A stretch of DNA of 64,000 nt, taken from positions 1,833,501-1,897,500 of the forward strand of contig BNHL01000001.1 of the NCBI GenBank assembly GCA_015472025.1, given 5' to 3'. Below the pieces are notes generated by a model. That model ran no database searches, was not told the DNA's origin, and saw nothing but the letters and a program-made list of their open reading frames with translations. How positions within the stretch are numbered: position 1 is the first letter of the stretch; every line of letters starts with the position of its first letter. Positions 1-64,000 of this stretch are shown here, in pieces. The position numbers were made by a program, and so were the translations under genes. The DNA comes from Cytophagales bacterium WSM2-2 (GTDB lineage Bacteria; Bacteroidota; Bacteroidia; Cytophagales; Cyclobacteriaceae).

Positions 1-225
1 TACTTCAACTGTATGAATTTTATTGTTGACCTTCAGTTGGAATGTTTTTGTTGCTTTATCCGCCTTCACAACTTCAGCACGATAACTTTTATTCTTATAC
101 AGAATGTGATAGTTGCCCTCCGATAGATTTGATAGATCCCATTGAAAGGGCTCCCCATTGATCGTGAATTGGCCATCATTTGATGTTACCTCGAAATTTT
201 TCCCGTTTACTTTGGATTGATACAT
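1..225 (-). CDS. Biotin carboxyl carrier subunit (acyl-CoA carboxylase), partial
   Basis: The first 75 codons are visible; the gene runs off the left edge. The product begins MYQSKVNGKNFEV and continues with a WDLSNLSEGNYHIL segment followed by a lysine-rich strand. This resembles the N-terminal part of the small biotin carrier proteins that pair with acetyl/propionyl-CoA carboxylase in Bacteroidota; there, the C-terminal biotinyl domain (EAMKM motif) lies further on and would be outside the window. The ATG at 225-223 is chosen because the reading frame is open from it to the edge and a promoter-like TACATTTG ends only 3 bases before it. The role in the carboxylase is inferred from N-terminal resemblance only. 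Confidence 0.7.
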   Translation of the reverse strand, partial: MYQSKVNGKNFEVTSNDGQFTINGEPFQWDLSNLSEGNYHILYKNKSYRAEVVKADKATKTFQLKVNNKIHTVEV

Positions 226-228
226 GCC

Positions 229-236
229 CAAATGTA
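229..236 (-). promoter_or_regulatory. -7 promoter element TACATTTG abutting the start codon
   Basis: On the minus strand TACATTTG matches the Bacteroidota -7 consensus TAnnTTTG and ends 3 bases before the ATG of the biotin carrier gene. Transcription would begin at or next to the start codon, so the mRNA would be leaderless. No clear -33 element is visible. Confidence 0.45.
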
Positions 237-300
237 AAATATTGAATTTAGAATACAGAATTTCAGAAACGCTGTACAATCAAAAATTCCACGACCGGGA

Positions 301-330
301 TTTCGTATTCGAAATTCTTGAATACATTTG
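301..330 (+). promoter_or_regulatory. Promoter (TTTC-N18-TACATTTG) of the thiamine riboswitch transcript
   Basis: A -33-like TTTC at 301-304 and a perfect -7 element TACATTTG at 323-330 are separated by 18 bases. The predicted start near 336 places the transcript start at the beginning of a small hairpin (TTCCGG/CCGGAA, 336-352), immediately upstream of the TPP aptamer. Confidence 0.6.
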
Positions 331-350
331 CACCGTTCCGGAAAATCCGG

Positions 351-425
351 AAAGGGGTGCCTAAAAAACAACGGGCTGAGATTATACCCATAGAACCTGA
401 TGCCGGTAATTCGGCCGAAGGGAGG
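351..425 (+). promoter_or_regulatory. TPP (thiamine pyrophosphate) riboswitch
   Basis: The conserved THI-box blocks are present in order: GGGGTGCC at 354-361, GGCTGAGATTATACCC at about 374-389, then CCTGATGCCGGTAATTCGGC and the closing GAAGGGA at about 417-423. These form the pyrimidine- and pyrophosphate-sensing helices of the TPP aptamer. A hairpin (TTCCGG/CCGGAA) stands in front, and a second one (TCCGAT/ATCGGA, 430-446) follows in the expression platform. There is no T-run after the second hairpin, so control is more likely through translation start than termination. The regulated gene is the TonB-dependent receptor beginning 78 bases downstream, which fits the known pattern of TPP-controlled thiamine receptors in Bacteroidota. 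Confidence 0.95.
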
Positions 426-502
426 CAAATCCGATGACAAATCGGAAAAAACTACGCATCACATTCCCCTGTGTGCTCTGCCAAGTTTAAAACAAAATAA
501 AA

Positions 503-2950
503 ATGTCAAAATTTCTAACAACTGTGCTGGGCTGCCTGCTCACGCTCCACACTTTTGCACAGTTCAAAATCACGGGCACGGTTCGTGATTCAAAAACCAA
601 TGAGCTTCTGGTTGGCGCATCTGTCCAACTCGAGAATGCGCGCGGAACACTCACAGATGACCAAGGCCGCTTTGAGCTTAAGAATGTTGCAGGCGGCAAG
701 CAAAATCTGCAGGTCAGGTTTCTCGGATATGCTGAAGAGAAAAGAGACCTTGACGTGAGCGGAAACTTGTCGATTGAGTTTGTAATGCAGCAAAGTTCAC
801 AACTTACCGATGAAGTGGTGGTGTATGCCACACGTGCTTCGGAGAACAGTCCGACTGCTTTTTCAAATGTCAGTCGAACGGTAATTCAGAAACAAAACTT
901 TGGACAAGATCTGCCCTTCATCCTCAACTGGACACCATCTTTGGTGACAACTTCAGATGCTGGTGCCGGAATAGGCTACACTGGCGTGCGCATCCGCGGA
1001 TCTGATGCAACAAGAATTAACGTAACAATCAACGGCATCGTACTCAATGATGCTGAAGAGCAAGGCACATTCTGGGTTGATATTCCAGACATTGCATCTT
1101 CAGCGCAGAATATTCAGATACAGCGTGGTGTTGGTACTTCTACAAATGGAGCAGGCGCATTTGGAGGTTCAATTAATTTGCAGACCAATACGCGGAAAGA
1201 CCAACCGTACGCAGACGTAATTAATTCATTTGGATCATTTGGAACACATCGCCACACAGTAGGCTTTGGAACGGGCTTGAAAAATAAATTCGCGTTCGAT
1301 GGTCGTATGTCATTGATCGGATCAGATGGCTATATCGATCGCGCCACTTCCGATCTGAAATCGTATTATTTGTCAGGAGGATATTATGGCGACAAAACAA
1401 TGATCAAAGCTATTGTCTTTGGAGGTAAGGAGATCACTTACCAATCGTGGTATGGTGTTCCGCAATCGAAATTGAACAATGACCCCGCTGCGATGCAAGC
1501 TACTGTTGACGATGAGGGTTGGAACGCGCAGCAAGCGCAAAACCTGTTCAATAGTGGTCGAACATTTAATGCTTACACTTATCCAAATCAAATCGACAAT
1601 TATACACAAGATCATTATCAACTTCATTTTTCACACCGGGCTAACAGTCATTTGACTGCAAATGCTGCATTGCATTACACGTATGGTCGTGGGTACTATG
1701 AGGAGTATAAGTATAATAGAACATTGTCTGACTATGGAATTAAGGAGCCGATCATTGGAACGGACACCGTTCGTACCTCTGATCTTGTAAGGAGGCTCTG
1801 GCTTGATAATCGTTTTTACGGAATGACGTGGTCGTTGAACTATGAAAAAGAAAAATGGAGTTCTGTTTTGGGCGGAGCTTTCAATAAATACGATGGTGAT
1901 CATTATGGCGAAGTGATCTGGGCCCAGGTAGCAGCGACTATTCCTCCGTTCTATCGTTATTATTTTAACAACGGGAAAAAGAACGACTTCAATGTTTTCT
2001 GGAAAAACACCGCGCAACTCATGGATAAACTCCTGGGGTTTATTGACATGCAATACAGGCACGTGGACTACAAGGCCAACGGCATGGAAGACGGTAATTT
2101 GCCAATAGATTTTAGCGTCAATTATAATTTCTTTAATCCAAAAATTGGATTGACTTATTCGTTAACACAGGAACAACAGCTCTATGCATCTTACAGCGTT
2201 GGGAATCGTGAGCCCGTGCGGAGCGATTTTGTTCAGGCAGATCCGGGTCAACAACCACAACACGAAACGCTCTATGACACCGAGATAGGCTGGCGCATGA
2301 GAAAGAACAATGTGGCCATCAATATCAACGGCTACTACATGGACTACAAAAATCAATTGGTACTAACGGGTAAGAACAATAATGTCGGCTCACCCATCCG
2401 GCAGAATGTAAGTGACAGCTATCGTGCAGGGATTGAAATTGACGGAGGTATAAAATTCAATGAGCACTTCACTTGGAACGCCAATCTTACACTGAGCCAA
2501 AACAAGATCAGGAATTTCACGGAAGTGCTGTATGACTATGGTCAAAACTATGACGAGTACAACGAAGTAAACAGACAACATCAAAACACCGACATTTCCT
2601 TTTCGCCTAGCGTAATTGGTGGATCTGTCTTTCTTTATCATCCGGTTAGAAATGTTGAATTGGGGTTGCTCACAAAATATGTGGGACTCCAGTATCTCGA
2701 CAACACTTCAAACAAATCCAGATCGATAGATCCTTATTTCATCAATGATCTCAGGATGACCTATACCTGGAAACCGCAATGGATGCGCGAGTTTTCAATC
2801 AGCTTGCTACTGAATAACATTGGCGATATGAAGTACTCCAGTAATGGGTACACCTGGGGATACCTGGGTGGCGGAGCAGAGTCAAGGCAAAACTACTATT
2901 ACCCCCAAGCCGGCAGAAATTACCTTTTGATGGTGGCTATGCGGTTTTAG
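503..2950 (+). CDS. TonB-dependent outer-membrane receptor, TPP-riboswitch controlled (probable thiamine uptake)
   Basis: The 815-residue protein has a signal peptide (about 1-19, ending TFAQ), a carboxypeptidase-regulatory-like beta-sandwich at about 21-105 (GTVRDSKTNELLVGASV), a TonB plug at about 110-225 with GVRIRGSDATRINVTINGI, and a C-terminal 22-strand barrel ending in MRF, as usual for outer-membrane proteins. It would import a large or scarce substrate using TonB-ExbBD energy. Because a TPP riboswitch precedes it, thiamine, a thiamine precursor or a phosphorylated form is the likely substrate; that is inference from regulation, not from the protein. No thiamine biosynthesis gene lies nearby. 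The start ATG is preceded by an A-rich stretch and not by a Shine-Dalgarno sequence. Confidence 0.92.
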   Translation: MSKFLTTVLGCLLTLHTFAQFKITGTVRDSKTNELLVGASVQLENARGTLTDDQGRFELKNVAGGKQNLQVRFLGYAEEKRDLDVSGNLSIEFVMQQSSQLTDEVVVYATRASENSPTAFSNVSRTVIQKQNFGQDLPFILNWTPSLVTTSDAGAGIGYTGVRIRGSDATRINVTINGIVLNDAEEQGTFWVDIPDIASSAQNIQIQRGVGTSTNGAGAFGGSINLQTNTRKDQPYADVINSFGSFGTHRHTVGFGTGLKNKFAFDGRMSLIGSDGYIDRATSDLKSYYLSGGYYGDKTMIKAIVFGGKEITYQSWYGVPQSKLNNDPAAMQATVDDEGWNAQQAQNLFNSGRTFNAYTYPNQIDNYTQDHYQLHFSHRANSHLTANAALHYTYGRGYYEEYKYNRTLSDYGIKEPIIGTDTVRTSDLVRRLWLDNRFYGMTWSLNYEKEKWSSVLGGAFNKYDGDHYGEVIWAQVAATIPPFYRYYFNNGKKNDFNVFWKNTAQLMDKLLGFIDMQYRHVDYKANGMEDGNLPIDFSVNYNFFNPKIGLTYSLTQEQQLYASYSVGNREPVRSDFVQADPGQQPQHETLYDTEIGWRMRKNNVAININGYYMDYKNQLVLTGKNNNVGSPIRQNVSDSYRAGIEIDGGIKFNEHFTWNANLTLSQNKIRNFTEVLYDYGQNYDEYNEVNRQHQNTDISFSPSVIGGSVFLYHPVRNVELGLLTKYVGLQYLDNTSNKSRSIDPYFINDLRMTYTWKPQWMREFSISLLLNNIGDMKYSSNGYTWGYLGGGAESRQNYYYPQAGRNYLLMVAMRF

Positions 2951-3017
2951 TGGTGTGAATATTGAGTTTGAGCCACTGTGTGATTTGCACGGTGGCTCTA
3001 AACTCGCAACTCGTGGC

Positions 3018-3025
3018 TATCTTTG
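3018..3025 (+). promoter_or_regulatory. -7 element TATCTTTG, 4 bases before the ubiA-type start
   Basis: TATCTTTG is a perfect TAnnTTTG match; CCAT separates it from the ATG at 3030. This supports the ATG at 3030 over the upstream GTG at 2955 and predicts a leaderless transcript. Confidence 0.55.
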
Positions 3026-3029
3026 CCAT

Positions 3030-3875
3030 ATGTCCTCTCGACAATTCACGATCACCGGATTTATAAAACTCACACGATTTTGGAATCTCCTCATCATCGT
3101 ATTTAGTCAGTACTTCACCGCTGTTTTTTTGGTCAGTCCCGGAAAAGTCTGGGACATTAATCTTTTTTTTCTCTCTACAGCCACTGTTGTTATTGCAGCT
3201 GCAGGGTATATCATCAACGACTACTACGATGTCAAAATCGATTTGATCAACAAACCGGAACGTGTGGTTATCGGAAAAGATGTTGCGCGGAGGTATGCCA
3301 TTCTTTCGCATTCAGTTCTCTCTTTTATTGGAGTAGCCATCGGTTTTTGGCTTAACTGGAAAATTGGAGTGATCAACTTCCTTTCAGCGTTCTTACTCTG
3401 GTGGTACTCCAATAATTTGAAACGCCAGCCATTCGTTGGGAATTTTGTTGTTGCTTTCCTCACAGGGCTTTCCGTTTTTCTGATCAATGTGCTTTACGGA
3501 ACACATCAACCCCTGGTAACGATCTACGCCATTTTTGCCTTTGTCATGACACTTATTCGCGAGATTGTGAAGGACATGGAAGATTTGAAAGGCGATAATA
3601 CTTTTGGATGTAAAACACTGCCGATCATTTGGGGAACACGTAAAACTAAATTTCTGATTTACTTTCTGCTCACACTGCTTTTTGGAACAGTGATCTACAT
3701 TAACCAAGTGTACAAGCAATTGCCACAACTCTATTTCTTTATTTTTCTGTTCGTGCCGCTGGTATTCCTCCTGGCTCGTCTGGTCAGGGCCGATACCAAA
3801 AAAGATTTCTACTACTTAAGCCAATGGTGTAAAGTAATTATGCTTTTGGGTGTGATGAGCATGGTTTTCATTTAG
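3030..3875 (+). CDS. UbiA-family prenyltransferase (geranylgeranylglycerol-phosphate geranylgeranyltransferase-like)
   Basis: This 281-residue polytopic membrane protein carries both aspartate-rich motifs of the UbiA superfamily: NDYYDVKIDLINKPERV (NDxxDxxxD, about residue 65) and KDMEDLKGD (about residue 180). These bind the Mg-diphosphate of the prenyl donor. About eight or nine hydrophobic helices are visible. Family members attach prenyl chains to aromatic rings or to glycerol phosphate; the exact acceptor cannot be read from sequence. A longer frame opens at GTG 2955, but the ATG at 3030 is preferred because the extension is not hydrophobic and contains the promoter-like TATCTTTG. The stop codon overlaps the promoter-like box of purN. 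Confidence 0.85.
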   Translation: MSSRQFTITGFIKLTRFWNLLIIVFSQYFTAVFLVSPGKVWDINLFFLSTATVVIAAAGYIINDYYDVKIDLINKPERVVIGKDVARRYAILSHSVLSFIGVAIGFWLNWKIGVINFLSAFLLWWYSNNLKRQPFVGNFVVAFLTGLSVFLINVLYGTHQPLVTIYAIFAFVMTLIREIVKDMEDLKGDNTFGCKTLPIIWGTRKTKFLIYFLLTLLFGTVIYINQVYKQLPQLYFFIFLFVPLVFLLARLVRADTKKDFYYLSQWCKVIMLLGVMSMVFI

Positions 3876-3880
3876 TTTTG
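3873..3880 (+). promoter_or_regulatory. -7 element TAGTTTTG overlapping the upstream stop codon
   Basis: TAGTTTTG matches TAnnTTTG exactly. Its first three bases are the TAG stop of the prenyltransferase gene and it ends 6 bases before the purN ATG at 3887. It could give purN its own very short-leader transcript inside the operon. Confidence 0.4.
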
Positions 3881-3886
3881 CGGGAG

Positions 3887-4459
3887 ATGAAAAAAATCCG
3901 GTTCGCCATTTTTGCTTCAGGCAACGGTTCTAATGCCGAAGCGATTATGAAGTATTTCCAGAACCATCCAAAAATCGAAGTGGCGGCTCTGCTCTGCAAT
4001 AACCCGGGTGCATTTGTAATAGAAAGAGCTCAAAAATTTCACATTCCGATCCGGGTGTTTGAAAAAAGTCAGTTCCAGGATAGCGATGAGGTAATACACT
4101 GGCTTTCTGAAAACAGGATCAGTCACATTGTACTTGCCGGATTTTTGCTACTTATTCAGCAAAAACTTGTTGATGCATTTCCCGATAGGATAATCAATAT
4201 TCATCCATCACTCTTACCAAAGTTTGGCGGTAGGGGTATGTATGGAATGAATGTGCACAAGGCTGTGGCGGCATCATCTGAGAAAGAAACCGGAATTACG
4301 ATTCATCGGGTAAATGCACATTATGATGAAGGGGAAATTATTGCACAATTCAAGTGCGAGATCTCACCTGGAGAAAGCGCAGAATCGATAGCTAATAAAG
4401 TACAGAAACTTGAGCATGAACATTATCCCGGGATTATAGAAACCTGGGTTTTTGGCTAA
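3887..4459 (+). CDS. purN: Phosphoribosylglycinamide formyltransferase (GART)
   Basis: The 190-residue protein transfers a formyl group from 10-formyl-tetrahydrofolate to glycinamide ribonucleotide, the third step of purine synthesis. Visible family marks are the N-terminal FASGNGSNAEAI phosphate loop, INIHPSLLPKFGG with the catalytic Asn and His, and VNAHYDEGEII with the catalytic Asp. Length fits the PurN family. The frame opens at TTG 3878, but the ATG at 3887 (MKKIRFAIFASG) puts the first beta strand at the usual distance. It follows the prenyltransferase gene by 11 bases. Its stop overlaps the stop of the convergent thioesterase gene by 4 bases. Confidence 0.95.
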   Translation: MKKIRFAIFASGNGSNAEAIMKYFQNHPKIEVAALLCNNPGAFVIERAQKFHIPIRVFEKSQFQDSDEVIHWLSENRISHIVLAGFLLLIQQKLVDAFPDRIINIHPSLLPKFGGRGMYGMNVHKAVAASSEKETGITIHRVNAHYDEGEIIAQFKCEISPGESAESIANKVQKLEHEHYPGIIETWVFG

Positions 4460-4905
4460 TTACTTTTCTTCTCAATCCACTCGAAATTTTCCGTCTTGGG
4501 AAAGCTATCGAATATTTTTTGAATGGATTCATCGGGAATAGCCAGCTTTCTCTTCATCATATCTATCCATGCACCATCCAGATTAATAACAGCGGCAATT
4601 GTTTTGTCTTCTTTGTAGAGATTATGACGAATACTCCATCGAGAAAAATCACGGGTAGACTTCAGCACTTGCATATCAATGGTGATTTTGTCCTCAAAAA
4701 TAATCTCGCGCTTAAATAATGCTTCCTCTCTGAAAAGTATAGGTCCGATGTGAAGCTCTTCCAACCTTGCCGTGGTAAGTCCATGCTGAGTGAAACAGGA
4801 AATGCGGGTTAGCGCACCGTAGTCATAATAAGCGGAATGACGAAGGTGTCGGTTTTGATCAATGTCCGACCAGCGGATTTGGATGGGAACTATAAAATTT
4901 TCCAT
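4456..4905 (-). CDS. Hotdog-fold acyl-CoA thioesterase (4-hydroxybenzoyl-CoA thioesterase family)
   Basis: The 149-residue protein has the hotdog-fold start VPIQIRWSDIDQNRHLRHSA, where the Asp and the following His/Arg-rich turn correspond to the substrate-binding region of the 4HBT family. Members cleave acyl-CoA thioesters; the acyl group here is unknown. It is the last gene of a leftward operon: its ATG lies one base after the recO stop, which implies translational coupling. Its own stop overlaps the purN stop on the other strand by 4 bases. Confidence 0.8.
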   Translation of the reverse strand: MENFIVPIQIRWSDIDQNRHLRHSAYYDYGALTRISCFTQHGLTTARLEELHIGPILFREEALFKREIIFEDKITIDMQVLKSTRDFSRWSIRHNLYKEDKTIAAVINLDGAWIDMMKRKLAIPDESIQKIFDSFPKTENFEWIEKKSN

Positions 4906-4906
4906 A

Positions 4907-5575
4907 CTACTGTATTATTTCCCGGATGACGCTCAAAGATTTCAGCTCCCCAAAATTTTCCGAATGTACGGTGTAAAAACGGAGAAGCAAATCAAGAATG
5001 TTTTTGCGCTGCATATGGTTCATGGCAATCGCGTCAGTGTAATTAGCTGTGAGTAATTTGGAAAGAATTTTCTCTTCGTCTTCGCTCGCCATCCAGCCAC
5101 CGGAAACTTCAGTTGATACGGAGGGAAGAAAACCCAAGTGGCGACTAAGGCGAAGCAAAAAGATCAAATGAAAATTCTCCACGTTTGACTGCTGCAAATC
5201 AAGACTAATGAAAGATTGAATTAAAAACTCGCAGAGCTCCTGGGCGTGAGTTTCTTCTTTCACAGTTCGGTTTACGACCTCATTCAAGAATAAAGCAATA
5301 GTGGTTTTCCGGAAATCGGTTGCAACGCTTTGATAGGGATGGACGCACTTCACATCCTTGATGCGCATAATGGACGCATTCTCTTTGTGATAGACAACAA
5401 GATCCAGAAGAGTAAGCGGCTGGTAAAGTGCCAGGTTTGTTCTCTTGGAACGTCCGCGAACTCCATTCACAATGTAAGACTGGAGCCCAAAAGCACTGGT
5501 GAAAATATTTACGATGATCGAGGTCTCCCCATAATTTGTCAAGCGGAAAACGATGCCCTGCGTTTTATGAAGCAT
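4907..5575 (-). CDS. recO: DNA repair and recombination protein RecO
   Basis: RecO loads RecA with RecR onto SSB-coated single-stranded DNA during gap repair. The 222-residue product begins MLHKTQGIVFRLTNYGETS, the conserved N-terminal OB-fold of RecO, and continues with the helical C-terminal domain (LFLNEVVNRTV, FHLIFLLRLSRHLGFLP). The C-terminal zinc-finger cysteines found in some RecO proteins are absent. It lies 2 bases after the S41 protease gene and one base before the thioesterase gene, so the three are very likely one transcript. Confidence 0.92.
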   Translation of the reverse strand: MLHKTQGIVFRLTNYGETSIIVNIFTSAFGLQSYIVNGVRGRSKRTNLALYQPLTLLDLVVYHKENASIMRIKDVKCVHPYQSVATDFRKTTIALFLNEVVNRTVKEETHAQELCEFLIQSFISLDLQQSNVENFHLIFLLRLSRHLGFLPSVSTEVSGGWMASEDEEKILSKLLTANYTDAIAMNHMQRKNILDLLLRFYTVHSENFGELKSLSVIREIIQ

Positions 5576-5577
5576 GT

Positions 5578-7203
5578 TTAAAGTTTCCTTCGATCAAGCT
5601 CTGGTATACGGTCGAACATTTTTATCGCTTGCTGAAGTACTTCGTTACTTTCATTGAAGACCGGGTAGAAGCTGGGATTCCCCCAGACCCTGCGGGCAAT
5701 TTCTGCCTTCAGGTAAACCTGAAAAACACTTTTGTTACGCGCCAGATCTGCATGATTAGGTTTCACTTTTTCTCTTTGTCCCATGGCAACGAGTTGTGAA
5801 AGCATCGTATCATCCACGACAAATTTTTCCTTGTAGGTTTCGAACGTCATTTTTTCAAGACGGGCTTTATTCGCCTCCGCATAGTTGAAAGCAAATTCAC
5901 GAATCGAATTCACTGCAAAAAGTTCATTAAAGTATTTGCTGGAATGAGCTGTATCAAGCGGAACAAAATAATCAGGCATGATACCCCCACCGCCATAAAC
6001 TGTACGACCATTGAGCGTGTGATACTTCAATGAGTCATTGAAATGAATGCTGTCTGCGTGGAAGAATTCCCCGTGCTTGTATCGCTTAACAATGTCTTTA
6101 TCGTAAGCATCGAGGTCTTCATATGGTTTCTGAATAGAGCGACCGCTTGGTGTATAGTAACGCGAAATTGTGAGACGAACTTCCGATCCGTCATTCAAAT
6201 CAAATGGCCTTTGTACCAAGCCCTTGCCATAAGACCTGCGACCAACGACCAGGGCGCGATCATTGTCCTGTAGAGCGCCACTTACAATTTCTGCAGCCGA
6301 AGCACTGCCTTCATTGACTAGAACGATCAAATCTCCTTTTTCAAAATCCCCTTTGTCTGTAGCCATTGCGTTTTCATTATAGCGTGACTCCTGACCTTGA
6401 GTAAAAACAATTTTCTCGCCTTTCGTTAAGAACTCATCAGCAACATCAATAGCCTGATCCATGTAACCACCCGGATTCCCTTGGAGATCAAGGATCAATT
6501 TCTTCATCCCATCATTCTTCAAACGGTCAAGTGCTTGCTTGAATTCGTTATAGGTAGTTTGCGAGAAGCGGCTGATTTTAATGTAGCCGATCTCTTTGTC
6601 AACCATGTAAGAAGCATCAACCGAAGTTTGAGGGATTTTATCGCGCACGATGTTAAATGCGAGCGGTGTTTTTGAGTTTTTGCGTACCACTTCAATTTTC
6701 ACCTCTGTGCCTTTGGGGCCTTTGAGATATTTTTGAACATCAAGATTAGTGAGTTTGATATTTGCGATCACCTTGCCATCTACTTTAACGATCTTGTCAC
6801 CGGGACGTAATCCTACAGACTCAGACGGCCCTCCACCCAATGCCGCTACAACTACCAGTGTATCGTGAAAAATATTGAACTCAATTCCAATGCCCTCAAA
6901 ATTTCCTTTCAAATCTTCGTTGGCTTCGATCTTGTCACGGGCGGCTATATAAGCTGAGTGTGGATCAAGCTTTCCTAGTATGTGTGAGATGGCATCCTCA
7001 ACCACCGCATCTGTCTTGCCCTTGTCAACATATTCATTTTGAACCAGGGATAATACCTCACGCAGTTTCTCGATTTCAGAATTGTCAGTTTGGCGCCTGG
7101 GTTTTGAATTGATGCTTGCCCCGATAAGCAGACCAGCGGCCAGCCCAATGCACAAAATCAACGGAAGACTGATCTGGAATTTCGTGTTTTTTTGCTCGTT
7201 CAT
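5578..7203 (-). CDS. Carboxy-terminal processing peptidase, S41 family (CtpA/Prc)
   Basis: The 541-residue envelope protease has an N-terminal membrane anchor or signal segment (about 12-30, LPLILCIGLAAGLLIGA), a PDZ domain at about 95-170 (GIEFNIFHDTLVVV and GLRPGDKIVKVDG) and an S41 catalytic domain. The catalytic Ser lies in NEGSASAAEIV (S302 by position) and the Lys 25 residues later in GRRSYGKG (K327). Such proteases trim the C termini of periplasmic proteins. It heads the leftward S41-recO-thioesterase operon, with a TAACTTTG promoter element 44 bases upstream of the ATG. Confidence 0.93.
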   Translation of the reverse strand: MNEQKNTKFQISLPLILCIGLAAGLLIGASINSKPRRQTDNSEIEKLREVLSLVQNEYVDKGKTDAVVEDAISHILGKLDPHSAYIAARDKIEANEDLKGNFEGIGIEFNIFHDTLVVVAALGGGPSESVGLRPGDKIVKVDGKVIANIKLTNLDVQKYLKGPKGTEVKIEVVRKNSKTPLAFNIVRDKIPQTSVDASYMVDKEIGYIKISRFSQTTYNEFKQALDRLKNDGMKKLILDLQGNPGGYMDQAIDVADEFLTKGEKIVFTQGQESRYNENAMATDKGDFEKGDLIVLVNEGSASAAEIVSGALQDNDRALVVGRRSYGKGLVQRPFDLNDGSEVRLTISRYYTPSGRSIQKPYEDLDAYDKDIVKRYKHGEFFHADSIHFNDSLKYHTLNGRTVYGGGGIMPDYFVPLDTAHSSKYFNELFAVNSIREFAFNYAEANKARLEKMTFETYKEKFVVDDTMLSQLVAMGQREKVKPNHADLARNKSVFQVYLKAEIARRVWGNPSFYPVFNESNEVLQQAIKMFDRIPELDRRKL

Positions 7204-7247
7204 GATTCAAGAATAGGATAAATATGTTCTAAACGGATTTTCAGACT

Positions 7248-7255
7248 CAAAGTTA
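7248..7255 (-). promoter_or_regulatory. -7 promoter element TAACTTTG for the S41 protease operon
   Basis: The minus strand carries a perfect TAnnTTTG match 44 bases upstream of the ATG at 7203. TTTTTG on the same strand at about 7271-7276 could serve as -33, but the 15-base spacing is short. Confidence 0.45.
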
Positions 7256-7312
7256 CCCGCAAAAAACGTTCAAAAACGGCTGAAAGACAATTCCCTTCGT
7301 ACCCAAATTTGG

Positions 7313-7320
7313 TAGTTTTG
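7313..7320 (+). promoter_or_regulatory. -7 element TAGTTTTG, 4 bases before the start at 7325
   Basis: TAGTTTTG is a perfect TAnnTTTG match separated from the ATG by AAAT. The predicted transcript start falls on the start codon (leaderless). Confidence 0.55.
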
Positions 7321-7324
7321 AAAT

Positions 7325-7831
7325 ATGATCAAGTTCAACACCATTATTCAACGTTTTGATAAACAGGGTGAGAAAACTGGGTGGACTTACATTGAGATCA
7401 GCGCGGCCCAGGCGAAGAAAATGAACCCCGGAGTAAAAGTTTCGTATCGTGTCAGAGGAAAATTTGATCAGCATCCGTTTGAAAAAATAGCGATCATGCC
7501 AATGGGTGAGGGGAGCTTTATACTTCCGTTGAATGCAAAAATCCGGAAGGCCATTGGAAAGAAAATGGGAGACAAGCTGACAGTAGAAATGGAACTGGAC
7601 AATCGTCAAATACAAATGTCGGCCGATTTCATGGCGTGCCTGAAAGAAGACCCGGAGGCAATGAAATTTTTTAAGACGCTCCCAGGGTCACACCAGCGCT
7701 ACTTCAGCAAGTGGATTGACGATGCAAAGACGATGCAGACCAGAACCAAACGCATTGTGATGGCGCTTACTGCTTTTTCGAAGAGACAAGGATTCCAGGA
7801 AATGATTCGCGCCAACAGGCGTCAACAATAG
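7325..7831 (+). CDS. DUF1905 / YdeI-OmdA-family protein
   Basis: The 168-residue soluble protein has a small beta-barrel DUF1905-like N-terminal half (about 1-100, with KVSYRVRGKFDQHPFEK and GDKLTVEMELD) and a C-terminal YdeI/OmdA-type helical segment (SHQRYFSKWIDDAKTMQTRTKRI). Such proteins are widespread, conserved and poorly characterised; bacteriocin-resistance or stress roles have been proposed for the YdeI family. It appears monocistronic, flanked by a leaderless-type promoter and a hairpin. Confidence 0.8.
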   Translation: MIKFNTIIQRFDKQGEKTGWTYIEISAAQAKKMNPGVKVSYRVRGKFDQHPFEKIAIMPMGEGSFILPLNAKIRKAIGKKMGDKLTVEMELDNRQIQMSADFMACLKEDPEAMKFFKTLPGSHQRYFSKWIDDAKTMQTRTKRIVMALTAFSKRQGFQEMIRANRRQQ

Positions 7832-7832
7832 A

Positions 7833-7867
7833 AAACGTCACCGCAGCCGAAGGCCACGATGACGTTT
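7833..7867. terminator. Hairpin between convergent genes (AAACGTCA/TGACGTTT)
   Basis: An 8-bp perfect stem (7833-7840 with 7860-7867) sits between the convergent genes ending at 7831 and 7883. The T-run is short on both strands (TTT or TTTTC), so it is a weak bidirectional terminator at best. Confidence 0.45.
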
Positions 7868-7882
7868 AAAAAATACAACCTG

Positions 7883-8971
7883 TTAAATTGCTCCGAACTG
7901 TTTCAGGAATTTTTCGGAGTTGGCCTTCACGTTTGCGGGGGGGTTAAGGCTCAATGATTTCTTGAAACTCTTGATAGCGTTGTCTTTATCGCCTTTGGTG
8001 GCATACCCTTCGCCCAAACTATCCCATGCATTAGCGCTCTTCGGGAAGCGTTGAGTATTCGTGAGGAAAAATTCGATGGCCTTATCGTTTTGCCCCTGAC
8101 CCATCAGTGTATAAGCATACGTGTTAACATCATTTTCAGAAGCTTGTGCTACGGCATCCTTCATCATTTTTTCTGCCTCTGCCGGTTTACCCATTTTTGT
8201 AAGAATGCCGGATTTAACATTGAGTGCATTGAAGTTGTTCGGCCCTTGAGCCAGAGCCTGGTCGATCCATTTCAAACCTTGTTCCAGATCGACATTATTG
8301 TTGAGTGAATACCGGGCAGCACTGATGAATCCCTGTGCATTAAATCCAACCGGCCCGCGCAGTTCCTCTTTCGCATTCGTCATCACAATATCATCCACCG
8401 CAAATTCAACTTTTACGGGGAATTGTTTTTTCTCCCAATTCAAAACCAGCTCAGCAGAATTTTTTGTGAGATTGATAAAGTCATAGGTAAGCAACTCGGC
8501 AGATGCAGCAACGTCCCTGATCTGAATCTTTGCTCTCATTTGGTCTTCAGCTTCGTTGTAGAAAAAACTTCCCCACGAGCGACTGTTTTTAGACAAGATC
8601 ACTTCGCCACTGTTGTCCTGGTTGATCACAAAGAAAAGCCCGTACGTTCCCGCAGGTACATTCGTGCCTTGAATTTTAGCATCGTGCGAAAACGTGATGA
8701 CGGTGTTTTCATTTGCCCCAGCACGCCAGGGTGCTGAGTTACCGGCACCAAAAGCCTGCACATTCCAGCCATACGGAACGAGCTCGCCCCATACTTTCCT
8801 GTTTTTAACCGCGGGCCTCGAGTACTTTACAGTGATCGTGGAAATACCCACTGTCTGTGATGCCACCGCAGCAGGGCTCGGTGTACGTGGTGTCGTTACC
8901 TGTGCTACACATTGGCCTATGGCCAGAATGAATAGCAGAGCGAGTGAAAATAATTTTGACTGGGGTTTCAT
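7883..8971 (-). CDS. Secreted DUF2911 protein with C-terminal TPR repeats
   Basis: The 362-residue product has a signal peptide (1-23, ending CVAQ), a DUF2911 beta domain (about 35-190: VKYSRPAVKNRKVWGELVPYG, WRAGANENTVITFS, PAGTYGLFFV) and a helical part with tetratricopeptide repeats (about 215-355). DUF2911 proteins are common periplasmic or secreted proteins of Bacteroidota with no known function. The gene stands alone, and an 8-bp inverted repeat ending 2 bases upstream of its ATG could be an operator. Confidence 0.85.
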   Translation of the reverse strand: MKPQSKLFSLALLFILAIGQCVAQVTTPRTPSPAAVASQTVGISTITVKYSRPAVKNRKVWGELVPYGWNVQAFGAGNSAPWRAGANENTVITFSHDAKIQGTNVPAGTYGLFFVINQDNSGEVILSKNSRSWGSFFYNEAEDQMRAKIQIRDVAASAELLTYDFINLTKNSAELVLNWEKKQFPVKVEFAVDDIVMTNAKEELRGPVGFNAQGFISAARYSLNNNVDLEQGLKWIDQALAQGPNNFNALNVKSGILTKMGKPAEAEKMMKDAVAQASENDVNTYAYTLMGQGQNDKAIEFFLTNTQRFPKSANAWDSLGEGYATKGDKDNAIKSFKKSLSLNPPANVKANSEKFLKQFGAI

Positions 8972-8973
8972 AC

Positions 8974-8996
8974 AAATAGTTTGTTTAGAACTATTT
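8974..8996. promoter_or_regulatory. Perfect inverted repeat AAATAGTT-N7-AACTATTT upstream of the DUF2911 gene
   Basis: Two 8-base arms separated by 7 bases lie 2 bases before the ATG at 8971. Arm length and spacing suit a dimeric regulator, or the RNA could form a start-blocking hairpin. No T-run follows, so it is not a terminator. Confidence 0.4.
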
Positions 8997-9073
8997 AGTA
9001 CGGGGATTTTGAACTCCGGATAGGAGCAATTGAATGAATCCTTTGAAAATACCGAAAGGGGCGTGAAGCAAAG

Positions 9074-10000
9074 TCACAGTTTCTGAAAGTAGGCCACCAT
9101 TTCCATCATCAAGGCAAGCCCGATGTGTACCATTATGCCACCCCAGATATTGCGGGAGTAAAATGCAATTGCACCTAATATGTAGCCACCGAAAATTGAA
9201 CTGACAGCCTCGCCCAGCGGCTTACCAAAATGAAATGAACAATACAACGCTGCCATTGGAAGGATGGCATTTTTCCCCAACACCTGGCTTAGCCCGATCA
9301 CAAAAAATCCACGGAAGAGCAACTCGACATTAACAAAATCAAGGGCATAACATAGTTCATAAATGCAGACATACAACCACATCGGACTCGTTGGATTATA
9401 AGGTGCATGACGCAGAACCACCGGGTAATAATTTTTAAAACCAGTCTCGAATGAAGCAGTTATTACCAGCGGCAACACCAACAAAAGAAGCCAGAAGTAC
9501 GGACGCAGTTCAAGATGATTTGCGTTCAATCCCAATCGCTCCTGCTTGTTGTCCAGCACCCAAAAACTGAAAACTAAAAGAGGGATAAGCACCTTCAGTA
9601 GACCCAACAAGTAATTGGTGATATGATAAAGCCAGACGTAATAATTAGTGCTGAATTTTAGAAGCTGAACAATTCGCATGGTGTACGGGAACCCGGCATG
9701 AATCGAAAGAATCACCAGCCCGAAAAGTGCAATCCAGATAAACCTTCTGAGTTCTTTCCCCCGAGGCATTTCGTTAAAACAGAAAGTGATAACACACGTG
9801 CCTCCATAAATCACAGTGTATAAAATCAGGTAATACAGAATTTTGATGGGCTGACCGTGATGGTTGTCGATGTTTTGCTCCAGGCTCAACAGATAATTAG
9901 TGGTAATCACAAGCGTAAGAAAAGCAGCTACAGACAAATAATAGTAAATCTGAAAGTCCGCCTTCCAATAGGATTTTAGTAGGTGCAGGATTTTTTTCAT
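9074..10000 (-). CDS. CPBP-type intramembrane metalloprotease (CAAX protease family)
   Basis: The 308-residue membrane protein has about eight hydrophobic segments. The C-terminal part carries the family signature in degenerate form: FVNVELLFRGFFVIGLSQ (usually EExxFRG, here only one Glu remains) and YCSFHFGKPLGEAVSS with the second-motif His. These residues normally bind the catalytic zinc. Because the first Glu of the EE pair is replaced (VE), activity is uncertain. The frame opens at TTG 10018, but the ATG at 10000 (MKKILHLLKSYW) is the natural start. No partner gene is evident. Confidence 0.7.
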   Translation of the reverse strand: MKKILHLLKSYWKADFQIYYYLSVAAFLTLVITTNYLLSLEQNIDNHHGQPIKILYYLILYTVIYGGTCVITFCFNEMPRGKELRRFIWIALFGLVILSIHAGFPYTMRIVQLLKFSTNYYVWLYHITNYLLGLLKVLIPLLVFSFWVLDNKQERLGLNANHLELRPYFWLLLLVLPLVITASFETGFKNYYPVVLRHAPYNPTSPMWLYVCIYELCYALDFVNVELLFRGFFVIGLSQVLGKNAILPMAALYCSFHFGKPLGEAVSSIFGGYILGAIAFYSRNIWGGIMVHIGLALMMEMVAYFQKL

Positions 10001-10048
10001 CGAGGTGAGATACCCCAAGTAGCTAAGAATTCTTTGAAGAAAGAAAAA

Positions 10049-12889
10049 TTAGAGCTCCGTTTTCAAAAATTTACCGGTGTAGCTCGCTGGATTTTTTGAA
10101 ACTTCTTCAGGCGTTCCCATAGCGACAATTCTACCACCGCCTGCTCCTCCTTCGGGGCCGAGGTCTATGATGTGATCAGATGATTTGATTACGTCCATAT
10201 TGTGTTCGATCACAAGGACAGTGTTGCCCTTGTTCACCAGCTTCTGCAATACGTCAAGCAAGTGACTGATGTCCTGAAAATGGAGACCCGTAGTCGGTTC
10301 GTCAAGGATGTAGAGCGTTTTACCAGTGTCACGTTTACTGAGTTCTGTGGCGAGCTTCACCCGCTGTGCTTCGCCACCTGAAAGAGTAGTGGCATGCTGA
10401 CCTAAAGAAATATAACCGAGGCCTACTTCATTGAGCGTTTCAATCTTGCGCAAAATCTTAGGTTGATTTTCGAAGAAAGTCACCGCTTCTTCCACCGTCA
10501 TATCCAGCACATCGCTGATGGATTTTCCTTTGAAACGCACTTCGAGTGTTTCACGGTTATATCGCTTGCCTTTGCACGTTTCGCAGGGAACATAAACGTC
10601 AGGCAAAAATTCCATTTCAATCAAACGCAATCCAGCCCCTTCACATGTTTCGCATCTGCCCCCTTTGACATTGAAAGAGAATCGCCCTGTTTTGTAGCCA
10701 CGGATTTTTGCTTCAGGCATTTGTGCAAACAAGTCACGAATATCCGTGAACACTCCGGTGTACGTTGCGGGGTTGGACCTCGGAGTCCTTCCTATCGGTG
10801 ACTGGTCAACCTCAATCACCTTATCAATCAACTTTAAACCCTCTACTTTCTTATAGGCGAGCGGCTCGGTTCTTGAATTGAAAAAATACTGATTGAGAAT
10901 CGGAAAAAGAGTTTCATGAATCAAAGTCGATTTTCCACTTCCGGAAACTCCGGTGATGCAAGTCAACATGCCAAGTGAAATCTCGAGATTCACATTTTTC
11001 AAATTATTTCCTGTCGCCCCGGTCAACAGAAGTTTTTCTCCTGTTCCTTTTCTGCGTTCTTTGGAATAGCTTATGCCCAGCTCGCCATTCAGATATTTGG
11101 CTGTAGTACTTTTGTTTTTCAGGAATTCTTTGGGAGGACCTTCAGCGACAATGTTTCCTCCATGACGGCCCGCACCAGGTCCTACATCGATCAAGTAATC
11201 GCACTCGAGCATCATTTCTTTGTCATGCTCCACTACGATCACAGAGTTTCCAAGATCTCGTAAATCTTTAAGCGCTTTGATCAGTTTCACATTGTCACGG
11301 GCGTGTAAGCCAATGCTCGGCTCGTCCAGGATGTAAAGCACGCCAACCAATTGCGTTCCGATTTGTGTAGCCAGACGGATGCGTTGTGCTTCGCCACCAC
11401 TCAATGTTCTCAATGGGCGATTGAGGTGGAGGTAATCGAGACCTACGTCAAGCAGGAAGCCAATTCGTTTTCTGATCTCTTTGAGAATTTCAGCAGCAAT
11501 AGCCCGCTGTTTTTCATTGATTCTTTTTTCAAGACCATCAAACCATTTCTGCAATGCATCAATGTTGAGCTCAGAAAGTTGAGCGATGTTCTTATCGTCA
11601 ATTTTGAAGTGCAGGGATTCTTTTTTCAACCGGGCACCATGACACTCAGGACAAACTTTGGTAACGGTGAAATCTTCCACCCATTTTTTTACGCTCTCCG
11701 TGCTTTCCTCTTTCAGCTTCTGAAGAAAACTTATAATTCCTTCGAATTTAGTATTCCATTCAGTGCCGGGATATTTTACGGAAGGAACGGCCACCGGCAC
11801 ATCGTCACCATGAAGCAAGATATGCATCACCTCTTTTGGAATTTCTTTGATCGGTGTGGTGAGCGCAAGTTTGTGCCTCTTAAGTATCGCCTCGACTTTT
11901 TTGAAAATCCAGATATCGCGGTATTCGCCTAGTGGCAGAATTCCACCCCGGCTAATACTCAGTTTTTTATCAGGAATGATCGAGTCTTCCGTAATTTCTT
12001 CGATTACACCAAGTCCCGTACAGACAGGGCAGGCGCCATAAGGAGAATTGAATGAAAAATTGTTGGGAGCAGGCTCGTCATACGACAGTCCCGTCCTTGG
12101 ATCCATTAAAAATTTTGAAAAGTGATGCGGCTTTCCACTTTCCTCCAATGCGATGATCACACCTTTGCCTTCTTTCAAAGCCGTTGCCAGCGACTGGCCA
12201 ATACGATGACGATCTTTTCCATCGGGCACAATGCGGTCGATCACTATTTCAATATCGTGGATCTTGAAGCGGTCCACTTGCATCTTGGCAACAATATCCT
12301 GCACTTTTCCGTCTATGCGTACTTTAGTGTAGCCTTGCTTTCTGATCTGTACAAATAATTCGCGATAATGTCCTTTGCGACCTTTCACCACTGGAGCAAG
12401 CAGCGTAAGTTTCTTTCCGGCAAAATTGCTAATGATCGAATCCAGGATTTGGTCTTCCGACTGGCGCGTCATTCGTTCACCGGTCAGATAAGAAAAAGCT
12501 TCCCCGGCACGTGCAAACAACAGACGCATGAAGTCATAGATTTCTGTGACTGTCCCTACGGTTGAGCGGGGATTGCGTGAAGTGGTTTTCTGCTCAATTG
12601 AAATAACCGGGCTCAGGCCGTTGATTTTGTCAACATCAGGCCGCTCCAGGTTGCCAATGAAACTTCGGGCGTACGCAGAAAAACTCTCCATGTACCTTCG
12701 CTGCCCTTCAGCATAAATGGTATCAAATGCCAGTGAGGATTTTCCGCTGCCGCTAATGCCCGTAATCACAATGAACTGATTGCGAGGCAGTGATACACTT
12801 ATGTTTTTGAGATTGTGCTCACGCGCACCGATGACTTCGATGACTTCGTGACCTGAGTAATCAATATTCTTTTTGGAGGCAGATGGCAT
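10049..12889 (-). CDS. uvrA: Excinuclease ABC subunit A (first paralogue)
   Basis: UvrA is the damage-recognition ATPase of nucleotide excision repair, acting as a dimer that loads UvrB. The 946-residue protein has two ABC ATPase modules: Walker [14 protein letters not shown] near residue 45 and [13 protein letters not shown] in the second half, with signature motifs [12 protein letters not shown] and [12 protein letters not shown]. All zinc-finger CxxC pairs are present (CPVC, CPEC, CETC, CETC). Full length suggests a class I UvrA with its UvrB-binding region. A second full-length paralogue lies at 34144-36981. Neither uvrB nor uvrC is in the window. Confidence 0.96.
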   Translation of the reverse strand: MPSASKKNIDYSGHEVIEVIGAREHNLKNISVSLPRNQFIVITGISGSGKSSLAFDTIYAEGQRRYMESFSAYARSFIGNLERPDVDKINGLSPVISIEQKTTSRNPRSTVGTVTEIYDFMRLLFARAGEAFSYLTGERMTRQSEDQILDSIISNFAGKKLTLLAPVVKGRKGHYRELFVQIRKQGYTKVRIDGKVQDIVAKMQVDRFKIHDIEIVIDRIVPDGKDRHRIGQSLATALKEGKGVIIALEESGKPHHFSKFLMDPRTGLSYDEPAPNNFSFNSPYGACPVCTGLGVIEEITEDSIIPDKKLSISRGGILPLGEYRDIWIFKKVEAILKRHKLALTTPIKEIPKEVMHILLHGDDVPVAVPSVKYPGTEWNTKFEGIISFLQKLKEESTESVKKWVEDFTVTKVCPECHGARLKKESLHFKIDDKNIAQLSELNIDALQKWFDGLEKRINEKQRAIAAEILKEIRKRIGFLLDVGLDYLHLNRPLRTLSGGEAQRIRLATQIGTQLVGVLYILDEPSIGLHARDNVKLIKALKDLRDLGNSVIVVEHDKEMMLECDYLIDVGPGAGRHGGNIVAEGPPKEFLKNKSTTAKYLNGELGISYSKERRKGTGEKLLLTGATGNNLKNVNLEISLGMLTCITGVSGSGKSTLIHETLFPILNQYFFNSRTEPLAYKKVEGLKLIDKVIEVDQSPIGRTPRSNPATYTGVFTDIRDLFAQMPEAKIRGYKTGRFSFNVKGGRCETCEGAGLRLIEMEFLPDVYVPCETCKGKRYNRETLEVRFKGKSISDVLDMTVEEAVTFFENQPKILRKIETLNEVGLGYISLGQHATTLSGGEAQRVKLATELSKRDTGKTLYILDEPTTGLHFQDISHLLDVLQKLVNKGNTVLVIEHNMDVIKSSDHIIDLGPEGGAGGGRIVAMGTPEEVSKNPASYTGKFLKTEL

Positions 12890-12956
12890 GAGTAGGATAA
12901 GAATACAAAAATGTATCCCTTAAGGTTTCAACACAAATTAAAAATTGGTGATTTTC

Positions 12957-13487
12957 TTAAAATTCGAGATTTGCCTGAAGCAAAGCCGAATGAACTCTCC
13001 TGGTTCCCTCCCAGAATTTCACGTATTGATTTTCATGTAAGGAGAAGACCAGTGCTAAGTTAGTTTCGGGATCGACAATCCAATATTCTTTTACGCCAAA
13101 TCGTTCATACAGTTCTTTTTTGATCACCAGGTCATGATTTCTATTTCCAGCTGACAGAACTTCTATGACTAGGTCCGGAACTCCAGAATAGCGGCCCTCT
13201 ATAATTTGATGCGGGTTACTTTTTAGAATAACCGCTATATCCGGCTGAACGACATTGGCTTTGTCAAGCTTAATGTCAAATGGAGAATTCACAACAATTC
13301 CTATTCCTGTATCCTCAACCAGTTTATCCAATTCCTTTGAAATTCCTTTGACAATCTTTTGGTGGTCGTAAAGTGGTGCGGGAGATATATATAAGTTATT
13401 ATTGATCAGCTCGGCCAATGTTCCCTCCGGAAGCATCTCGTATACTTCCTTGATCGTGCGGGGCGGATTCAATAGTGTCTCCATCAT
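12957..13487 (-). CDS. Uma2-family (DUF820) putative restriction-fold nuclease
   Basis: The 176-residue protein shows the PD-(D/E)xK-like core of the Uma2 family: NVVQPDIAVIL, GVPDLVIEVLSAGNRNHD and KKELYERFGVKEYWIVDPETN. Uma2 proteins are abundant in cyanobacteria and some Bacteroidota and are thought to be nucleases, but the biological role is unknown. The start MMETLLNPPRTIKEVYEML (ATG 13487) matches the family N terminus; a longer frame to 13631 would overlap the divergent gene and is rejected. It stands alone between uvrA and a secreted protein gene. Confidence 0.78.
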   Translation of the reverse strand: MMETLLNPPRTIKEVYEMLPEGTLAELINNNLYISPAPLYDHQKIVKGISKELDKLVEDTGIGIVVNSPFDIKLDKANVVQPDIAVILKSNPHQIIEGRYSGVPDLVIEVLSAGNRNHDLVIKKELYERFGVKEYWIVDPETNLALVFSLHENQYVKFWEGTRRVHSALLQANLEF

Positions 13488-13543
13488 CTTAAAAGGTACG
13501 GAGTTTTTTCCCGACTTTTGTGAGCGACTTATTGTAATATCAC

Positions 13544-14566
13544 TTGAAAAGAACCGTTTACAGAACAAACTTATTCGTGCGTTACCTGACGTTTTTTTCT
13601 CTCCAGCTGATTTCATTTGTAGTCTTTTCACAACCCTCCTCGGAAGAAGACAAGCTTACGGCCAATCTTAATTTTGGCACTTCCTTGCCTTCCGGAATAC
13701 TGACTGGTCGGGCGATTGTGTTGTATGAGATTGCCTACACTCAGGCGGAATTGCAGGAAGCACAAAAGTATTTTCAGCAGTCGGGAATCGATGCCGTGGC
13801 ATACATGGATATGGATTATGTTTTGGCAGGAATTGATCCGGCCCGGGTATACTCCAAATATTTCACTTCCCGGTCAATCCGGTTTTTCATTCTATTGCAA
13901 AAGAAAAACAGCCAATACCAAATCATCATTACGGAATACAACGGAACAACAACTTTAGTCGATAAGTCACACGCTTCGTGGACTTTGAGCAATGCCAATT
14001 TCCCTGAATTACTTCGTTCAGTTTACCGATTTGCCATTAGCTCCGAGAAGAAAACTAACTTTTTAATCAATGATACTCCCGAGACGAACGTGGCGATGAA
14101 TTTTTATCGCGGAAAGCAAGACGAAAGATTCTCGCCTGACGTGCGGCAGTTTAAATTGGCAATTCCGCGTTTTGGAAATGATTCTGATGATGCCGCACTT
14201 ACGGCTTTTTTGAAAGAGAATTTTAGAGCAAAATACGAACTGGTGGATCCTGCCTTATCTGATGCCGAACTTTCTGATAAAGGATTTCGCCTGGTGCTGC
14301 GCTTTGTTCACACTCGGGGAGACGCTGCCCGTGATATCCTTGGGTATGATATGTCGCAGACATCCAGTTCATATTCCAGCAATTATTTTGAGGGCAATGA
14401 ACTTAAGATCAAAACCATCCGGGCAAAAAAAATGATCTACAAATTCTATTTTAAGAATACCGAGTACGGAAATGTTTTTCTTGGAACAAAATGGGATGCG
14501 GATGAAACTTGGCTGGATGCACTGAGAAATCACATCCTCGCTCTTCGGAAAGATCTGAAAATCTGA
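13544..14566 (+). CDS. Uncharacterised secreted protein
   Basis: The 340-residue product has a signal peptide (about 1-30, KRTV then a hydrophobic core ending VVFSQ) and no cysteine lipobox. The mature part is mixed alpha/beta with no motif I recognise. The start is taken as TTG 13544; GTG 13577 is an alternative that would shorten the signal peptide. It is divergent from the Uma2 gene, and its TGA stop directly abuts the stop of the convergent glycine-zipper gene with no intervening base. Confidence 0.65.
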   Translation: MKRTVYRTNLFVRYLTFFSLQLISFVVFSQPSSEEDKLTANLNFGTSLPSGILTGRAIVLYEIAYTQAELQEAQKYFQQSGIDAVAYMDMDYVLAGIDPARVYSKYFTSRSIRFFILLQKKNSQYQIIITEYNGTTTLVDKSHASWTLSNANFPELLRSVYRFAISSEKKTNFLINDTPETNVAMNFYRGKQDERFSPDVRQFKLAIPRFGNDSDDAALTAFLKENFRAKYELVDPALSDAELSDKGFRLVLRFVHTRGDAARDILGYDMSQTSSSYSSNYFEGNELKIKTIRAKKMIYKFYFKNTEYGNVFLGTKWDADETWLDALRNHILALRKDLKI

Positions 14567-14875
14567 TTATTTATTTTTTCGGGTTGCCAGTGCAAAAATC
14601 AGCACAATCAGTGCTGCGAAAATGTAGCCGTTAAAGTGCCAGTGACTGTGATGATAACCGAAATCGGAGTGCCACCCGAATAATGCATGTATGATGCCTT
14701 TGAAAATTCCGGCAATAACACCGACAATGCCTCCTACAATTCCACAAATCAAGCCGACCACACCCCCGATTATTCCAATAATGAGCCCGAATAATCCACC
14801 GGCAAGTCCGAAGAATACGGGCAATGCAACCAGGCACATCAGGCAGGCAACTAAAATCGCGAATGCTTTTATCAT
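14567..14875 (-). CDS. Small glycine-zipper membrane protein with His-rich loop
   Basis: The 102-residue protein has a leading hydrophobic segment with two Cys, a long stretch of repeated GxxxG-type steps (GLAGGLFGLIIGIIGG, then IVGGIVGVIAGI), a loop rich in His and Trp (GYHHSHWH) and a final transmembrane helix ending RKNK. Repeated small-residue spacing favours tight helix packing and oligomerisation in the membrane. I do not recognise a family. It abuts the convergent gene ending at 14566 with no gap. Confidence 0.7.
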   Translation of the reverse strand: MIKAFAILVACLMCLVALPVFFGLAGGLFGLIIGIIGGVVGLICGIVGGIVGVIAGIFKGIIHALFGWHSDFGYHHSHWHFNGYIFAALIVLIFALATRKNK

Positions 14876-15053
14876 AGCTGATTTCTTTTTGTGAATTATG
14901 ACAAAAATCGTTCAGAATGAAAAATGTGCCTAAATCACTCAAAAACAGACCCGGGATAACTTTGAGTGTTGGAAAATGAACAGGGTCGTCTGCAAAAATG
15001 TACACCGACCGGCCACCAAAATGATTTGTTAACTTGCGCCTCGTTTTTGAAAT

Positions 15054-16124
15054 ATGATTGAGAAATTAGTTGAAATAAAGAATCGGTTTGAAGAAGTTGG
15101 CCTTTTGCTGGTTCAGCCCGAAACGGTGAAAGACCAGAAGAGATTTCAGCAGCTAAGCAAGGAATATCGCGACCTGGAGAAGGTCGTGATCAAGTATGAC
15201 CAGTACCAGTCTGCCCTGGACGGAATCAAGCATGCGAAGGAAGTTCTGCAAAAGGAAAAAGACTCAGATCTCCGCGAGTTGGCGAAGATGGAGATCGATG
15301 AGTTAGAGCCTAAGCGCGATGCCCTTGAAAATGAGATCAAGGAATTGCTGATGCCTAAAGATCCCAACGATGAAAAAAATGCAGTGCTAGAAATTCGTGC
15401 CGGTACGGGGGGAGATGAAGCAGCCATTTTTGCCGGTGACTTGTGGCGGATGTACCAGCGTTTTTGTGAGCGCAGAGGTTATAAGTTTTTGGTGATGGAT
15501 GTGACCGAAGGCACAGCGGGAGGGTACAAGGAAGTGATCACCAGTGTGGAAGGAGAGGGTGCTTATGGATTGTTGAAGTATGAATCCGGTGTGCATCGTG
15601 TGCAACGTGTGCCGGCAACAGAACAACAGGGGCGTGTACACACCTCGGCTGCTTCGGTGGTTGTATTGCCGGAAGCAGAAGAAGTAGATGTCGAGCTCAA
15701 TCCTGCCGACCTGGAATTTCAAACGGCACGTTCAAGCGGTGCCGGGGGACAGAACGTAAATAAAGTAGAGACAAAAGTGCAGTTGACGCACAAACCTACA
15801 GGTATTGTAATCACTTGCCAGGTGGAGCGCTCACAGCACGGCAATCGCGAGCGGGCATTACAAATGTTACGCAACAAATTGTACGAGATGGAAGTGGAAA
15901 AGCAGCAGGCTGAAATAGGAGCTTCCCGCAGGAGCCAGGTACGCAGCGGAGACCGCTCTGAAAAAATCCGGACGTATAACTACCCGCAAAGTCGCGTTAC
16001 CGATCATCGCATCGGATACACCCAACACAATTTGCCAGCCATTATGAATGGAGAGGTAGACGACTTCATTGAACAACTGAAAATTGCTGAAACAGCCGAG
16101 AAAATGGCGGAGGGGCAAAAGTAA
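15054..16124 (+). CDS. prfA: Peptide chain release factor 1
   Basis: RF1 reads UAA and UAG stop codons and triggers release of the finished polypeptide. The 356-residue length is standard. The catalytic GGQ loop is in [16 protein letters not shown] and the stop-codon-reading domain lies before it ([19 protein letters not shown]). The start ATG is preceded by TTTTTGAAAT, so a TTTG ends 4 bases before it. The stop abuts the stop of the convergent permease gene with no base between them. Confidence 0.97.
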
Positions 16125-17348
16125 TTACAACTGCTGAGGAGAATAAGATCTGGAGGCGAGCTTAGCCGGGTAAAGGGAAATCAAAAATGTAATCACAATA
16201 ATCACGGTGGCTACAGATAGGAAGTCAGTGATTCTCATTTTCACGGGGTAAGCGTGCACGATCGCACTTTCCATGCCCATACCCACAAGGCCAAATGTAT
16301 CCTGTGCCCAACAGATCGCTCCTCCGAGGATTAAACCCAAAAAAGCTCCACTGAAGGCAATTAGTGAACCTTCTGTTAGGAAAATTCTCCTGATCAATCC
16401 CTGCGGTGCCCCAATGGCCGAGAGAATAGAGATGTCTTTCTTCTTGTCAATGGCAAGCATCATCAGTGAAAAGAAAATATTGATCGATGCGATGATAATC
16501 AGCAATGTCAATGAGATGAACGTGAACAATTTCTCCAGTTTGAGCAAACGGAAAATATCTTTGTGCTGCTCATCATTGGTGAGCACCTGGAAATCTTCAC
16601 CTAGTAATTTACGGATAGAAGCCTGCACTTGCTTTACGTCAACACTGGGTTTTGTTTTGATCTCCAGTGAAGTCCTTTTGTCGCCATAGTCCATCAGGTC
16701 AGCAACAAAATCAAGTGGCAGAATGATGAAATTCTCATCGATGTTTTTTTCGATGCTAAACACCGCGGCCGGCATAATGCTTCGCGAACTGTAAAGCTTA
16801 GAGGGATCAATGGTCGATGACCTGGCATTTTTAATGTAAAACACCTGTAGCGGGTAGATCGACTCTTTGACAGACAACGACAGCGCGTACCTGATCCCAC
16901 GGCCTAGTAATGCGTAACTCCCGTTTGAATCGTGTAATTTCAGCTCGCCTTCTACAATACAATTATCAAGACGATGCTGATCAATAAAGTTGGAACCTAC
17001 GCCTTTCATTGTCACCACAATGTCCGCATCACGATAGCGGAGATAAGCGTAGTCCTCGATTACTTCAGTGACAACTTCCACAGATTCCAGCGACTTGATC
17101 TTCTGCAGCTTCACTGAATCCATGACGAAAGATTTTCCTTTGGCGGCTTCAATTTTGATTTCCGGGTCGAAAGCATTGTTGAGTGAACGCAACAGGCCCT
17201 CGAGACCATTGAAGACGGAAAGAACAATGACGAGTGCGGCAGTTGAGAAGGCAATACCCGCCATCGACAGAATAGAGATGATGTTGATGAAGTTTGTCTT
17301 CCGCTTTGAAAGAAAGTATCGTCTGGCAATGAAGAGCGGTAAATTCAT
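16125..17348 (-). CDS. ABC transporter permease, LolC/LolE-FtsX type
   Basis: The 407-residue protein has an N-terminal transmembrane helix (IISILSMAGIAFSTAALVIVLSVFNG), a large periplasmic MacB-like core (about 50-260) and three C-terminal helices typical of FtsX permeases (LTLLIIIASINIFFSLMMLA and following). The N-terminal sequence PLFIARRYFLSKRKTNFINIIS is characteristic of lipoprotein-releasing LolC/E proteins, which move lipoproteins from the inner membrane towards the outer membrane. The ATPase LolD is not adjacent. It follows rbfA by 18 bases in the same direction and is probably cotranscribed. Confidence 0.88.
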   Translation of the reverse strand: MNLPLFIARRYFLSKRKTNFINIISILSMAGIAFSTAALVIVLSVFNGLEGLLRSLNNAFDPEIKIEAAKGKSFVMDSVKLQKIKSLESVEVVTEVIEDYAYLRYRDADIVVTMKGVGSNFIDQHRLDNCIVEGELKLHDSNGSYALLGRGIRYALSLSVKESIYPLQVFYIKNARSSTIDPSKLYSSRSIMPAAVFSIEKNIDENFIILPLDFVADLMDYGDKRTSLEIKTKPSVDVKQVQASIRKLLGEDFQVLTNDEQHKDIFRLLKLEKLFTFISLTLLIIIASINIFFSLMMLAIDKKKDISILSAIGAPQGLIRRIFLTEGSLIAFSGAFLGLILGGAICWAQDTFGLVGMGMESAIVHAYPVKMRITDFLSVATVIIVITFLISLYPAKLASRSYSPQQL

Positions 17349-17366
17349 CAGCGGGAGAGCAACAGA

Positions 17367-17726
17367 TTATTTTTCTTCTTTGGGGATGTTCAGGTTTTTG
17401 AGCAAATCCTCTATCCGTTGGGCATTTTCTTCCACCTCATCGATGACAAACACCAGTTCAGGAATAATTCTCGCCTGGTTCCGGATACGGTCGCCCAGTG
17501 CCTTGCGAATTTCACTCTTGTGGATGTTAATATTCGCCAATACGGCATTCTTGTCTTTAGCTAAAGTCATGCTGATGAAAACTTTAGCAACACTTAAATC
17601 GGGGCTCATCTTCACTTCGGCAATGGTAATGAATACATTGTCCAGGATGCTGCGTTTGTCGCGCAGAAAGATATCGCTAAGCTCTTTTTGAATTAATCGA
17701 CCGTACTTTTGTTGCCTCACGCTCAT
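17367..17726 (-). CDS. rbfA: Ribosome-binding factor A
   Basis: RbfA is a KH-domain factor for late maturation of the 30S subunit and 16S rRNA 5' end processing. The 119-residue product has the conserved start MSVRQQKYGRLIQKELSDIF, the DPRLxx-like strand replaced here by NVFITIAEVKMSPDLSVAKV, and the helix-kink-helix around ALGDRIRNQARIIPELVFVID. The ATG at 17726 is preferred over 17756 because a TATCTTTG promoter box ends 4 bases before it. rbfA leads a two-gene operon with the permease. Confidence 0.92.
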   Translation of the reverse strand: MSVRQQKYGRLIQKELSDIFLRDKRSILDNVFITIAEVKMSPDLSVAKVFISMTLAKDKNAVLANINIHKSEIRKALGDRIRNQARIIPELVFVIDEVEENAQRIEDLLKNLNIPKEEK

Positions 17727-17730
17727 GGTG

Positions 17731-17738
17731 CAAAGATA
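17731..17738 (-). promoter_or_regulatory. -7 element TATCTTTG, 4 bases before the rbfA start
   Basis: On the minus strand TATCTTTG matches TAnnTTTG exactly; CACC separates it from the rbfA ATG. The element is identical to the one before the prenyltransferase gene at 3030, with the same spacing. A leaderless rbfA mRNA is predicted. Confidence 0.55.
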
Positions 17739-17803
17739 CAAAGTCAGAAACATCATTTATCACAGCTCATTTTTTGGTTTATTTGTGTGAAAAGAAAAAC
17801 GAA

Positions 17804-19201
17804 GTGCTTCGCTCCTTCCGCCTGAACGACCCTTACCGCCTGCTGGGGGTATTATTGTTGATGATCGTTTTGGCGATTCCCCTGTTTGTCAGCACTATCC
17901 CATTGACGATACAGGAGTTGAAGGCGATGGTGCTCGGGGAGGCGCTGAATGACGGCAAAAACCTGTACCTGCAGGTGATCGATGATACACCTTGGCTTGC
18001 CGCACAATTCAATAAATGGACAGTTTGGTTCTTTGGAAGATCGGTTACAGCCAGGCAAATACTCGCGTTGATAATTCTTTTCGTGCAGGCGTCTTTCTTT
18101 TCATTTATTCTTATCCGCAACAAAGCCTACAATGAGAGCAACTATCTGCCCGCGCTAATCTTTGGGTTGTTATCCTTTTTCTCTTTCGATATGCTTTCAC
18201 TCTCGAATGAATTGTGGGCTTCGTTGATTTTGCTACTGGCGCTAAACAACTTGTTCAAAGAGATTGAGTTCAAAGTCCAGCGGGATGAGATTGTACTAAA
18301 CATCGGTGTTTACATGGGCATTGCTTCCTTGTTTGTTTTCAGCTATTCGATTTTCCTGATCGGATCATTGGTGATCTTATCCATATTCGCCCGACTAGAT
18401 TTGAGGAAGGCAATGCTTTTGATTTTCGGATTCCTTTTCCCGCATTCATTAGTCATGGCGTTGTATTTTTTCCGTGACGGACTTCCTGACGCGATGTCCT
18501 TTTACTATGGCTCCAATTTCACCATCCATACATTAGCGTTGGTTTCATGGAAGTCACTGCTTTGGTTGGGCAGTGGGTTGTTAATCTTCTTTTTCCTTTC
18601 AATGCTCATGTTGAGCCGTGAAGCACGATTTACCCGGTATCAATCTCAACTTTTGCAAGTGGTGATGATCTGGTTGCTAATCGCGATTGTTGAGATTTCC
18701 ATTACCCGCGAAAGAACACCTCATAGTTTTATCACCTGCATACCTCCGTTGGCCTATTTCATTAATCATTACTTGCTCCTCATTCGCAGAAGGTGGCTTG
18801 CCGAAACCACCCTATGGCTGCTCATTTTCTCAGTTGTCGGGATCAGTACGGCAGCGCGAATGAATGAATTCGAAAAAGTGGATTATTCAAAAATGTTTGT
18901 AAAAAACGAAAGCCCCAATCCCGACATCCGATCAAAACGAATCATGGTGCTGTCCGATCATTTTGAATTTTATCAGAACAATAGAATGGCCTCCTATTTT
19001 TTGAACTGGGATTTATCTAAAAACACTTTTGACTTGAAGCGTAACTACGAAGATATCGTCTTGATCAACGACTCATTTCAAAAAGATCCACCAGATGTGA
19101 TTATTGATGAGCAGGACAAGATGAAAAAAGTGTTTTCCAGGCTGCCGGCATTTGAAAAACAATATCAACGAAATGGCGTTCTTTACGAACGGATAAAGTA
19201 A
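17804..19201 (+). CDS. Polytopic membrane protein, DUF6427-like
   Basis: The 465-residue protein has roughly 10 to 12 transmembrane helices up to about residue 370, followed by a soluble C-terminal domain (SKRIMVLSDHFEFYQNN onward). The beginning LRSFRLNDPYRLLGVLLL resembles DUF6427 membrane proteins of Bacteroidota, whose function is unknown; the C-terminal domain is longer than I would expect. The GTG at 17804 is taken as start; in-frame TTG codons at 17774 and 17783 are alternatives. One base separates its stop from the M28 peptidase ATG, so the two are probably coupled. Confidence 0.65.
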   Translation: MLRSFRLNDPYRLLGVLLLMIVLAIPLFVSTIPLTIQELKAMVLGEALNDGKNLYLQVIDDTPWLAAQFNKWTVWFFGRSVTARQILALIILFVQASFFSFILIRNKAYNESNYLPALIFGLLSFFSFDMLSLSNELWASLILLLALNNLFKEIEFKVQRDEIVLNIGVYMGIASLFVFSYSIFLIGSLVILSIFARLDLRKAMLLIFGFLFPHSLVMALYFFRDGLPDAMSFYYGSNFTIHTLALVSWKSLLWLGSGLLIFFFLSMLMLSREARFTRYQSQLLQVVMIWLLIAIVEISITRERTPHSFITCIPPLAYFINHYLLLIRRRWLAETTLWLLIFSVVGISTAARMNEFEKVDYSKMFVKNESPNPDIRSKRIMVLSDHFEFYQNNRMASYFLNWDLSKNTFDLKRNYEDIVLINDSFQKDPPDVIIDEQDKMKKVFSRLPAFEKQYQRNGVLYERIK

Positions 19202-19202
19202 T

Positions 19203-20216
19203 ATGAAATTAAGGTTAGAGATGAATAACAAGTTAGTTCTGTTTGTCGCTTTTGTCTTTGTTTTGAATTCGTGCAATACCCGCAAGAAACCGGAGGAAAC
19301 ACAAAAACCTGTTCGCACTGTTCAGGTGCCTGCTTTCAACGCAGACTCCGCTTATTTTTTTGTGGATAAGCAAGTCAAGTTTGGCCCGCGCGTGCCAAAC
19401 ACCAAAGCGCATCAACAGACTGCAGACTGGTTTGTAAACCAATTAAAAAAATCCGGAGCTACCGTTACGGTTCAAGCTTTTGAGGCGCTTACGTGGGACA
19501 ATCAAAAAGTTCAATTAAAAAATATCATTGCCAGTTTCAATGCTTCGGCTCAGAAAAGAGTATTGCTAGCTGCGCATTGGGATACGCGTCCTTATGCCGA
19601 CAAGGACAAAGAAAAAAAGGATGCCCCGTTTGATGGAGCTAATGATGGAGCTAGCGGTGTCGGAATATTGCTGGAGATTGCACGGGTGATTGGCCAAAAT
19701 AAAGCACCCCAGGTAGGTGTGGATCTCATTTTGTTTGATGGTGAAGACTGGGGTGAGAAAGAAGATGAGGATAGCAAATTGAAAATGCCCTCAGGATATG
19801 AAAAATGGTGGTGTCTCGGTTCTCAGTATTGGTCAAAACACAAACATCAGAAAGGCTATAACGCGAGCTTCGGAATTCTATTGGATATGGTGGGATCCAA
19901 GCATGCGCAGTTCTTCCGCGAAGGAGCTTCCCTGGAATATGCACCTGGCGTTGTTGAAAAAGTATGGAATACCGCCACAAGACTCGGATACACCGATTAT
20001 TTCATTAAGACCAACGTAGCAGGGATCACCGATGATCATGTATTTGTTAATGAAATGGGCAAAATCCCAATGATCGATATTGTGCATTATCAAAGCGGTG
20101 TTGGTTTTTTTGGTGATTACCACCACTCACGTAAAGACAACCTTTCAATTATTAGCAAGGAGACACTTAGTGCTGTGGGCACAACTTTAATGAATGTCCT
20201 GTACTACGAAGAATAG
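19203..20216 (+). CDS. M28-family peptidase lipoprotein (glutaminyl cyclase-like)
   Basis: The 337-residue product has a lipoprotein signal ending LNSC (Cys lipidation site near residue 24) and an M28 zinc-binding fold. Visible ligands and motifs are AAHWDTRPYAD, FDGANDGASGVGILLE, LILFDGEDWGEK and IVHYQSGVGFFGDYHH. This pattern (DGEDWG and a WCLGSQYW segment) is closest to glutaminyl-peptide cyclotransferase-like M28 enzymes, so it may cyclise N-terminal Gln or act as an aminopeptidase. A second in-frame ATG at 19221 would give a shorter n-region. It directly follows the DUF6427-like gene. Confidence 0.85.
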   Translation: MKLRLEMNNKLVLFVAFVFVLNSCNTRKKPEETQKPVRTVQVPAFNADSAYFFVDKQVKFGPRVPNTKAHQQTADWFVNQLKKSGATVTVQAFEALTWDNQKVQLKNIIASFNASAQKRVLLAAHWDTRPYADKDKEKKDAPFDGANDGASGVGILLEIARVIGQNKAPQVGVDLILFDGEDWGEKEDEDSKLKMPSGYEKWWCLGSQYWSKHKHQKGYNASFGILLDMVGSKHAQFFREGASLEYAPGVVEKVWNTATRLGYTDYFIKTNVAGITDDHVFVNEMGKIPMIDIVHYQSGVGFFGDYHHSRKDNLSIISKETLSAVGTTLMNVLYYEE

Positions 20217-20218
20217 GA

Positions 20219-20767
20219 TCAGTTGTCCTCTTCTTTTTCGGTTTTGCTTAGTTCTTCGTCAAGAATTTTTTTGATTACCTCTTTCTGACGCTCGTCAATG
20301 GCGCTGTTTGTTTCAGCCTGCTTCTTCATAAAACTGAACATGGCGTTCTTTTTGATTTCATAAGCAATGAACACAGTGTACTTGTTTTGCTTCTTATCGA
20401 AATATTTTTGTTCCCCTATTTTGCGGAGGTCTGAGATCGTGGTGTTCACAACTTCACGTGACAACATTTGGAATTTGTCTGCCACGTCACCGGCGCGATC
20501 ATTTTGAGTCTGACCCAGGTATTGATCAGACACTTGTTTCATGGTAGTATTTACCTGACTCGCCAGGTAGGTTTTTGCTTCAATATCTGCTTTACCCCGG
20601 GCAATGTTGTCAGCAGAGCTTTCGCCCTTACCTGTACCCCTGAAAAATCGGTTATTTGATTCATAAGCGTTGCCCCTGAATGGCTCCTTTACCCTTTGTC
20701 CGAAGGGACCTGATCCGCATGAGCTTAAAATTGCGATAGCCACTAAAAAGAATGCTAATTGTTTCAT
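20219..20767 (-). CDS. LPP20-like lipoprotein
   Basis: The 182-residue lipoprotein starts MKQLAFFLVAIAILSSCGSG, with a Cys lipobox. The mature part contains RGTGKGESSADNIARGKADIEAKTYLA, a pattern of the LPP20/FlgT-N family in which a small beta-alpha domain recurs in envelope lipoproteins, and ends in a charged helix. Function is unknown. The ATG at 20767 is preferred to 20803 because only it begins with a signal peptide. Its stop lies 2 bases from the convergent M28 gene. Confidence 0.75.
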   Translation of the reverse strand: MKQLAFFLVAIAILSSCGSGPFGQRVKEPFRGNAYESNNRFFRGTGKGESSADNIARGKADIEAKTYLASQVNTTMKQVSDQYLGQTQNDRAGDVADKFQMLSREVVNTTISDLRKIGEQKYFDKKQNKYTVFIAYEIKKNAMFSFMKKQAETNSAIDERQKEVIKKILDEELSKTEKEEDN

Positions 20768-20994
20768 ATTCAGAATATTAATTTGGGTAATCCTACTTTT
20801 CATCCTAAACGAAAATAAAGTAAAAATTGTGCCAAATGTGTTTCGCCTGGAATATTATTGGGTGTGCCGATCCTCAGTGCTCTATATAACTGATAACCAC
20901 CCGTTCTACCCTATTTTGTTCTCTTTGAACGGTCGTTTTTTACGTTTTTTGACAAAACCTTACATCACTTTTTGACGTTACTTTGTGCAGAATA

Positions 20995-21026
20995 CAGGAG
21001 TGAATGTTAGTGGCTCCTGGCTTTTT
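20995..21026 (+). terminator. Attenuator-like hairpin in the leader of the 21032 gene
   Basis: CAGGAG (20995-21000) pairs with CTCCTG (21014-21019), followed by GGCTTTTT. The hairpin and T-run end 5 bases before the ATG. A TTACTTTG promoter-like box at 20978-20985 (one mismatch to TAnnTTTG) would start transcription just before the hairpin. The stem also contains the only AGGAG-like ribosome site, 31 bases upstream of the ATG. Confidence 0.45.
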
Positions 21027-21031
21027 AAACT

Positions 21032-21343
21032 ATGCAAACTATTTATATTGTTGGAAATCCTGGTTTTGTTGCGCTACATCACAAACGTTTAGATGACAAC
21101 TCAAAATTCCTCCGGGGGCAGGTGTCGATAGAGGTTCCGGGTAAAGAGGTGCAGTTATTTTGGGTACACGATCACAGTACATTAAAAGAACTAAAGCGGG
21201 CTATCGGTGCAGACCTGATATGGAAGTATCGCCTGCGTTTTTATTTGGATCTGGAGGAATTCACATATCCTCATGAAGAAACTGTAGAACTCAATGCCGA
21301 TGAAAAAGCATTGATGAAAAAAGTAATGCTGTCATTAGCTTAG
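21032..21343 (+). CDS. Uncharacterised small cytoplasmic protein (103 aa)
   Basis: The protein has no signal peptide or membrane segment. It begins with a strand-like MQTIYIVGNPG, contains VSIEVPGKEVQLFWVHDHSTLKELKRAIGAD and ends in a basic helix (ADEKALMKKVMLSLA). I do not recognise a family. The region upstream (20804-21031) holds a possible promoter and an attenuator-like hairpin; a strong terminator follows directly after the stop. The regulatory surroundings suggest a single, tightly controlled transcript. Confidence 0.6.
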   Translation: MQTIYIVGNPGFVALHHKRLDDNSKFLRGQVSIEVPGKEVQLFWVHDHSTLKELKRAIGADLIWKYRLRFYLDLEEFTYPHEETVELNADEKALMKKVMLSLA

Positions 21344-21351
21344 TTTTTTTC

Positions 21352-21388
21352 TTGTAGCCGAAGCATTACCTTGTTCGGCTACAATTTT
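21352..21388 (+). terminator. Strong intrinsic terminator directly before the second UbiA gene
   Basis: An 11-bp perfect stem, TTGTAGCCGAA (21352-21362) with TTCGGCTACAA (21374-21384), has an 11-base loop and is followed by TTTT. It ends only 6 bases before the ATG at 21395, so it either terminates the 103-aa gene or acts as an attenuator for the UbiA gene. Confidence 0.85.
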
Positions 21389-21394
21389 AATTTC

Positions 21395-22279
21395 ATGCGT
21401 TCTACACTGCTGCATCTTCGGATTCCGTTTTCCTACTTTCTTCTGCCGGTTTATCTCTTTGCAGTTGGCATCTCACCTAACTTTAATGAGCCCCGGTTGT
21501 TGTGGACTTTCCTTATCATTCATTTCCTGCTTTATCCTGCGAGTAACGGATACAATAGCTATTTTGATAAGGATGAAAAAAGTATCGGGGGTCTTAAGAA
21601 CCCGCCACCAGTAAACAAAAGCCTGTACTATGTATCGCTGATACTTGACGCAGCCGCTGTGATTCTTGCATTCTGGAAAATCAGCTTTCTTTTTTCGGTC
21701 ATGATTTTGATGTACGGCCTGATATCCAAAGCATATAGTCATCCATCTGTTCGCTTAAAGAAATATCCAATTGGCGGTTGGCTTACCGTGGGTTTGTTTC
21801 AGGGCTGTTTCACGTTCATGATGTGCTACGTGGGGGTGAATGATTTTGGAATTGAAAACCTGTTGCAAGCAAAAGTTCTGATACCGGCACTGCTTACTTC
21901 AACGATGTTGCTCGGAAACTATCCTATGACGCAGATTTATCAACACGAAGAAGATGCCAAACATGGAGATAAGACGATGAGCATGATGCTTGGAATCAGG
22001 GGTACGTTTATTTTTGTGCAACTCGTATTTGCGTTGGTCACGGTGGGGTTTGTATTGTATTTCAACAGCTACTTTTCGTCTGAGTACAGCTTGCGTTTTG
22101 TCATTGCCCTGGCTCCTGTAGTTCTGTTTTTTATGTTTTGGTTTTGGAAAGTCTGGAATGACTCATCAAAAGCAGACTTTTCAAATACGATGAGGCTCAA
22201 TTTTATTTCGGCTACCTGCCTGAATGGATTTTTTATTTACCTCTTCCTTTCCAACAGTCACGTGCTTCAGACTTTCTGA
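21395..22279 (+). CDS. UbiA-family prenyltransferase (second copy)
   Basis: The 294-residue membrane protein has eight or nine helices and a UbiA-like first motif NGYNSYFDKDEKSIGGLKNPP (N-x3-Y-x-D-x-D-E). The second Asp motif is less typical (QIYQHEEDAKHGD at about residue 188). The substrate is unknown. The ATG at 21395 is preferred to TTG 21371, which lies in the terminator stem. No clear promoter lies between the terminator and the ATG. Its stop abuts that of the convergent acyl-CoA synthetase gene. Confidence 0.8.
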   Translation: MRSTLLHLRIPFSYFLLPVYLFAVGISPNFNEPRLLWTFLIIHFLLYPASNGYNSYFDKDEKSIGGLKNPPPVNKSLYYVSLILDAAAVILAFWKISFLFSVMILMYGLISKAYSHPSVRLKKYPIGGWLTVGLFQGCFTFMMCYVGVNDFGIENLLQAKVLIPALLTSTMLLGNYPMTQIYQHEEDAKHGDKTMSMMLGIRGTFIFVQLVFALVTVGFVLYFNSYFSSEYSLRFVIALAPVVLFFMFWFWKVWNDSSKADFSNTMRLNFISATCLNGFFIYLFLSNSHVLQTF

Positions 22280-23938
22280 TCATTCCCAGACCACTGTGCC
22301 TTCCGTGGCATACCAGTTGGGATATTTTGGCAGATGAATTTTCTCAACTTCATTTCGCTTGACCTTAAGCGTAGGCGTCATTAAGCCATTGTTGATGGTC
22401 CAATCGTCTTTCATGATCACTGCTTTTTTTAGCTTCTCATAATCCTCGACTGTTTCATTCACCTCAGCAAGTGAGGAAGAAAAACTGGACTTGATCTCCT
22501 CCTTCGACTTGAGTTTCCCGGTATCCGACAGGACAATTAAGGCAATAGGTTGAGGGATGCCCATACCCACAACACACACCTGTCCAATGTTTTCATTTTT
22601 AACCAGCCGCAATTCCATTGGCAATGGTGATACATATTTCCCCTTATCGGTTTTGAAGATATCTTTCATGCGACCGGTGATGGTGAGAAATCCGTCTTTG
22701 TCGAGTGTACCCATATCACCGGTTTTCAGGAAACCATCCTGCGTAAAAACATCTTCTGTCATTTTGGATTCCCTGTAGTAACCCATCATCAAAGCGGGAT
22801 GCCGTGTGAGTATTTCACCTTCTTCTGAAAATTTTGCTTCCACTTTGTACATCACTTGGCCAACGGTACCTAGTCGTCTTTCTTCCTGATTACCATGAGA
22901 GATCGCGCTGTTTTCGGTCATGCCATAGATCTCGTTAACAGGTATACCAATTCTGTCAAACCATTCAAGCAATGGGAGGGGCATAGGCGCTGCACCTGAC
23001 ACCTGGAGCAATGAGCGAGAGAGTCCCATTTTTTTTCTTAGTGTACTTCTGATGATTGAATTCACGATTGGAATACTCAACAGCAGGTTTAGTTTTTTGG
23101 CAGGGAGCTTCTCTGAAATTTTTTTCTGGAAGCGGGCCCAGATACGTGGAACACCGAAAAATAAATGAGGCCGCACAGAAGAAAGATCTTTTGCAAAGCT
23201 GTCCAACGATTCAACAAAAGAGATGCTCGCACCTGAATTGCATCCGAGTACTTCTGTGATAAGCCGCTCTGCAATATGGCACAAGGGGAGGTAAGAAAAC
23301 AAAATGGGATGCGGAGGTAATGGCTTTACGCGACTGAGGTATTCATTGATAATTTGTGACGCATGCTCCATGGCCATAGCGTTAAACACAACACCCTTGG
23401 GCTTACCCGTTGTTCCGGAAGTGTACATGATGGTCATCATTTCTTCAGCTTTCCATGAAGCTGCCACTTCCAACGGTGTTTGATTAGCAATCCAATTGCT
23501 TACCAATTCTCCCTCTTTGATGCCATAGTAATCAATGCTGATTTTTTTTACTGAAGGAGGAATTCCTTTTTTCTGCTCTTCATAGTCATCCAGTTTGCCG
23601 ATGAAGATGGCTTTTGATTCACTGTGTTCGAGTATCTGATTAATTGAATTATCCGTGATATTGGCATACAGCGGTACAGAGACATGTCCGGTCATCATAA
23701 TCGCCAGGTCAGCCATGAGCCAATGCGCACAATTTTTTGAAAGGATTGCAACATTGCTGTGCAGAGGCAAATTCATTGAAAGCAACCCCGATGCCATTTT
23801 TCGTATCTCGTTACCCGCTTGCTGAAACGACCACTCGCGCCATTGACCTTGCACGGGCTGTCGAAGGAATATCAGGTTGGGTTTTTCTTTCTCCCATCGG
23901 AGAAAGTCGCGCAGAATACTGTTGTTATTTTCAGGCAT
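22280..23938 (-). CDS. Long-chain acyl-CoA synthetase / AMP-binding protein
   Basis: The 552-residue enzyme activates a carboxylic acid with ATP to an acyl-AMP and transfers it to CoA. The P-loop signature TIMYTSGTTGKPKGVV, the EIYGMTENSA motif, the GDMGTLDKDGFLTITGR hinge and the C-terminal lysine region (TLKVKRNEVEK) are all visible. The fold resembles bacterial and eukaryotic FadD15-type long-chain synthetases; chain length cannot be read. On the minus strand TAGATTTTG ends 4 bases before the ATG. A strong bidirectional terminator separates it from the next gene. Confidence 0.92.
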   Translation of the reverse strand: MPENNNSILRDFLRWEKEKPNLIFLRQPVQGQWREWSFQQAGNEIRKMASGLLSMNLPLHSNVAILSKNCAHWLMADLAIMMTGHVSVPLYANITDNSINQILEHSESKAIFIGKLDDYEEQKKGIPPSVKKISIDYYGIKEGELVSNWIANQTPLEVAASWKAEEMMTIMYTSGTTGKPKGVVFNAMAMEHASQIINEYLSRVKPLPPHPILFSYLPLCHIAERLITEVLGCNSGASISFVESLDSFAKDLSSVRPHLFFGVPRIWARFQKKISEKLPAKKLNLLLSIPIVNSIIRSTLRKKMGLSRSLLQVSGAAPMPLPLLEWFDRIGIPVNEIYGMTENSAISHGNQEERRLGTVGQVMYKVEAKFSEEGEILTRHPALMMGYYRESKMTEDVFTQDGFLKTGDMGTLDKDGFLTITGRMKDIFKTDKGKYVSPLPMELRLVKNENIGQVCVVGMGIPQPIALIVLSDTGKLKSKEEIKSSFSSSLAEVNETVEDYEKLKKAVIMKDDWTINNGLMTPTLKVKRNEVEKIHLPKYPNWYATEGTVVWE

Positions 23939-23991
23939 AGATCAAAATCTACAGACAAATTAAAAAACATATTAGGCAATAATTGATCAAT

Positions 23992-24022
23992 AAAAAAGGG
24001 AGACCGTTGATCTCCCTTTTTT
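23992..24022. terminator. Bidirectional intrinsic terminator (AAAAAAGGGAGA/TCTCCCTTTTTT)
   Basis: A 12-bp stem with a 7-base loop has A- and T-runs on both sides, so it can work on either strand. It lies 19 bases beyond the stop of the outer-membrane protein gene (24041) and so most likely ends that leftward transcript before the acyl-CoA synthetase promoter. Confidence 0.88.
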
Positions 24023-24040
24023 AAAGAACGACATCTCGCC

Positions 24041-24691
24041 TTACTTAGCTGTAGTTTTTTTGCCACCTCCTAAAAAAAATCCAACTTTAAAACTCAGATA
24101 GTCGCGGCTCTTATCCCCGGTATTATACCCGGACATCATCCCGTCTACAATCACTTTATCGTCAGAATTAGAAGTTGGACCAATATTATACTCGGCCGTA
24201 AATGAAAAATGATAAATGTCGAATCCGACCCTTGGATATAGTCCAAATTTGGATCCCGAAGACAGGGTTTTTGTTTCTTCTATCGTCATAACATAATTAG
24301 AAGTGTACCTGATCTCCGAATAGGAATATGAACTTCCTGTGGGTGTTGAAAAAATACCAACGCCAATACCTACAAAAGGCCGGAAAGAAGAAGAACTTCT
24401 CAGGTAATACTGGCCATTGATTGAATAAGAATTGATTCCTGAAAAAAAATCGTCTTCGGTGCCTTGTAATGCCTGATGATTGGCTACTGTTGTTTCAAAC
24501 CTTAAGCCTATGGTGACCTGATTATTCACCCGATAGGATGGTTCCAGGTAAAAGACTCCAGCGTTTCTTTGAGGGCCTTCACGTGCCACAGTAATACCTC
24601 CTCCGGCACTGAATTTAAATTTCCTGAATTCCTGAGCGTATAAATGTTGTACGACCAACAACAGAAAGAAAATCAATTGGGTTTTTCTCAT
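24041..24691 (-). CDS. Outer-membrane beta-barrel protein (PorT/OmpW-like fold)
   Basis: The 216-residue protein has a signal peptide (MRKTQLIFFLLL to YAQ) and alternating beta strands with aromatic girdles (FRKFKFSAGGGITVA, QVTIGLRFETTVA, SYSINGQYYLRSSSSFRPFVGIGVG, FSFTAEYNIG, YLSFKVGFFLGGG). It is an 8-stranded barrel of the outer_membrane_beta-barrel family; substrate or partner is unknown. A longer frame to 24829 lacks a signal peptide and is rejected. A near-consensus TACATTCG lies about 25 bases upstream of the ATG. Confidence 0.8.
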   Translation of the reverse strand: MRKTQLIFFLLLVVQHLYAQEFRKFKFSAGGGITVAREGPQRNAGVFYLEPSYRVNNQVTIGLRFETTVANHQALQGTEDDFFSGINSYSINGQYYLRSSSSFRPFVGIGVGIFSTPTGSSYSYSEIRYTSNYVMTIEETKTLSSGSKFGLYPRVGFDIYHFSFTAEYNIGPTSNSDDKVIVDGMMSGYNTGDKSRDYLSFKVGFFLGGGKKTTAK

Positions 24692-24834
24692 AATTTGATG
24701 GTTATGTGTGTGATAACGAATGTACTTGCATAGCCTGAAATCGTGTAACACTTCTGTTGCATAATGGCGTAATGATGTGACATTAAAATCCACTTGCCGG
24801 GACCAATCGTACGCTGGCATTGGCGACATTTTTA

Positions 24835-24842
24835 TACCTTCG
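24835..24842 (+). promoter_or_regulatory. -7-like element TACCTTCG, 5 bases before the polA start
   Basis: TACCTTCG differs from TAnnTTTG at one position; CTCTT separates it from the polA ATG at 24848. No clear -33 element is visible. Confidence 0.35.
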
Positions 24843-24847
24843 CTCTT

Positions 24848-27568
24848 ATGTCGCAGTCACAAAAAAAACTTTTCCTGCTTGATGCTTACGCGTTGATTTA
24901 CCGCGCTCATTTTGCTTTTACGAAAACTCCACGGATCAATTCCAAAGGGCATAACACTTCGGTGCCGTTCGGTTTTACCAATACATTGTTGGAAGTGATT
25001 CAAAAACAAAAACCAACACACATTGCGGTTGCATTTGATACTGCAGCCAAGACTTTCCGCGATGAAATTTTTAAGGAGTATAAAGCCACGCGCCAGGAAA
25101 CTCCGGAAGATATCCGCCACGGAATTCCAACGGTCAAAGAAATCATCCGTGGATTCAATATTCCCATTCTCGAAATGGATGGATACGAGGCAGATGATAT
25201 CATCGGAACGATTGCGACTCAGGCAGCAGGCAAAGGCTACGAAGTTTTTATGATGACCCCTGACAAAGACTTCGGCCAACTCGTAAAAGAGAATGTTCTT
25301 CTCTACAAGCCCGCTTACATGGGCAATGCTGTAGATGTGTTAGGCCCCAAAGAAGTTTGCGAAAAATGGGATATTGAAAATGTATCTCAGGTCATTGACA
25401 TGTTGGGTTTGCAGGGAGACACATCAGATAACATTCCTGGCATTCCCGGAATCGGTCCCAAGACTGCCTCGGAATTATTGAAACAGTATAAGACCGTGGA
25501 GGGTGTTGTCGCTCACGCCAGTGAACTGAAGGGAAAACAAAAAGAACGCGTAGAGCAATTCGGAGAGCAAGCACTGCTTTCGAAGAAACTCGCTACGATC
25601 ATTACAGATGTTCCTGTTGCATTTGATGAGGAAGCGTTGGTTTACAAAGGACCAGACGAACTTAAACTGCGTCCGATTTTAGAAGAGCTAGAATTCAAGA
25701 CGATGATCCCGCGGGTGTTCACCTCCGGTGGAGAATCAACAGGAATTTCGGCAGTCAAGGAATCAAAGCTTTCACAACTATCGATGTTTGGGAAGTCTGC
25801 GGCACCAACTGTCAGTGCGGAACCGATGGGCGCGGAGTCCGTTGAAACTTCATACCAGACGATCGAGGGTGACGATAAAATCACTGCGCTTATTGAAAAG
25901 CTAAAGGAGCAAAAGGATATTTCAATTGCGGTAGCTACTGATGAAGCAAGTAATTTCGATTTTAACATTACAGGGATAGCGTTTTCATTCGCTGTAGGTG
26001 AAGCTTCTTTTGTTCTGGTGAAAGACAAATCACTGTTGACGAAATTTTCGGAAGTTCTTTCAAGTGAGAATATTTCCAAAACAGGACATAACATCAAACA
26101 AAGTATTTTGTCTCTTAGGAAATTCGGGGTTGAAATACGCGGACAGGTGTTTGACACCATGCTTGCACACTACCTGATTGAACCGGAAGCTTCCCATGAC
26201 TTAGAGATTCTATGCAATCAGTATCTCAGTTATCAACTGATTGCCAGTGATACGGATGAAGCAAAGAATTATTGTGAGCGAGCCGAACGTACGCTACAAC
26301 TTAAGTATCAGCTGGAAAAAGAATTGCATGCCAGAGGTCACTGGCGATTGGGCCGTGAGGTTGAGATGCCGTTAATTTATGCGCTGGCAGCAATGGAACT
26401 GGAAGGCGTTGCCCTTGACGAATCTGCACTGCAAACCATGTCAGTTTCGCTGAGAAAAGACAGTGAAAAAACGCAATCGGAGATTTTTAAACTAGCCGGT
26501 TCAGAATTCAACATCGCTTCGCCTAAGCAGTTGGGTGAGATATTATTTGATAAACTTAAACTCCTCGACAAAGCGAAGAAGACAAAAACAGGTCAGTATG
26601 CTACCGGTGAGGAAGTATTAGTGAAACTGGCCGATGAACATGAAATTGCCAGGAAGATCCTTGACTTCCGTGAATACGAAAAACTGCGCTCTACCTATGT
26701 GGATGCTCTGCCGAAAATGCTCAGCAAGTTTGATCATCGCATTCATACGGATTATCGCCAGGCGGTGGCGGCTACCGGCCGATTGAGTTCAAACAACCCC
26801 AATCTCCAGAACATACCAATCCGGACTGAGAAGGGAAGACAGATCAGAGGAGCATTTGTACCGCGCGACAAAAACTTTCTCTTCATGTCGGCCGACTACT
26901 CACAAATCGAATTGCGGATTGCTGCATCATTCGCAAAAGACGAGACGATGATGGAAGCTTTCCGCACCGGACGTGATATCCACACGACTACAGCTGCTAA
27001 AGTTTTTAAAGTGGAGATTGACAAAGTAACTCCTGATATGAGGCGCAAGGCCAAAGAGGTGAATTTTGGTATTCTGTATGGTAGCACTGCGTTTGGCCTT
27101 TCTCAAAATTTAAATATCTCCAGGACGGAGGCGACCGAGATCATCGATTCTTATTTCAAAGAATTTGCTGCCATCAAAAAATACATGGACAATTCGATCA
27201 ACAGCGCACGCGAGAAAGAATATGTTGAAACGATTTTGGGAAGAAGGAGATATTTACGCGACATCAATTCAAGAAATGTCGCCACACGGCAATTTGCAGA
27301 GAGAAACGCCATCAATGCGCCAATCCAGGGAAGTGCGGCCGACATAATCAAAATTGCCATGATCAATATCCATCGTTGGCTGGAACGCGAAAAAATGAAA
27401 ACAAAAATGATCATGCAGGTCCATGATGAACTTGTTTTTGACCTTCATGTGGATGAACAAGAGATTGTAAAACCGAAAGTAAAAGAACTGATGAAGACCG
27501 CTGTGATCATGGATGTACCTATGGATGTGGAGGTGGGTATCGGAAAGAACTGGTTGGAAGCTCATTAA
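24848..27568 (+). CDS. polA: DNA polymerase I
   Basis: The 906-residue enzyme fills gaps and removes RNA primers. The 5'-nuclease domain (about 1-290) is intact: KLFLLDAYALIYRAHFAF, EADDIIGTIA, TPDKDFGQLV and GLQGDTSDNIPGIPGIGPKTAS. The polymerase domain has motif A SADYSQIELR, motif B RRKAKEVNFGILYG and motif C MQVHDELVF. The middle proofreading domain looks inactive: the usual DxE is ATD (A363, D365), NLKYD is NIKQS (S419) and Yx3D is YCERA (A479). The ATG at 24848 (MSQSQKKLFLL) is preferred to an upstream in-frame ATG at 24794. Two secreted-protein genes follow at 14 and 16 bases. Confidence 0.96.
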   Translation: MSQSQKKLFLLDAYALIYRAHFAFTKTPRINSKGHNTSVPFGFTNTLLEVIQKQKPTHIAVAFDTAAKTFRDEIFKEYKATRQETPEDIRHGIPTVKEIIRGFNIPILEMDGYEADDIIGTIATQAAGKGYEVFMMTPDKDFGQLVKENVLLYKPAYMGNAVDVLGPKEVCEKWDIENVSQVIDMLGLQGDTSDNIPGIPGIGPKTASELLKQYKTVEGVVAHASELKGKQKERVEQFGEQALLSKKLATIITDVPVAFDEEALVYKGPDELKLRPILEELEFKTMIPRVFTSGGESTGISAVKESKLSQLSMFGKSAAPTVSAEPMGAESVETSYQTIEGDDKITALIEKLKEQKDISIAVATDEASNFDFNITGIAFSFAVGEASFVLVKDKSLLTKFSEVLSSENISKTGHNIKQSILSLRKFGVEIRGQVFDTMLAHYLIEPEASHDLEILCNQYLSYQLIASDTDEAKNYCERAERTLQLKYQLEKELHARGHWRLGREVEMPLIYALAAMELEGVALDESALQTMSVSLRKDSEKTQSEIFKLAGSEFNIASPKQLGEILFDKLKLLDKAKKTKTGQYATGEEVLVKLADEHEIARKILDFREYEKLRSTYVDALPKMLSKFDHRIHTDYRQAVAATGRLSSNNPNLQNIPIRTEKGRQIRGAFVPRDKNFLFMSADYSQIELRIAASFAKDETMMEAFRTGRDIHTTTAAKVFKVEIDKVTPDMRRKAKEVNFGILYGSTAFGLSQNLNISRTEATEIIDSYFKEFAAIKKYMDNSINSAREKEYVETILGRRRYLRDINSRNVATRQFAERNAINAPIQGSAADIIKIAMINIHRWLEREKMKTKMIMQVHDELVFDLHVDEQEIVKPKVKELMKTAVIMDVPMDVEVGIGKNWLEAH

Positions 27569-27582
27569 TAGTTAATAATCAA

Positions 27583-28329
27583 ATGAAAAAACTATTTCTA
27601 CTTTGTGTTTTATTTCTTTCGGCTTGTGAACTGAGAGAAAACTCACGAATTGTAATCGTTATTTCCGCCAATGCGGAATGGAAGGTGGTCAAGTCTCTTT
27701 TCCCGAACGAGAATTACAAGACTACACCGTGGGGAGAATACTTCCGGACAAGCATTGAAAGTTCAGGGAAGAAAACGCAAGTAGTTTTTTTTCATGAAGG
27801 CTGGGGTAAAACGGCAGCCGCAGGAGCGACTCAATTTGCCATCACCAAATGGGACCCGGAATACGTGCTGAACCTGGGGACATGCGGAGGCTTTGAAGGG
27901 AAAATCAATCGCTATGAAACCGTGCTTGTCAACAAAACAATCATCTACGATATCAAAGAGGCAATGGGAGATTCTAAAGAGGCGATCGATGATTATACTA
28001 CAGAAATCGATTTGTCATGGCTCAAAGTGGCTCCGTCTGATTCGGTAAAACAATATGTGCTTGTTTCTGCGGACCGCGATCTGGTTGCGGAAGAGATCAA
28101 TGAACTCAAAGAAACCTATAATGCCATCGCAGGTGATTGGGAAAGTGGCTCCATTGCATACACTTGCAAACGAAACGGCAAAAAAGTACTCATCCTTCGT
28201 GGAGTCACGGACTTAGTGAATAATAAAGGAGGTGAAGCTTATGGCAAGCCACAGGTCTTCGAGAACGGAACAGCGGTGGTTATGAAAAAACTTATTAAGC
28301 AATTGCCCGTTTGGTTGGACAAATTATAA
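27583..28329 (+). CDS. Nucleosidase-like lipoprotein (MTA/SAH nucleosidase fold)
   Basis: The 248-residue protein has a lipoprotein signal ending LSAC and then a PNP/UDP phosphorylase-family fold: VIVISANAEWKVVKSLF, FFHEGWGKTAAAGATQFAI, LNLGTCGGFEGKIN, GDWESGSIAYTC and LILRGVTDLVNNKGG. The WESGSIA and RGVTD motifs correspond to the ME(S/A)AAIA and SD segments of MTAN enzymes that hydrolyse 5'-methylthioadenosine or S-adenosylhomocysteine. The export signal is unusual, because most family members are cytoplasmic. It probably shares the polA transcript (14-base gap). Confidence 0.82.
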   Translation: MKKLFLLCVLFLSACELRENSRIVIVISANAEWKVVKSLFPNENYKTTPWGEYFRTSIESSGKKTQVVFFHEGWGKTAAAGATQFAITKWDPEYVLNLGTCGGFEGKINRYETVLVNKTIIYDIKEAMGDSKEAIDDYTTEIDLSWLKVAPSDSVKQYVLVSADRDLVAEEINELKETYNAIAGDWESGSIAYTCKRNGKKVLILRGVTDLVNNKGGEAYGKPQVFENGTAVVMKKLIKQLPVWLDKL

Positions 28330-28345
28330 ATCAGGTCAGTTCAAA

Positions 28346-28714
28346 ATGAAAATAATTTATTCACTCATTCTCCTTCTTCTGTGCGAACTAGCCTACTCTC
28401 AGAAAAGAACCAACGACATCGATGAGTTAATAAAAATTACCAACTCGGGATTAGCCGAAAAACAAACAGTCAGTTTTTCCAAAGAAACATCCACACTGAC
28501 GATCGGAACATGGAAAATCCCTGTATCAAGAGATACGCAGGTCAAATTTTTCCGTAACAAAGGAAAGTATGAAGTTGAATTCATGCTACAGAGAGGTACC
28601 GTTGTAACGAGCACCTCAGATGTCAATGCGAAGAAAGCCTGGTTTACACTAACATTCAATTCGCGCCAATCGGCCAAAGAATTCACCCGATTATTCAGTA
28701 AGGCCTCCAAGTGA
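28346..28714 (+). CDS. Uncharacterised small secreted protein (122 aa)
   Basis: The product has a signal peptide (1-18, ending AYSQ) and a mature part of about 100 residues predicted to be mainly beta (TVSFSKETSTLTIGTWKIPV, YEVEFMLQRGTVVTS), with a final helix. I do not recognise a family. It follows the nucleosidase-like gene by 16 bases and probably shares its transcript. Confidence 0.65.
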   Translation: MKIIYSLILLLLCELAYSQKRTNDIDELIKITNSGLAEKQTVSFSKETSTLTIGTWKIPVSRDTQVKFFRNKGKYEVEFMLQRGTVVTSTSDVNAKKAWFTLTFNSRQSAKEFTRLFSKASK

Positions 28715-28759
28715 TGGCAATCGTGAGCTTTGAAATTATCACAACCATTTTACATACAT

Positions 28760-28780
28760 TTACGTAATTAATAACCGTAA
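28760..28780. promoter_or_regulatory. Possible PadR operator (TTACG-N11-CGTAA) over the promoter
   Basis: Five-base arms TTACG and CGTAA flank 11 bases, in the promoter region of the PadR gene. A -7-like TACATTTA overlaps the left arm at 28755-28762. PadR regulators are commonly autorepressed through such palindromes. Confidence 0.35.
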
Positions 28781-28791
28781 GGCATTTTGCT

Positions 28792-29130
28792 ATGAAAGGA
28801 ACCAATCTTGGCGAATTTGAAGAACTGGTATTGCTGACAATCGCATCACTTGTGAATGATGCCTACAGTGTAGCCATTTGCGATGAGATAGAACAGTACA
28901 CCGGTCGCTCTTCCAAGTTAGGCGTGGTGCATGCTGTTTTAAATCGCCTCGAAGAAAAAGGTCTCGTCAAAAGTAAACTTGGCGAAGCCACCAAGACACG
29001 CGGAGGCAAACGAAAAAGATTTTACACGCTGACGACACCGGGAAAAACCGCATTGGTGAAAGCCAGGGAAATGCGTGAGCAGTTGTGGGACAAGATTCCT
29101 GCTTTTGTTCTCAAAACCGGTTCGATATGA
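28792..29130 (+). CDS. PadR-family transcriptional regulator
   Basis: The 112-residue protein has the winged-helix core of PadR (LGEFEELVLLTIASLVNDAYSVAICDEIEQYTG, then GVVHAVLNRLEEKGLVKSK and KRKRFYTLTTPGKTAL) with a short C-terminal dimerisation helix. Small PadR proteins of this type often sit directly in front of FtsX/MacB permease genes and control them. Here its TGA overlaps the ATG of the permease gene as ATGA, so the two are translationally coupled. Confidence 0.9.
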   Translation: MKGTNLGEFEELVLLTIASLVNDAYSVAICDEIEQYTGRSSKLGVVHAVLNRLEEKGLVKSKLGEATKTRGGKRKRFYTLTTPGKTALVKAREMREQLWDKIPAFVLKTGSI

Positions 29131-31757
29131 GTGAGGAGAAAAATATTCAGCCGCCCCGCTGGGCTGAGCGATTGCTCGAGTGGTATTGTCGTCCGGAGTT
29201 GTTGGAAGATTTGCAAGGCGACCTCAATGAGTATTTTGAAAGAAATGTGATGTCGACTGGAGTGCGAAGAGCAAAACTGACTTACATCATCGATGTATTT
29301 AAGTTCTTCAGAATATACACTGTACGCAGATTAGAATTCATTAACCTATTAATCAACTGGCTTATGCTTGGCAGTTACATCAAAACCTCGGGTCGCAATA
29401 TTGTGCGCAACAAATTATTTTCCGCAATCAACATTATCGGGCTCGCCATTAGCATGTCGGTAGGTCTGATACTGATCGGGATGGTTTCGGATATTTTGTC
29501 GTACGATCAATTCAATGTGAATCACGTCCGTATCTATCGTGTAAATAGCGTTTTCAAATACCTCAACCAGGAAGGAACAAGGCTGGCAACCACTTCGGTC
29601 AAGGCGGCAAAGACCATTGAAGAGAATTTCTCTCTTCCTGAAGCTGTAGCTGTTTTCCGTCACGCAGGTGGCGATGTAAAAGTCGGTGAGAAATCTATTC
29701 CGCTTGACGGATTTTGGACCACTAAATCCGTATTTGAAGTCTTCTCGTTTCATCTTTTGAAGGGCAATGCAGCCACCGCGCTTAAGGAACCATATACCAT
29801 TGTCCTTACAGAAAAATCTGCGCGCAAATTGTTTGGCCCTGAAGAGCCACTGAACAAAATTGTTGAATTCAACGGGAAGCCATATACAGTCACGGGAGTG
29901 ATGGAAGATGTGCCGGCATTCTCTCACATTCAATTCGACATGCTGGCTTCATTTAGCACGAACGATCTGCTATCGAAGGATAATAAAGAGCGTATGAACT
30001 GGGACTATGTGTGGGATACCTGGACTTATTTACTGCTTCCCGCTGATGCCGATCTCAAAAACCTGAAAACCAACCTGGACCAGCTTAGCGCAAAAGAAGA
30101 TCCTTCCGTCAAGAATACTCATGTCGAATTATGGCTTCAGCCTCTGGACGACATCATGACGGGAGAGGATTTAAGTAATACGATCGGCTCAACTATGGGA
30201 GGGTCGATGCTCTGGATTTTTACCGGCCTTGCGTTCGTAGTTATACTCTCGGCTTGCTTTAACTACACCAACTTGTCCATTGCACGATCACTCAGACGTA
30301 CACGCGAGGTGGGTATTCGCAAGGTGATAGGCGCACTGAAGAGTCATGTGATCAACCAGTTTGTTGTAGAGGCAGTTTTAATTTCGTTAAGCTCATTGGT
30401 TGTAGCGTTCTTCCTGTTTTTGTTTCTAAGACCTTATTTCCTGGGTGTAGAAGAAGGACTTCAGAAAATGCTGCGATTACAATTGTCACCGGCAATTGTC
30501 GGCTACTTCATTCTCTTTGCCATTGGTGTTGGAATTGCAGCCGGATTTTTTCCCGCATTGTTCTTCTCTAAAATCAATGCTGCTATGGCGCTCAAGGACA
30601 ATTCTGCGAGACTCGGATTTAAAAAACTGACAATGCGTAAGGTACTCGTTGTTTTTCAGTACAGTATTTCGATCATACTCATCACCTCTACCGTGATCAT
30701 GTTCAAGCAATACAAACACTTCGTGGCGTTCGATCTCGGGTTCAAAACAGAGAACATTCTGAATATTGCACTGGAAGGAAATAAAGCAGGACCATTAAAG
30801 AAGGAGTTGAGTGAGATTCCGGAAGTCAAACAAATAGCGCAGTCTGTTTTGGTGACCAGTGTTGGAAACTACTGGGGCTCTTACATGAAGTACCACACCA
30901 ATCCTGACGACTCCACTATTGTTTACTACAATACAGTTGACGAGAATTATTTACCGCTACACGAACACAAACTGCTAGCTGGCAGAAATTTTCTTACAAA
31001 AGCAGATAGTACAAACGAAGATGAAATAATTGTTAATGAGCAGGTGTTGAAGCGATTCAATATTGCCGGAAAAGACCCAATGAAAGCAATCGGAGAGACA
31101 GTAACCATTGATCATAAAGAGGCGCACATTGTTGGTGTAATGCAAGACTTCCACTATGGCCGCGCCAACGACCGGGAGCAGGCGAGACAAGTGTTTCTGA
31201 GGTACTCTCACAAAAAGCCAAACTATCTCAATGTAAAAATTCAATCCACGGATATTCTCGCTACTTATGCGAAGCTAGAAGCGGCCTGGAAAAAAATAGA
31301 CCCGGTGCATCCATTTAATGCCAAGTTCTATAGTGAGCAAATTGAAAAATCTTTCGCGGGACTAAAGGCATCAGTTAAAGTGGCAGGCTTCATTGCTTTC
31401 CTTGCCATCGGAATTGCAAGTTTAGGACTACTGGGTATGGTTGTCTTCACTACGGAGACTCGCCTGAAAGAAATAAGCATACGCAAAGTGTTAGGCGCTA
31501 ATGAAGCGGGTTTGCTTTACCTGATCGGCAAGGGATTCTTTTTCCTGCTCCTGGTGGCAACTGTTATTGGTTTGCCTATCACCTATCTTTTCTTCGATTT
31601 GATTGCTTTTCCAGAGTTGGTAAATCATGCCCCGATTTCTCCGGGTGACTTGTTATTAGGCGTGACGGCTATTATGCTCCTTGCGTTCACAATGATTTGT
31701 TTACAGACATTCAAAGCGGCACGTGCGAACCCAGCCCAGGTGTTGAAGACAGAATAG
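29127..31757 (+). CDS. MacB-type ABC transporter permease with N-terminal permease-prefix domain
   Basis: The 876-residue protein begins with a prefix domain (about 1-65: RWAERLLEWYCRPELLEDLQGDLNEYFERN), known from permeases paired with PadR regulators, followed by two FtsX halves. Each half has an N-terminal helix, a MacB periplasmic core and three C-terminal helices; the conserved REVGIRKVIGA and LKEISIRKVLGA elements mark the two coupling regions. It lacks an ATPase of its own. Substrates of this class are unknown. Start is the ATG overlapping the PadR stop; the frame extends further upstream to 29085. Confidence 0.92.
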   Translation: MSEEKNIQPPRWAERLLEWYCRPELLEDLQGDLNEYFERNVMSTGVRRAKLTYIIDVFKFFRIYTVRRLEFINLLINWLMLGSYIKTSGRNIVRNKLFSAINIIGLAISMSVGLILIGMVSDILSYDQFNVNHVRIYRVNSVFKYLNQEGTRLATTSVKAAKTIEENFSLPEAVAVFRHAGGDVKVGEKSIPLDGFWTTKSVFEVFSFHLLKGNAATALKEPYTIVLTEKSARKLFGPEEPLNKIVEFNGKPYTVTGVMEDVPAFSHIQFDMLASFSTNDLLSKDNKERMNWDYVWDTWTYLLLPADADLKNLKTNLDQLSAKEDPSVKNTHVELWLQPLDDIMTGEDLSNTIGSTMGGSMLWIFTGLAFVVILSACFNYTNLSIARSLRRTREVGIRKVIGALKSHVINQFVVEAVLISLSSLVVAFFLFLFLRPYFLGVEEGLQKMLRLQLSPAIVGYFILFAIGVGIAAGFFPALFFSKINAAMALKDNSARLGFKKLTMRKVLVVFQYSISIILITSTVIMFKQYKHFVAFDLGFKTENILNIALEGNKAGPLKKELSEIPEVKQIAQSVLVTSVGNYWGSYMKYHTNPDDSTIVYYNTVDENYLPLHEHKLLAGRNFLTKADSTNEDEIIVNEQVLKRFNIAGKDPMKAIGETVTIDHKEAHIVGVMQDFHYGRANDREQARQVFLRYSHKKPNYLNVKIQSTDILATYAKLEAAWKKIDPVHPFNAKFYSEQIEKSFAGLKASVKVAGFIAFLAIGIASLGLLGMVVFTTETRLKEISIRKVLGANEAGLLYLIGKGFFFLLLVATVIGLPITYLFFDLIAFPELVNHAPISPGDLLLGVTAIMLLAFTMICLQTFKAARANPAQVLKTE

Positions 31758-31772
31758 ATCCTAAATTGTCAT

Positions 31773-31780
31773 TAACTTTC
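31773..31780 (+). promoter_or_regulatory. -7 element TAACTTTC, 4 bases before a GTG start
   Basis: TAACTTTC matches 7 of 8 positions of TAnnTTTG; AGTT separates it from the GTG at 31785. This spacing equals that of four other starts in the window. Confidence 0.45.
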
Positions 31781-31784
31781 AGTT

Positions 31785-32429
31785 GTGAAATCAATCAAAC
31801 TGAAAGTCTCGAAAACGATTGGTTCGGTCTCTGCCGAACTGATTGCTCCAAAAAAACTCGAAGCCATTATGACTATGGCTCACGGTGCAGGGGCGGGGAT
31901 GAATCATCCCTTCATGGTGTCACTTGCCAAGGAACTGGCTGAGCTCGGCATTGCCACGCTCCGGTTCAACTTTGCATACATGGAGCAAAAGAAAGGAAGG
32001 CCGGATGCCCCGGCAGTTGCACACCAGGCGATAGAAGCAGCTGTCAACAAGGCGAACGAATTGTTTCCCAAGATTCCGTTATTCCTTTCGGGAAAATCCT
32101 TTGGTGGGAGAATGTCGTCACAGTATTTATCGATTCACAAACCGGAAGTGGCAAAAGGCATAGCGTTCTTTGGCTTTCCATTGCACGCACCTGGTAAGCC
32201 TGGAATAGAACGCGGAGAGCACTTGAAAGAAGTACAAGTTCCGTTGCTTTTCCTGCAAGGCTCACGCGATGAATTTGCCGAATGGAGCTTGATTGAAAAA
32301 GTGACAAAAGATTTACCACTTGCTACTCTGGTACGGTTGGAAGGTGCCAATCATTCATTCAAAGCAGGAAAGCAGAATTTGATTCCTGTGCTGGCGAATG
32401 AAGTAGCAAAATGGATAAAGCAAAAGTAA
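31785..32429 (+). CDS. Alpha/beta hydrolase (KANL3/Tex30-like)
   Basis: The 214-residue protein has the nucleophile elbow GKSFGGRMSS (GxSxGG), an oxyanion segment MAHGAGAGMNHPF, an acidic residue in LQGSRDEFAE and a terminal His in EGANHSF, which complete the Ser-Asp-His triad. The AHGAGAG and RLEGANHSF signatures match the KANL3/Tex30 alpha/beta-hydrolase family of unknown substrate. GTG is used as start; the promoter-like box 4 bases before it supports this. The ion-channel-like gene follows 13 bases later. Confidence 0.88.
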   Translation: MKSIKLKVSKTIGSVSAELIAPKKLEAIMTMAHGAGAGMNHPFMVSLAKELAELGIATLRFNFAYMEQKKGRPDAPAVAHQAIEAAVNKANELFPKIPLFLSGKSFGGRMSSQYLSIHKPEVAKGIAFFGFPLHAPGKPGIERGEHLKEVQVPLLFLQGSRDEFAEWSLIEKVTKDLPLATLVRLEGANHSFKAGKQNLIPVLANEVAKWIKQK

Positions 32430-32442
32430 AGCGCTTTAAAAA

Positions 32443-33168
32443 ATGCCATTCTCATTCATAAAAAATCTTGAAGGCAAAGAACTGACCGATGAAAAAATCC
32501 GTGACTTCAGGCGACTCCTGATCTCTCAGATAAGTGTGATTTTCTCAATCTTTTTCCTCGAATTCACAGAATCATTTCCCTTTCCTTACCATATCGAAAT
32601 AGCCGAAGCATTTTTCTTCGGTGTGCTAGGAGTTTACGTATACTTCCTTTGGGATACCCTTCGCAACTATACCAGCAGCAGGATGGTCATCTTCGTCAAT
32701 TTCGTTTTCATCATTGGGGTTTTTGTTTTAGGCACCTTTGTTGCCAACCCATTTTTCGAATTAGTGGACAGATCTGGTGTTACATACAAAATCCTGCTGC
32801 TCTTCACTCAAATCAGTCTGCTAATTGTCGAAGGCTGTGTGATTTATTTTACTGTTGTTGAATTCTTTAAGAAAGAATTTAATCTTCCCATAAAACTTTG
32901 GGCCGCAGCTTGTATTTACCTGATGACCGGACTTGCGTTCGGTAGTTTTTATGAAATGCTCTGCATCTTTGATGTTGACTGCCTTGGCATTGATATTCCG
33001 CTTCGGACCATGGCCCTCATGAAACGAATTGGCTACAGCATGATGGTACTCAGTGGTATGGACACACCGTATTCCGCGACAAGCGTGATCTACATGGCCA
33101 GCACGTTCGAGGCGCTTTGGGGCCAGCTCTTCGTGATCCTCATTGTAGGCCGGCTCATGATTAAATGA
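32443..33168 (+). CDS. Ion-channel-like membrane protein with unusual pore signature
   Basis: The 241-residue protein has about five helices (roughly 25-43, 50-70, 80-102, 113-137, 147-166), then a pore-loop-like segment and a final helix (213-240), the layout of 6TM ion channels. The last part, YMASTFEALWGQLFVILIVGRL, is strongly channel-like (normally lExlxGqlfxailvarL). However the selectivity filter is not TVGYGD: the pore reads YSMMVLSGMDTPYS (S204-G205-M206-D207). There is no obvious voltage-sensor Arg array. The start region contains a 12-base palindrome (TAAAGCGCTTTA, 32427-32438) that overlaps the upstream stop. Confidence 0.65.
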   Translation: MPFSFIKNLEGKELTDEKIRDFRRLLISQISVIFSIFFLEFTESFPFPYHIEIAEAFFFGVLGVYVYFLWDTLRNYTSSRMVIFVNFVFIIGVFVLGTFVANPFFELVDRSGVTYKILLLFTQISLLIVEGCVIYFTVVEFFKKEFNLPIKLWAAACIYLMTGLAFGSFYEMLCIFDVDCLGIDIPLRTMALMKRIGYSMMVLSGMDTPYSATSVIYMASTFEALWGQLFVILIVGRLMIK

Positions 33169-33222
33169 GTTTTTTTCAGGCGGTCATCTGCATCAAAAAA
33201 ATCATTTCATCTTTGCAGCACC

Positions 33223-34149
33223 TTGAATAACACTGCTCCCAAATCAAAATATTTTTTCATCGAAGGAGTTCTGATTGCCTTATGCGGCACTATTTGCTTT
33301 TCAGTCAAAGCAATCCTGGTAAAACTGGCTTATCGCGATTCATCGGTTGATGCAGTCACGTTGTTGGCACTACGAATGATATTTGCACTCCCGTTTTTTG
33401 TAGTGACAGCAGGATTCTCTTCCAACAAGTCCACCAACGTGAAGTTCACTAGCATGCAATGGTTTTACGTGGCATTGATTGGTTGTCTTGGTTACTATGT
33501 TAGCAGTCTGTTTGACTTTGTCGGTTTGAAATATGTTTCTGCCAGTATCGAACGGCTAATTCTGTTTATCTATCCAACACTTGTCTTGTTGATGTCATCC
33601 TTTGTTTTTAAAGAGAAAATAAAGCCGGTACAGTGGCTCGCGGTGGGTGTGACGTATTTCGGACTTGCAATTGCTTTTTTGGGTGAGGCAGATTTCAGCT
33701 CACCTCAAAGCCGTGAGTTTCTTTTTGGCTCGATGATGATATTCGTTTGCGCACTGACCTACGCCTCCTACATTACTGGCAGTGGCAGAATGATTCCACG
33801 GGTTGGCGCAGCCAAGTTCAATAGTTATGCAATGAGCTTTGCTTCAATTGGAGTACTCGTTCATTTCTTCATTGTAAGCGATGCTTCACTATTTCACTTG
33901 GAGCCAATCGTTTACCTCTACGGATTTCTTATGGCGGTTTTTTCTACGGTAGTGCCATCATATCTTATTACCACTGCGATTAATCGAATTGGATCTGAAA
34001 ATGTAGCAATTGTGAGTAGTGTTGGTCCGGTTTCAACCATTATACTCGCTAACATTTTTCTGGACGAGTCAGTGACTACCTGGCAATTGATTGGAACAGC
34101 ATTGATTCTGTTCGGAGTATTTATAATTGGAAGACAGAAGCAATTATGA
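33223..34149 (+). CDS. EamA/DMT-family transporter
   Basis: The 308-residue membrane protein has ten helices in two five-helix EamA halves (EGVLIALCGTICFSVKAILVKLAY and FLFGSMMIFVCALTYASYITG). DMT transporters export or exchange small metabolites; the substrate is not readable. The likely start is TTG 33223, 7 bases after CATCTTTG. The end overlaps the stop of the convergent second uvrA by 6 bases, so no terminator separates them. Confidence 0.88.
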   Translation: MNNTAPKSKYFFIEGVLIALCGTICFSVKAILVKLAYRDSSVDAVTLLALRMIFALPFFVVTAGFSSNKSTNVKFTSMQWFYVALIGCLGYYVSSLFDFVGLKYVSASIERLILFIYPTLVLLMSSFVFKEKIKPVQWLAVGVTYFGLAIAFLGEADFSSPQSREFLFGSMMIFVCALTYASYITGSGRMIPRVGAAKFNSYAMSFASIGVLVHFFIVSDASLFHLEPIVYLYGFLMAVFSTVVPSYLITTAINRIGSENVAIVSSVGPVSTIILANIFLDESVTTWQLIGTALILFGVFIIGRQKQL

Positions 34150-36981
34150 AATCTTATCCTTCAAGAACTCAGCTGTGTAGCTCTTGCTCTTCTTGATCAT
34201 TTCCTCGGGAGTCCCCGCAAACAACAAATTTCCTCCGTTTTTCTCTCCGCCTTCGGGCCCCAAGTCGATGATCCAATCGGCTGATTTGATCACTTCAAGA
34301 TTGTGCTCAATGACAATCACAGAGTGACCGAGATCGACCAAAGCGTTGATGGCTTTCAGCAATTTAGAAATGTCATGGAAGTGAAGGCCGGTAGTGGGTT
34401 CATCGAAAATGAACAAAATGTGTCCTTTTACTTCTGAATTTTTCCCGAGGAAAGAGGCGAGCTTCACGCGCTGTGCCTCTCCACCACTCAATGAATTGGA
34501 AGACTGCCCGAGTTTCACATAACCAAGCCCCACGTCATTTAGCGGAATGATTTTTTCATAAATCGTTTTCTTATCCTTGAAAAAATCAAGACTCTGTTCT
34601 ACAGTCAAATCGAGGACCTCGGCAATGTTCTTGTCGTTGTATTTTACCTCGAGGATTTCCTGTTTAAATCGTTTGCCATGACAACTCTCGCAGGTAAGAA
34701 AAATGTCGGCCATGAATTGCATTTCCACTTTAATGGAGCCTTCTCCTTCACATGTCTCGCAACGACCTCCTTCTACGTTGAATGAAAAATGTGAAGGCTT
34801 GTAACCACGCTGCTTTGACAGAGCCTGATCAGAATACAATTGTCGAATAACATCGTAGGCCTTAACATAGCTGATCGGATTGGAGCGTGATGATTTCCCT
34901 ATAGGATTCTGATCAACAAATTCTACGTGATCGATCTTGGCGATATCGCCTGTGAGCTGATCGTATTTCCCCGGAGTTTCAGCAACCGAACCATTGGCTC
35001 TTCCAGTAGCGGGATACAATATTTTTTTAATCAATGTTGATTTGCCGGAACCGCTCACACCAGTCACTACTGTCAGTGCACCCAGTGGAAAAGTTACTTT
35101 CAGATTTTTGAGATTATTTTCTCTTGCTCCAACAATCGTTACTGAATCTTTCCATTTTCTGCGAAGCGAAGGCACTGTGATTTTCTCCTTGCCTGTGAGG
35201 TAATCAGTCGTGTGCGACTTCACCTTGCTATTCAGATCTTTTTGCGAACCCTGAAACACCAACTCACCGCCATGCTGCCCTGCGTCAGGACCTATATCGA
35301 TAATCTGGTCTGCAGCACGCATAATTTCTTCTTCATGCTCCACTACAATTACTGTATTGCCGAGGTCGCGCAGTTCTTTTAAGACTTCTACCATGCGGGC
35401 GGTATCTCTGGGGTGAAGACCAATGCTTGGCTCATCCAGGATATACATGGAGCCAACTAATGCACTACCCAATGATGTTGCTAATTTGATCCTTTGAAAT
35501 TCCCCACCGGATAAAGTAGATGTAACACGATTCAACGTCAGGTAACCTAGCCCGACTTTCGTCATATAACCCAAACGTGATTTTATTTCGGTAAGAATGC
35601 GTTCGGAAACCTTTTGTTCGAATTGCGGCAGCTTCAATTTCTCGAAAAACACGAGCGTATCTTCAATGGGCATGAGGACGAGGTCTGTAATAGACGTGTC
35701 AGCAATCTTTACGAAAGAAGCATCCTTGCGCAATTTTGTTCCGCGACAATCGGGGCAAGTGGTACGGCCACGATAGCGTGAAAGCATTACCCGATATTGA
35801 ATCTTGTGCGTTTTCGATTCGAGGTATTTGAAAAACTTATGAATGCCATCAAAGTATTCATTGCCATCCCAAAGAAGTTCACGCTGCTTTTGAGAGAGCT
35901 CAGAATAGGGACGATGGATCGGGAAATCGAATTTAATTCCATTCTTCAGGAGAGACTTCGCCCAATTGCTCATGATTTCTCCGCGCCATGGTGCAACAGC
36001 TCCTTCAAACACCGACAAGCTCTTGTCTGGAATAACCAAATCCTCATCGATGCCTAACACTCTCCCAAATCCTTCACACGTTTGGCACGCGCCAAAGGGA
36101 TTATTAAAACTGAAGAAATTTACTGATGGTTCAGTGAATGTAATTCCGTCCAGTTCGAAACGATCTGAAAAAGATTTTTTGTCAGACCCTTCGACATAAA
36201 TGAGGCAATCACCAAGCCCTTCGAAGAACGCAGTTTGAACAGAGTCAGAGAGCCTAAAAATCAAGTCCTCATCTGCAGCGTTCACTGCAGCCCGATCAAT
36301 CAGTATTTCTATATCACCATCGATTTTCTTAGCCTTAGCCTTTTTACTTTTTGTTCCATCAGCTGGAGGAGGAGCAAGCATCTCTTCAATAAACTTGACT
36401 TCACCGTTGATTAATACCCGTGCAAATCCTTTGCTGAGCAACAAATTCAATTCATCTTCTGCCTTTCTGCCTTTTTGAATTTTCAAAGGGCAAGCCACCA
36501 TGATACGCGTTCCTTCTTTCTGCTTATTAATGAAATCAACGACATCCGTTACTGTGTTACGTTTCACTTCATTGCCACTGACTGGAGAAATTGTTTTTCC
36601 GACACGGGCGAAAAGCAATTTCAGATAGTCGTAAATCTCAGTGGTGGTTCCGACAGTACTTCTGGGATTTCGGGTGTTGACTTTTTGCTCAATAGCGATG
36701 GCCGGTGAAACACCACGGATGTAATCAACTTCCGGTTTTTCCATTCTGCCAAGAAACTGGCGAGCATAAGAACTAAGACTCTCCACATACATTCGTTGCC
36801 CTTCTGCGAAAAGGGTATCGAATGCCAGGGAAGATTTTCCGGAACCTGACAAACCGGTAATCACCACCAGCTTGTTTCGCGGAATAGCAACACTCAGATT
36901 TTTGAGGTTGTTTACCCGCGCGCGCTTGATGATGATGTATTCTCTCGGGTCGAGGTCGTCCAGGTGTGAGTCGTTGTTCAT
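34144..36981 (-). CDS. uvrA: Excinuclease ABC subunit A (second paralogue)
   Basis: The 945-residue UvrA has both ATPase modules ([14 protein letters not shown] and [13 protein letters not shown]), signature [12 protein letters not shown] and [12 protein letters not shown], and zinc-finger CxxC pairs (CQTC, CPDC, CETC, CESC). It differs from the first copy in an insertion with [17 protein letters not shown] at about residue 205. Both copies are full length, so both may act in nucleotide excision repair, or one may be specialised. The ATG at 36981 lies 7 bases after a TATTTTTG box. Confidence 0.95.
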
Positions 36982-36988
36982 GAAAGAG

Positions 36989-36996
36989 CAAAAATA
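36989..36996 (-). promoter_or_regulatory. -7 element TATTTTTG before the second uvrA
   Basis: On the minus strand TATTTTTG is a perfect TAnnTTTG match and ends 7 bases before the ATG at 36981, so at most a few leader bases are expected. Confidence 0.45.
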
Positions 36997-37038
36997 GAAA
37001 ACATAAACTCTTAATGAAGAGGTTCAATCACTAAGAAA

Positions 37039-39627
37039 TTATTTTCCTATCACCGCCCGCTTCCTGAAAACCTGAGTAGTTCCTGCCGGGTCAAAAACCT
37101 CAAACCAAACCACGTAATACCCTGTACGAGAACGGGTACCATCATCCCTGTCGCCATCCCAGCGAAAGAAGCCCTCTTGAGCCAGCGTCTCATTATTGGC
37201 CAGTGTTTTGATAAGACGGCCCTGTGAATCAAGAATTTTGACATTGGCCCCCATGCCACTCTGGTCAAACTTGTAGTTGATTTTTGAAAAATCGCTGCCC
37301 GGAACTGACGGAGAGAAAACCTCGGGATCAACTATGATGGAGTTCTCACTGAAGAAAGACTCGGGTCTTGAGTTGGAGTTCATAAAACCGGGAGTTGCAA
37401 AACCTGCGGATGCATTGGCGGATCTCCAATTACCAGGATTGCGTGTTGACTCAACCAGTGATATCCGTTCAAGGGAAACGCCTTCATTATCCTTAACAAG
37501 AGACGAGTGCATTTTTTCAGAATAACTGAAATTGTCAATGATTTGATTTTGATCTGTGACGAGAGCAATTGATCCCTCGTCATCAGGGAGACTGGGTAAG
37601 GACGTTTTGAATATGGAGGTTAAAATTGTTTGAGGATATTGAAGTACAAGCGCATCGGGGTCAGAAGTAAATACAATGAACGAGGATGGCTTAAAAATGA
37701 AATCAACGGACGATAAAGTAACAGCCTTTGCAATCGAGTCACCCTGGTAATTGGCTAGCTTCCAGTTTTTGAGGTTGATATACTTTAGAGAATTATTGTA
37801 CACCTCTACAAAATCCACTCCTCCCGAACGGGGATTAAAAAGGACTTCGTTAACTAAAATATCAAGGCTGTCGGCCGCTTCAGGAAGGGCAAATGAAAGC
37901 CGGTTAAAATCAGCTTGAATAAAATTTCCTGCACAGTCAGCGAGATTACTGACACTGATCGTATAGAGCTGCCGTAGCAACAATTCTGATGAAAAGTCAA
38001 TTATTATTTGCCGAAGTGAGGGATCAGTAAAATGCTTTTGAATAATGGTGATGGAAGGTAAGAGGTCTATTGAAACTGAAGCCAAATCCTTTTCCAATTT
38101 TTCGTTGAAGATTAGCTCCAGGCGGGTCGGAGAAATTGCATTTACGGAGAGTAGCTGTGGGCCAATAACGTCAGGTTTATTTGCAAAAACTGAATTCTGT
38201 TTACCGGGGGTTCCGCCGGAGATATCTTCAGAAGCAGCCCAATTGTCACCCTCACCACAATCGTTGTTGATATCGATGATTTCAATTGACCACCCGCCTT
38301 CCAGTTTATCGTTGTCGTGATACCAATCCGACGCATAGCTGACAGAGTCGATTGTTTTACCGGAAGCATCCCGAAGTGTGAGGTTATCACTTCCGTTATT
38401 TAACGTTGGAAAATTGGTGACTCCACTTACATGACCGAACCCGGTAAATAAATTCGCGTTTGCTGAAGCTGTAATTATCCAATATTGCTGCGGCAAAATG
38501 ATCTGACTGCCAAACGTAACAACGGATGATCCGTCTGAGAATTTCCAGCCGGCAAGGTCAAACGGACTCGAACTCCGGTTGTAAATCTCAACATATTCCT
38601 GTGTCGGCAGTCCTATCTGAGGACTGGGATCAGGAAAAACCTCTGTCAGGAGAATGTCCTTCCGGTAGGCTGGTACAGCTTTGAAAAATAAAAATGAAGT
38701 TGATGATGGGGCCATGACATTTCCGGCGAAATCTTTTATGCCGACAACAGTTAATTGGTTCGTGATTCCGTTTCCAAAGTTTTTCATGAAGGTGAGGACG
38801 ACTGTTTTTTTATCGGGTTGCAAAACAGCACTCGTTGGATTACCAAATGAATTGTCGGCAGAATAATTGGCCAGAGTCTCAGATGAAGCTTTCTCTACAG
38901 CTTCAGAAAACAAAACGGAGACCGAGTTAATGGATGTGACTTGAGTGCTTAGGATTGTAGGAGGAGTTTTATCAGTTTGAGTTGGGCCTGCGTAGATATC
39001 ATCAAAAAAAAACTTGTTTGCATTGCTTGCAGTATAGGTACAACGAACTCCAAAGAAAGAAGCGGCTTTGTAGGTTAAGTCAGTCCCGCTGGCGTCCAGT
39101 ATAAGATTAGTTCCGCCGGTATAGTCAACAAAAACTTTCCACAATCCTGCTACATCACGAGTGACCTTGACCCGAACAGTAAAGGAACTGGCAACGCCTG
39201 CAGCCTTCCCTCGGCAAATAGAGGTAGATGTTGCCCCGGTTTGCCGAAAAAGTTCGATGGCATCATTACTCAATGCTTCTCCAAACTGAAGATAATATCC
39301 GTTGAGAGCCTGAGACAGATCTGCTTTATCGCTAGTGAGGTAGATCCTCCCATAGTTGGTTGAGGAAGGAGCAAAGCTCTGCTTCACAAGAATCTGCCAT
39401 TCATAATCATTCAGGCTGTTGGCGGCAAATGGTACTGAGAGGTAAGATTGCCCGGCAGTGGTGCTGTTGAGTTGAAGCTGCTTGGATGAATTGATAGTGA
39501 ATGCGGAGGCAGCACCTGCCCATGACGGGTTGCTGGTGAAATCTCCGTCAGCGAAGTTGTCGGCAACTTGCGAAAAGCAAACGCTCGTTAAGGTGACTAA
39601 GAAAATAATCGAACTGAATTTCTTCAT
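37039..39627 (-). CDS. Large secreted protein with lamin-tail and FlgD-like C-terminal domains
   Basis: The 862-residue protein has a signal peptide (1-19), a concanavalin-like N-terminal region (about 20-215), bacterial Ig-like (SbsA-type) modules at about 220-320 and 490-590, two lamin-tail domains (about 325-440, with TEVFPDPSPQIGLPTQEYVEIYN; and about 590-700, with LVNEVLFNPRSGGVDFVEVYN), and a FlgD-like Ig domain at the C terminus (LDSQGRLIKTLANNE, FFRWDGDRDDG, TGYYVVWFEVFD). Such proteins are probably exported by the type IX system, whose sorting domain is usually C-terminal; here a FlgD-like fold occupies that place. The promoter TACTTTTG ends 10 bases before the ATG. Confidence 0.88.
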   Translation of the reverse strand: MKKFSSIIFLVTLTSVCFSQVADNFADGDFTSNPSWAGAASAFTINSSKQLQLNSTTAGQSYLSVPFAANSLNDYEWQILVKQSFAPSSTNYGRIYLTSDKADLSQALNGYYLQFGEALSNDAIELFRQTGATSTSICRGKAAGVASSFTVRVKVTRDVAGLWKVFVDYTGGTNLILDASGTDLTYKAASFFGVRCTYTASNANKFFFDDIYAGPTQTDKTPPTILSTQVTSINSVSVLFSEAVEKASSETLANYSADNSFGNPTSAVLQPDKKTVVLTFMKNFGNGITNQLTVVGIKDFAGNVMAPSSTSFLFFKAVPAYRKDILLTEVFPDPSPQIGLPTQEYVEIYNRSSSPFDLAGWKFSDGSSVVTFGSQIILPQQYWIITASANANLFTGFGHVSGVTNFPTLNNGSDNLTLRDASGKTIDSVSYASDWYHDNDKLEGGWSIEIIDINNDCGEGDNWAASEDISGGTPGKQNSVFANKPDVIGPQLLSVNAISPTRLELIFNEKLEKDLASVSIDLLPSITIIQKHFTDPSLRQIIIDFSSELLLRQLYTISVSNLADCAGNFIQADFNRLSFALPEAADSLDILVNEVLFNPRSGGVDFVEVYNNSLKYINLKNWKLANYQGDSIAKAVTLSSVDFIFKPSSFIVFTSDPDALVLQYPQTILTSIFKTSLPSLPDDEGSIALVTDQNQIIDNFSYSEKMHSSLVKDNEGVSLERISLVESTRNPGNWRSANASAGFATPGFMNSNSRPESFFSENSIIVDPEVFSPSVPGSDFSKINYKFDQSGMGANVKILDSQGRLIKTLANNETLAQEGFFRWDGDRDDGTRSRTGYYVVWFEVFDPAGTTQVFRKRAVIGK

Positions 39628-39637
39628 GAGGTGTTTT

Positions 39638-39645
39638 CAAAAGTA
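39638..39645 (-). promoter_or_regulatory. -7 element TACTTTTG for the lamin-tail gene
   Basis: The minus-strand TACTTTTG is a perfect TAnnTTTG match ending 10 bases before the ATG at 39627. A TTG on the same strand 17 bases upstream could be -33. It is separated by one base from the oppositely oriented asd element. Confidence 0.55.
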
Positions 39646-39646
39646 G

Positions 39647-39654
39647 TATTTTTG
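39647..39654 (+). promoter_or_regulatory. -7 element TATTTTTG for asd
   Basis: TATTTTTG is a perfect TAnnTTTG match 24 bases before the asd ATG. It lies directly next to the divergent element at 39638-39645, so polymerase binding at one should occlude the other. Confidence 0.55.
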
Positions 39655-39678
39655 TGATTCAACAATTTTTAAACGCAA

Positions 39679-40674
39679 ATGAAATTAGCAGTTGTAGGCG
39701 CGACCGGATTAGTTGGTCGGGAAGTCCTGAAAGTGATCGATGAACGTAACATCGAATTTGATGAATTGTATCTCGTGGCTTCGGCCAAATCCGTGGGTGA
39801 GAAGATAAAGTTTAAGGGTAAGGAATATTCAGTTAAGGGTATGGAAGAGGCCTGTGAACTGGCGCCAGACATCGCCATTTTTTCAGCCGGAGGAAGTACT
39901 TCTTTAGAGTGGGCACCAAAATTTGCAGAAAAGGGAACGATCGTCATCGACAACTCTTCTGCCTGGCGCATGGACCCTACCAAAAAACTGGTCGTACCTG
40001 AAATCAACGGTCATGTATTGAAAATTGATGACCGGATTATAGCCAACCCCAACTGTTCAACGATTCAGATGGTGATGGCGTTGGCGCCTCTTCATGTGAA
40101 GTATAAAATAAAACGCATCGTAGTTTCGACTTATCAGTCAGTGACAGGTACGGGTAAGAAAGCCGTGCAGCAACTGATGGATGAGCGCAATGCGGCTGCA
40201 AACCCTACCAAGGTGTATCCTCATCCTATCGATATGAACGCATTACCGCATATTGATGTTTTTATGGATAACGGCTACACCAAAGAAGAGATGAAAATGG
40301 TGAACGAAACGCGCAAGATTTTGGGTGATCAGACGATAGGTGTGACATCGACTACGGTGCGGATTCCCGCGATTGGCGGCCACTCCGAGGCAGTGAACGT
40401 GGAATTCCATAAAGAATATGATCTGGACGAAGTCCGTGAGATTTTAGAAAACACTCCAGGCGTTATCGTTCAGGACGATGTGAAAAACAACGTTTACCCG
40501 ATGCCGATCAATTCACATGGGAAAGATGAAGTATTTGTAGGCCGCCTGAGGCGAGATGAATCGCAACCGCGTACCCTCAATATGTGGGTCGTAAGCGATA
40601 ACTTGCGCAAAGGAGCTGCTACAAATGCGGTTCAGATCGCTGAATTTTTGATGGAGAAAAGTTTGGTGTATTAA
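39679..40674 (+). CDS. asd: Aspartate-semialdehyde dehydrogenase
   Basis: The 331-residue enzyme reduces aspartyl phosphate to aspartate semialdehyde, feeding lysine, diaminopimelate, threonine and methionine synthesis. The NADP-binding start is MKLAVVGATGLVGREVL, the catalytic Cys is in NPNCSTIQMV and the substrate-binding region contains VRIPAIGGHSEAVNVEF. Length fits the Gram-negative type. Its promoter is divergent with the lamin-tail gene; lemA follows 38 bases downstream. Confidence 0.96.
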   Translation: MKLAVVGATGLVGREVLKVIDERNIEFDELYLVASAKSVGEKIKFKGKEYSVKGMEEACELAPDIAIFSAGGSTSLEWAPKFAEKGTIVIDNSSAWRMDPTKKLVVPEINGHVLKIDDRIIANPNCSTIQMVMALAPLHVKYKIKRIVVSTYQSVTGTGKKAVQQLMDERNAAANPTKVYPHPIDMNALPHIDVFMDNGYTKEEMKMVNETRKILGDQTIGVTSTTVRIPAIGGHSEAVNVEFHKEYDLDEVREILENTPGVIVQDDVKNNVYPMPINSHGKDEVFVGRLRRDESQPRTLNMWVVSDNLRKGAATNAVQIAEFLMEKSLVY

Positions 40675-40712
40675 ATCATTTCTTCAATTTTAAATAAGAA
40701 AAACTAACAACT

Positions 40713-41294
40713 ATGAATATCAGGAAATACATCCCATGGATCATTGTCGGATTGCTCGTACTGTGGGCCATCAGCAAATACAATGGCATCGCAGGCAAAG
40801 ACCAGGCAGTGAAGAAATCATGGGGTGATGTGGAGTCAGACTATCAACGCAGGATGGATCTTATTCCTAACCTTGTCAACACGGTAAAGGGCTATGCCAA
40901 CTTTGAAAAAGAAACGCTGACCAAAGTGATTGAAGCCCGTGCAAGCGCCACCCAAATGAAAGTGGATGCATCAAACCTTACACCTGAGGCGTTGGAATCA
41001 TTTCAAAAAGCACAAGGTGGACTGAGCCAGGCTTTGGGTCGGTTGATGGTAGTAGCTGAGAACTATCCCGACTTGAAAGCAAACCAGAACTTCCTTGATT
41101 TGCAATCGCAATTGGAGGGAACTGAAAATCGAATTAACGTTTCACGTAAGCGCTTCAATGATGCTGTTCAGGATTACAACACGGCAATTGTTGGTTTCCC
41201 AGGAAACATTATAGCCATGATTGGTGGATTTAAAGAGAAGGGATTCTTCCAGGCAGCGGCTGGCGCTGACAGAGCACCTGAAGTGAAATTCTAA
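40713..41294 (+). CDS. lemA: LemA-family protein
   Basis: The 193-residue protein has one N-terminal transmembrane helix (YIPWIIVGLLVLWAIS) and a coiled-coil helical bundle with the typical LemA motifs: YQRRMDLIPNLVNTVKGYANFEKETL, FQKAQGGLSQALGRLMVVAENYPDLKANQNF and LEGTENRINVSRKRFNDAVQDYN. LemA is widespread with no fixed function. A strong terminator follows. Confidence 0.95.
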   Translation: MNIRKYIPWIIVGLLVLWAISKYNGIAGKDQAVKKSWGDVESDYQRRMDLIPNLVNTVKGYANFEKETLTKVIEARASATQMKVDASNLTPEALESFQKAQGGLSQALGRLMVVAENYPDLKANQNFLDLQSQLEGTENRINVSRKRFNDAVQDYNTAIVGFPGNIIAMIGGFKEKGFFQAAAGADRAPEVKF

Positions 41295-41316
41295 AAGAAA
41301 CTCAATTCTGAATATA

Positions 41317-41345
41317 AAATCGCGGCTCATGGCCGCGATTTTTAT
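41317..41345. terminator. Intrinsic terminator after lemA
   Basis: AAATCGCGGC (41317-41326) pairs with GCCGCGATTT (41332-41341) around a 5-base loop, with TTTTATTTTT following. The stem ends at the stop codon of the convergent gene (41342), and on the minus strand it is followed by T-rich sequence, so it may serve both transcripts. Confidence 0.9.
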
Positions 41346-42454
41346 TTTTCCTCCTTTGGAAAAAAGGTGTTCCAGTAGACTTCATCATACTTGACAGTAT
41401 TGATGTCGTCAAATTCGTTAACCTTACCCTCAATAACCTTAACGTTTTTTGTTTCAATACTTTTAAGGGTAATCGAATTGGTAATCTTACTTAGCAATAC
41501 CGTAGCCCGGGTTCGCCTTTCTCCATAGATCCAATAAGGGAAGTATTTTTCCTCCCATTTTTTATAGATGATGGAGTAGGAAAACTGATCTGTAGTAATC
41601 TCATGTTTGACAATTGCATGAGTACCCGTCGTTATGGAAATGCTCCCCTTGTACACCTTGGGAACAACACCATACCCCGTAATTTCCTTGGTTGGCTTGG
41701 GAGCATAGTATTCAATCGTAAACACGGTATCTTCATCAAAAAGAGACACACCTGAATATTTCATACTGAACTTGTCGAGATGTTTCAGATTTAGAATTCC
41801 ATGTTTGAACGCATTGGAAATCTGATCTACGTTGTGAATCTCAAAAGTTGGCCAATAGTTGTAATCAATAGCTTTCAAATGATTGTCCCCGGTTGCTCTC
41901 TTTTGGGGTATTTTAAAAATTATTCGCTTTCCACTGGAATAACCTGAGGAGTAGCCAGTGAGAATTGTTTCCAATGAAAACACTTTGCCTGAAGAGATAT
42001 CGGAGGCCGTCATTTCAGAGTAATACTCAATGTTGAAAGGAGCATTCAAATAGTTTTTATCAATTGAAGCAATAGCTTCTTGTACGATTTCGGCCGGATT
42101 TACAGGAGCTGTTCTTATAACAACCTCATCCAGCAGGCTTACATCCGACTCCAGTTGCAAAACCACCGAATTGTAATTTTTCAAACTATCAATTGAATAA
42201 AACCTGGTTTTATATCCAATGGATGATATTTTAATTTTTTCTTTTGCATGAATCTCACCAACGCTAATTAGAAAATTGCCCGATGCATCCGTAGCGGTGC
42301 CCTGGGTTGAGTTGGTGACCCAAATGTTTGCGTAAGGAATGGTATTACTACTCCCGACTTCTTTCAACGTCCCTTTCAAAATAAAAGCTTTGGATTGGGA
42401 GTAAGCAAGATTTGTAGCAAGGATTGCCAAAGACAAAATGATCCTGAATGTCAT
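41342..42454 (-). CDS. Secreted carboxypeptidase-regulatory-like domain protein
   Basis: The 370-residue product has a signal peptide (1-19, ending AYSQ) and a CarboxypepD_reg-like beta-sandwich at about 25-115 (LKGTLKEVGSSNTIPYANIWV, GTATDASGNFLISV, KIKISSIGYKTRFY, LDEVVI). The rest (about 115-370) is a beta-rich region of the type found in SusC-linked secreted proteins of Bacteroidota, without a recognised enzyme motif. It follows the TPR gene by 17 bases in the same direction, so they are probably cotranscribed. Confidence 0.8.
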   Translation of the reverse strand: MTFRIILSLAILATNLAYSQSKAFILKGTLKEVGSSNTIPYANIWVTNSTQGTATDASGNFLISVGEIHAKEKIKISSIGYKTRFYSIDSLKNYNSVVLQLESDVSLLDEVVIRTAPVNPAEIVQEAIASIDKNYLNAPFNIEYYSEMTASDISSGKVFSLETILTGYSSGYSSGKRIIFKIPQKRATGDNHLKAIDYNYWPTFEIHNVDQISNAFKHGILNLKHLDKFSMKYSGVSLFDEDTVFTIEYYAPKPTKEITGYGVVPKVYKGSISITTGTHAIVKHEITTDQFSYSIIYKKWEEKYFPYWIYGERRTRATVLLSKITNSITLKSIETKNVKVIEGKVNEFDDINTVKYDEVYWNTFFPKEEK

Positions 42455-42471
42455 GAGGAAAAATGAGGTGA

Positions 42472-43578
42472 CTACTTACAACTTTTTTTGATCGCAGCTT
42501 TCGCTTCCTGAGAGCCAAGCTCTTCAGCACGTTTCAGGTCGAGGCAACCATCATAATTATTATTCATGGTGAGCTTTACAAGACCACGCTGATAATAAGT
42601 TTCCGGATCAGTTGGATACAACTCGATGGAGGCAGAATAGTCTTCTACTGCGCCAGCATAATCTTCTTTTTCAGTTTTACTTAACGCACGATTGTCAAAG
42701 TAAGTCGGGTTGGTAGCATCAAGTTCAATGGCCTTGGTATAATCGGCAATGGAACCGTCATAGTCCTGCATCGTATGTTTCAACACGCCACGGAGATTGT
42801 ACGTCTCAGAATCCTGGTTATTGAGTTCGATGGCTTTATTGTAGTCATCAAGCGCACCCTTCAAATCTTCTTTTGCGCTTTTAGCCAGCGCCCTGTTTTC
42901 AAACTTCGTTGCGTCTTTGGCGTCCAGCCTGATGGCCTCGTTGTAGTCGGCAATGGCCAGATCAAAATTGCTGGTGTTGTAGTAGGCCACGCCACGGTAG
43001 TTGAACAGGTTGGCGTCCGTTTTATCAAGTTCAATCGCTTTGGTGTAGTCATCGATAGCGCTCACATATTCTCCAAGCTCTGCTTTCACAACACCACGAT
43101 TAAAATATTTATCGTCAGTGGCTGGACCAATCTCCAGTGCTTTGGAGAAATCAAAATAAGCACCCTGCAAATCCTCTATGTTGTATTTTGCGAATCCACG
43201 ATTAGTGAACGCTTCTCCAAAGTTTGCGTTGAATTTAATCGCCTTGTCGAGATCAATTATTGCTCCCTCATTGTCTTCCAAATTGATCTTTGCCTCACCC
43301 CTGTAATTCAACGCATCAGCAAGAGTGGAGTCAATTTCCAGAGCGGAATTCAGGTCTCCGATGGCTCCGTAATAATCATTGAGTGCAAGGCGAATCCGAC
43401 CGCGTAGTGTATAGGCCTTCTTGTTTTTTGAAGTAGACTCGATGATTTTAGTCACATCGGCTTTAGCTCCAGCGTAATCCTTCTTGTCTAGTTTTTTGCG
43501 CGCATCGGCAAGAGGATCGGCCTGCCCAAATACAAGGAAAGGAACAAGAAATAATGTCGCAGAAATTATTTTTTTCAT
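42472..43578 (-). CDS. Periplasmic TPR repeat protein
   Basis: The 368-residue protein has a signal peptide (MKKIISATLFLVPFLVFG) and about ten tetratricopeptide repeats of 34 residues from about residue 22 to the end, each with the A-G-A-I-x-D-Y-x-K-A-I-E-L consensus (for example SAIDDYTKAIELDKTDANLF). TPR arrays bind other proteins or peptides. The ATG at 43578 is preferred to one 3 codons upstream because the signal peptide starts there. It leads a two-gene operon with the regulatory-like domain protein. Confidence 0.88.
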   Translation of the reverse strand: MKKIISATLFLVPFLVFGQADPLADARKKLDKKDYAGAKADVTKIIESTSKNKKAYTLRGRIRLALNDYYGAIGDLNSALEIDSTLADALNYRGEAKINLEDNEGAIIDLDKAIKFNANFGEAFTNRGFAKYNIEDLQGAYFDFSKALEIGPATDDKYFNRGVVKAELGEYVSAIDDYTKAIELDKTDANLFNYRGVAYYNTSNFDLAIADYNEAIRLDAKDATKFENRALAKSAKEDLKGALDDYNKAIELNNQDSETYNLRGVLKHTMQDYDGSIADYTKAIELDATNPTYFDNRALSKTEKEDYAGAVEDYSASIELYPTDPETYYQRGLVKLTMNNNYDGCLDLKRAEELGSQEAKAAIKKSCK

Positions 43579-43649
43579 TGCTATCAATCAGTGACAGCAA
43601 GTTAACAAGATTTGCCCGAAAGTAAGTGGTTGCTATCGGCTGAACAGCA

Positions 43650-43826
43650 CTACTTCTTAGCCGCAACCTTCATGAGATCTTCAATGTCATGAAGTAATTT
43701 TTCTTTCTCCTTGATAGCAGGCGGAAGTTCTCCGCCACCGGAATTCAGAATGATGTTACGGAAAAGAGACACGTCATCCGACAATAATTTTGCCGTATGC
43801 TGGAGGATGTTTTTAACTTTTTTCAT
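43650..43826 (-). CDS. Uncharacterised small protein (58 aa)
   Basis: The product is short, helical and charged, ends in VAAKK, and has a central GGGELPPAI kink; it has no signal peptide. The ATG at 43826 is chosen because the upstream in-frame part is not protein-like. I do not recognise a family. The 160 bases upstream, shared with the divergent amidohydrolase gene, hold no clear promoter. Confidence 0.5.
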   Translation of the reverse strand: MKKVKNILQHTAKLLSDDVSLFRNIILNSGGGELPPAIKEKEKLLHDIEDLMKVAAKK

Positions 43827-43988
43827 ACCGACGGATAAAGGGGGAAAGTTTAGTAAGGAAGTCCCTGGGAGGAAGGCCGTCCGTGCTTGCTTTGACGAGC
43901 GGAAGCAGCCGTGGTTTAACACCTTTTAACTAATTTTTTAAAACTTAGTATTAGGGTAAGCGTACATTGCCACTAAAACCTTAAGTAT

Positions 43989-45098
43989 ATGCTTTTTAGA
44001 TGGATTGTTTTGCTGTCTGTCGCGAATCCGCTGACTCTTTTGAGCCAGGGAAAACCGATCAAAGAAAAAATGGATTTTGAAAGTTACAATCCGCCATCAT
44101 CGTTGGTGGTGGAGGAACATCATGTGACAAAGGCAAAATTTCCGTTTATCGATATCCATAACCATCAAGGCAGTATGTCAGCTGGTGAATTGAATACCCT
44201 GATCGGTGAAATGAATAAACTCAATATGTTGGTCATGGTAAACCTGAGCGGTCAGGGTTTTCCTCTGCGCCCTGAGCGTCTTGCCGAGTCGATGGAAAGC
44301 ATTAACAAAAACTTCCCGGCACGATTTGTCTTATTCACCAATGTTGACTTCACCGGTATTGATAACCCCGAGTGGACAGCAAAAGCAGTGCGTCAGCTTG
44401 AAACGGATGTAAAACTCGGTGCACGAGGACTAAAAATTTATAAAAGTCTTGGGATGTCCGCCAAGGACAGTAAGGGCCGTAGGATTCACATTGATGATCC
44501 GAGAATTGCACCTGTCTGGGACAAATGTGGTGAGCTGGGAATCCCTGTTCTCATCCACGCGGCAGACCCGCGCCAGTTCTGGCAACCCATTGACAGTACC
44601 AATGAACGATGGCTTGAGCTCAAACTCTACAATGGACGGAGGCACGACACCGACACGGTGAAGTGGGAAAAGATCATAGCTGAGCAGCATACTATTTTCC
44701 GGAAGCACACGAAGACAAAATTTATTGATGCGCACCTGGGATGGTATGGCAGTGATTTAAAAAAATTAGGACAACTACTCGATCAAATGCCAAACGTGTA
44801 CACTGAAATTGGAGCTGTAATTGCAGAGCTTGGAAGACAACCACGTGCGGCAAAAGCATTTCTTACCAAATACCAGGATCGCGTCTTATTTGGAAAAGAC
44901 AGTTGGGTACCCGAGGAATACGAAACCTATTTCCGTGTTCTTGAGACCGAAGACGAATATTTTCCTTATCACAAAAGATATCATGCCTTCTGGCGAATGT
45001 ATGGCATCGGTTTGTCGGATGACATCCTGAAAAAAATCTATTACAAAAATGCGCTGAGCATACTTCCGCGAATGGATAAAAGTCAGTTTCCAAAATGA
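43989..45098 (+). CDS. Secreted amidohydrolase-family protein
   Basis: The 369-residue product has a signal peptide (about 1-20) and a TIM-barrel amidohydrolase-2 fold. The metal ligands are visible: HNH in FIDIHNHQGS, His in VLIHAADPRQFW, His in FIDAHLGWYG, and the Asp in VLFGKDSWVP. The substrate is unknown. Its stop overlaps the start of the following gene by 4 bases (ATGA), which suggests a joint function with the beta-propeller protein. Confidence 0.88.
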   Translation: MLFRWIVLLSVANPLTLLSQGKPIKEKMDFESYNPPSSLVVEEHHVTKAKFPFIDIHNHQGSMSAGELNTLIGEMNKLNMLVMVNLSGQGFPLRPERLAESMESINKNFPARFVLFTNVDFTGIDNPEWTAKAVRQLETDVKLGARGLKIYKSLGMSAKDSKGRRIHIDDPRIAPVWDKCGELGIPVLIHAADPRQFWQPIDSTNERWLELKLYNGRRHDTDTVKWEKIIAEQHTIFRKHTKTKFIDAHLGWYGSDLKKLGQLLDQMPNVYTEIGAVIAELGRQPRAAKAFLTKYQDRVLFGKDSWVPEEYETYFRVLETEDEYFPYHKRYHAFWRMYGIGLSDDILKKIYYKNALSILPRMDKSQFPK

Positions 45099-46012
45099 TG
45101 AGAATTTTTGTTGTAGTAGGAGCCCTCTTTCTCGCGCAGCTTTCTTTTGCACAGAAAGCAGAGGTAGCTTTTCGCATTCCGGAAAAAGAATTGATACCCG
45201 AAGGAATTACTTACGACCCGGCTTCCAAGTCATTTTTTGTAAGCAGTATTGCACGGAGAAAAATTGTCAAAGCAGATGAAAGAAAAAAAATAACTGATTT
45301 TGTCTCTTCGGTACAGGACGGAATCGGGGAAGTGTTGGGTATGAAAGTTCGCGATGGCAAACTGTGGGCGTGCAGCAATCTGGAAGGCCTGTCAATGGTA
45401 CATCAGTACAACATCACCTCCGGAAAGCTAATCAAGAAGTGGATATTAGAATTTAGCGTTGAGCGTCATTTGTTCAATGACCTTGCCGTTACCAGTAGTG
45501 AAGATGTTTTTATTTCTGATTCAGACAATGGAGCGATATTTCATATCAGTCCCCAGCTTGATAAACCCGAACTCTGGTTGAAGGATGATCGATTGAGAGA
45601 TATCAATGGGATTGCCCTACTGAAAGATGGATCTCTGGTAGTAAATGCTTCGATGGGTTTTTTCAAAATAAATATTCAGACCAAAGAGATTGCAACGCTT
45701 CCTTTTCCGGGATATTACCCCATGTTCATAGACGGATTAAGTGCCTATGATCAATCGATGATTGGGATTCAGAACGTGATTTTCCCGGCCTCCATAAACC
45801 GGTATTACTTGAATTCTTCGCTCGATAAAATTGAGAAGGCAATTGTGTTGGTTGCCAATCATCCCTTATTTGAAATTCCGACAACCGGGACAATCGTTGA
45901 TGATTGGTTCTATTTCGTTGGCAACAGTCAACTGCAAAACTACGAAAAGGGAAAATTCAAGGACCCGGCCAAGCTCCGAGAGGTTGTGATTATGAGAGTG
46001 AGACTCGAATAA
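45095..46012 (+). CDS. Secreted SMP-30/gluconolactonase-like beta-propeller protein
   Basis: The 305-residue protein has a signal peptide (1-20, ending SFAQ) and propeller-blade repeats with YDPASKSFFVSSI, LRDINGIALLKDGSLVV and FIDGLSAYDQSMIGI elements, typical of the SGL family. Members are lactonases or metal-dependent hydrolases; the active-site ligands cannot be assigned with certainty here. It is translationally coupled to the upstream amidohydrolase gene. Confidence 0.8.
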   Translation: MMRIFVVVGALFLAQLSFAQKAEVAFRIPEKELIPEGITYDPASKSFFVSSIARRKIVKADERKKITDFVSSVQDGIGEVLGMKVRDGKLWACSNLEGLSMVHQYNITSGKLIKKWILEFSVERHLFNDLAVTSSEDVFISDSDNGAIFHISPQLDKPELWLKDDRLRDINGIALLKDGSLVVNASMGFFKINIQTKEIATLPFPGYYPMFIDGLSAYDQSMIGIQNVIFPASINRYYLNSSLDKIEKAIVLVANHPLFEIPTTGTIVDDWFYFVGNSQLQNYEKGKFKDPAKLREVVIMRVRLE

Positions 46013-46052
46013 TTAAATAAATGAGGCCATGGCTTGAAATGATTTTTGCTAT

Positions 46053-46751
46053 TTACCTGTTAAAGAAATACCAGGCTACCTCGGCATAACAATATTTTTT
46101 AGAAGCAATAGAAAGGCCAGTATGAAAAAACTTTTTCGACTGGAATGCACGTATCTCCTCCCTCGATTTCCAATATCCGCAATTATAGGCACTGGAATAC
46201 AATTTTATCCTTTCTTCGTCTTGCTCCAGGGGATATTTTGCTGTAATCACTTTTAGAAACAGACAGATATATCTCGTCATCATCTTTGGGTCTTTGATTC
46301 GCGTAAGACGGTTTGACCGGCTTGCCTGAGTTTGAATAGTGTCATTGGAAGACGAATGCCACCCCACAATTTTACTGTCAGGAAATAGCTTGATGAAATC
46401 AATCTCTACACGCTCAGCAAATGAAGGCTTGATTTGAAATTCACTTACAGAAAAATCAGCATACGATTTTCCGTACTGAATGTATAGTGACTCCAGGGCA
46501 AAAGTTTCGATCTTGTCTTGAATGGCGTTGTATCTAATCAGCTCAGGAAAAATTATGGCCTTAACTTCTTTGGGCTTTAAGCCGTACGACAAAATCAATT
46601 CATCCATCCATTTTTGACCTTCTAAAAAACGGGCCGCTTTCTCATAATCTTTAGAGAAGATTTTTGAGAAGTCTTCTTTCTGTTGTGCGTTCGAGAAAAC
46701 AAAAAGCAGCCCGAAGGCTGCTGTGAGAATTATTTTTAATAGCTGAATCAC
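46053..46751 (-). CDS. Secreted protein with lysozyme-like features, uncharacterised
   Basis: The 232-residue product has a signal peptide (1-22, ending SNAQ). The segment around residues 62-115 runs VKAIIFPELIRYN, then LESLYIQYGKSYADFSVSEFQIKPSF. A Glu at the end of a helix followed by a short Gln-x-x-Pro turn recalls the lytic transglycosylase pattern (E ... GLMQIxP), so it could be a divergent lysozyme-like enzyme; this is a guess from motif shape. It follows the 400-residue secreted protein gene by one base. Confidence 0.55.
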   Translation of the reverse strand: MIQLLKIILTAAFGLLFVFSNAQQKEDFSKIFSKDYEKAARFLEGQKWMDELILSYGLKPKEVKAIIFPELIRYNAIQDKIETFALESLYIQYGKSYADFSVSEFQIKPSFAERVEIDFIKLFPDSKIVGWHSSSNDTIQTQASRSNRLTRIKDPKMMTRYICLFLKVITAKYPLEQDEERIKLYSSAYNCGYWKSREEIRAFQSKKFFHTGLSIASKKYCYAEVAWYFFNR

Positions 46752-46752
46752 G

Positions 46753-47955
46753 CTAATAAGGCTTTTGGTAGATCACCACCTCCTGGTTCTCAAGAGCCAT
46801 CCACTTGAAGTAGCTTTTACCCGCTGAATTAACAACGGCAATTTTTAACGGATATTCGAAATAATCACCATCCGAAAAAGAAAGGGTATTGTTTTTCACA
46901 ATTGTTACGCCTTTACCGTCATTGCTCACATACAGGTTGCAAGGCTCCTGACTGGAACCATCTTCAAAGGTTTTGATTACATGTCCATCAAAATATAACT
47001 GACTCTTCATCAGCATAAGCATATGATTGCCTGCTGCTGAATACCAGGCGCCACCAAACCAACCCATTTCAGTAACTGGATATTTCTTTCCGGAGGAAGT
47101 AATGATATCATATTTTCCTTCAGTGTTGAGTGAAGTTACCGCAAATTCCGAGTTGTCGGGAGAAGCGAGGCAGGATAGTGGAGGCATTAATCCCGGGAGT
47201 GTGAGAGCAAGTGCTGATGCCGAGGTTACCACTTTAAATCCCTGGGTTCCCTCCTGAACAACTGCATAAAAAGTTTTCTTGTCGGAGGTAAGATAAAACT
47301 GGCTTATTTGCTTGTAAGGACCGTAGGTTTTGCCATTAAAATTAATTGAGCTTGAAAGAACTGTGGAATAGGTCTGGCCGGCTGTTTGCTTCTGTGCTTC
47401 GGCCATTTGTTTCTTCACCGCCTCCAATTGTTCTTTGCTCATGTAGGCTGACATCGCCTTCAGTTGCTCGTCTGTCAGGGTAGCCTGAGGCATTTTATGG
47501 TCCTCAGTTTTGTTGCTCACGTATTTTTTTATTTCATCACCGTCAAGTGAGAGATTCATCAACTTGTTGTAGCTGCACTGGAGCTCAGACCCGCACGAAC
47601 TGTTGCTCGTGGGACACGCAACTGGTGTTCGCACTCCATTTTTATAAGAGAAGCATTGTGCTGTATTGCCGTTACCCTTGGTAACAATAAAAGAAACCTG
47701 GTTTATTGAAGCGCCCAGATCGATACAGTTTTCGGAGTAGTCAAACACCTCGCCCTCTTTTAAGTTAACGACCACAGTGCGGGTGACGTTCGCACTTAGT
47801 TTGTTTTTGCTTTGAGCCGTTGATGTCGAACTTGAGGGTGAAACAATTTTGTTAGCTTCCTTAGTAGCCTCTTGCTTTAGCTTGTTAAGGACTCCTTGCG
47901 ACATCGCAGGAGCTGATGCTGCTGCGAAGAACAGAAGGGCACATCTCGTTTTCAT
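46753..47955 (-). CDS. Uncharacterised secreted protein
   Basis: The 400-residue product has a signal peptide (1-19, ending AMSQ), a short Ser-rich linker (about 38-50) and a mostly beta mature part. A cluster of Cys (FSYKNGVRTPVACPTSNSSC, then CSYN) lies at about residues 100-130. I do not recognise a family. It follows the response regulator by 28 bases and precedes the lysozyme-like gene by one base, so all four leftward genes from the kinase on could be one operon. Confidence 0.6.
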   Translation of the reverse strand: MKTRCALLFFAAASAPAMSQGVLNKLKQEATKEANKIVSPSSSTSTAQSKNKLSANVTRTVVVNLKEGEVFDYSENCIDLGASINQVSFIVTKGNGNTAQCFSYKNGVRTPVACPTSNSSCGSELQCSYNKLMNLSLDGDEIKKYVSNKTEDHKMPQATLTDEQLKAMSAYMSKEQLEAVKKQMAEAQKQTAGQTYSTVLSSSINFNGKTYGPYKQISQFYLTSDKKTFYAVVQEGTQGFKVVTSASALALTLPGLMPPLSCLASPDNSEFAVTSLNTEGKYDIITSSGKKYPVTEMGWFGGAWYSAAGNHMLMLMKSQLYFDGHVIKTFEDGSSQEPCNLYVSNDGKGVTIVKNNTLSFSDGDYFEYPLKIAVVNSAGKSYFKWMALENQEVVIYQKPY

Positions 47956-47983
47956 ATTTCTTCGGGTTAGTTTGGTGTTGAAG

Positions 47984-48610
47984 TTATTTCGGTCTTAGCG
48001 CTTTGCTGACGGCCTGTGACTTGGAGTTTACATGCAGTTTTGTATAGACATTACAAATATGCGTTCGTACAGTGCTGATGCTAACAGAGTATTTTTCAGC
48101 CATTTTTTTGTACGAAAGCCCATCTACCAGTGAGAATAAAATTTCTTTTTCCCGTGCAGTCAATTGATACTCTTCAAGTGAATTTTCATGAGGCTTTTGA
48201 AATGCCTGGATCACTTTGCGTGCAATGCTTGCGGACATAGGAGCACCCCCGCCATGCAACTCGCGAATTGCCTCGATAATCTCTTCGGGAGGAGTTTTCT
48301 TCAGGAGATATCCCATCGCTCCGGCCCGAACGGCTTCAAAAATTTTGTCATCATCGTCAAAAACGGTAAACATGATGACTTGAGCCTTGGGAAAATTAGA
48401 TTTTACGGTACGCACACCTTCAATGCCTGAAATATTAGGAAGACCGATATCCATCAAAACAATTTCAGGTTGAGCGCGATTAAACTCACTGACCACGTTT
48501 GACAAATTACCCAAAGACGCAACACAGGACATTCCTTCCGTATTATCAATCATGTTGCCGAGGCTGTTGCGAAGCATTGCATTGTCTTCCACGATGGCCA
48601 CTTTGATCAT
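47984..48610 (-). CDS. NarL/LuxR-type response regulator
   Basis: The 208-residue protein has a receiver domain (1-120) with acidic pocket E8-D9, phospho-acceptor Asp at position 54 in IVLMDIGLP and Lys in YLLKKTPPEE, then a LuxR helix-turn-helix (LTAREKEILFSLVDGLSYKKMAEKYSVSISTVRTH). It follows the sensor kinase gene. An upstream in-frame ATG at 48652 directly abuts the kinase stop and would add 14 residues; the ATG at 48610 (MIKVAIVEDN) is preferred as receivers start there. Confidence 0.92.
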   Translation of the reverse strand: MIKVAIVEDNAMLRNSLGNMIDNTEGMSCVASLGNLSNVVSEFNRAQPEIVLMDIGLPNISGIEGVRTVKSNFPKAQVIMFTVFDDDDKIFEAVRAGAMGYLLKKTPPEEIIEAIRELHGGGAPMSASIARKVIQAFQKPHENSLEEYQLTAREKEILFSLVDGLSYKKMAEKYSVSISTVRTHICNVYTKLHVNSKSQAVSKALRPK

Positions 48611-48652
48611 CGCGCAAGTTTTTAGGAACCCCAAACTTTTCCTATCAGACAT

Positions 48653-51600
48653 TTATTTGATTTTCATCTTCAATACGACAGAAGTTCCTTTCCCCGGCCC
48701 AGAATCGAGAGCTAGCTCAGCATTCAGCAATTGCGCACGGCTTTTCATGCTTTGTATTCCATTTCCATGGAATGAAGCGTTTGTATCAAATCCGGTTCCA
48801 TTGTCGCGAACTTCAACAGTCAGCGGATTCAAGGAAACGCGGATGGTAGCGGAAGTACACCTGGAATATTTCACCAGGTTGTTCACCGCCTCTTTCATGA
48901 TCAGGTAGATATGCTGCCTGTCCTCCATAGGGAATTTGATATTGGAAATAGCCTGAGGAACTTCAATTTGATAGTCTATACCTTTTGCTTCGAATAATTT
49001 TGATGCAAAATTTCCTACACGCAACATCAAGCGGTCAAGTGAGTCGTTTCGAGGATTGATGCTCCAGACAATATCATCCATTCGCTCCATCAGCGTGATC
49101 GAACTGTCCTTGATCTCATTTAACATTATTTCTTTGGCCTTCTCATTCGATTTTAGGGCCATGTTACTCAGAATGGAAATAGAACTCAACGTTGATCCCA
49201 TGTCATCATGCAAATCAGTTGAAATTCGCAGTCGAAGTTTCTCCAGTCGAAGCAGCTGGTTTACCCGGATTCTGTAAATGATGTAAATAATTCCGACTAT
49301 AGCCATTGCGCAAAGCAGAATGAACCACCAGGTGCGCCACACTGGGGGTATGATACGGATAATGATGAAATCACCAGCATCACCCATGACTCCATCCGCA
49401 TTTGCTCCTTTAACCTTGAAAGTATATTCACCCGCATCCAGGTTGGTGTAATTAACAAATCCCTGGGTGTCACTTACCCAGTCCGGATCGAACCCAACCA
49501 TTCGGTGATAAAATTTATTCCCTGTCGGATTCGAATAGTTTAAGACAGCAAAGTCAAATGAAAATTGATTTTGGTCATATGTCAACGTGACTGTTTTTCC
49601 TTTTGAATTTGATATCCAGGGCGTGGTTTTCCCGAAAACCTTGAACTGCGTAATATAAGTTTGAGGGCCTATGTCGTTCCTTGAAATTTTCTCCGGATCA
49701 AATAGGGTAACAAAACCGTGCGACCCGATTGCCATACGGCCACCGCTTATTTTTTCAAATACAACTTCAGCGAGTTTATCCAATCCATCTTCTTGCTTGA
49801 AAACGCGAATGATGTTTTTCTTTCGGTCATAGCGTGCTAATCCCTGGCTTGTCAGTACCCAAAGCCGACCCTGCTGGTCCATTTGGGCGCCATAGATGCT
49901 GTTTGAAGGAAGGCCATCAGCGGCTGTGAACACGCGCGTGGAGTCTCCGTTCATCTCAACCAGGCCGTTGTCAGTTGAAGCCCAAATTGTTTTACCGTCT
50001 TTAGCAAGAGACCCAATGTGCCCGGCTAGTCCTTTTGCACGTGTCGCCACCAGTTCCTTTTGTTTTGAGTCGTACTTCCAAAGTCCAAGACCGTCATCAG
50101 CAAACCACACGTTGTGATCGTCATCCTCCAGAATGTCCCATATGTAAAAATTGAAAAGCTGACCTGTCTTGCTTCGAATTCCCTGGTGAAAGTCCGATAT
50201 TTTTCCCGTGCGAGGATCAAATCTGCAAATCCCCTGTTTGTAAAAACATACCCAGCTTATACCTCTGCTATCTTCAAAGTACTTCATCACTTTGTTGCTG
50301 GGCAAACTAGTGGAGTCCTTTGGATCATGATAAAAGGATTTGACCTCTTTGGTTCTGGTATTCAACCGGTGAAGTCCGTTCAAAGTAGATATCCAAAGAA
50401 AACCTTGCTTGTCGCGAGAAATATGATTGCCCTGTAAACTCTCGCCTGTTTCACTGTGAGGAGGGAAGCGAGCCCACTTTTCCAGAAGGTTAAAATCCCT
50501 GTCAAACTTATATAGCGCATTGCCGTACCAGGTCGCTATCCAGGTGGTATCGCCTTCACTAAAAATGGCATTTACAAATCCAAAGCCAGGTTGCGGCCCA
50601 AAGGTATTTTTGTCAAAAAAATTAGTTTTAAAAATTTGACGGTAAGGGTCAAGAATGTAAACGCCTCCGTCTGATGTGGAGATCCATACGATTCCGGAGC
50701 GATCTGTATTGATTCTTTTTACACCACCATAGTCACCCGGTCTTAACTGATGAATGAGAAAAGAATTAGTTTGATCGTCCCATTCGCCAAAGCCCACATC
50801 AGTGCCGACCCATAAATGATATTTCCCATCAGCGGTTTTTGATTCGCCAATCCGATCGACCACATTATAAATCGTTGTTTTTCCAGTCACCAAGTCTTTG
50901 GAATTCTTGACTTCAATATTTTTCTCATCTGGAGAGAATTTTATTAACCCTGAGCCCCAGGTGGCCAGCCACATTTGACGGTTGTGGTCTTCCATAATTT
51001 CATTAACAATGGGACCAACAGGTTCCTGACCTGATAATGGAGGATTAAACCATTCCGGTTTTGAAAATTTCTTGGTGGTGAGATCAAATTGATAAACGCC
51101 CAAACTCGTACCGGCCCACATTCTCTTTCTGGAGTCAATAAACAGCGAGTGAACCTGGTTGCTTGCCCTGAACTGACGCTCGTCACCCTTTGCACTCTCG
51201 TTAACGTAATGATGAAAGCAATCGCAGGATGGATCGTACAGATCAATGCCTATGTTGGCGGTCCAGATTTTGCCTTCTTCATCGATGAGCAAAACGATTG
51301 AGGAGAAGATACTGCCCGGGTCATCGGTGTGTCTGAATACTTTTTCAATTTTCCATGAGTTCAGATTTATTCGGGTCAACCCGGAGGAAGAAGCAATCCA
51401 GAGATTCTGATTTTTGTCTTCAGCAATGCAATGAATAGCGTTGTCAGGAAGGGAGAGGGAATCTTTCGGGTTATTTCGAAAAACAACAATGCTGTTACCC
51501 GTGTATAAATTCAAACCGTCAGTGGTGCCTATCCAGATAAATCCACGGCTGTCTTGAAATACAAAGTTTGAGGTGTTGATCGAGAGCCCCTCTTTGGTTG

Positions 51601-51697
51601 TCAGCTGGCTAAACAAATAATCGTTTTTTATGCTGGTGCGCTGAGCCAGGCAAAAAAAAGGAATAACAAGACAAACAAGGACGATTATTTTCCTCAT
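48653..51697 (-). CDS. Two-component sensor kinase with periplasmic regulator propeller
   Basis: The 1014-residue protein has a signal peptide (1-18), about 14 regulator-propeller repeats forming two beta propellers (about 30-670; repeats such as FVFQDSRGFIWIGTTDGLN), a Y_Y_Y Ig-like domain (about 690-765), one transmembrane helix (about 770-790), a HisKA_3 segment with phospho-acceptor His (STDLHDDMGSTLSS) and an HATPase domain (GTGFD, GNGIQSM, GKGTSV). Such kinases sense polysaccharide or other envelope signals. The start at 51697 begins with the signal peptide; the box TATTTTTC ends 7 bases before it. The NarL-type regulator follows. Confidence 0.94.
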   Translation of the reverse strand: MRKIIVLVCLVIPFFCLAQRTSIKNDYLFSQLTTKEGLSINTSNFVFQDSRGFIWIGTTDGLNLYTGNSIVVFRNNPKDSLSLPDNAIHCIAEDKNQNLWIASSSGLTRINLNSWKIEKVFRHTDDPGSIFSSIVLLIDEEGKIWTANIGIDLYDPSCDCFHHYVNESAKGDERQFRASNQVHSLFIDSRKRMWAGTSLGVYQFDLTTKKFSKPEWFNPPLSGQEPVGPIVNEIMEDHNRQMWLATWGSGLIKFSPDEKNIEVKNSKDLVTGKTTIYNVVDRIGESKTADGKYHLWVGTDVGFGEWDDQTNSFLIHQLRPGDYGGVKRINTDRSGIVWISTSDGGVYILDPYRQIFKTNFFDKNTFGPQPGFGFVNAIFSEGDTTWIATWYGNALYKFDRDFNLLEKWARFPPHSETGESLQGNHISRDKQGFLWISTLNGLHRLNTRTKEVKSFYHDPKDSTSLPSNKVMKYFEDSRGISWVCFYKQGICRFDPRTGKISDFHQGIRSKTGQLFNFYIWDILEDDDHNVWFADDGLGLWKYDSKQKELVATRAKGLAGHIGSLAKDGKTIWASTDNGLVEMNGDSTRVFTAADGLPSNSIYGAQMDQQGRLWVLTSQGLARYDRKKNIIRVFKQEDGLDKLAEVVFEKISGGRMAIGSHGFVTLFDPEKISRNDIGPQTYITQFKVFGKTTPWISNSKGKTVTLTYDQNQFSFDFAVLNYSNPTGNKFYHRMVGFDPDWVSDTQGFVNYTNLDAGEYTFKVKGANADGVMGDAGDFIIIRIIPPVWRTWWFILLCAMAIVGIIYIIYRIRVNQLLRLEKLRLRISTDLHDDMGSTLSSISILSNMALKSNEKAKEIMLNEIKDSSITLMERMDDIVWSINPRNDSLDRLMLRVGNFASKLFEAKGIDYQIEVPQAISNIKFPMEDRQHIYLIMKEAVNNLVKYSRCTSATIRVSLNPLTVEVRDNGTGFDTNASFHGNGIQSMKSRAQLLNAELALDSGPGKGTSVVLKMKIK

Positions 51698-51704
51698 GGA
51701 AGAG

Positions 51705-51712
51705 GAAAAATA
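51705..51712 (-). promoter_or_regulatory. -7-like element TATTTTTC before the sensor kinase
   Basis: On the minus strand TATTTTTC matches 7 of 8 positions and ends 7 bases before the ATG. The arrangement CTATTTTT-C-CTCTTCC-ATG is nearly the same as before the second uvrA. Confidence 0.35.
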
Positions 51713-51726
51713 GAAAATTCTTTCGC

Positions 51727-53313
51727 TTAGCGGAAGTGTTTCAGGCGAACGATCTCCTCTGGTTTGAGAAAGCGCCATTGCCCACGCCCCAGGTCTTTCT
51801 TGTCAAGACCCGCATAAACTACACGATCGAGTCTTTCCACCTGGTATCCGAGGGCTTCAAAGATTCGCCTCACAATTCTGTTCCAGCCGATATGCAATTC
51901 AATTCCAATCTCCTTACTATCGTCACTCACGATAGCGAGGTCATCCACCAGCGCACGACCTTCTTCAAAGTAAACTCCTTCCAGAATTTTCTCCTGATCG
52001 TTTTTTGTCAATGGACGGTCCAGCTCCACTTTGTAGATTTTTTTAACGTTGTAAGAAGGGTGTGTGAGCTTGTCGGCAAGATCTCCATCATTGGTAAGCA
52101 GCAACAAACCTGTAGTGTTTCGGTCCAACCGCCCCACCGGGTAAATTCTTTCCTTGCACGCACTTGCTACCAGGTCCATCACGGTATTTCGTTCTTCGGG
52201 ATCATCCGTTGTGGTGATAAAACCCTTCGGCTTGTTCAAAAGCACGTAGACGAGCGGCTCGGCTTTTAGTTTCCGACCTTCATAACGGACGTCATCGGTA
52301 GCTTTTATCTTGTGACCCATCTCAGTGATGGTCTCTCCATTCACAGTGACCAATCCCATTTTGATGAATTCATCTGCTTCCCGACGGGAACCAACACCAC
52401 TGTTGGCCATGAATTTGTTGAGGCGTATCAGCCCATCGTCCTTTTTTACTCCGGCATCAATATTTTTTCGCTGGTGCTCTTGTTTGGGCCCGCCAAATGA
52501 TTTTTTCCTCTCGCGTGAAGCGAACGGTTTCCCGAAATTTTTTGAGCGTTCTCTTTTCTCAAATTGTGACCGCTCAGGTCTCTCCTCATCCGTTTTTCTG
52601 AATGACGGTTTTGAAAAGCCTTTTTCGCGCGATTCATTATCCTTGCGAATATATCGTCTGTCTCCTGAAGGTTTCTCTGATCCCTCTTTTCTGAATGGGG
52701 AAGGTCTTGAAAATCTTTTTTCACCCGATTCATCTCCCGTTTTTCTGAAAGAAGATCCAGAACGAGAGTCTCGGTCAAATCTCTTCTCTTTTGAAGAATC
52801 ATCTTTCTTGAATTTTGAAAATCGCTCAGAGTCTCCACTCTTTCTAAAAGCAGGCTTTGAAAATCTTTTTTCACCTGACTTATTTCCGTCACGATCAAAT
52901 CTTTTTTCACCGGTTGGCCTTCCGCCCGATCCTTCTCTCTTGAATGGGGAGGGTCTTGAAAATCTTTTTTCACCCGATTCATCCCCCGTTTTTCTGAACG
53001 AAGATCCTGAACGGGAATCACGATCGAATCTTTTCTCTTTTGAAGAATCGTCTTTTTTGAATTTTGAAAAACGATCTCCGTCTTTTTTGAAGGAAGGTTT
53101 CGAAGCGCTACGCTCACCGGAGTCATTATCTCTTTTGCGGAAAGAGGACCCTGAGGTGCCTGTACGCCTGCCTGAGAAAGATCTTTCACGCGGCTCGCCT
53201 GAATCAGACGAACTGGCTTTTCCTTTTTTCCGGTCGCGGAATAACCTCTCTGCCTGAGTTCGTTTGCCAAAAGAAGTTTTCTTATTTCCGGATGATTTGC
53301 CTTCGCGTGCCAT
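51727..53313 (-). CDS. RluB-family 23S rRNA pseudouridine synthase with long repetitive N-terminal tail
   Basis: The 528-residue protein has a catalytic C-terminal half: an S4 RNA-binding domain (about 293-345, IRLNKFMANSGVGSRREADE) and a pseudouridine-synthase domain with the catalytic Asp in YPVGRLDRNTTGLLLLTNDG. It converts uridine to pseudouridine in 23S rRNA. About 280 N-terminal residues are low-complexity, rich in Arg, Lys, Ser, Phe and Gly, and contain a 249-base-period duplication. The tail is probably disordered and RNA-binding. The stop lies 14 bases from the kinase promoter region. Confidence 0.93.
   Translation of the reverse strand: MAREGKSSGNKKTSFGKRTQAERLFRDRKKGKASSSDSGEPRERSFSGRRTGTSGSSFRKRDNDSGERSASKPSFKKDGDRFSKFKKDDSSKEKRFDRDSRSGSSFRKTGDESGEKRFSRPSPFKREGSGGRPTGEKRFDRDGNKSGEKRFSKPAFRKSGDSERFSKFKKDDSSKEKRFDRDSRSGSSFRKTGDESGEKRFSRPSPFRKEGSEKPSGDRRYIRKDNESREKGFSKPSFRKTDEERPERSQFEKRERSKNFGKPFASRERKKSFGGPKQEHQRKNIDAGVKKDDGLIRLNKFMANSGVGSRREADEFIKMGLVTVNGETITEMGHKIKATDDVRYEGRKLKAEPLVYVLLNKPKGFITTTDDPEERNTVMDLVASACKERIYPVGRLDRNTTGLLLLTNDGDLADKLTHPSYNVKKIYKVELDRPLTKNDQEKILEGVYFEEGRALVDDLAIVSDDSKEIGIELHIGWNRIVRRIFEALGYQVERLDRVVYAGLDKKDLGRGQWRFLKPEEIVRLKHFR
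52692..53079. repeat. Direct repeat (about 139 bp, 249-bp period) in the rluB-type gene
   Basis: Positions 52692-52830 and 52941-53079 are near-identical, offset by exactly 249 bases (83 codons), with mainly synonymous changes. Both encode the Arg/Ser/Phe-rich tail unit with EKRFSRPSPF, SGSSFRKTGDESG and SSKEKRFDRDS. Confidence 0.85.
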
Positions 53314-53352
53314 AATTCTTATTTTCTAATGAATGTAACGGTATAATTGATG

Positions 53353-53388
53353 AAAAAAAATCGCCCTGACGTTTGCCGCCAGAGCGAT
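53353..53388 (-). terminator. Intrinsic terminator after scpB
   Basis: On the minus strand ATCGCTCTG pairs with CAGGGCGAT (one G-T pair) around an 11-base loop, followed by eight T. It lies 22 bases beyond the scpB stop. Confidence 0.8.
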
Positions 53389-53409
53389 CGATAACTGTAG
53401 AATTTCTTC

Positions 53410-53976
53410 TTATTGATTGTCTGGCGTTTCGCCAATAGTATTTACTTCGCTGCTGAAATCTTTTGGTGTAGGCAATTCTGAAATATCGTTGATGCCGAAG
53501 TATTCCATAAACTTAGGGCTGGTTCCATAAAGCATGGGACGACCGATTGATTCAGCCTTGCCCTGGATTTCAATCAATCCCTTGTCAAGCAGCTTCTGAA
53601 TAGCATAATCGCAATTCACTCCACGGATATTTTCTACCTCAGGTTTTGAAATAGGCTGCTTGTACGCGATGATGGAAAGTGTTTCCATTGCAGACAGCGA
53701 CAATCTCTTCTTGGATTGTTGCTTGAGCATGATTCCAATACTTGCTTGGTAAGCGGGCTTGGTCAAAAACTGGTAGCCTCCACCAGCCTTAAACAGCTGG
53801 AACGAATATTCTTCTGCCTGAAACTTTTCTTCAATTCGCTGAAGAGCACCGGAAATGTCTTCTTCAGGCACGTCTGCATTGAACATTTCTGAAAGGCAGG
53901 CTTTCAGATCAGCCAACTTAACGGGCGTGGGTGAACAAAACACCAGTGCCTCAATATGATTTTGTAAGAAATCCAA
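53410..53976 (-). CDS. scpB: Segregation and condensation protein B
   Basis: ScpB is the winged-helix kleisin-associated subunit of the SMC-ScpAB condensin. The 188-residue product has two winged helices with KKRLSLSAMETLSIIAYKQPISKPEVENIRGVN and MLYGTSPKFMEYFGI. The start is TTG at 53976, as no ATG precedes the conserved FLQNHIEALVFCS segment in frame. scpA is not in the window. A terminator follows. Confidence 0.93.
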   Translation of the reverse strand: MDFLQNHIEALVFCSPTPVKLADLKACLSEMFNADVPEEDISGALQRIEEKFQAEEYSFQLFKAGGGYQFLTKPAYQASIGIMLKQQSKKRLSLSAMETLSIIAYKQPISKPEVENIRGVNCDYAIQKLLDKGLIEIQGKAESIGRPMLYGTSPKFMEYFGINDISELPTPKDFSSEVNTIGETPDNQ

Positions 53977-54005
53977 TTCCTATTCTGTTTAAATTATTCT
54001 GCTGA

Positions 54006-54686
54006 TCAATCCTGCTTCATCATTTTAGCCTCGATTGACTGAGTCGTGTGAGGAACAGCAATCAGGCGCTCTTTGGAAATTAGTTTTCCGGTAACGGAAC
54101 AAATACCGTATGTCCTGTTCTTAATCCGCACCAATGCATTCTCCAGGTTGGTAATATATTTCAACTGGCGTGCAGCCAACTGGCTCATGTTTTCTTTTTC
54201 GGCAGTCTCTGCTCCGTCTTCTAATACCTTAGTGTTGCCACCCGAAGTAGAGTCGGTTCCTTCATCGTTGTTACGATTCAGGGTTTCTTTGAGAATCTTA
54301 AATTCTTCACGGGCCTTTTCAAGCTTGCCGTTGATCAGTGTTTCGAATTCTTTGAGCTCCTCATCGCTGTAGCGTGTCTTGTCATCAGGCATGATGGAGG
54401 ACTTCACCGGTTTGTGCGCGATAGGGCGCTGACTGAGGATAGGGAAAATATTCAGTTGAGCTGGAGCCGGCTTTGCCGCAACTACTGGCTTCACCTCCTG
54501 TTTCTTGGCAACCGGCTTAGCAACTTTAGCTGCTTTTTTGGCAGGCTTGGGAGCAACTTTCTTCGCTACTTTAGCTGTCTTCTTGGCAACGGCCTTTTTA
54601 GCTTTAACAGGTTTTTTAGAAGCGACTTTTTTTGCAGTCTTATTCTTCGCTGGCTTAGACGGTTTTTTCTTCGCTGATTTTGCCAT
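54006..54686 (-). CDS. DksA/TraR-like protein with histone-H1-like Lys/Ala-rich N-terminal tail
   Basis: The 226-residue protein has two parts. Residues 1-80 are almost only Lys, Ala, Pro and Val (AKKVAPKPAKKAAKVAKP), as in bacterial H1-like proteins. Residues about 100-226 are a DksA/TraR coiled-coil (YSDEELKEFETLINGKLEKA) and the globular end YGICSVTGKLISKERLIAVP. Of the four zinc-finger Cys of DksA only one remains, a variant common in Bacteroidota. The coiled coil could enter the RNA polymerase secondary channel, while the tail could bind nucleic acid. A good promoter (TTTG-N17-TATTTTTG) lies upstream. Confidence 0.85.
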   Translation of the reverse strand: MAKSAKKKPSKPAKNKTAKKVASKKPVKAKKAVAKKTAKVAKKVAPKPAKKAAKVAKPVAKKQEVKPVVAAKPAPAQLNIFPILSQRPIAHKPVKSSIMPDDKTRYSDEELKEFETLINGKLEKAREEFKILKETLNRNNDEGTDSTSGGNTKVLEDGAETAEKENMSQLAARQLKYITNLENALVRIKNRTYGICSVTGKLISKERLIAVPHTTQSIEAKMMKQD

Positions 54687-54724
54687 AAAACAATTTCCTT
54701 AAGGTGATTTAAAAAAAGTAGCCG

Positions 54725-54753
54725 CAAAAATACGGTACTAAGCACGAAACAAA
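54725..54753 (-). promoter_or_regulatory. Promoter (TTTG-N17-TATTTTTG) of the DksA-like gene
   Basis: On the minus strand a TTTG (54750-54753) and a perfect -7 TATTTTTG (54725-54732) are 17 bases apart. Unlike many starts in the window it leaves a leader of about 30 bases before the ATG at 54686. Confidence 0.65.
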
Positions 54754-54816
54754 AAATCCGTGATAAAGTTTGCTTAGGCCCGTGACAGGGCTTAAAATGA
54801 GACCGGAAAAGAAAGA

Positions 54817-55221
54817 TTAATTGTCGAAATCCGGGTCGTAGCTTGCTTCGCGGCTTTTCCCCCCTTCTTCCTCTTCACCGCCACTACCACCTTCGTACTC
54901 ATTGTCACCCTCAAAGTCATCGCCACCACCAGCACCGCCACTGAAGTCGTCACCACCTTCGTCATTATTGGAATCAAACTCTTGGGGCTTGCCTGACTCG
55001 ACATCGTAGCCGCCATCGCTGTTTTTGGTGGCAGGCACTTTTACCAGGTAGATGGAATCCTCCGTTTCAAGTGGAAATACAAAAATTGGTTCATTTTTTG
55101 CGTTTTTAATACGCGTGATGCTTGCCTCATACCCATTGGGGTATTGATCGTGCATCAGATTTTTCAAATCGTCGGATAAATTGTCGAGACTCTTAATTAC
55201 TCTCTTTTTCGCAGCTGCCAT
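54817..55221 (-). CDS. Small protein with basic head and acidic Gly/Asp/Glu-rich tail
   Basis: The 134-residue protein has a folded N-terminal half (about 1-75: KRVIKSLDNLSDDLKNLMHDQYPNGYEASITRI, PIFVFPLETEDSIYLVKVP) and a low-complexity acidic tail (about 80-134, rich in Gly, Asp and Glu). The head resembles a conserved Bacteroidota protein of unknown function. An acidic disordered tail suggests binding to a basic partner. The nearby DksA-like protein has a strongly basic tail, but it has its own promoter. Confidence 0.72.
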   Translation of the reverse strand: MAAAKKRVIKSLDNLSDDLKNLMHDQYPNGYEASITRIKNAKNEPIFVFPLETEDSIYLVKVPATKNSDGGYDVESGKPQEFDSNNDEGGDDFSGGAGGGDDFEGDNEYEGGSGGEEEEGGKSREASYDPDFDN

Positions 55222-55297
55222 CGGGTTTTTAAAACAGTAAAAAACGGCTCAAATAGCGAAGGTTTGACAGAGTAGGCAAGATTTTTCAATTTTTTTT

Positions 55298-55328
55298 TTT
55301 GGTGTTCTGTGAAATATTCCTACTTTTC
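55298..55328 (+). promoter_or_regulatory. Promoter (TTTG-N19-TACTTTTC) of the ECF sigma factor gene
   Basis: A TTTG at the end of a T-run (55298-55301) and TACTTTTC (55321-55328; one mismatch) are 19 bases apart, the consensus spacing. It leaves about 70 bases of leader before the ATG at 55403. Confidence 0.6.
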
Positions 55329-55402
55329 AATTCTAAACAACAAAAAAACACAAACCCACCTCCTATCGATCTATACTCTACGTTACCTAAACGCAAATAG
55401 AA

Positions 55403-56059
55403 ATGATCGATCAAAAGTGCAGCGACAGTCAGTTGGTGTTGCTCTATCAAAATGGTAACGAAGAGGCGTTTGAAATGCTGCTTCACAGGCATAAATCACG
55501 GATTTACACAGCCATTTATCTTATCGTTAAAGACCGTTATGTAGCGGAAGACTTGTTACAGGACACTTTTATAAAAGCTGTCAATGTGATTAAAAGCGGA
55601 CGCTATAACGAGGAGGGCAAGTTTTTGCCTTGGATTAGCCGTATAGCTCATAATTTGGCAATAGACCATTTCAGAAGCTGTAAACGCCATCCGGAAATAA
55701 CTCTGGAAGACGGCAGCCGGGTGTTTGACTCGATGCAGTTTGCGGCCGATTCTTTCGAAACAATCCAGGTACGGCAGGATACTAAGAGCAGATTAAGGGC
55801 GTTAATCAAAGAACTTCCTCCAGAACAAAAGGAAGTCCTGATCATGCGTAACTACCTGCAAATGAGTTTTCAGGAGATTGCCGACCACACGGGGGTGAGT
55901 ATCAACACAGCTTTGGGCAGGATGCGCTATGCTTTAATTAACCTACGCAAGAAACTGGTTACTACTAACTATAATGCCTATGACAAAAACTTTTACCCCA
56001 CAAGACCTGATGAGGCGCCTGTACCACGAAACCTCTCCCGAGGAGGCGAAGGAGATTGA
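55403..56059 (+). CDS. ECF RNA polymerase sigma factor
   Basis: The 218-residue protein has sigma region 2 (about 8-80, MLLHRHKSRIYTAIYLIVKDRYVAEDLLQDTFIKA) and region 4 (about 128-185, LPPEQKEVLIMRNYLQMSFQEIADHTGVSINTALGRMRYAL), the extracytoplasmic-function type. The last 30 residues (NYNAYDKNF and beyond) lie past region 4 and are encoded in the overlap with the small downstream gene. The regulon is unknown. Confidence 0.93.
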   Translation: MIDQKCSDSQLVLLYQNGNEEAFEMLLHRHKSRIYTAIYLIVKDRYVAEDLLQDTFIKAVNVIKSGRYNEEGKFLPWISRIAHNLAIDHFRSCKRHPEITLEDGSRVFDSMQFAADSFETIQVRQDTKSRLRALIKELPPEQKEVLIMRNYLQMSFQEIADHTGVSINTALGRMRYALINLRKKLVTTNYNAYDKNFYPTRPDEAPVPRNLSRGGEGD

Positions 56060-56210
56060 TAAAGCTTTGCTTTGCGACAGCGAATTGCAACGCCAGTACA
56101 CTGAAATGGCCGTATTGAAAAAGGAGCTCGACAGCGCCCAAATGCAGCCTTCGGATGCCACGGTGAAGAACATATTGCACTACGCTCACGGATTGCAGGA
56201 ACACCGCTAA
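55980..56210 (+). CDS. Small ECF-linked protein overlapping the sigma gene (possible anti-sigma)
   Basis: The 76-residue product begins MTKTFTPQDLMRRLYHETSPEEAKEIDKALL and ends LHYAHGLQEHR; it is helical, charged and without Cys or membrane segment. Similar small genes follow ECF sigma genes in Bacteroidota and resemble the N-terminal region of anti-sigma factors, but no zinc motif is present. It overlaps the last 80 bases of the sigma gene in another frame. The ATG at 55980 is preferred; one at 55974 lies two codons upstream. A terminator follows. Confidence 0.75.
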   Translation: MTKTFTPQDLMRRLYHETSPEEAKEIDKALLCDSELQRQYTEMAVLKKELDSAQMQPSDATVKNILHYAHGLQEHR

Positions 56211-56230
56211 AATCATTCAGAAATGAAGAG

Positions 56231-56256
56231 AAAGCCCCGGTTTTGGGGCTTTTTTT
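56231..56256 (+). terminator. Intrinsic terminator after the sigma/partner genes
   Basis: AAAGCCCC (56231-56238) pairs with GGGGCTTT (56245-56252) around GGTTTT, followed by further T (to 56256). It ends the ECF transcript. Confidence 0.9.
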
Positions 56257-56349
56257 ATGACCAATTTGAAAGAAATATTACCTGCCTGTTGTTTTTGCAT
56301 GAAATGCATCCTTATCCCTTGAACCACAGGCACTTGTTTTCCGTTATTT

Positions 56350-56363
56350 GTAGTAACCACTAC
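56350..56363. promoter_or_regulatory. Short palindrome GTAGT-N4-ACTAC before the 68-aa gene
   Basis: A perfect 5-base inverted repeat with a 4-base spacer ends 4 bases before the ATG at 56368; flanking TTT and AAA extend it. It could be an autoregulatory site. Confidence 0.3.
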
Positions 56364-56367
56364 GAAA

Positions 56368-56574
56368 ATGAAACATTCACCTAAACTGGCTATCCTCCAG
56401 AGTTTGGATTCAATGGACCAGGTGCAGATGGAAAATGTCCTTGCGTATATCAAGGGTGTCCTCCAACAACCTGTTCACGAGAATTACAAGAACTTTAAGA
56501 AGGAAGCCATGAAAGAAATCCGCCAGGCATTAAGGCAGAATCGTGGGTCGAAGAACCTGCAGATGATTGCCTGA
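56368..56574 (+). CDS. Uncharacterised small protein (68 aa), antitoxin-like helix
   Basis: The product KLAILQSLDSMDQVQMENVLAYIKGVL then a basic helix (KEAMKEIRQALRQNRG) recalls the N-terminal helix of short antitoxins, but no toxin gene is adjacent. Function is not recognised. It is preceded by a palindrome and followed by a hairpin with T-run (56597-56628). Confidence 0.6.
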   Translation: MKHSPKLAILQSLDSMDQVQMENVLAYIKGVLQQPVHENYKNFKKEAMKEIRQALRQNRGSKNLQMIA

Positions 56575-56596
56575 GTGTTAAGGCCAGATGAATGAA

Positions 56597-56628
56597 CAGG
56601 CGATTTCTCTTCGCCTGGAGAACTTTTT
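56597..56628 (+). terminator. Probable terminator after the 68-aa gene
   Basis: CAGGCGA (56597-56603) pairs with TCGCCTG (56611-56617) around a 7-base loop; GAGAAC then TTTTT follows. The 6-base gap before the T-run makes it weaker than the others. Confidence 0.5.
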
Positions 56629-56679
56629 ACCCCTAATTTTCAGATTTTAAGTGAAGGTTAAGCCTCCTTCACCAGTAAG

Positions 56680-58698
56680 TTAATTGTCTTTGTCCTTATC
56701 CTTGCCGTCTTTGAAGTACTTGTCTTCATCAAATTCATCGGACTTTTTCACTGTTGGACCAATTTCAAGAATTCTGAACTCAGTACGTCTGTTCCTGTCA
56801 CGGCCTTTGGGATTGTCTGTGCCATCCGGATTGGTGTTGCGTGCGATGGGCACTCGTTCTCCATATCCTTTAGCCACGAGTCGTTCTGGTGCAATTCCTT
56901 TACGGATTAGATAGTTGACTGTGCTTTCAGCCCTGCGTTGGGAAAGTTCGATGTTATAGTCATCTGAGGCCACACTGTCGGTGTGTGAGCCCATTTCAAT
57001 TTTCAATTCGGGATTGTCAGTCAGGAGTTCAGCCAATTTATCAAGTTCGTGAGCAGCATCGCGATTGATGTCGGCTTTATTATATTCAAAGTAAATGTTA
57101 TTAAGCCTGAAGGTGATTCCCTTGGCCTTCCGGTCCAGAACAAGGAGTGTATCCAAGGTAATGTTGGTGACTAATTCTTTTAGGGTCTCCAATGGTATAG
57201 ACTTTCCTTTCGTGGTGAAGGGTTGCCGCTTAATGATGTAGCCATCACGGTCACCCAGCAGGAAGTAATTTTCATTTTCATAGACACGGAACAAAAACTT
57301 ACCATCATTTCCAGTGGTAAATTCCTGCATCACATCACCGTCTTCTGCCAACAACGAAATCTTCGTATCAGGAAGAATTTCACGGGTGCTGTCTTTTTTC
57401 AAAGAATAAGTTATGCCCTGGAGGGTATAGTTAACTACACGCAGGTTCGGGTCATCATTTTTAAAGGTGTAGATATCGTCATCTCCCTTTCCGCCTTCGC
57501 GGTTGGAAGTGAAGAATCCGCGGTCAGCCTTGAACAAGAAAATACCAAAATCATCGCTGGAGGAATTCATCGTCGGACCAAGGTTCGTAATGATGTTCTT
57601 ACCATTGGCGCGATTAATAACATATAAGTCGAGCATGCCGTAGCCGGGATGACCGTCAGAAGAAAAATAAAGCTTACCGTTTTCGGCCACGTAGGGGAAC
57701 AACTCATCTCCGGCTGTGTTGATATCCGGCCCCAGGTTTTTAGCTTTCCCAAAACGTCCCCGGCTGTCCATTTGTGCAGAGTAAAGATCAAGTCCACCGT
57801 AACCGCCTTTCCGGTTAGAAGAAAAATAAAGCGTTCTTCCATCAGGGCTGAGCGCTGGAGTTGACTCCCAGTTGTCAGGTGTGTTGATGTTGATCGGAAC
57901 AGCAGGAGTCCAGTTTCCATTTCTAAAACGTGACAAGAAAAGATCAACATCCTTCGCTCCTTTTTTCTTACCGGTATTGCCCCGGGCAAAAATCATCAGC
58001 TTGCCATCGGCAGAAAAGGTGATTGAACCGGTATTGACGTCATTGACATTGATACCATCGGGCATTGCTTTCAATGTACTGACATCAACATTGGCACCGT
58101 TGGTGTCCACCTGGTATAAGTCTGTAAAAGGAGTACCGGATGCTTCATAAATTTTTGAATTGGCACGCGATGAAGCAAAGTATAATTCGCTGTTGGAGTA
58201 AGCAGGACCATAATCGGCAAATGCGGTATTGATTACATCCAGGTTTTTTACTTTATAGTAATCTTTTTTCTGCGCGATCTCGGTCAGATAGTCCAGACCC
58301 TGGATTTCTTTATTGACCCTGTCCTTCAGTTTTTCATTGTCAGTAGCGGAGGCGGCCAGTTCTTCCAGTGACTTTTTAGCTTCCTCGTACTTGCCATTGG
58401 CTTGCAGGGCTTTTGCATAATACAAACCCACGGAATCTTTCTTTGATCCGCGGCCTTTTGCTTTGGCGTAATAGGGTTCAGCTTCCTTGATGCGGTTGGA
58501 GAGCCTGTATGACTCACCTACGTAATAATTTGCTTTCGGATTATTGGGCTGTTTGTTCAGCACACCCTTATAATAACTGATGGTCTTTTCATATTTCCCA
58601 TACCGGAATGCGTTTTGTGCTTTTTTCTCCGGGCTACAGGAGAAAAGCAGGGAAATGATTAAAAGCAGAAGAACTCCGCTGGACTTAGTGGATAGCAT
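56680..58698 (-). CDS. PorE-like type IX secretion lipoprotein (TPR, WD40/PD40, CRD, OmpA)
   Basis: The 672-residue lipoprotein (lipobox LLFSC, Cys at about residue 21) has TPR helices (about 22-135), five PD40/WD40-like repeats (about 160-420, with LSPDGRTLYFSSNRKGGYGGLDLY), a carboxypeptidase-regulatory-like domain (about 425-520) and an OmpA peptidoglycan-binding domain (about 545-655, EMGSHTDSVASDDYNIELSQRRAESTVNYL). This domain order matches PorE of Porphyromonas gingivalis, a T9SS part anchoring the PorK/N ring to peptidoglycan. Related non-T9SS proteins have the same layout, so the assignment is probable. Confidence 0.85.
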   Translation of the reverse strand: MLSTKSSGVLLLLIISLLFSCSPEKKAQNAFRYGKYEKTISYYKGVLNKQPNNPKANYYVGESYRLSNRIKEAEPYYAKAKGRGSKKDSVGLYYAKALQANGKYEEAKKSLEELAASATDNEKLKDRVNKEIQGLDYLTEIAQKKDYYKVKNLDVINTAFADYGPAYSNSELYFASSRANSKIYEASGTPFTDLYQVDTNGANVDVSTLKAMPDGINVNDVNTGSITFSADGKLMIFARGNTGKKKGAKDVDLFLSRFRNGNWTPAVPININTPDNWESTPALSPDGRTLYFSSNRKGGYGGLDLYSAQMDSRGRFGKAKNLGPDINTAGDELFPYVAENGKLYFSSDGHPGYGMLDLYVINRANGKNIITNLGPTMNSSSDDFGIFLFKADRGFFTSNREGGKGDDDIYTFKNDDPNLRVVNYTLQGITYSLKKDSTREILPDTKISLLAEDGDVMQEFTTGNDGKFLFRVYENENYFLLGDRDGYIIKRQPFTTKGKSIPLETLKELVTNITLDTLLVLDRKAKGITFRLNNIYFEYNKADINRDAAHELDKLAELLTDNPELKIEMGSHTDSVASDDYNIELSQRRAESTVNYLIRKGIAPERLVAKGYGERVPIARNTNPDGTDNPKGRDRNRRTEFRILEIGPTVKKSDEFDEDKYFKDGKDKDKDN

Positions 58699-58743
58699 AA
58701 AAAAACAACTTCACGTGAGAAGTAAAACTACAAAATAAAAACA

Positions 58744-59247
58744 CTAGAGTGATAACGCACTTTTAGGCAAATATTTTACTAGCCATGATTTTTCTGCAGA
58801 TGTTTTCCAGCTGCTTTCAAAGGCCGATTTATCGCTAACTAAGTTGTTGAACGTAGTGGATGAGCGGTTAAGGGTTTCGGTCTTGAAAAGTGTTTGTAGC
58901 TCTGGAAGTGAGTAAAGCCGAACCTCGTCCTCTATCAAAAAAGCCACTTTTGCACGGTTGAAGAAATCAATGTTCAGGTGTTGCCCTAGTTCCTTTAAGA
59001 CGCGTACGGATCCATCAATGGAACAACCAGATGCCCCGGCTGTATTTTCGTTTACTGAAAGAACGACAAATTGTTTGTGCTCAACGGCAAACGAAGTCTG
59101 AAGGGGGTTTCCGTGTGCTTCCCAACGAGAGCAGAAGCCTTTAAGGTTTTCTGAAATGATCTTTTCTTCCGCATCGGAAAAAGGACGGTCGGCCTGGTAA
59201 ATCCAGATTCGTGAGTCGGGTGGCAATTGACTAAATGGAATATGCAT
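58744..59247 (-). CDS. Conserved Bacteroidota protein of unknown function
   Basis: The 167-residue protein begins MHIPFSQLPPDSRIWIYQADRPFS and contains FVVLSVNENTAGASGCSIDGSV and SKRIMV-like strands. Similar proteins are often labelled as ABC transporter ATPase, but no Walker or signature motif is present, so that name is not supported. The ATG at 59247 is preferred to 59262. It lies 45 bases from the PorE-like gene start in the same direction but ends before it. Confidence 0.65.
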   Translation of the reverse strand: MHIPFSQLPPDSRIWIYQADRPFSDAEEKIISENLKGFCSRWEAHGNPLQTSFAVEHKQFVVLSVNENTAGASGCSIDGSVRVLKELGQHLNIDFFNRAKVAFLIEDEVRLYSLPELQTLFKTETLNRSSTTFNNLVSDKSAFESSWKTSAEKSWLVKYLPKSALSL

Positions 59248-59313
59248 CGTTACGATTATCAAACAATAAAACGAAGGAGCCCTAATTAAAATTCAAAAAG
59301 GGATAATGATTTT

Positions 59314-60090
59314 TTACAAGGACTCTGCAATCAGCTCAGCCAGGTCTTTCACTTTTACCTCATTTTCCTTCTCTTTGTTTTTCACCCCATCCGTCATCAT
59401 AGTCATACAGAACGGACATGCAACGGCAATGGTGGAGGCACCTGTAGCCAGAGCCTCTTCCGAACGCGAAACGTTGATGTCTTTTTTTCCTTTTTCAGGT
59501 TCTTTGAACATCTGGGCGCCACCTGCGCCACAGCACAAACCCGTGGTGCGGCATCGTTTCATTTCAACAAGGTCTGCATCCAGTGCCTGTAGCACTTCTC
59601 GTGGAGCTTCGTAAATACCATTGGCGCGGCCAAGGTAGCATGAGTCGTGATAGGTGATTTTTTTCCCTTTGAATGAACCGCCTCCGTTCAATTTTATTTT
59701 TCCCTCATTAATCAACTGCTGAAGAAAAGTAGAATGGTGAATCACCTCGTAATTGCCACCCAGTTCAGGGTATTCATTCTTTAATGTGTTGAAGCAATGC
59801 GGACAAGCCGTCACAATTTTTTTGATGCCGTAACCATTTAAAACCTGGATGTTATTCATGGCCTGCATTTGGAACAAAAATTCATTGCCAGCTCTGCGGG
59901 CAGGATCACCTGTGCAAGTCTCTTCTGTTCCGAGCACTGCAAATTTCGTTTGTGTTGCGTTCAGGATTTTTACGAATGCCTTAGTCACACGTTTGGCACG
60001 ATCGTCAAACGAACCGGCACATCCTACCCAAAACAAAACTTCCGGGCTTTCTCCCCTGGCTACTAAATCGGCTACGGTTGGTGCTGTCAT
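59314..60090 (-). CDS. Heterodisulfide-reductase-like CCG-domain protein (Fe-S oxidoreductase)
   Basis: The 258-residue protein carries two CCG-type cysteine clusters: FWVGCAGSFDDRAKR with CPHCFNTLKNEYPELGG, and DSCYLGRANG with CCGAGGAQMF and CPFCMTMMTDG. These bind a [4Fe-4S] cluster as in HdrB and LutA-like proteins. It likely takes electrons from the membrane Fe-S protein encoded at 60560-61864. The ATG at 60090 (MTAPTVADLVARGE) is used. A DUF1569 gene lies between the two. Confidence 0.88.
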   Translation of the reverse strand: MTAPTVADLVARGESPEVLFWVGCAGSFDDRAKRVTKAFVKILNATQTKFAVLGTEETCTGDPARRAGNEFLFQMQAMNNIQVLNGYGIKKIVTACPHCFNTLKNEYPELGGNYEVIHHSTFLQQLINEGKIKLNGGGSFKGKKITYHDSCYLGRANGIYEAPREVLQALDADLVEMKRCRTTGLCCGAGGAQMFKEPEKGKKDINVSRSEEALATGASTIAVACPFCMTMMTDGVKNKEKENEVKVKDLAELIAESL

Positions 60091-60101
60091 AATTTCTTTT
60101 T

Positions 60102-60551
60102 TTATCCTCCGAACTGGCGGAGGTGATGGTCCAGATGTTTGTACATACCTATTCCCCACTCACTGGGTTTCAGCAGTCCGAAGAACGGGTGCGGATGTGT
60201 GGTGGCATTCTTTTCTCCTCCTTCTGAAAACTTTTTTACCAATGAGAGTAGCCTGGATTTTTCGGTATTGAAATCACGTGATTCTACCACTTTGATTTCT
60301 TCACTGGTTGGACTGCTCTTGTCGAATGGTTCTTCATTGGTGTAGTGGCCCTTAAATAGAGGACCCAAAATCCGGCCGATAAAAACCCGCTTAGGCTTTG
60401 TAGTGCCCATTGCCATATCCAGTGCGTTACCGCAATGGGCAAGCATCTGCGACACGTCCATTTTTCCCCATTGTCTGGACGATTCGGGCGAGATTTTTTG
60501 AATGCGATCAATCATCGTAACGGACACATTGAAATCGAAAAGTGTTTTCAT
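60102..60551 (-). CDS. DinB-like DUF1569 protein
   Basis: The 149-residue helical protein has the DinB/YfiT-type pattern with His residues in MLAHCGNALDMAMG and LDHHLRQFGG, which usually bind a divalent metal. DUF1569 function is unknown. The gene lies 11 bases before the CCG-protein gene and 8 bases after the membrane Fe-S gene, so it is inside the electron-transfer operon. Confidence 0.8.
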   Translation of the reverse strand: MKTLFDFNVSVTMIDRIQKISPESSRQWGKMDVSQMLAHCGNALDMAMGTTKPKRVFIGRILGPLFKGHYTNEEPFDKSSPTSEEIKVVESRDFNTEKSRLLSLVKKFSEGGEKNATTHPHPFFGLLKPSEWGIGMYKHLDHHLRQFGG

Positions 60552-60559
60552 TTATCGAT

Positions 60560-61864
60560 TTAGTCTTTTGACCAGTTGAACCTGTCGCTGGGTGAGAATT
60601 TCCATGGGGCAAAGCTCGTTTCAATATTCTGGAACATGGAATTCCACGAAGCCGGGGAGCCACTCTCTTCCATGGCCACGTACCTGCGCAACTCCAAAAT
60701 AATTTCCAATGGGTTGATCATTACCGGGCAAGCTTCCACGCAGGCATTGCAACTGGTGCAGGCGTTGATTTCTTCTTTCGTGATGTAGTCGCCTAACAAA
60801 AATTTCCCGTCATTCAACCCCTGACCGCCCTTCTCGAGGCTCTTGCCAACATCTTCCATGCGATCGCGGGTATCCATCATGATCTTGCGTGGAGAAAGTT
60901 TTTTGCCAGTAAGGTTAGCCGGACATTCGCTTGTGCATCGGCCGCATTCTGTACATGAATAAGCCGCCATCAAATTGTTCCAACTAAGATCATTAATGTC
61001 CTTAGCGCCAAATCTTCCCGGTTCGGCAGGAGTAGTTGGGGCAGGAGCAAGACCTAACATCGATTTTACTTCGTTGGTCACCACAGGCATATTGTTGATG
61101 TGCCCTTTCGCACCCAGCTTGGCATAATACGTATTCGGAAAAGCCATGAAAATGTGTAGGTGTTTTGAATAGGTGATGTAGATCGTGAAACCAAGAATGC
61201 CGATGATGTGAAACCACCAGCAGAAACGCTCAAGGATGATAAGTGTGGAGGTACTCGTGTTTTGAAGTACCGGGATTATGTACGAACTGAAAAACAGACT
61301 TCCGGTGGCAACATAATGCTCGCTTCGCGTTTGCAAAATCTGGTCACTTGCATTCATGGTAAGAATAGCGAACATCAAAATGATCTCTGTACATAGAATA
61401 AGGTTTGCATCCAGTCTGGGCCAGGATGTCATTTCCGCTGACCAGAAGCGAGGTACTTTCAGGACATTCCGACGGATGAGAAAAGAAATGCAAGCAACGA
61501 GTACGGCAATGGCCAGAAACTCGAAAATATTCATCAGCACATTATAAAACCCACCGAGAAATGGAGCGAAAATCCGGTGTGTACCGGCAATGCCATCAAT
61601 AACAAATTCTAATACTTCCAGGTTGATTACCAGGAAGCCGATATAAATAAAAAAGTGAAGCACGGCCGGCAGAGGGCGCTTGAACATTTTCTTTTGCCCG
61701 AAGGCTACCAATAGCATATTGGAAAGGCGGTCATTTTTCCGATCGATGATCGAATTCTTTTTGCCAAGGAGGATGTTTGCCTTGATCCGTAATACACGTT
61801 TCCTGACAAAAAAGACTGCCGCCCCAAGTGTCAGGATGAAAAGGATTTGCTGAAGGATAGCCAT
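60560..61864 (-). CDS. Membrane Fe-S oxidoreductase (HdrC/NarI-like)
   Basis: The 434-residue protein has five or six transmembrane helices with His candidates for haem (LHFFIYIGFLVINLEVL, FHIIGILGFTIYI), then a C-terminal ferredoxin domain with two 4Fe-4S sites: CTECGRCTSECPANLTGKKL and CTSCNACVEACPVMINP. It links the membrane pool to the CCG protein. The ATG at 61864 (MAILQQILF) is preferred to 61885 because TATTTTTG ends 4 bases before it. Confidence 0.9.
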   Translation of the reverse strand: MAILQQILFILTLGAAVFFVRKRVLRIKANILLGKKNSIIDRKNDRLSNMLLVAFGQKKMFKRPLPAVLHFFIYIGFLVINLEVLEFVIDGIAGTHRIFAPFLGGFYNVLMNIFEFLAIAVLVACISFLIRRNVLKVPRFWSAEMTSWPRLDANLILCTEIILMFAILTMNASDQILQTRSEHYVATGSLFFSSYIIPVLQNTSTSTLIILERFCWWFHIIGILGFTIYITYSKHLHIFMAFPNTYYAKLGAKGHINNMPVVTNEVKSMLGLAPAPTTPAEPGRFGAKDINDLSWNNLMAAYSCTECGRCTSECPANLTGKKLSPRKIMMDTRDRMEDVGKSLEKGGQGLNDGKFLLGDYITKEEINACTSCNACVEACPVMINPLEIILELRRYVAMEESGSPASWNSMFQNIETSFAPWKFSPSDRFNWSKD

Positions 61865-61868
61865 GCTC

Positions 61869-61876
61869 CAAAAATA
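61869..61876 (-). promoter_or_regulatory. -7 element TATTTTTG, 4 bases before the Fe-S operon start
   Basis: On the minus strand TATTTTTG matches TAnnTTTG exactly and GAGC separates it from the ATG at 61864. It supports the shorter start and a leaderless transcript for the three-gene operon. Confidence 0.5.
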
Positions 61877-61934
61877 GGAATTCAATAGGGAATTTTCAGT
61901 TTACAGAGATTGGGTAGACCCGAGCTTAAAAAAT

Positions 61935-61964
61935 TTTCTATTTATGTGAATTGTTTTACTTTTG
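61935..61964 (+). promoter_or_regulatory. Promoter (TTTC-N18-TACTTTTG) of tRNA-Phe
   Basis: TTTC at 61935-61938 and a perfect -7 TACTTTTG at 61957-61964 are 18 bases apart, the same arrangement as before the TPP riboswitch. About 40 bases of 5' leader precede the tRNA. Confidence 0.65.
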
Positions 61965-62006
61965 CGTCCCGCTTTTGGCAAAAAAGCGTCCCGATAGCTA
62001 TCAGGA
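61964..62006 (+). repeat. tRNA leader: GCGTCCCG direct repeat and GATAGCTATC palindrome
   Basis: GCGTCCCG occurs at 61964-61971 and 61986-61993. The 10-base palindrome GATAGCTATC (61993-62002) is flanked by TCCC and AGGA, forming a near-perfect hairpin just 4 bases before the tRNA. Similar palindromes recur between genes in other Bacteroidota (from memory, not checked). Confidence 0.4.
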
Positions 62007-62010
62007 TCCC

Positions 62011-62083
62011 GGTGACGTAGCTCAGTTGGTAGAGCAAAGGACTGAAAATCCTTGTGTCGGGGGTTCAATTCCCTCCGTCACCA
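62011..62083 (+). tRNA. tRNA-Phe (anticodon GAA)
   Basis: The 73-base cloverleaf has acceptor stem GGTGACG/CGTCACC, D arm GCTC/GAGC, anticodon stem AAGGA/TCCTT with loop CTGAAAA (anticodon GAA at 62044-62046) and a T arm with GGTTCAATTCC. The 3' CCA is not encoded and would be added after processing. A strong terminator follows at 62092. Confidence 0.97.
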
Positions 62084-62091
62084 CAAAAGTT

Positions 62092-62124
62092 AAATGCCAG
62101 TCTACTGAAGACTGGCATTTTTCT
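62092..62124 (+). terminator. Intrinsic terminator after tRNA-Phe
   Basis: AAATGCCAGTCT (62092-62103) pairs with AGACTGGCATTT (62109-62120) around a 5-base loop, followed by TTCTTT. The 12-bp perfect stem is among the strongest in the window. Confidence 0.92.
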
Positions 62125-62157
62125 TTATAGCTCTAATCAGGCAGGCAGATCGTGGAT

Positions 62158-63354
62158 TTACCGGCTCACTCTTTGCAAACATCTCTCCCAAAGAAAAAGA
62201 GAATCTTTTTCTAGCGCATGTTGATAGGCCGTTACATAACGCTTGTGCTCATCGCGCATCTCATCATCTCCATTCAGATGGGCGCCTAACATCCGGTACA
62301 TCGAAGCGCAAAGTGTTTCATCGCTCGGATGATCAAAATCAATGTTCTTTCGCACCCAACGCATGCCGATTTCAACGTCACCACGCTCTATTAAAATTGA
62401 ACCGTAAGTGCAGCCGATATTCCGGTTTTCCGGAAGTGCCTCAATCGCCAGCGTGGCATAACGATGCGCTTCATCCAAATCGTTTTTCAGAAGGTAGGCC
62501 CAGGCTAGGTTGTTCAGGTGCAAACCTTTTTGATCAGCCATTTTATTGGCATCGAACAAATCGTTTAGTGTTTTTAAAAGATCAATAGCTTCGTCCGGCT
62601 TGCATTGTTTGATCATGATGACGGCCATCATCGTGAGTGCGCCCAGCTCGTCAGGAATTTTTTCGTTGAGCTTCTGATAAAGTTCCAGTGCTTTGTCGTA
62701 CTCGCGATTTTCAAAATATTCGTATGCCTGGAAATAATCGTCATTGTACTTCACGCTCTGAAATACCTCCTTGTATGACCCGAACATCACCTGGAAAAAT
62801 CCAAGACCATCGGAAGGCAGACGCGATCCATAAAAAGTTGAGTAGAATGGAATGACATTGATCAGACATAACCCATTGGCAAAGATGAATGCCGAAGCCA
62901 AATCTATGCCCGCATCTCCGGTGAAAAACTCTGCATGATATCCGAAAATCAACAAGCATAGAAGACCGGCAATTAAATTCAGCAGCACGCCTCCGATGAC
63001 GAAAAACCCAAATTTCTTTCTGAGTTGTGGAGATTCGTTAAAATGTGCCAATGCCATCCCGCTGACCGGAAGTGCTTTGAGTACAATTTTTACTCCTCGC
63101 CATTCTGTGCGATGAATTTCAGGTCCTGTACCAACGATCATTCTTCGGGGTACACCGCCAACAAGCCATGCCGCTAACATATGGCCGCTCTCGTGAAGCA
63201 AGGTGGTGATCTTGAGAAAGAAATAAAGTGAAATAAAGATGATTACCATATTGAGCAATGCCTCAGACTCTTCAGTGTAGAACTTCAGAAGCGTAGCGAC
63301 CAAAAGTGTGAACCAGGCGCCTTTAGGGAAATATTCAAAAAACACTTTTATCAT
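62158..63354 (-). CDS. M50-type membrane metalloprotease fused to TPR repeats
   Basis: The 398-residue protein has an S2P-like zinc site, HESGH (residues 54-58), in a membrane helix, further helices and a PSDGLG-like second site (about residue 180) where NxxPxxxxDG is usual. After about residue 195 the protein is soluble, with TPR repeats (YEYFENREYDKALELYQKL, GLHLNNLAWAYLLKNDLDEAHRYA). Site-2 proteases cut membrane regulators or signal peptides. TPR at the C terminus could recruit substrate. A TTG at 63366 is an alternative start. Confidence 0.82.
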   Translation of the reverse strand: MIKVFFEYFPKGAWFTLLVATLLKFYTEESEALLNMVIIFISLYFFLKITTLLHESGHMLAAWLVGGVPRRMIVGTGPEIHRTEWRGVKIVLKALPVSGMALAHFNESPQLRKKFGFFVIGGVLLNLIAGLLCLLIFGYHAEFFTGDAGIDLASAFIFANGLCLINVIPFYSTFYGSRLPSDGLGFFQVMFGSYKEVFQSVKYNDDYFQAYEYFENREYDKALELYQKLNEKIPDELGALTMMAVIMIKQCKPDEAIDLLKTLNDLFDANKMADQKGLHLNNLAWAYLLKNDLDEAHRYATLAIEALPENRNIGCTYGSILIERGDVEIGMRWVRKNIDFDHPSDETLCASMYRMLGAHLNGDDEMRDEHKRYVTAYQHALEKDSLFLWERCLQRVSR

Positions 63355-63438
63355 GGAATCGAGCAACGGAAAATTAGTAAATCCAGCTTAAATTTTAAGC
63401 TGATCGACTAATCTCGCTGCGTCAGATTTATGAAAGAC

Positions 63439-63473
63439 AAAAAAATAACCGCTGCATTTTGTGCAACGGCTAT
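63439..63473 (-). terminator. Intrinsic terminator after the PAS-domain gene
   Basis: On the minus strand ATAGCCGTTGCA pairs with TGCAGCGGTTAT (two G-T pairs), loop of 5, followed by seven T. It lies 29 bases beyond the stop at 63503. Confidence 0.85.
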
Positions 63474-63502
63474 TTTCGCCAACCAAAGCCTGCATCAGGC
63501 TT

Positions 63503-64000
63503 TTAGTTCATGTGCAGCCACTGATTCCATTGATCTTCATCAATTAGTTTCATTTGCTCATTTCCACTCTGATCTAAGAACTTCAAATTATTAATCACAC
63601 CCATAATATCGATGGCCAGTTTCAAAACACGTATTGGCTTACCATGCTGGTCGAGGAGGATGGAATAGCTCCCCTTGATAAATACTCTTTTACCGGATTT
63701 TTTGATACGCTTATATTCACCAGGTCGCGGAATACCGTTGGCCAAGTCCTGCCAGAACTTTTTGTACTCTTCCGACTTAGCGTAGTCCTTATCTACAAAG
63801 ATGCGATGATGTTTACCCTTGATTTCATCAAGTGAGTAACCCATCAGGCTAAGGAACGCCTCATTGGCATGCTGGATTGTTCCGTCCATTGCGAACTCGA
63901 TTGAAGCAATTCCACTCTCGTTGACAGCATTTATCCTGTTTTCATTTTCAACCTGCTTCATCTTCATCTCTTCCTGCTGGGATTTTAACGTAGTGATATC
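63503..64000 (-). CDS. PAS-domain sensor protein, C-terminal part (cut by window edge)
   Basis: The frame stays open to the right edge (11 further residues DITTLKSQQEE), so this is the end of a longer protein and not a 154-residue gene. A PAS domain follows a coiled-coil linker (EEMKMKQVENENRINAV): SIEFAMDGTIQHANEAFLSLMGYS, the HHRIFVD loop and IKGSYSILLDQHGKPIRV. The repeat-like linker is typical of tandem-PAS sensors. No catalytic output domain follows the PAS; the product ends 42 residues after it. Confidence 0.8.
   Translation of the reverse strand, partial: DITTLKSQQEEMKMKQVENENRINAVNESGIASIEFAMDGTIQHANEAFLSLMGYSLDEIKGKHHRIFVDKDYAKSEEYKKFWQDLANGIPRPGEYKRIKKSGKRVFIKGSYSILLDQHGKPIRVLKLAIDIMGVINNLKFLDQSGNEQMKLIDEDQWNQWLHMN

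Follow-up and report, generated by a model that had tools for sequence, protein, structure and literature searches.

Leaderless mRNAs in Bacteroidota and other bacteria

Bacteroidota make little use of Shine-Dalgarno (SD) sites. Leaderless mRNAs have already been reported in this phylum as a minor class of about 4-13%: they account for 5.5% of the mRNAs for 890 CDSs in F. psychrophilum (PMC9723704), about 3.7% of the 5' UTRs of B. thetaiotaomicron are under 10 nt (PMC7366714) and a leader of 10 nt or less is described for about 13% of the F. johnsoniae genes with a probable promoter (PMC6847099). According to the last study, transcription in F. johnsoniae starts 4-5 bases after the -7 box. In F. 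johnsoniae promoters G is almost absent at both N positions of this box. The FCB group is also described as having non-canonical A+T-rich ribosome binding sites (PMC9581028).

The genome studied here has in common with these three species the -7 box and a minority with no or a very short leader, predicted in our case, the published cases resting on RNA data and ours on motif spacing. The share of strict-box promoters at leaderless distance is about 17% (bootstrap 9-25%), which seems higher than in F. psychrophilum and B. thetaiotaomicron and near that of F. johnsoniae, although the measures differ. Several of the genes with a close box are housekeeping genes, whereas the examples given for B. 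thetaiotaomicron are transposases, sensor kinases and transporters (PMC7366714). The TA-led leaderless genes of Actinobacteria and Deinococcus-Thermus likewise have a -10 type box some 10-12 bases before the start, but that box is of the Pribnow type and the class comprises more than 20% of genes there (PMC3160421). The same survey, which takes the Pribnow box as reference, also reports that "atypical" genes are found in substantial numbers in Bacteroidetes. Non-SD initiation on leadered mRNAs with a Kozak-like context (PMC6847099) occurs in the same phylum, equally lacks SD sites and matches the larger class of our genome, with its box at 15-29 bases; the close-box class differs from it in having no room for a leader.

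Close boxes in the window

The window, that is, the whole stretch of 64,000 nt analysed, had been described as carrying TAnnTTTG boxes a few bases before several start codons, and direct reading of its sequence found every listed box at the claimed gap (the bases between box and start codon). Exact boxes at gap 4 precede ATG 3030 of a UbiA-type prenyltransferase gene (TATCTTTG, 3018..3025, + strand), ATG 7325 of a DUF1905/OmdA protein gene (TAGTTTTG, 7313..7320, +), ATG 17726 of rbfA (TATCTTTG, 17731..17738, -) and ATG 61864 of a Fe-S dicluster protein gene (TATTTTTG, 61869..61876, -). The gap-4 box before GTG 31785 of an alpha/beta hydrolase gene (TAACTTTC, 31773..31780, +) has one mismatch, as claimed; it is a weak member of uncertain start, ATG 31869 being preferred by our start rule. 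Further exact boxes lie at gap 3 before ATG 225 (TACATTTG, 229..236, -), whose protein is cut by the window edge and gave no family match, at gap 6 before ATG 3887 of purN (TAGTTTTG, 3873..3880, +) and at gap 7 before ATG 36981 of uvrA (TATTTTTG, 36989..36996, -). Boxes with one mismatch stand at gap 5 before ATG 24848 of polA (TACCTTCG, 24835..24842, +) and, again as a weak member, at gap 7 before ATG 51697 (TATTTTTC, 51705..51712, -), where a protein with regulator-propeller and histidine-kinase domains is encoded. The housekeeping genes rbfA, polA and uvrA are among the members, as had been proposed, at gaps 4, 5 (one mismatch) and 7, respectively.

Two looser matches at gap 4 had also been announced. 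That of prfA (15054) is present, but merely as CGTTTTTG, which makes it a weak member, and the acyl-CoA synthetase gene that was meant could not be located. A one-mismatch box at gap 4 does precede position 7203; we rejected this gene as the acyl-CoA synthetase and identified it as encoding a C-terminal processing protease.

Excess of close boxes over chance

Close boxes are more frequent in the window, with 5 in 54 called genes, than in the genome sample, with 23 in 1171 (Fisher p 0.006). As the window was picked for its boxes, the conclusion rests on outside data, namely 80 stretches from elsewhere in this genome (29% of it, 1171 called genes). Genes were called with a home-made caller, which missed or shortened some of them in one run, and those with fewer than 110 bases upstream within their own stretch were left out of the gap counts; as the null, the upstream regions were dinucleotide-shuffled 200 times. 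TAnnTTTG was found at gaps 3-7 in 23 of the 1171 genes, with a mean of 3.4 and a maximum of 9 in the shuffles, and gap 4 was the commonest of these gaps (8 of 23). In the whole genome, TANNTTTGNNNNATG occurs 99 times, whereas the reversed pattern is found 58 times and the gap-10 version 60 times; because this gap-4 excess is real but small, gene-anchored counts were adopted.

When an open frame of 60 codons was demanded, ATG at gap 4 was found 10 times in our genome (mean over gaps 8-13, 3.8), 28 times in the relatives (mean 9.2) and 12 times in genome G041 (mean 1.7). GTG and TTG showed no gap-4 peak with this filter in any of the three sets (2 gap-4 cases each in the 80 stretches). Without the filter, ATG at gap 4 rose just from 19.8 to 28 in the 80 stretches and GTG was slightly raised (14 against 10.8); the control triplet TAG rose equally (own genome 16 against 7.8, relatives 21 against 12.7).

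The -7 element TAnnTTTG of sigma-ABfr promoters is present at these starts. Seven of the 28 close boxes of our genome carry G at the third place (25%, against 13% of leadered boxes; 5% and 2%, respectively, in the relatives), and since such a G is almost absent from F. johnsoniae promoters some close boxes are probably chance or weak ones. A -33 element (TTTG/TTG) was searched upstream of the boxes and gave no clear peak, TTTG occurring in that region in 18% of close boxes, 16% of leadered and 7% of intragenic ones, with no preferred position. The flanks of close boxes are as A+T-rich as those of leadered promoters and richer than those of intragenic boxes, a contrast confounded by intergenic composition. 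Of the 23 genes with a close box in the 80 stretches, 20 were compared with Pfam, and 4 of these 20 matched no family.

Two spacing classes

Close boxes form a minority class beside the usual short-leader genes and are not the main mode. A larger class has its box at 15-29 bases (77 against 10.5 in shuffles, 1171 genes), and gaps 8-13 are at background, a dip that parts both classes and is also seen in G041. Gap 4 takes 11 of the 16 matches at gaps 3-7 in close relatives, uvrA being left out of their histogram, and 7 of 15 in G041. The dip is partly filled in the close relatives, with 12 matches at 8-13 against 16 at 3-7, and the uvrA box lies at gaps 8-9 in nine of them. More distant relatives show no sharp peak at gap 4 (3 matches at gap 3 and 3 at gap 4).

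Start codons and translation signals

All 28 close-box genes of our genome start with ATG, a codon that the start rule favours; AUG starts with little use of GUG or UUG, as expected of a leaderless class, are observed. An asnB-like gene has TATTTTTG-TTT-ATG directly before MCGI, and its catalytic Cys2 presumably fixes the position of the start.

The original prediction of no Shine-Dalgarno sequence was borne out. Among the 1171 genes, SD words at gaps 4-12 were not in excess (GGAG 14 against 27, AGGA 24 against 41) and GGAGG was not enriched (7 against 7), which gives no sign of SD-led initiation; this lack extends across the called genes and therefore does not single out the close-box class. 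No 16S gene, whose 3' end would show an anti-SD, was found in the genome by two 3'-end patterns and the Rfam SSU model, which was positive in 9 of 14 control genomes; the sole 3'-end pattern match had no Rfam match.

Recurrence in other genomes

Among 247 Bacteroidota genomes, gap-4 ATGs outnumber gap-10 ATGs in 60 of 61 genomes of the same class and in 132 of the remaining 186. The genome-wide excess at 3-7 bases that had been predicted was thus checked on these genomes and on the 29% sample, and was not refuted. Gap 4 exceeds the reversed pattern in 54 of the 61 class genomes; in the first 20 of 54 f17 genomes the sum for the reversed pattern is higher (267 against 170), and family f11 is one with a low signal.

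Orthologs were searched in 60 (or 39) genomes each and the best 30 loci were read (28 new ones for the order). A close box was found in 13 of the best 30 class loci for rbfA and in 9 of 30 for hisS, our own included, and in 27 of 79 relatives for uvrA, one of 80 loci being dropped for want of a start. Pooled, these three genes have a box at gaps 3-9 in 49 of 139 loci and at 10-16 in 3 of 139; the rbfA ortholog L155 has a GTG start. Close strict boxes were mostly absent elsewhere: 2 of the best 30 class loci for the Fe-S protein, own included, 1 of 30 for polA and 2 of 28 for the asnB-like gene, where two of the best 30 loci lacked an N-terminal match and were dropped. Wide conservation of these three as leaderless genes is unsupported. 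A gap-4 box is also present in the Fe-S protein orthologs L073, L074 and L209, and TACCTTCG is found again at gap 4-5 before polA in L212, L213 and L218, among the best 30 loci.

Interpretation and alternatives

We consider it probable, from the sequence evidence, that the close boxes are -7 elements placed directly on the start codon, giving an mRNA that begins at or approximately at the AUG. The genome-wide excess, the agreement of gap 4 with the F. johnsoniae box-to-start distance and the ortholog recurrence all support this leaderless reading. Against it weigh the unfiltered ATG and TAG counts, the lack of a sharp gap-4 peak in the more distant relatives, the reversed-pattern counts, the boxes with G at the third place, the seven genes in operon-like positions, the partly filled dip, the want of a clear -33 peak and the polA, Fe-S protein and asnB-like loci that mostly have no close strict box. 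From the observed box, spacing, excess and recurrence we infer the transcription start and the route of translation. The boxes would belong to ordinary promoters of the primary sigma factor (sigma-ABfr type), as -7 elements sitting on the start codon, at the fixed distance that is found here. RNA polymerase would start 4-5 bases past them, as in F. johnsoniae, and gap 4 would therefore set +1 on the A of ATG. The mRNA would begin at the AUG or within about 3 bases of it, with the leader absent, gaps 5-7 predicting a residual leader of 1-3 bases. Translation would then need no ribosome binding site, the 5'-terminal AUG being recognised directly as in leaderless mRNAs elsewhere. One sixth or so of the strict-box promoters would be leaderless, the larger class having leaders of about 11-25 bases.

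It is highly improbable that the close boxes are TAnnTTTG words that arise by chance in the A+T-rich DNA upstream of genes. The word is short, the genome-wide gap-4 excess amounts to only about 40 sites and the reversed pattern is commoner in 7 of the 61 class genomes, but shuffles of the same upstream regions reached 3.4 where 23 were observed, and the box recurs in rbfA, hisS and uvrA orthologs. Six control words at gaps 3-7 gave 0, 1, 0, 0, 5 and 1 against 16 for the box (611 genes), the one count of 5, for AT..TTTG, speaking for chance. Single genes may still be explained in this way. Very unlikely, too, is that translation really starts downstream and the box-adjacent ATG is a chance codon within an ordinary leader. 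In favour of this, starts were chosen by our own caller, some genes offer several possible starts in frame, and the ATG picked for rbfA lies 30 bases upstream of the one that homology supports. A chance ATG should, however, not favour gap 4, and leadered promoters have ATG there in 1 of 147 cases, which also leaves a bias in the initial sequence of promoters unsupported as the cause of the excess, although the unfiltered TAG count is raised there too. Moreover, the profiles TIGR00082 (RbfA), TIGR00593 (PolA) and TIGR00639 (PurN) match the proposed proteins from residues 3, 8 and 5 onwards, and the MCGI start of the asnB-like gene argues the same way.

A main promoter further upstream could also yield a leadered mRNA, the close box being a secondary promoter for a minor leaderless isoform. 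Seven of the 23 genes are in operon-like positions, close behind a same-strand neighbour, and rbfA and hisS orthologs often have their box at 17-30 instead, but 16 of the 23 are promoter-facing and we regard this explanation as rather unlikely.

Significance

What appears to be new with respect to the published Bacteroidota cases is the strength of the signal for the leaderless reading in its own class, together with the presence of two spacings and the recurrence at housekeeping genes. We can tentatively, and with considerable doubt, imagine two discrete 5' architectures, with leaders of 0-5 or about 11-25 bases and intermediates counter-selected, core genes including rbfA being kept leaderless, possibly with 70S-driven initiation and a feedback on rbfA. 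If this were true, orthologs of rbfA, hisS and uvrA would switch between architectures and seldom be intermediate, and the leaderless route would still function under impaired 30S assembly or impaired leadered initiation; as RbfA is a 30S maturation factor, such a route would give rbfA a feedback. Predictable from sequence, strong in one Bacteroidota class and recurrent at named housekeeping genes, such a leaderless class makes a direct test set, and the close boxes could aid gene finders in locating starts in a clade whose leadered sites are described as A+T-rich.

Promoter boxes in the window

The genome of Cytophagales bacterium WSM2-2 has 5.55 Mb, and the G+C content of the window is 43.6%. 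The original prediction placed a -7 promoter element, TAnnTTTG (the box), a few bases before several start codons, and direct reading of the window sequence found all the boxes with given coordinates at the distances claimed. An exact box ends 4 bases before the starts at 3030, 7325, 17726 and 61864, 3 bases before 225, 6 before 3887 and 7 before 36981, while the starts at 31785, 24848 and 51697 are preceded by a box with one mismatch. Genes with such a close box (gap of 3-7 bases) include rbfA, purN and uvrA. The motif TAATTTTG-N4-ATG at 43785-43799, which is absent from the frame-filtered window sites, is probably a chance occurrence. A TPP riboswitch aptamer, marginally above threshold, lies at 343-440, upstream of the gene at 503-2950.

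Two groups of boxes in the genome

The expected genome-wide excess of the box at 3-7 bases was also seen outside the window. Genes were called by a dicodon model, with start choice blind to the box, in 80 stretches of this genome, each 20 kb long, and 200 shuffles of the same upstream regions served as control. For 1171 genes, 198 TAnnTTTG words were found 0-100 bases from the start, and the counts at gaps 0 to 13 were 0, 1, 0, 3, 8, 5, 3, 4, 0, 0, 1, 1, 1 and 2. Gaps 3-7 held 23 boxes (shuffle mean 3.4, maximum 9), gaps 8-14 held 10, five of them at gap 14 (shuffles 4.8, maximum 12), and gaps 15-29 held 77 (shuffles 10.5, maximum 23); the boxes therefore fall into two groups separated by a dip. 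Of the strict-box promoters within 60 bases, 16.6% (bootstrap 9-25%) stand at gaps 3-7 once the background, estimated from gaps 60-99, is allowed for.

Sixteen of the 23 close-box genes are promoter-facing and seven closely follow a same-strand gene. They include guaA, hisS, priA, ribF, hemW, kdsB, ftsX, a FecCD permease gene and an asnB-like gene, whose protein begins with MCGI; residue 2, which we take to be the catalytic Cys, would fix this start. Some doubt comes from the G at the third box position in 7 of 28 close boxes of this genome, since it is rare in Flavobacterium johnsoniae promoters.

Predicted position of the transcription start

In F. johnsoniae the -7 element extends from T-12 to G-5, and in many promoters 4 or 5 bases separate it from the transcription start (PMC6847099); a gap of 4 would therefore place +1 at the A of the ATG. 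The predicted leader would be about 1-3 bases at gaps 5-7 and about 11-25 bases at gaps 15-29. Gap 4 is seen most often, and this preference is the strongest argument for leaderless mRNAs that the sequence provides. Among 147 leadered promoters an ATG occurs at gap 4 just once. After open-frame filtering, ATG was counted at gap 4 versus a mean over gaps 8-13 as 10 versus 3.8 in this genome, 28 versus 9.2 in relatives and 12 versus 1.7 in G041, a genome of family f9; the same filter gave 2, 4 and 0 GTG and 2, 1 and 0 TTG at gap 4, respectively. However, unfiltered ATG in the 80 stretches climbs only from 19.8 to 28 at gap 4, and the unfiltered control triplet TAG also rises there, from 7.8 to 16 in this genome and from 12.7 to 21 in relatives.

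Relatives and orthologs

The closest named match of UvrA is from a groundwater Bacteroidetes MAG (91%); many of the following matches carry the labels Cytophagales, Cyclobacteriaceae or Flammeovirgaceae, and Chryseolinea serpens stands at 82%, which suggests a member of Cytophagales. In the uvrA flanks, uvrA excluded, 748 genes of nearer relatives carried 16 boxes at gaps 3-7, 11 of them at gap 4, and 12 at gaps 8-13, while 314 genes of farther relatives carried 9 and 5, without a sharp gap-4 peak; some of these matches are one gene repeated across sister MAGs. The dip between the groups is partly filled in close relatives.

With ortholog starts set by homology, boxes at gaps 3-9, 10-16 and 17-30, the first being inflated because queries were picked for their own close or near-match box, numbered 13, 1 and 2 in 30 loci for rbfA and 9, 0 and 7 in 30 for hisS (both across the class, where every set has the own locus in it), 27, 2 and 2 in 79 for uvrA of named relatives, 3, 0 and 8 in 28 for rbfA across the order, 1, 0 and 1 in 30 for polA, 2, 0 and 4 in 30 for the Fe-S protein gene at 61864, and 2, 0 and 1 in 28 for the asnB-like gene. 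Gaps 10-16 were scarce (3 of 255 loci), and this scarcity had no part in query selection. The close box is recurrent at rbfA, hisS and uvrA and non-recurrent at polA, the Fe-S protein gene and the asnB-like gene. Gap 4 is also found at two Fe-S loci (L073, L074), and TACCTTCG is retained at gap 4-5 in three polA loci (L212, L213, L218). In several close relatives (uvrA loci within L071-L105) the box stays at gaps 6-9 despite a drifting protein N-terminus and spacer. In one rbfA ortholog (L155) an exact box ends 4 bases upstream of a GTG codon, which may serve as a GUG start without a leader.

Survey of the phylum

TANNTTTG-N4-ATG and TANNTTTG-N10-ATG were tallied in the same 247 Bacteroidota genomes. 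Within the organism's own class, 6412 gap-4 matches compare with 3772 at gap 10 (gap 4 higher in 60 of 61 genomes) and 4536 of the reversed pattern (54 of 61); the other genomes gave 6374 versus 5177 (higher in 132 of 186, lower in 41). Outside the class, family f24 (G144, G136, G113 and six others) showed 360 versus 79, a ratio of 4.6, with gap 4 higher in 9/9 genomes and 117 reversed matches. G041 (2.2 Mb; 128 versus 34) had the top gap-4 excess per Mb of the 247 genomes, 42.7, and 239 kb of it with 187 genes (L370-L381) held 15 boxes at gaps 3-7, one at 8-13 and thirty-five at 14-31. Family f23 gave 1593 versus 1312 and f11 131 versus 129, and in the first 20 of 54 genomes of f17 the reversed pattern (267) exceeds gap 4 (170).

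Comparison with other Bacteroidota

In F. psychrophilum 5.5% of mRNAs, for 890 CDSs, are reported to be leaderless (PMC9723704); about 3.7% of 5' UTRs are reported to be below 10 nt in Bacteroides thetaiotaomicron (PMC7366714), and 87% of leaders to be above 10 nt in F. johnsoniae (PMC6847099). An upstream bias in Bacteroidetes was already tied to leaderless mRNA and/or S1 (PMC5397173), and a Pribnow-reference survey describes many atypical Bacteroidetes genes (PMC3160421). Among the matches listed in the open-licence literature, no title or abstract opening dealt with Cytophagales genes that lack a leader or with a division of Bacteroidota leaders into two classes.

No 16S rRNA gene was found in the assembly by two 16S 3' end patterns and an Rfam SSU model, despite 99.65% completeness. 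By sequence, a modest group of leaderless or near-leaderless genes is probably real in this genome, which has no Shine-Dalgarno excess; the TAG and reversed-pattern controls slightly lower our confidence. The group is of a known kind, more sharply defined here.
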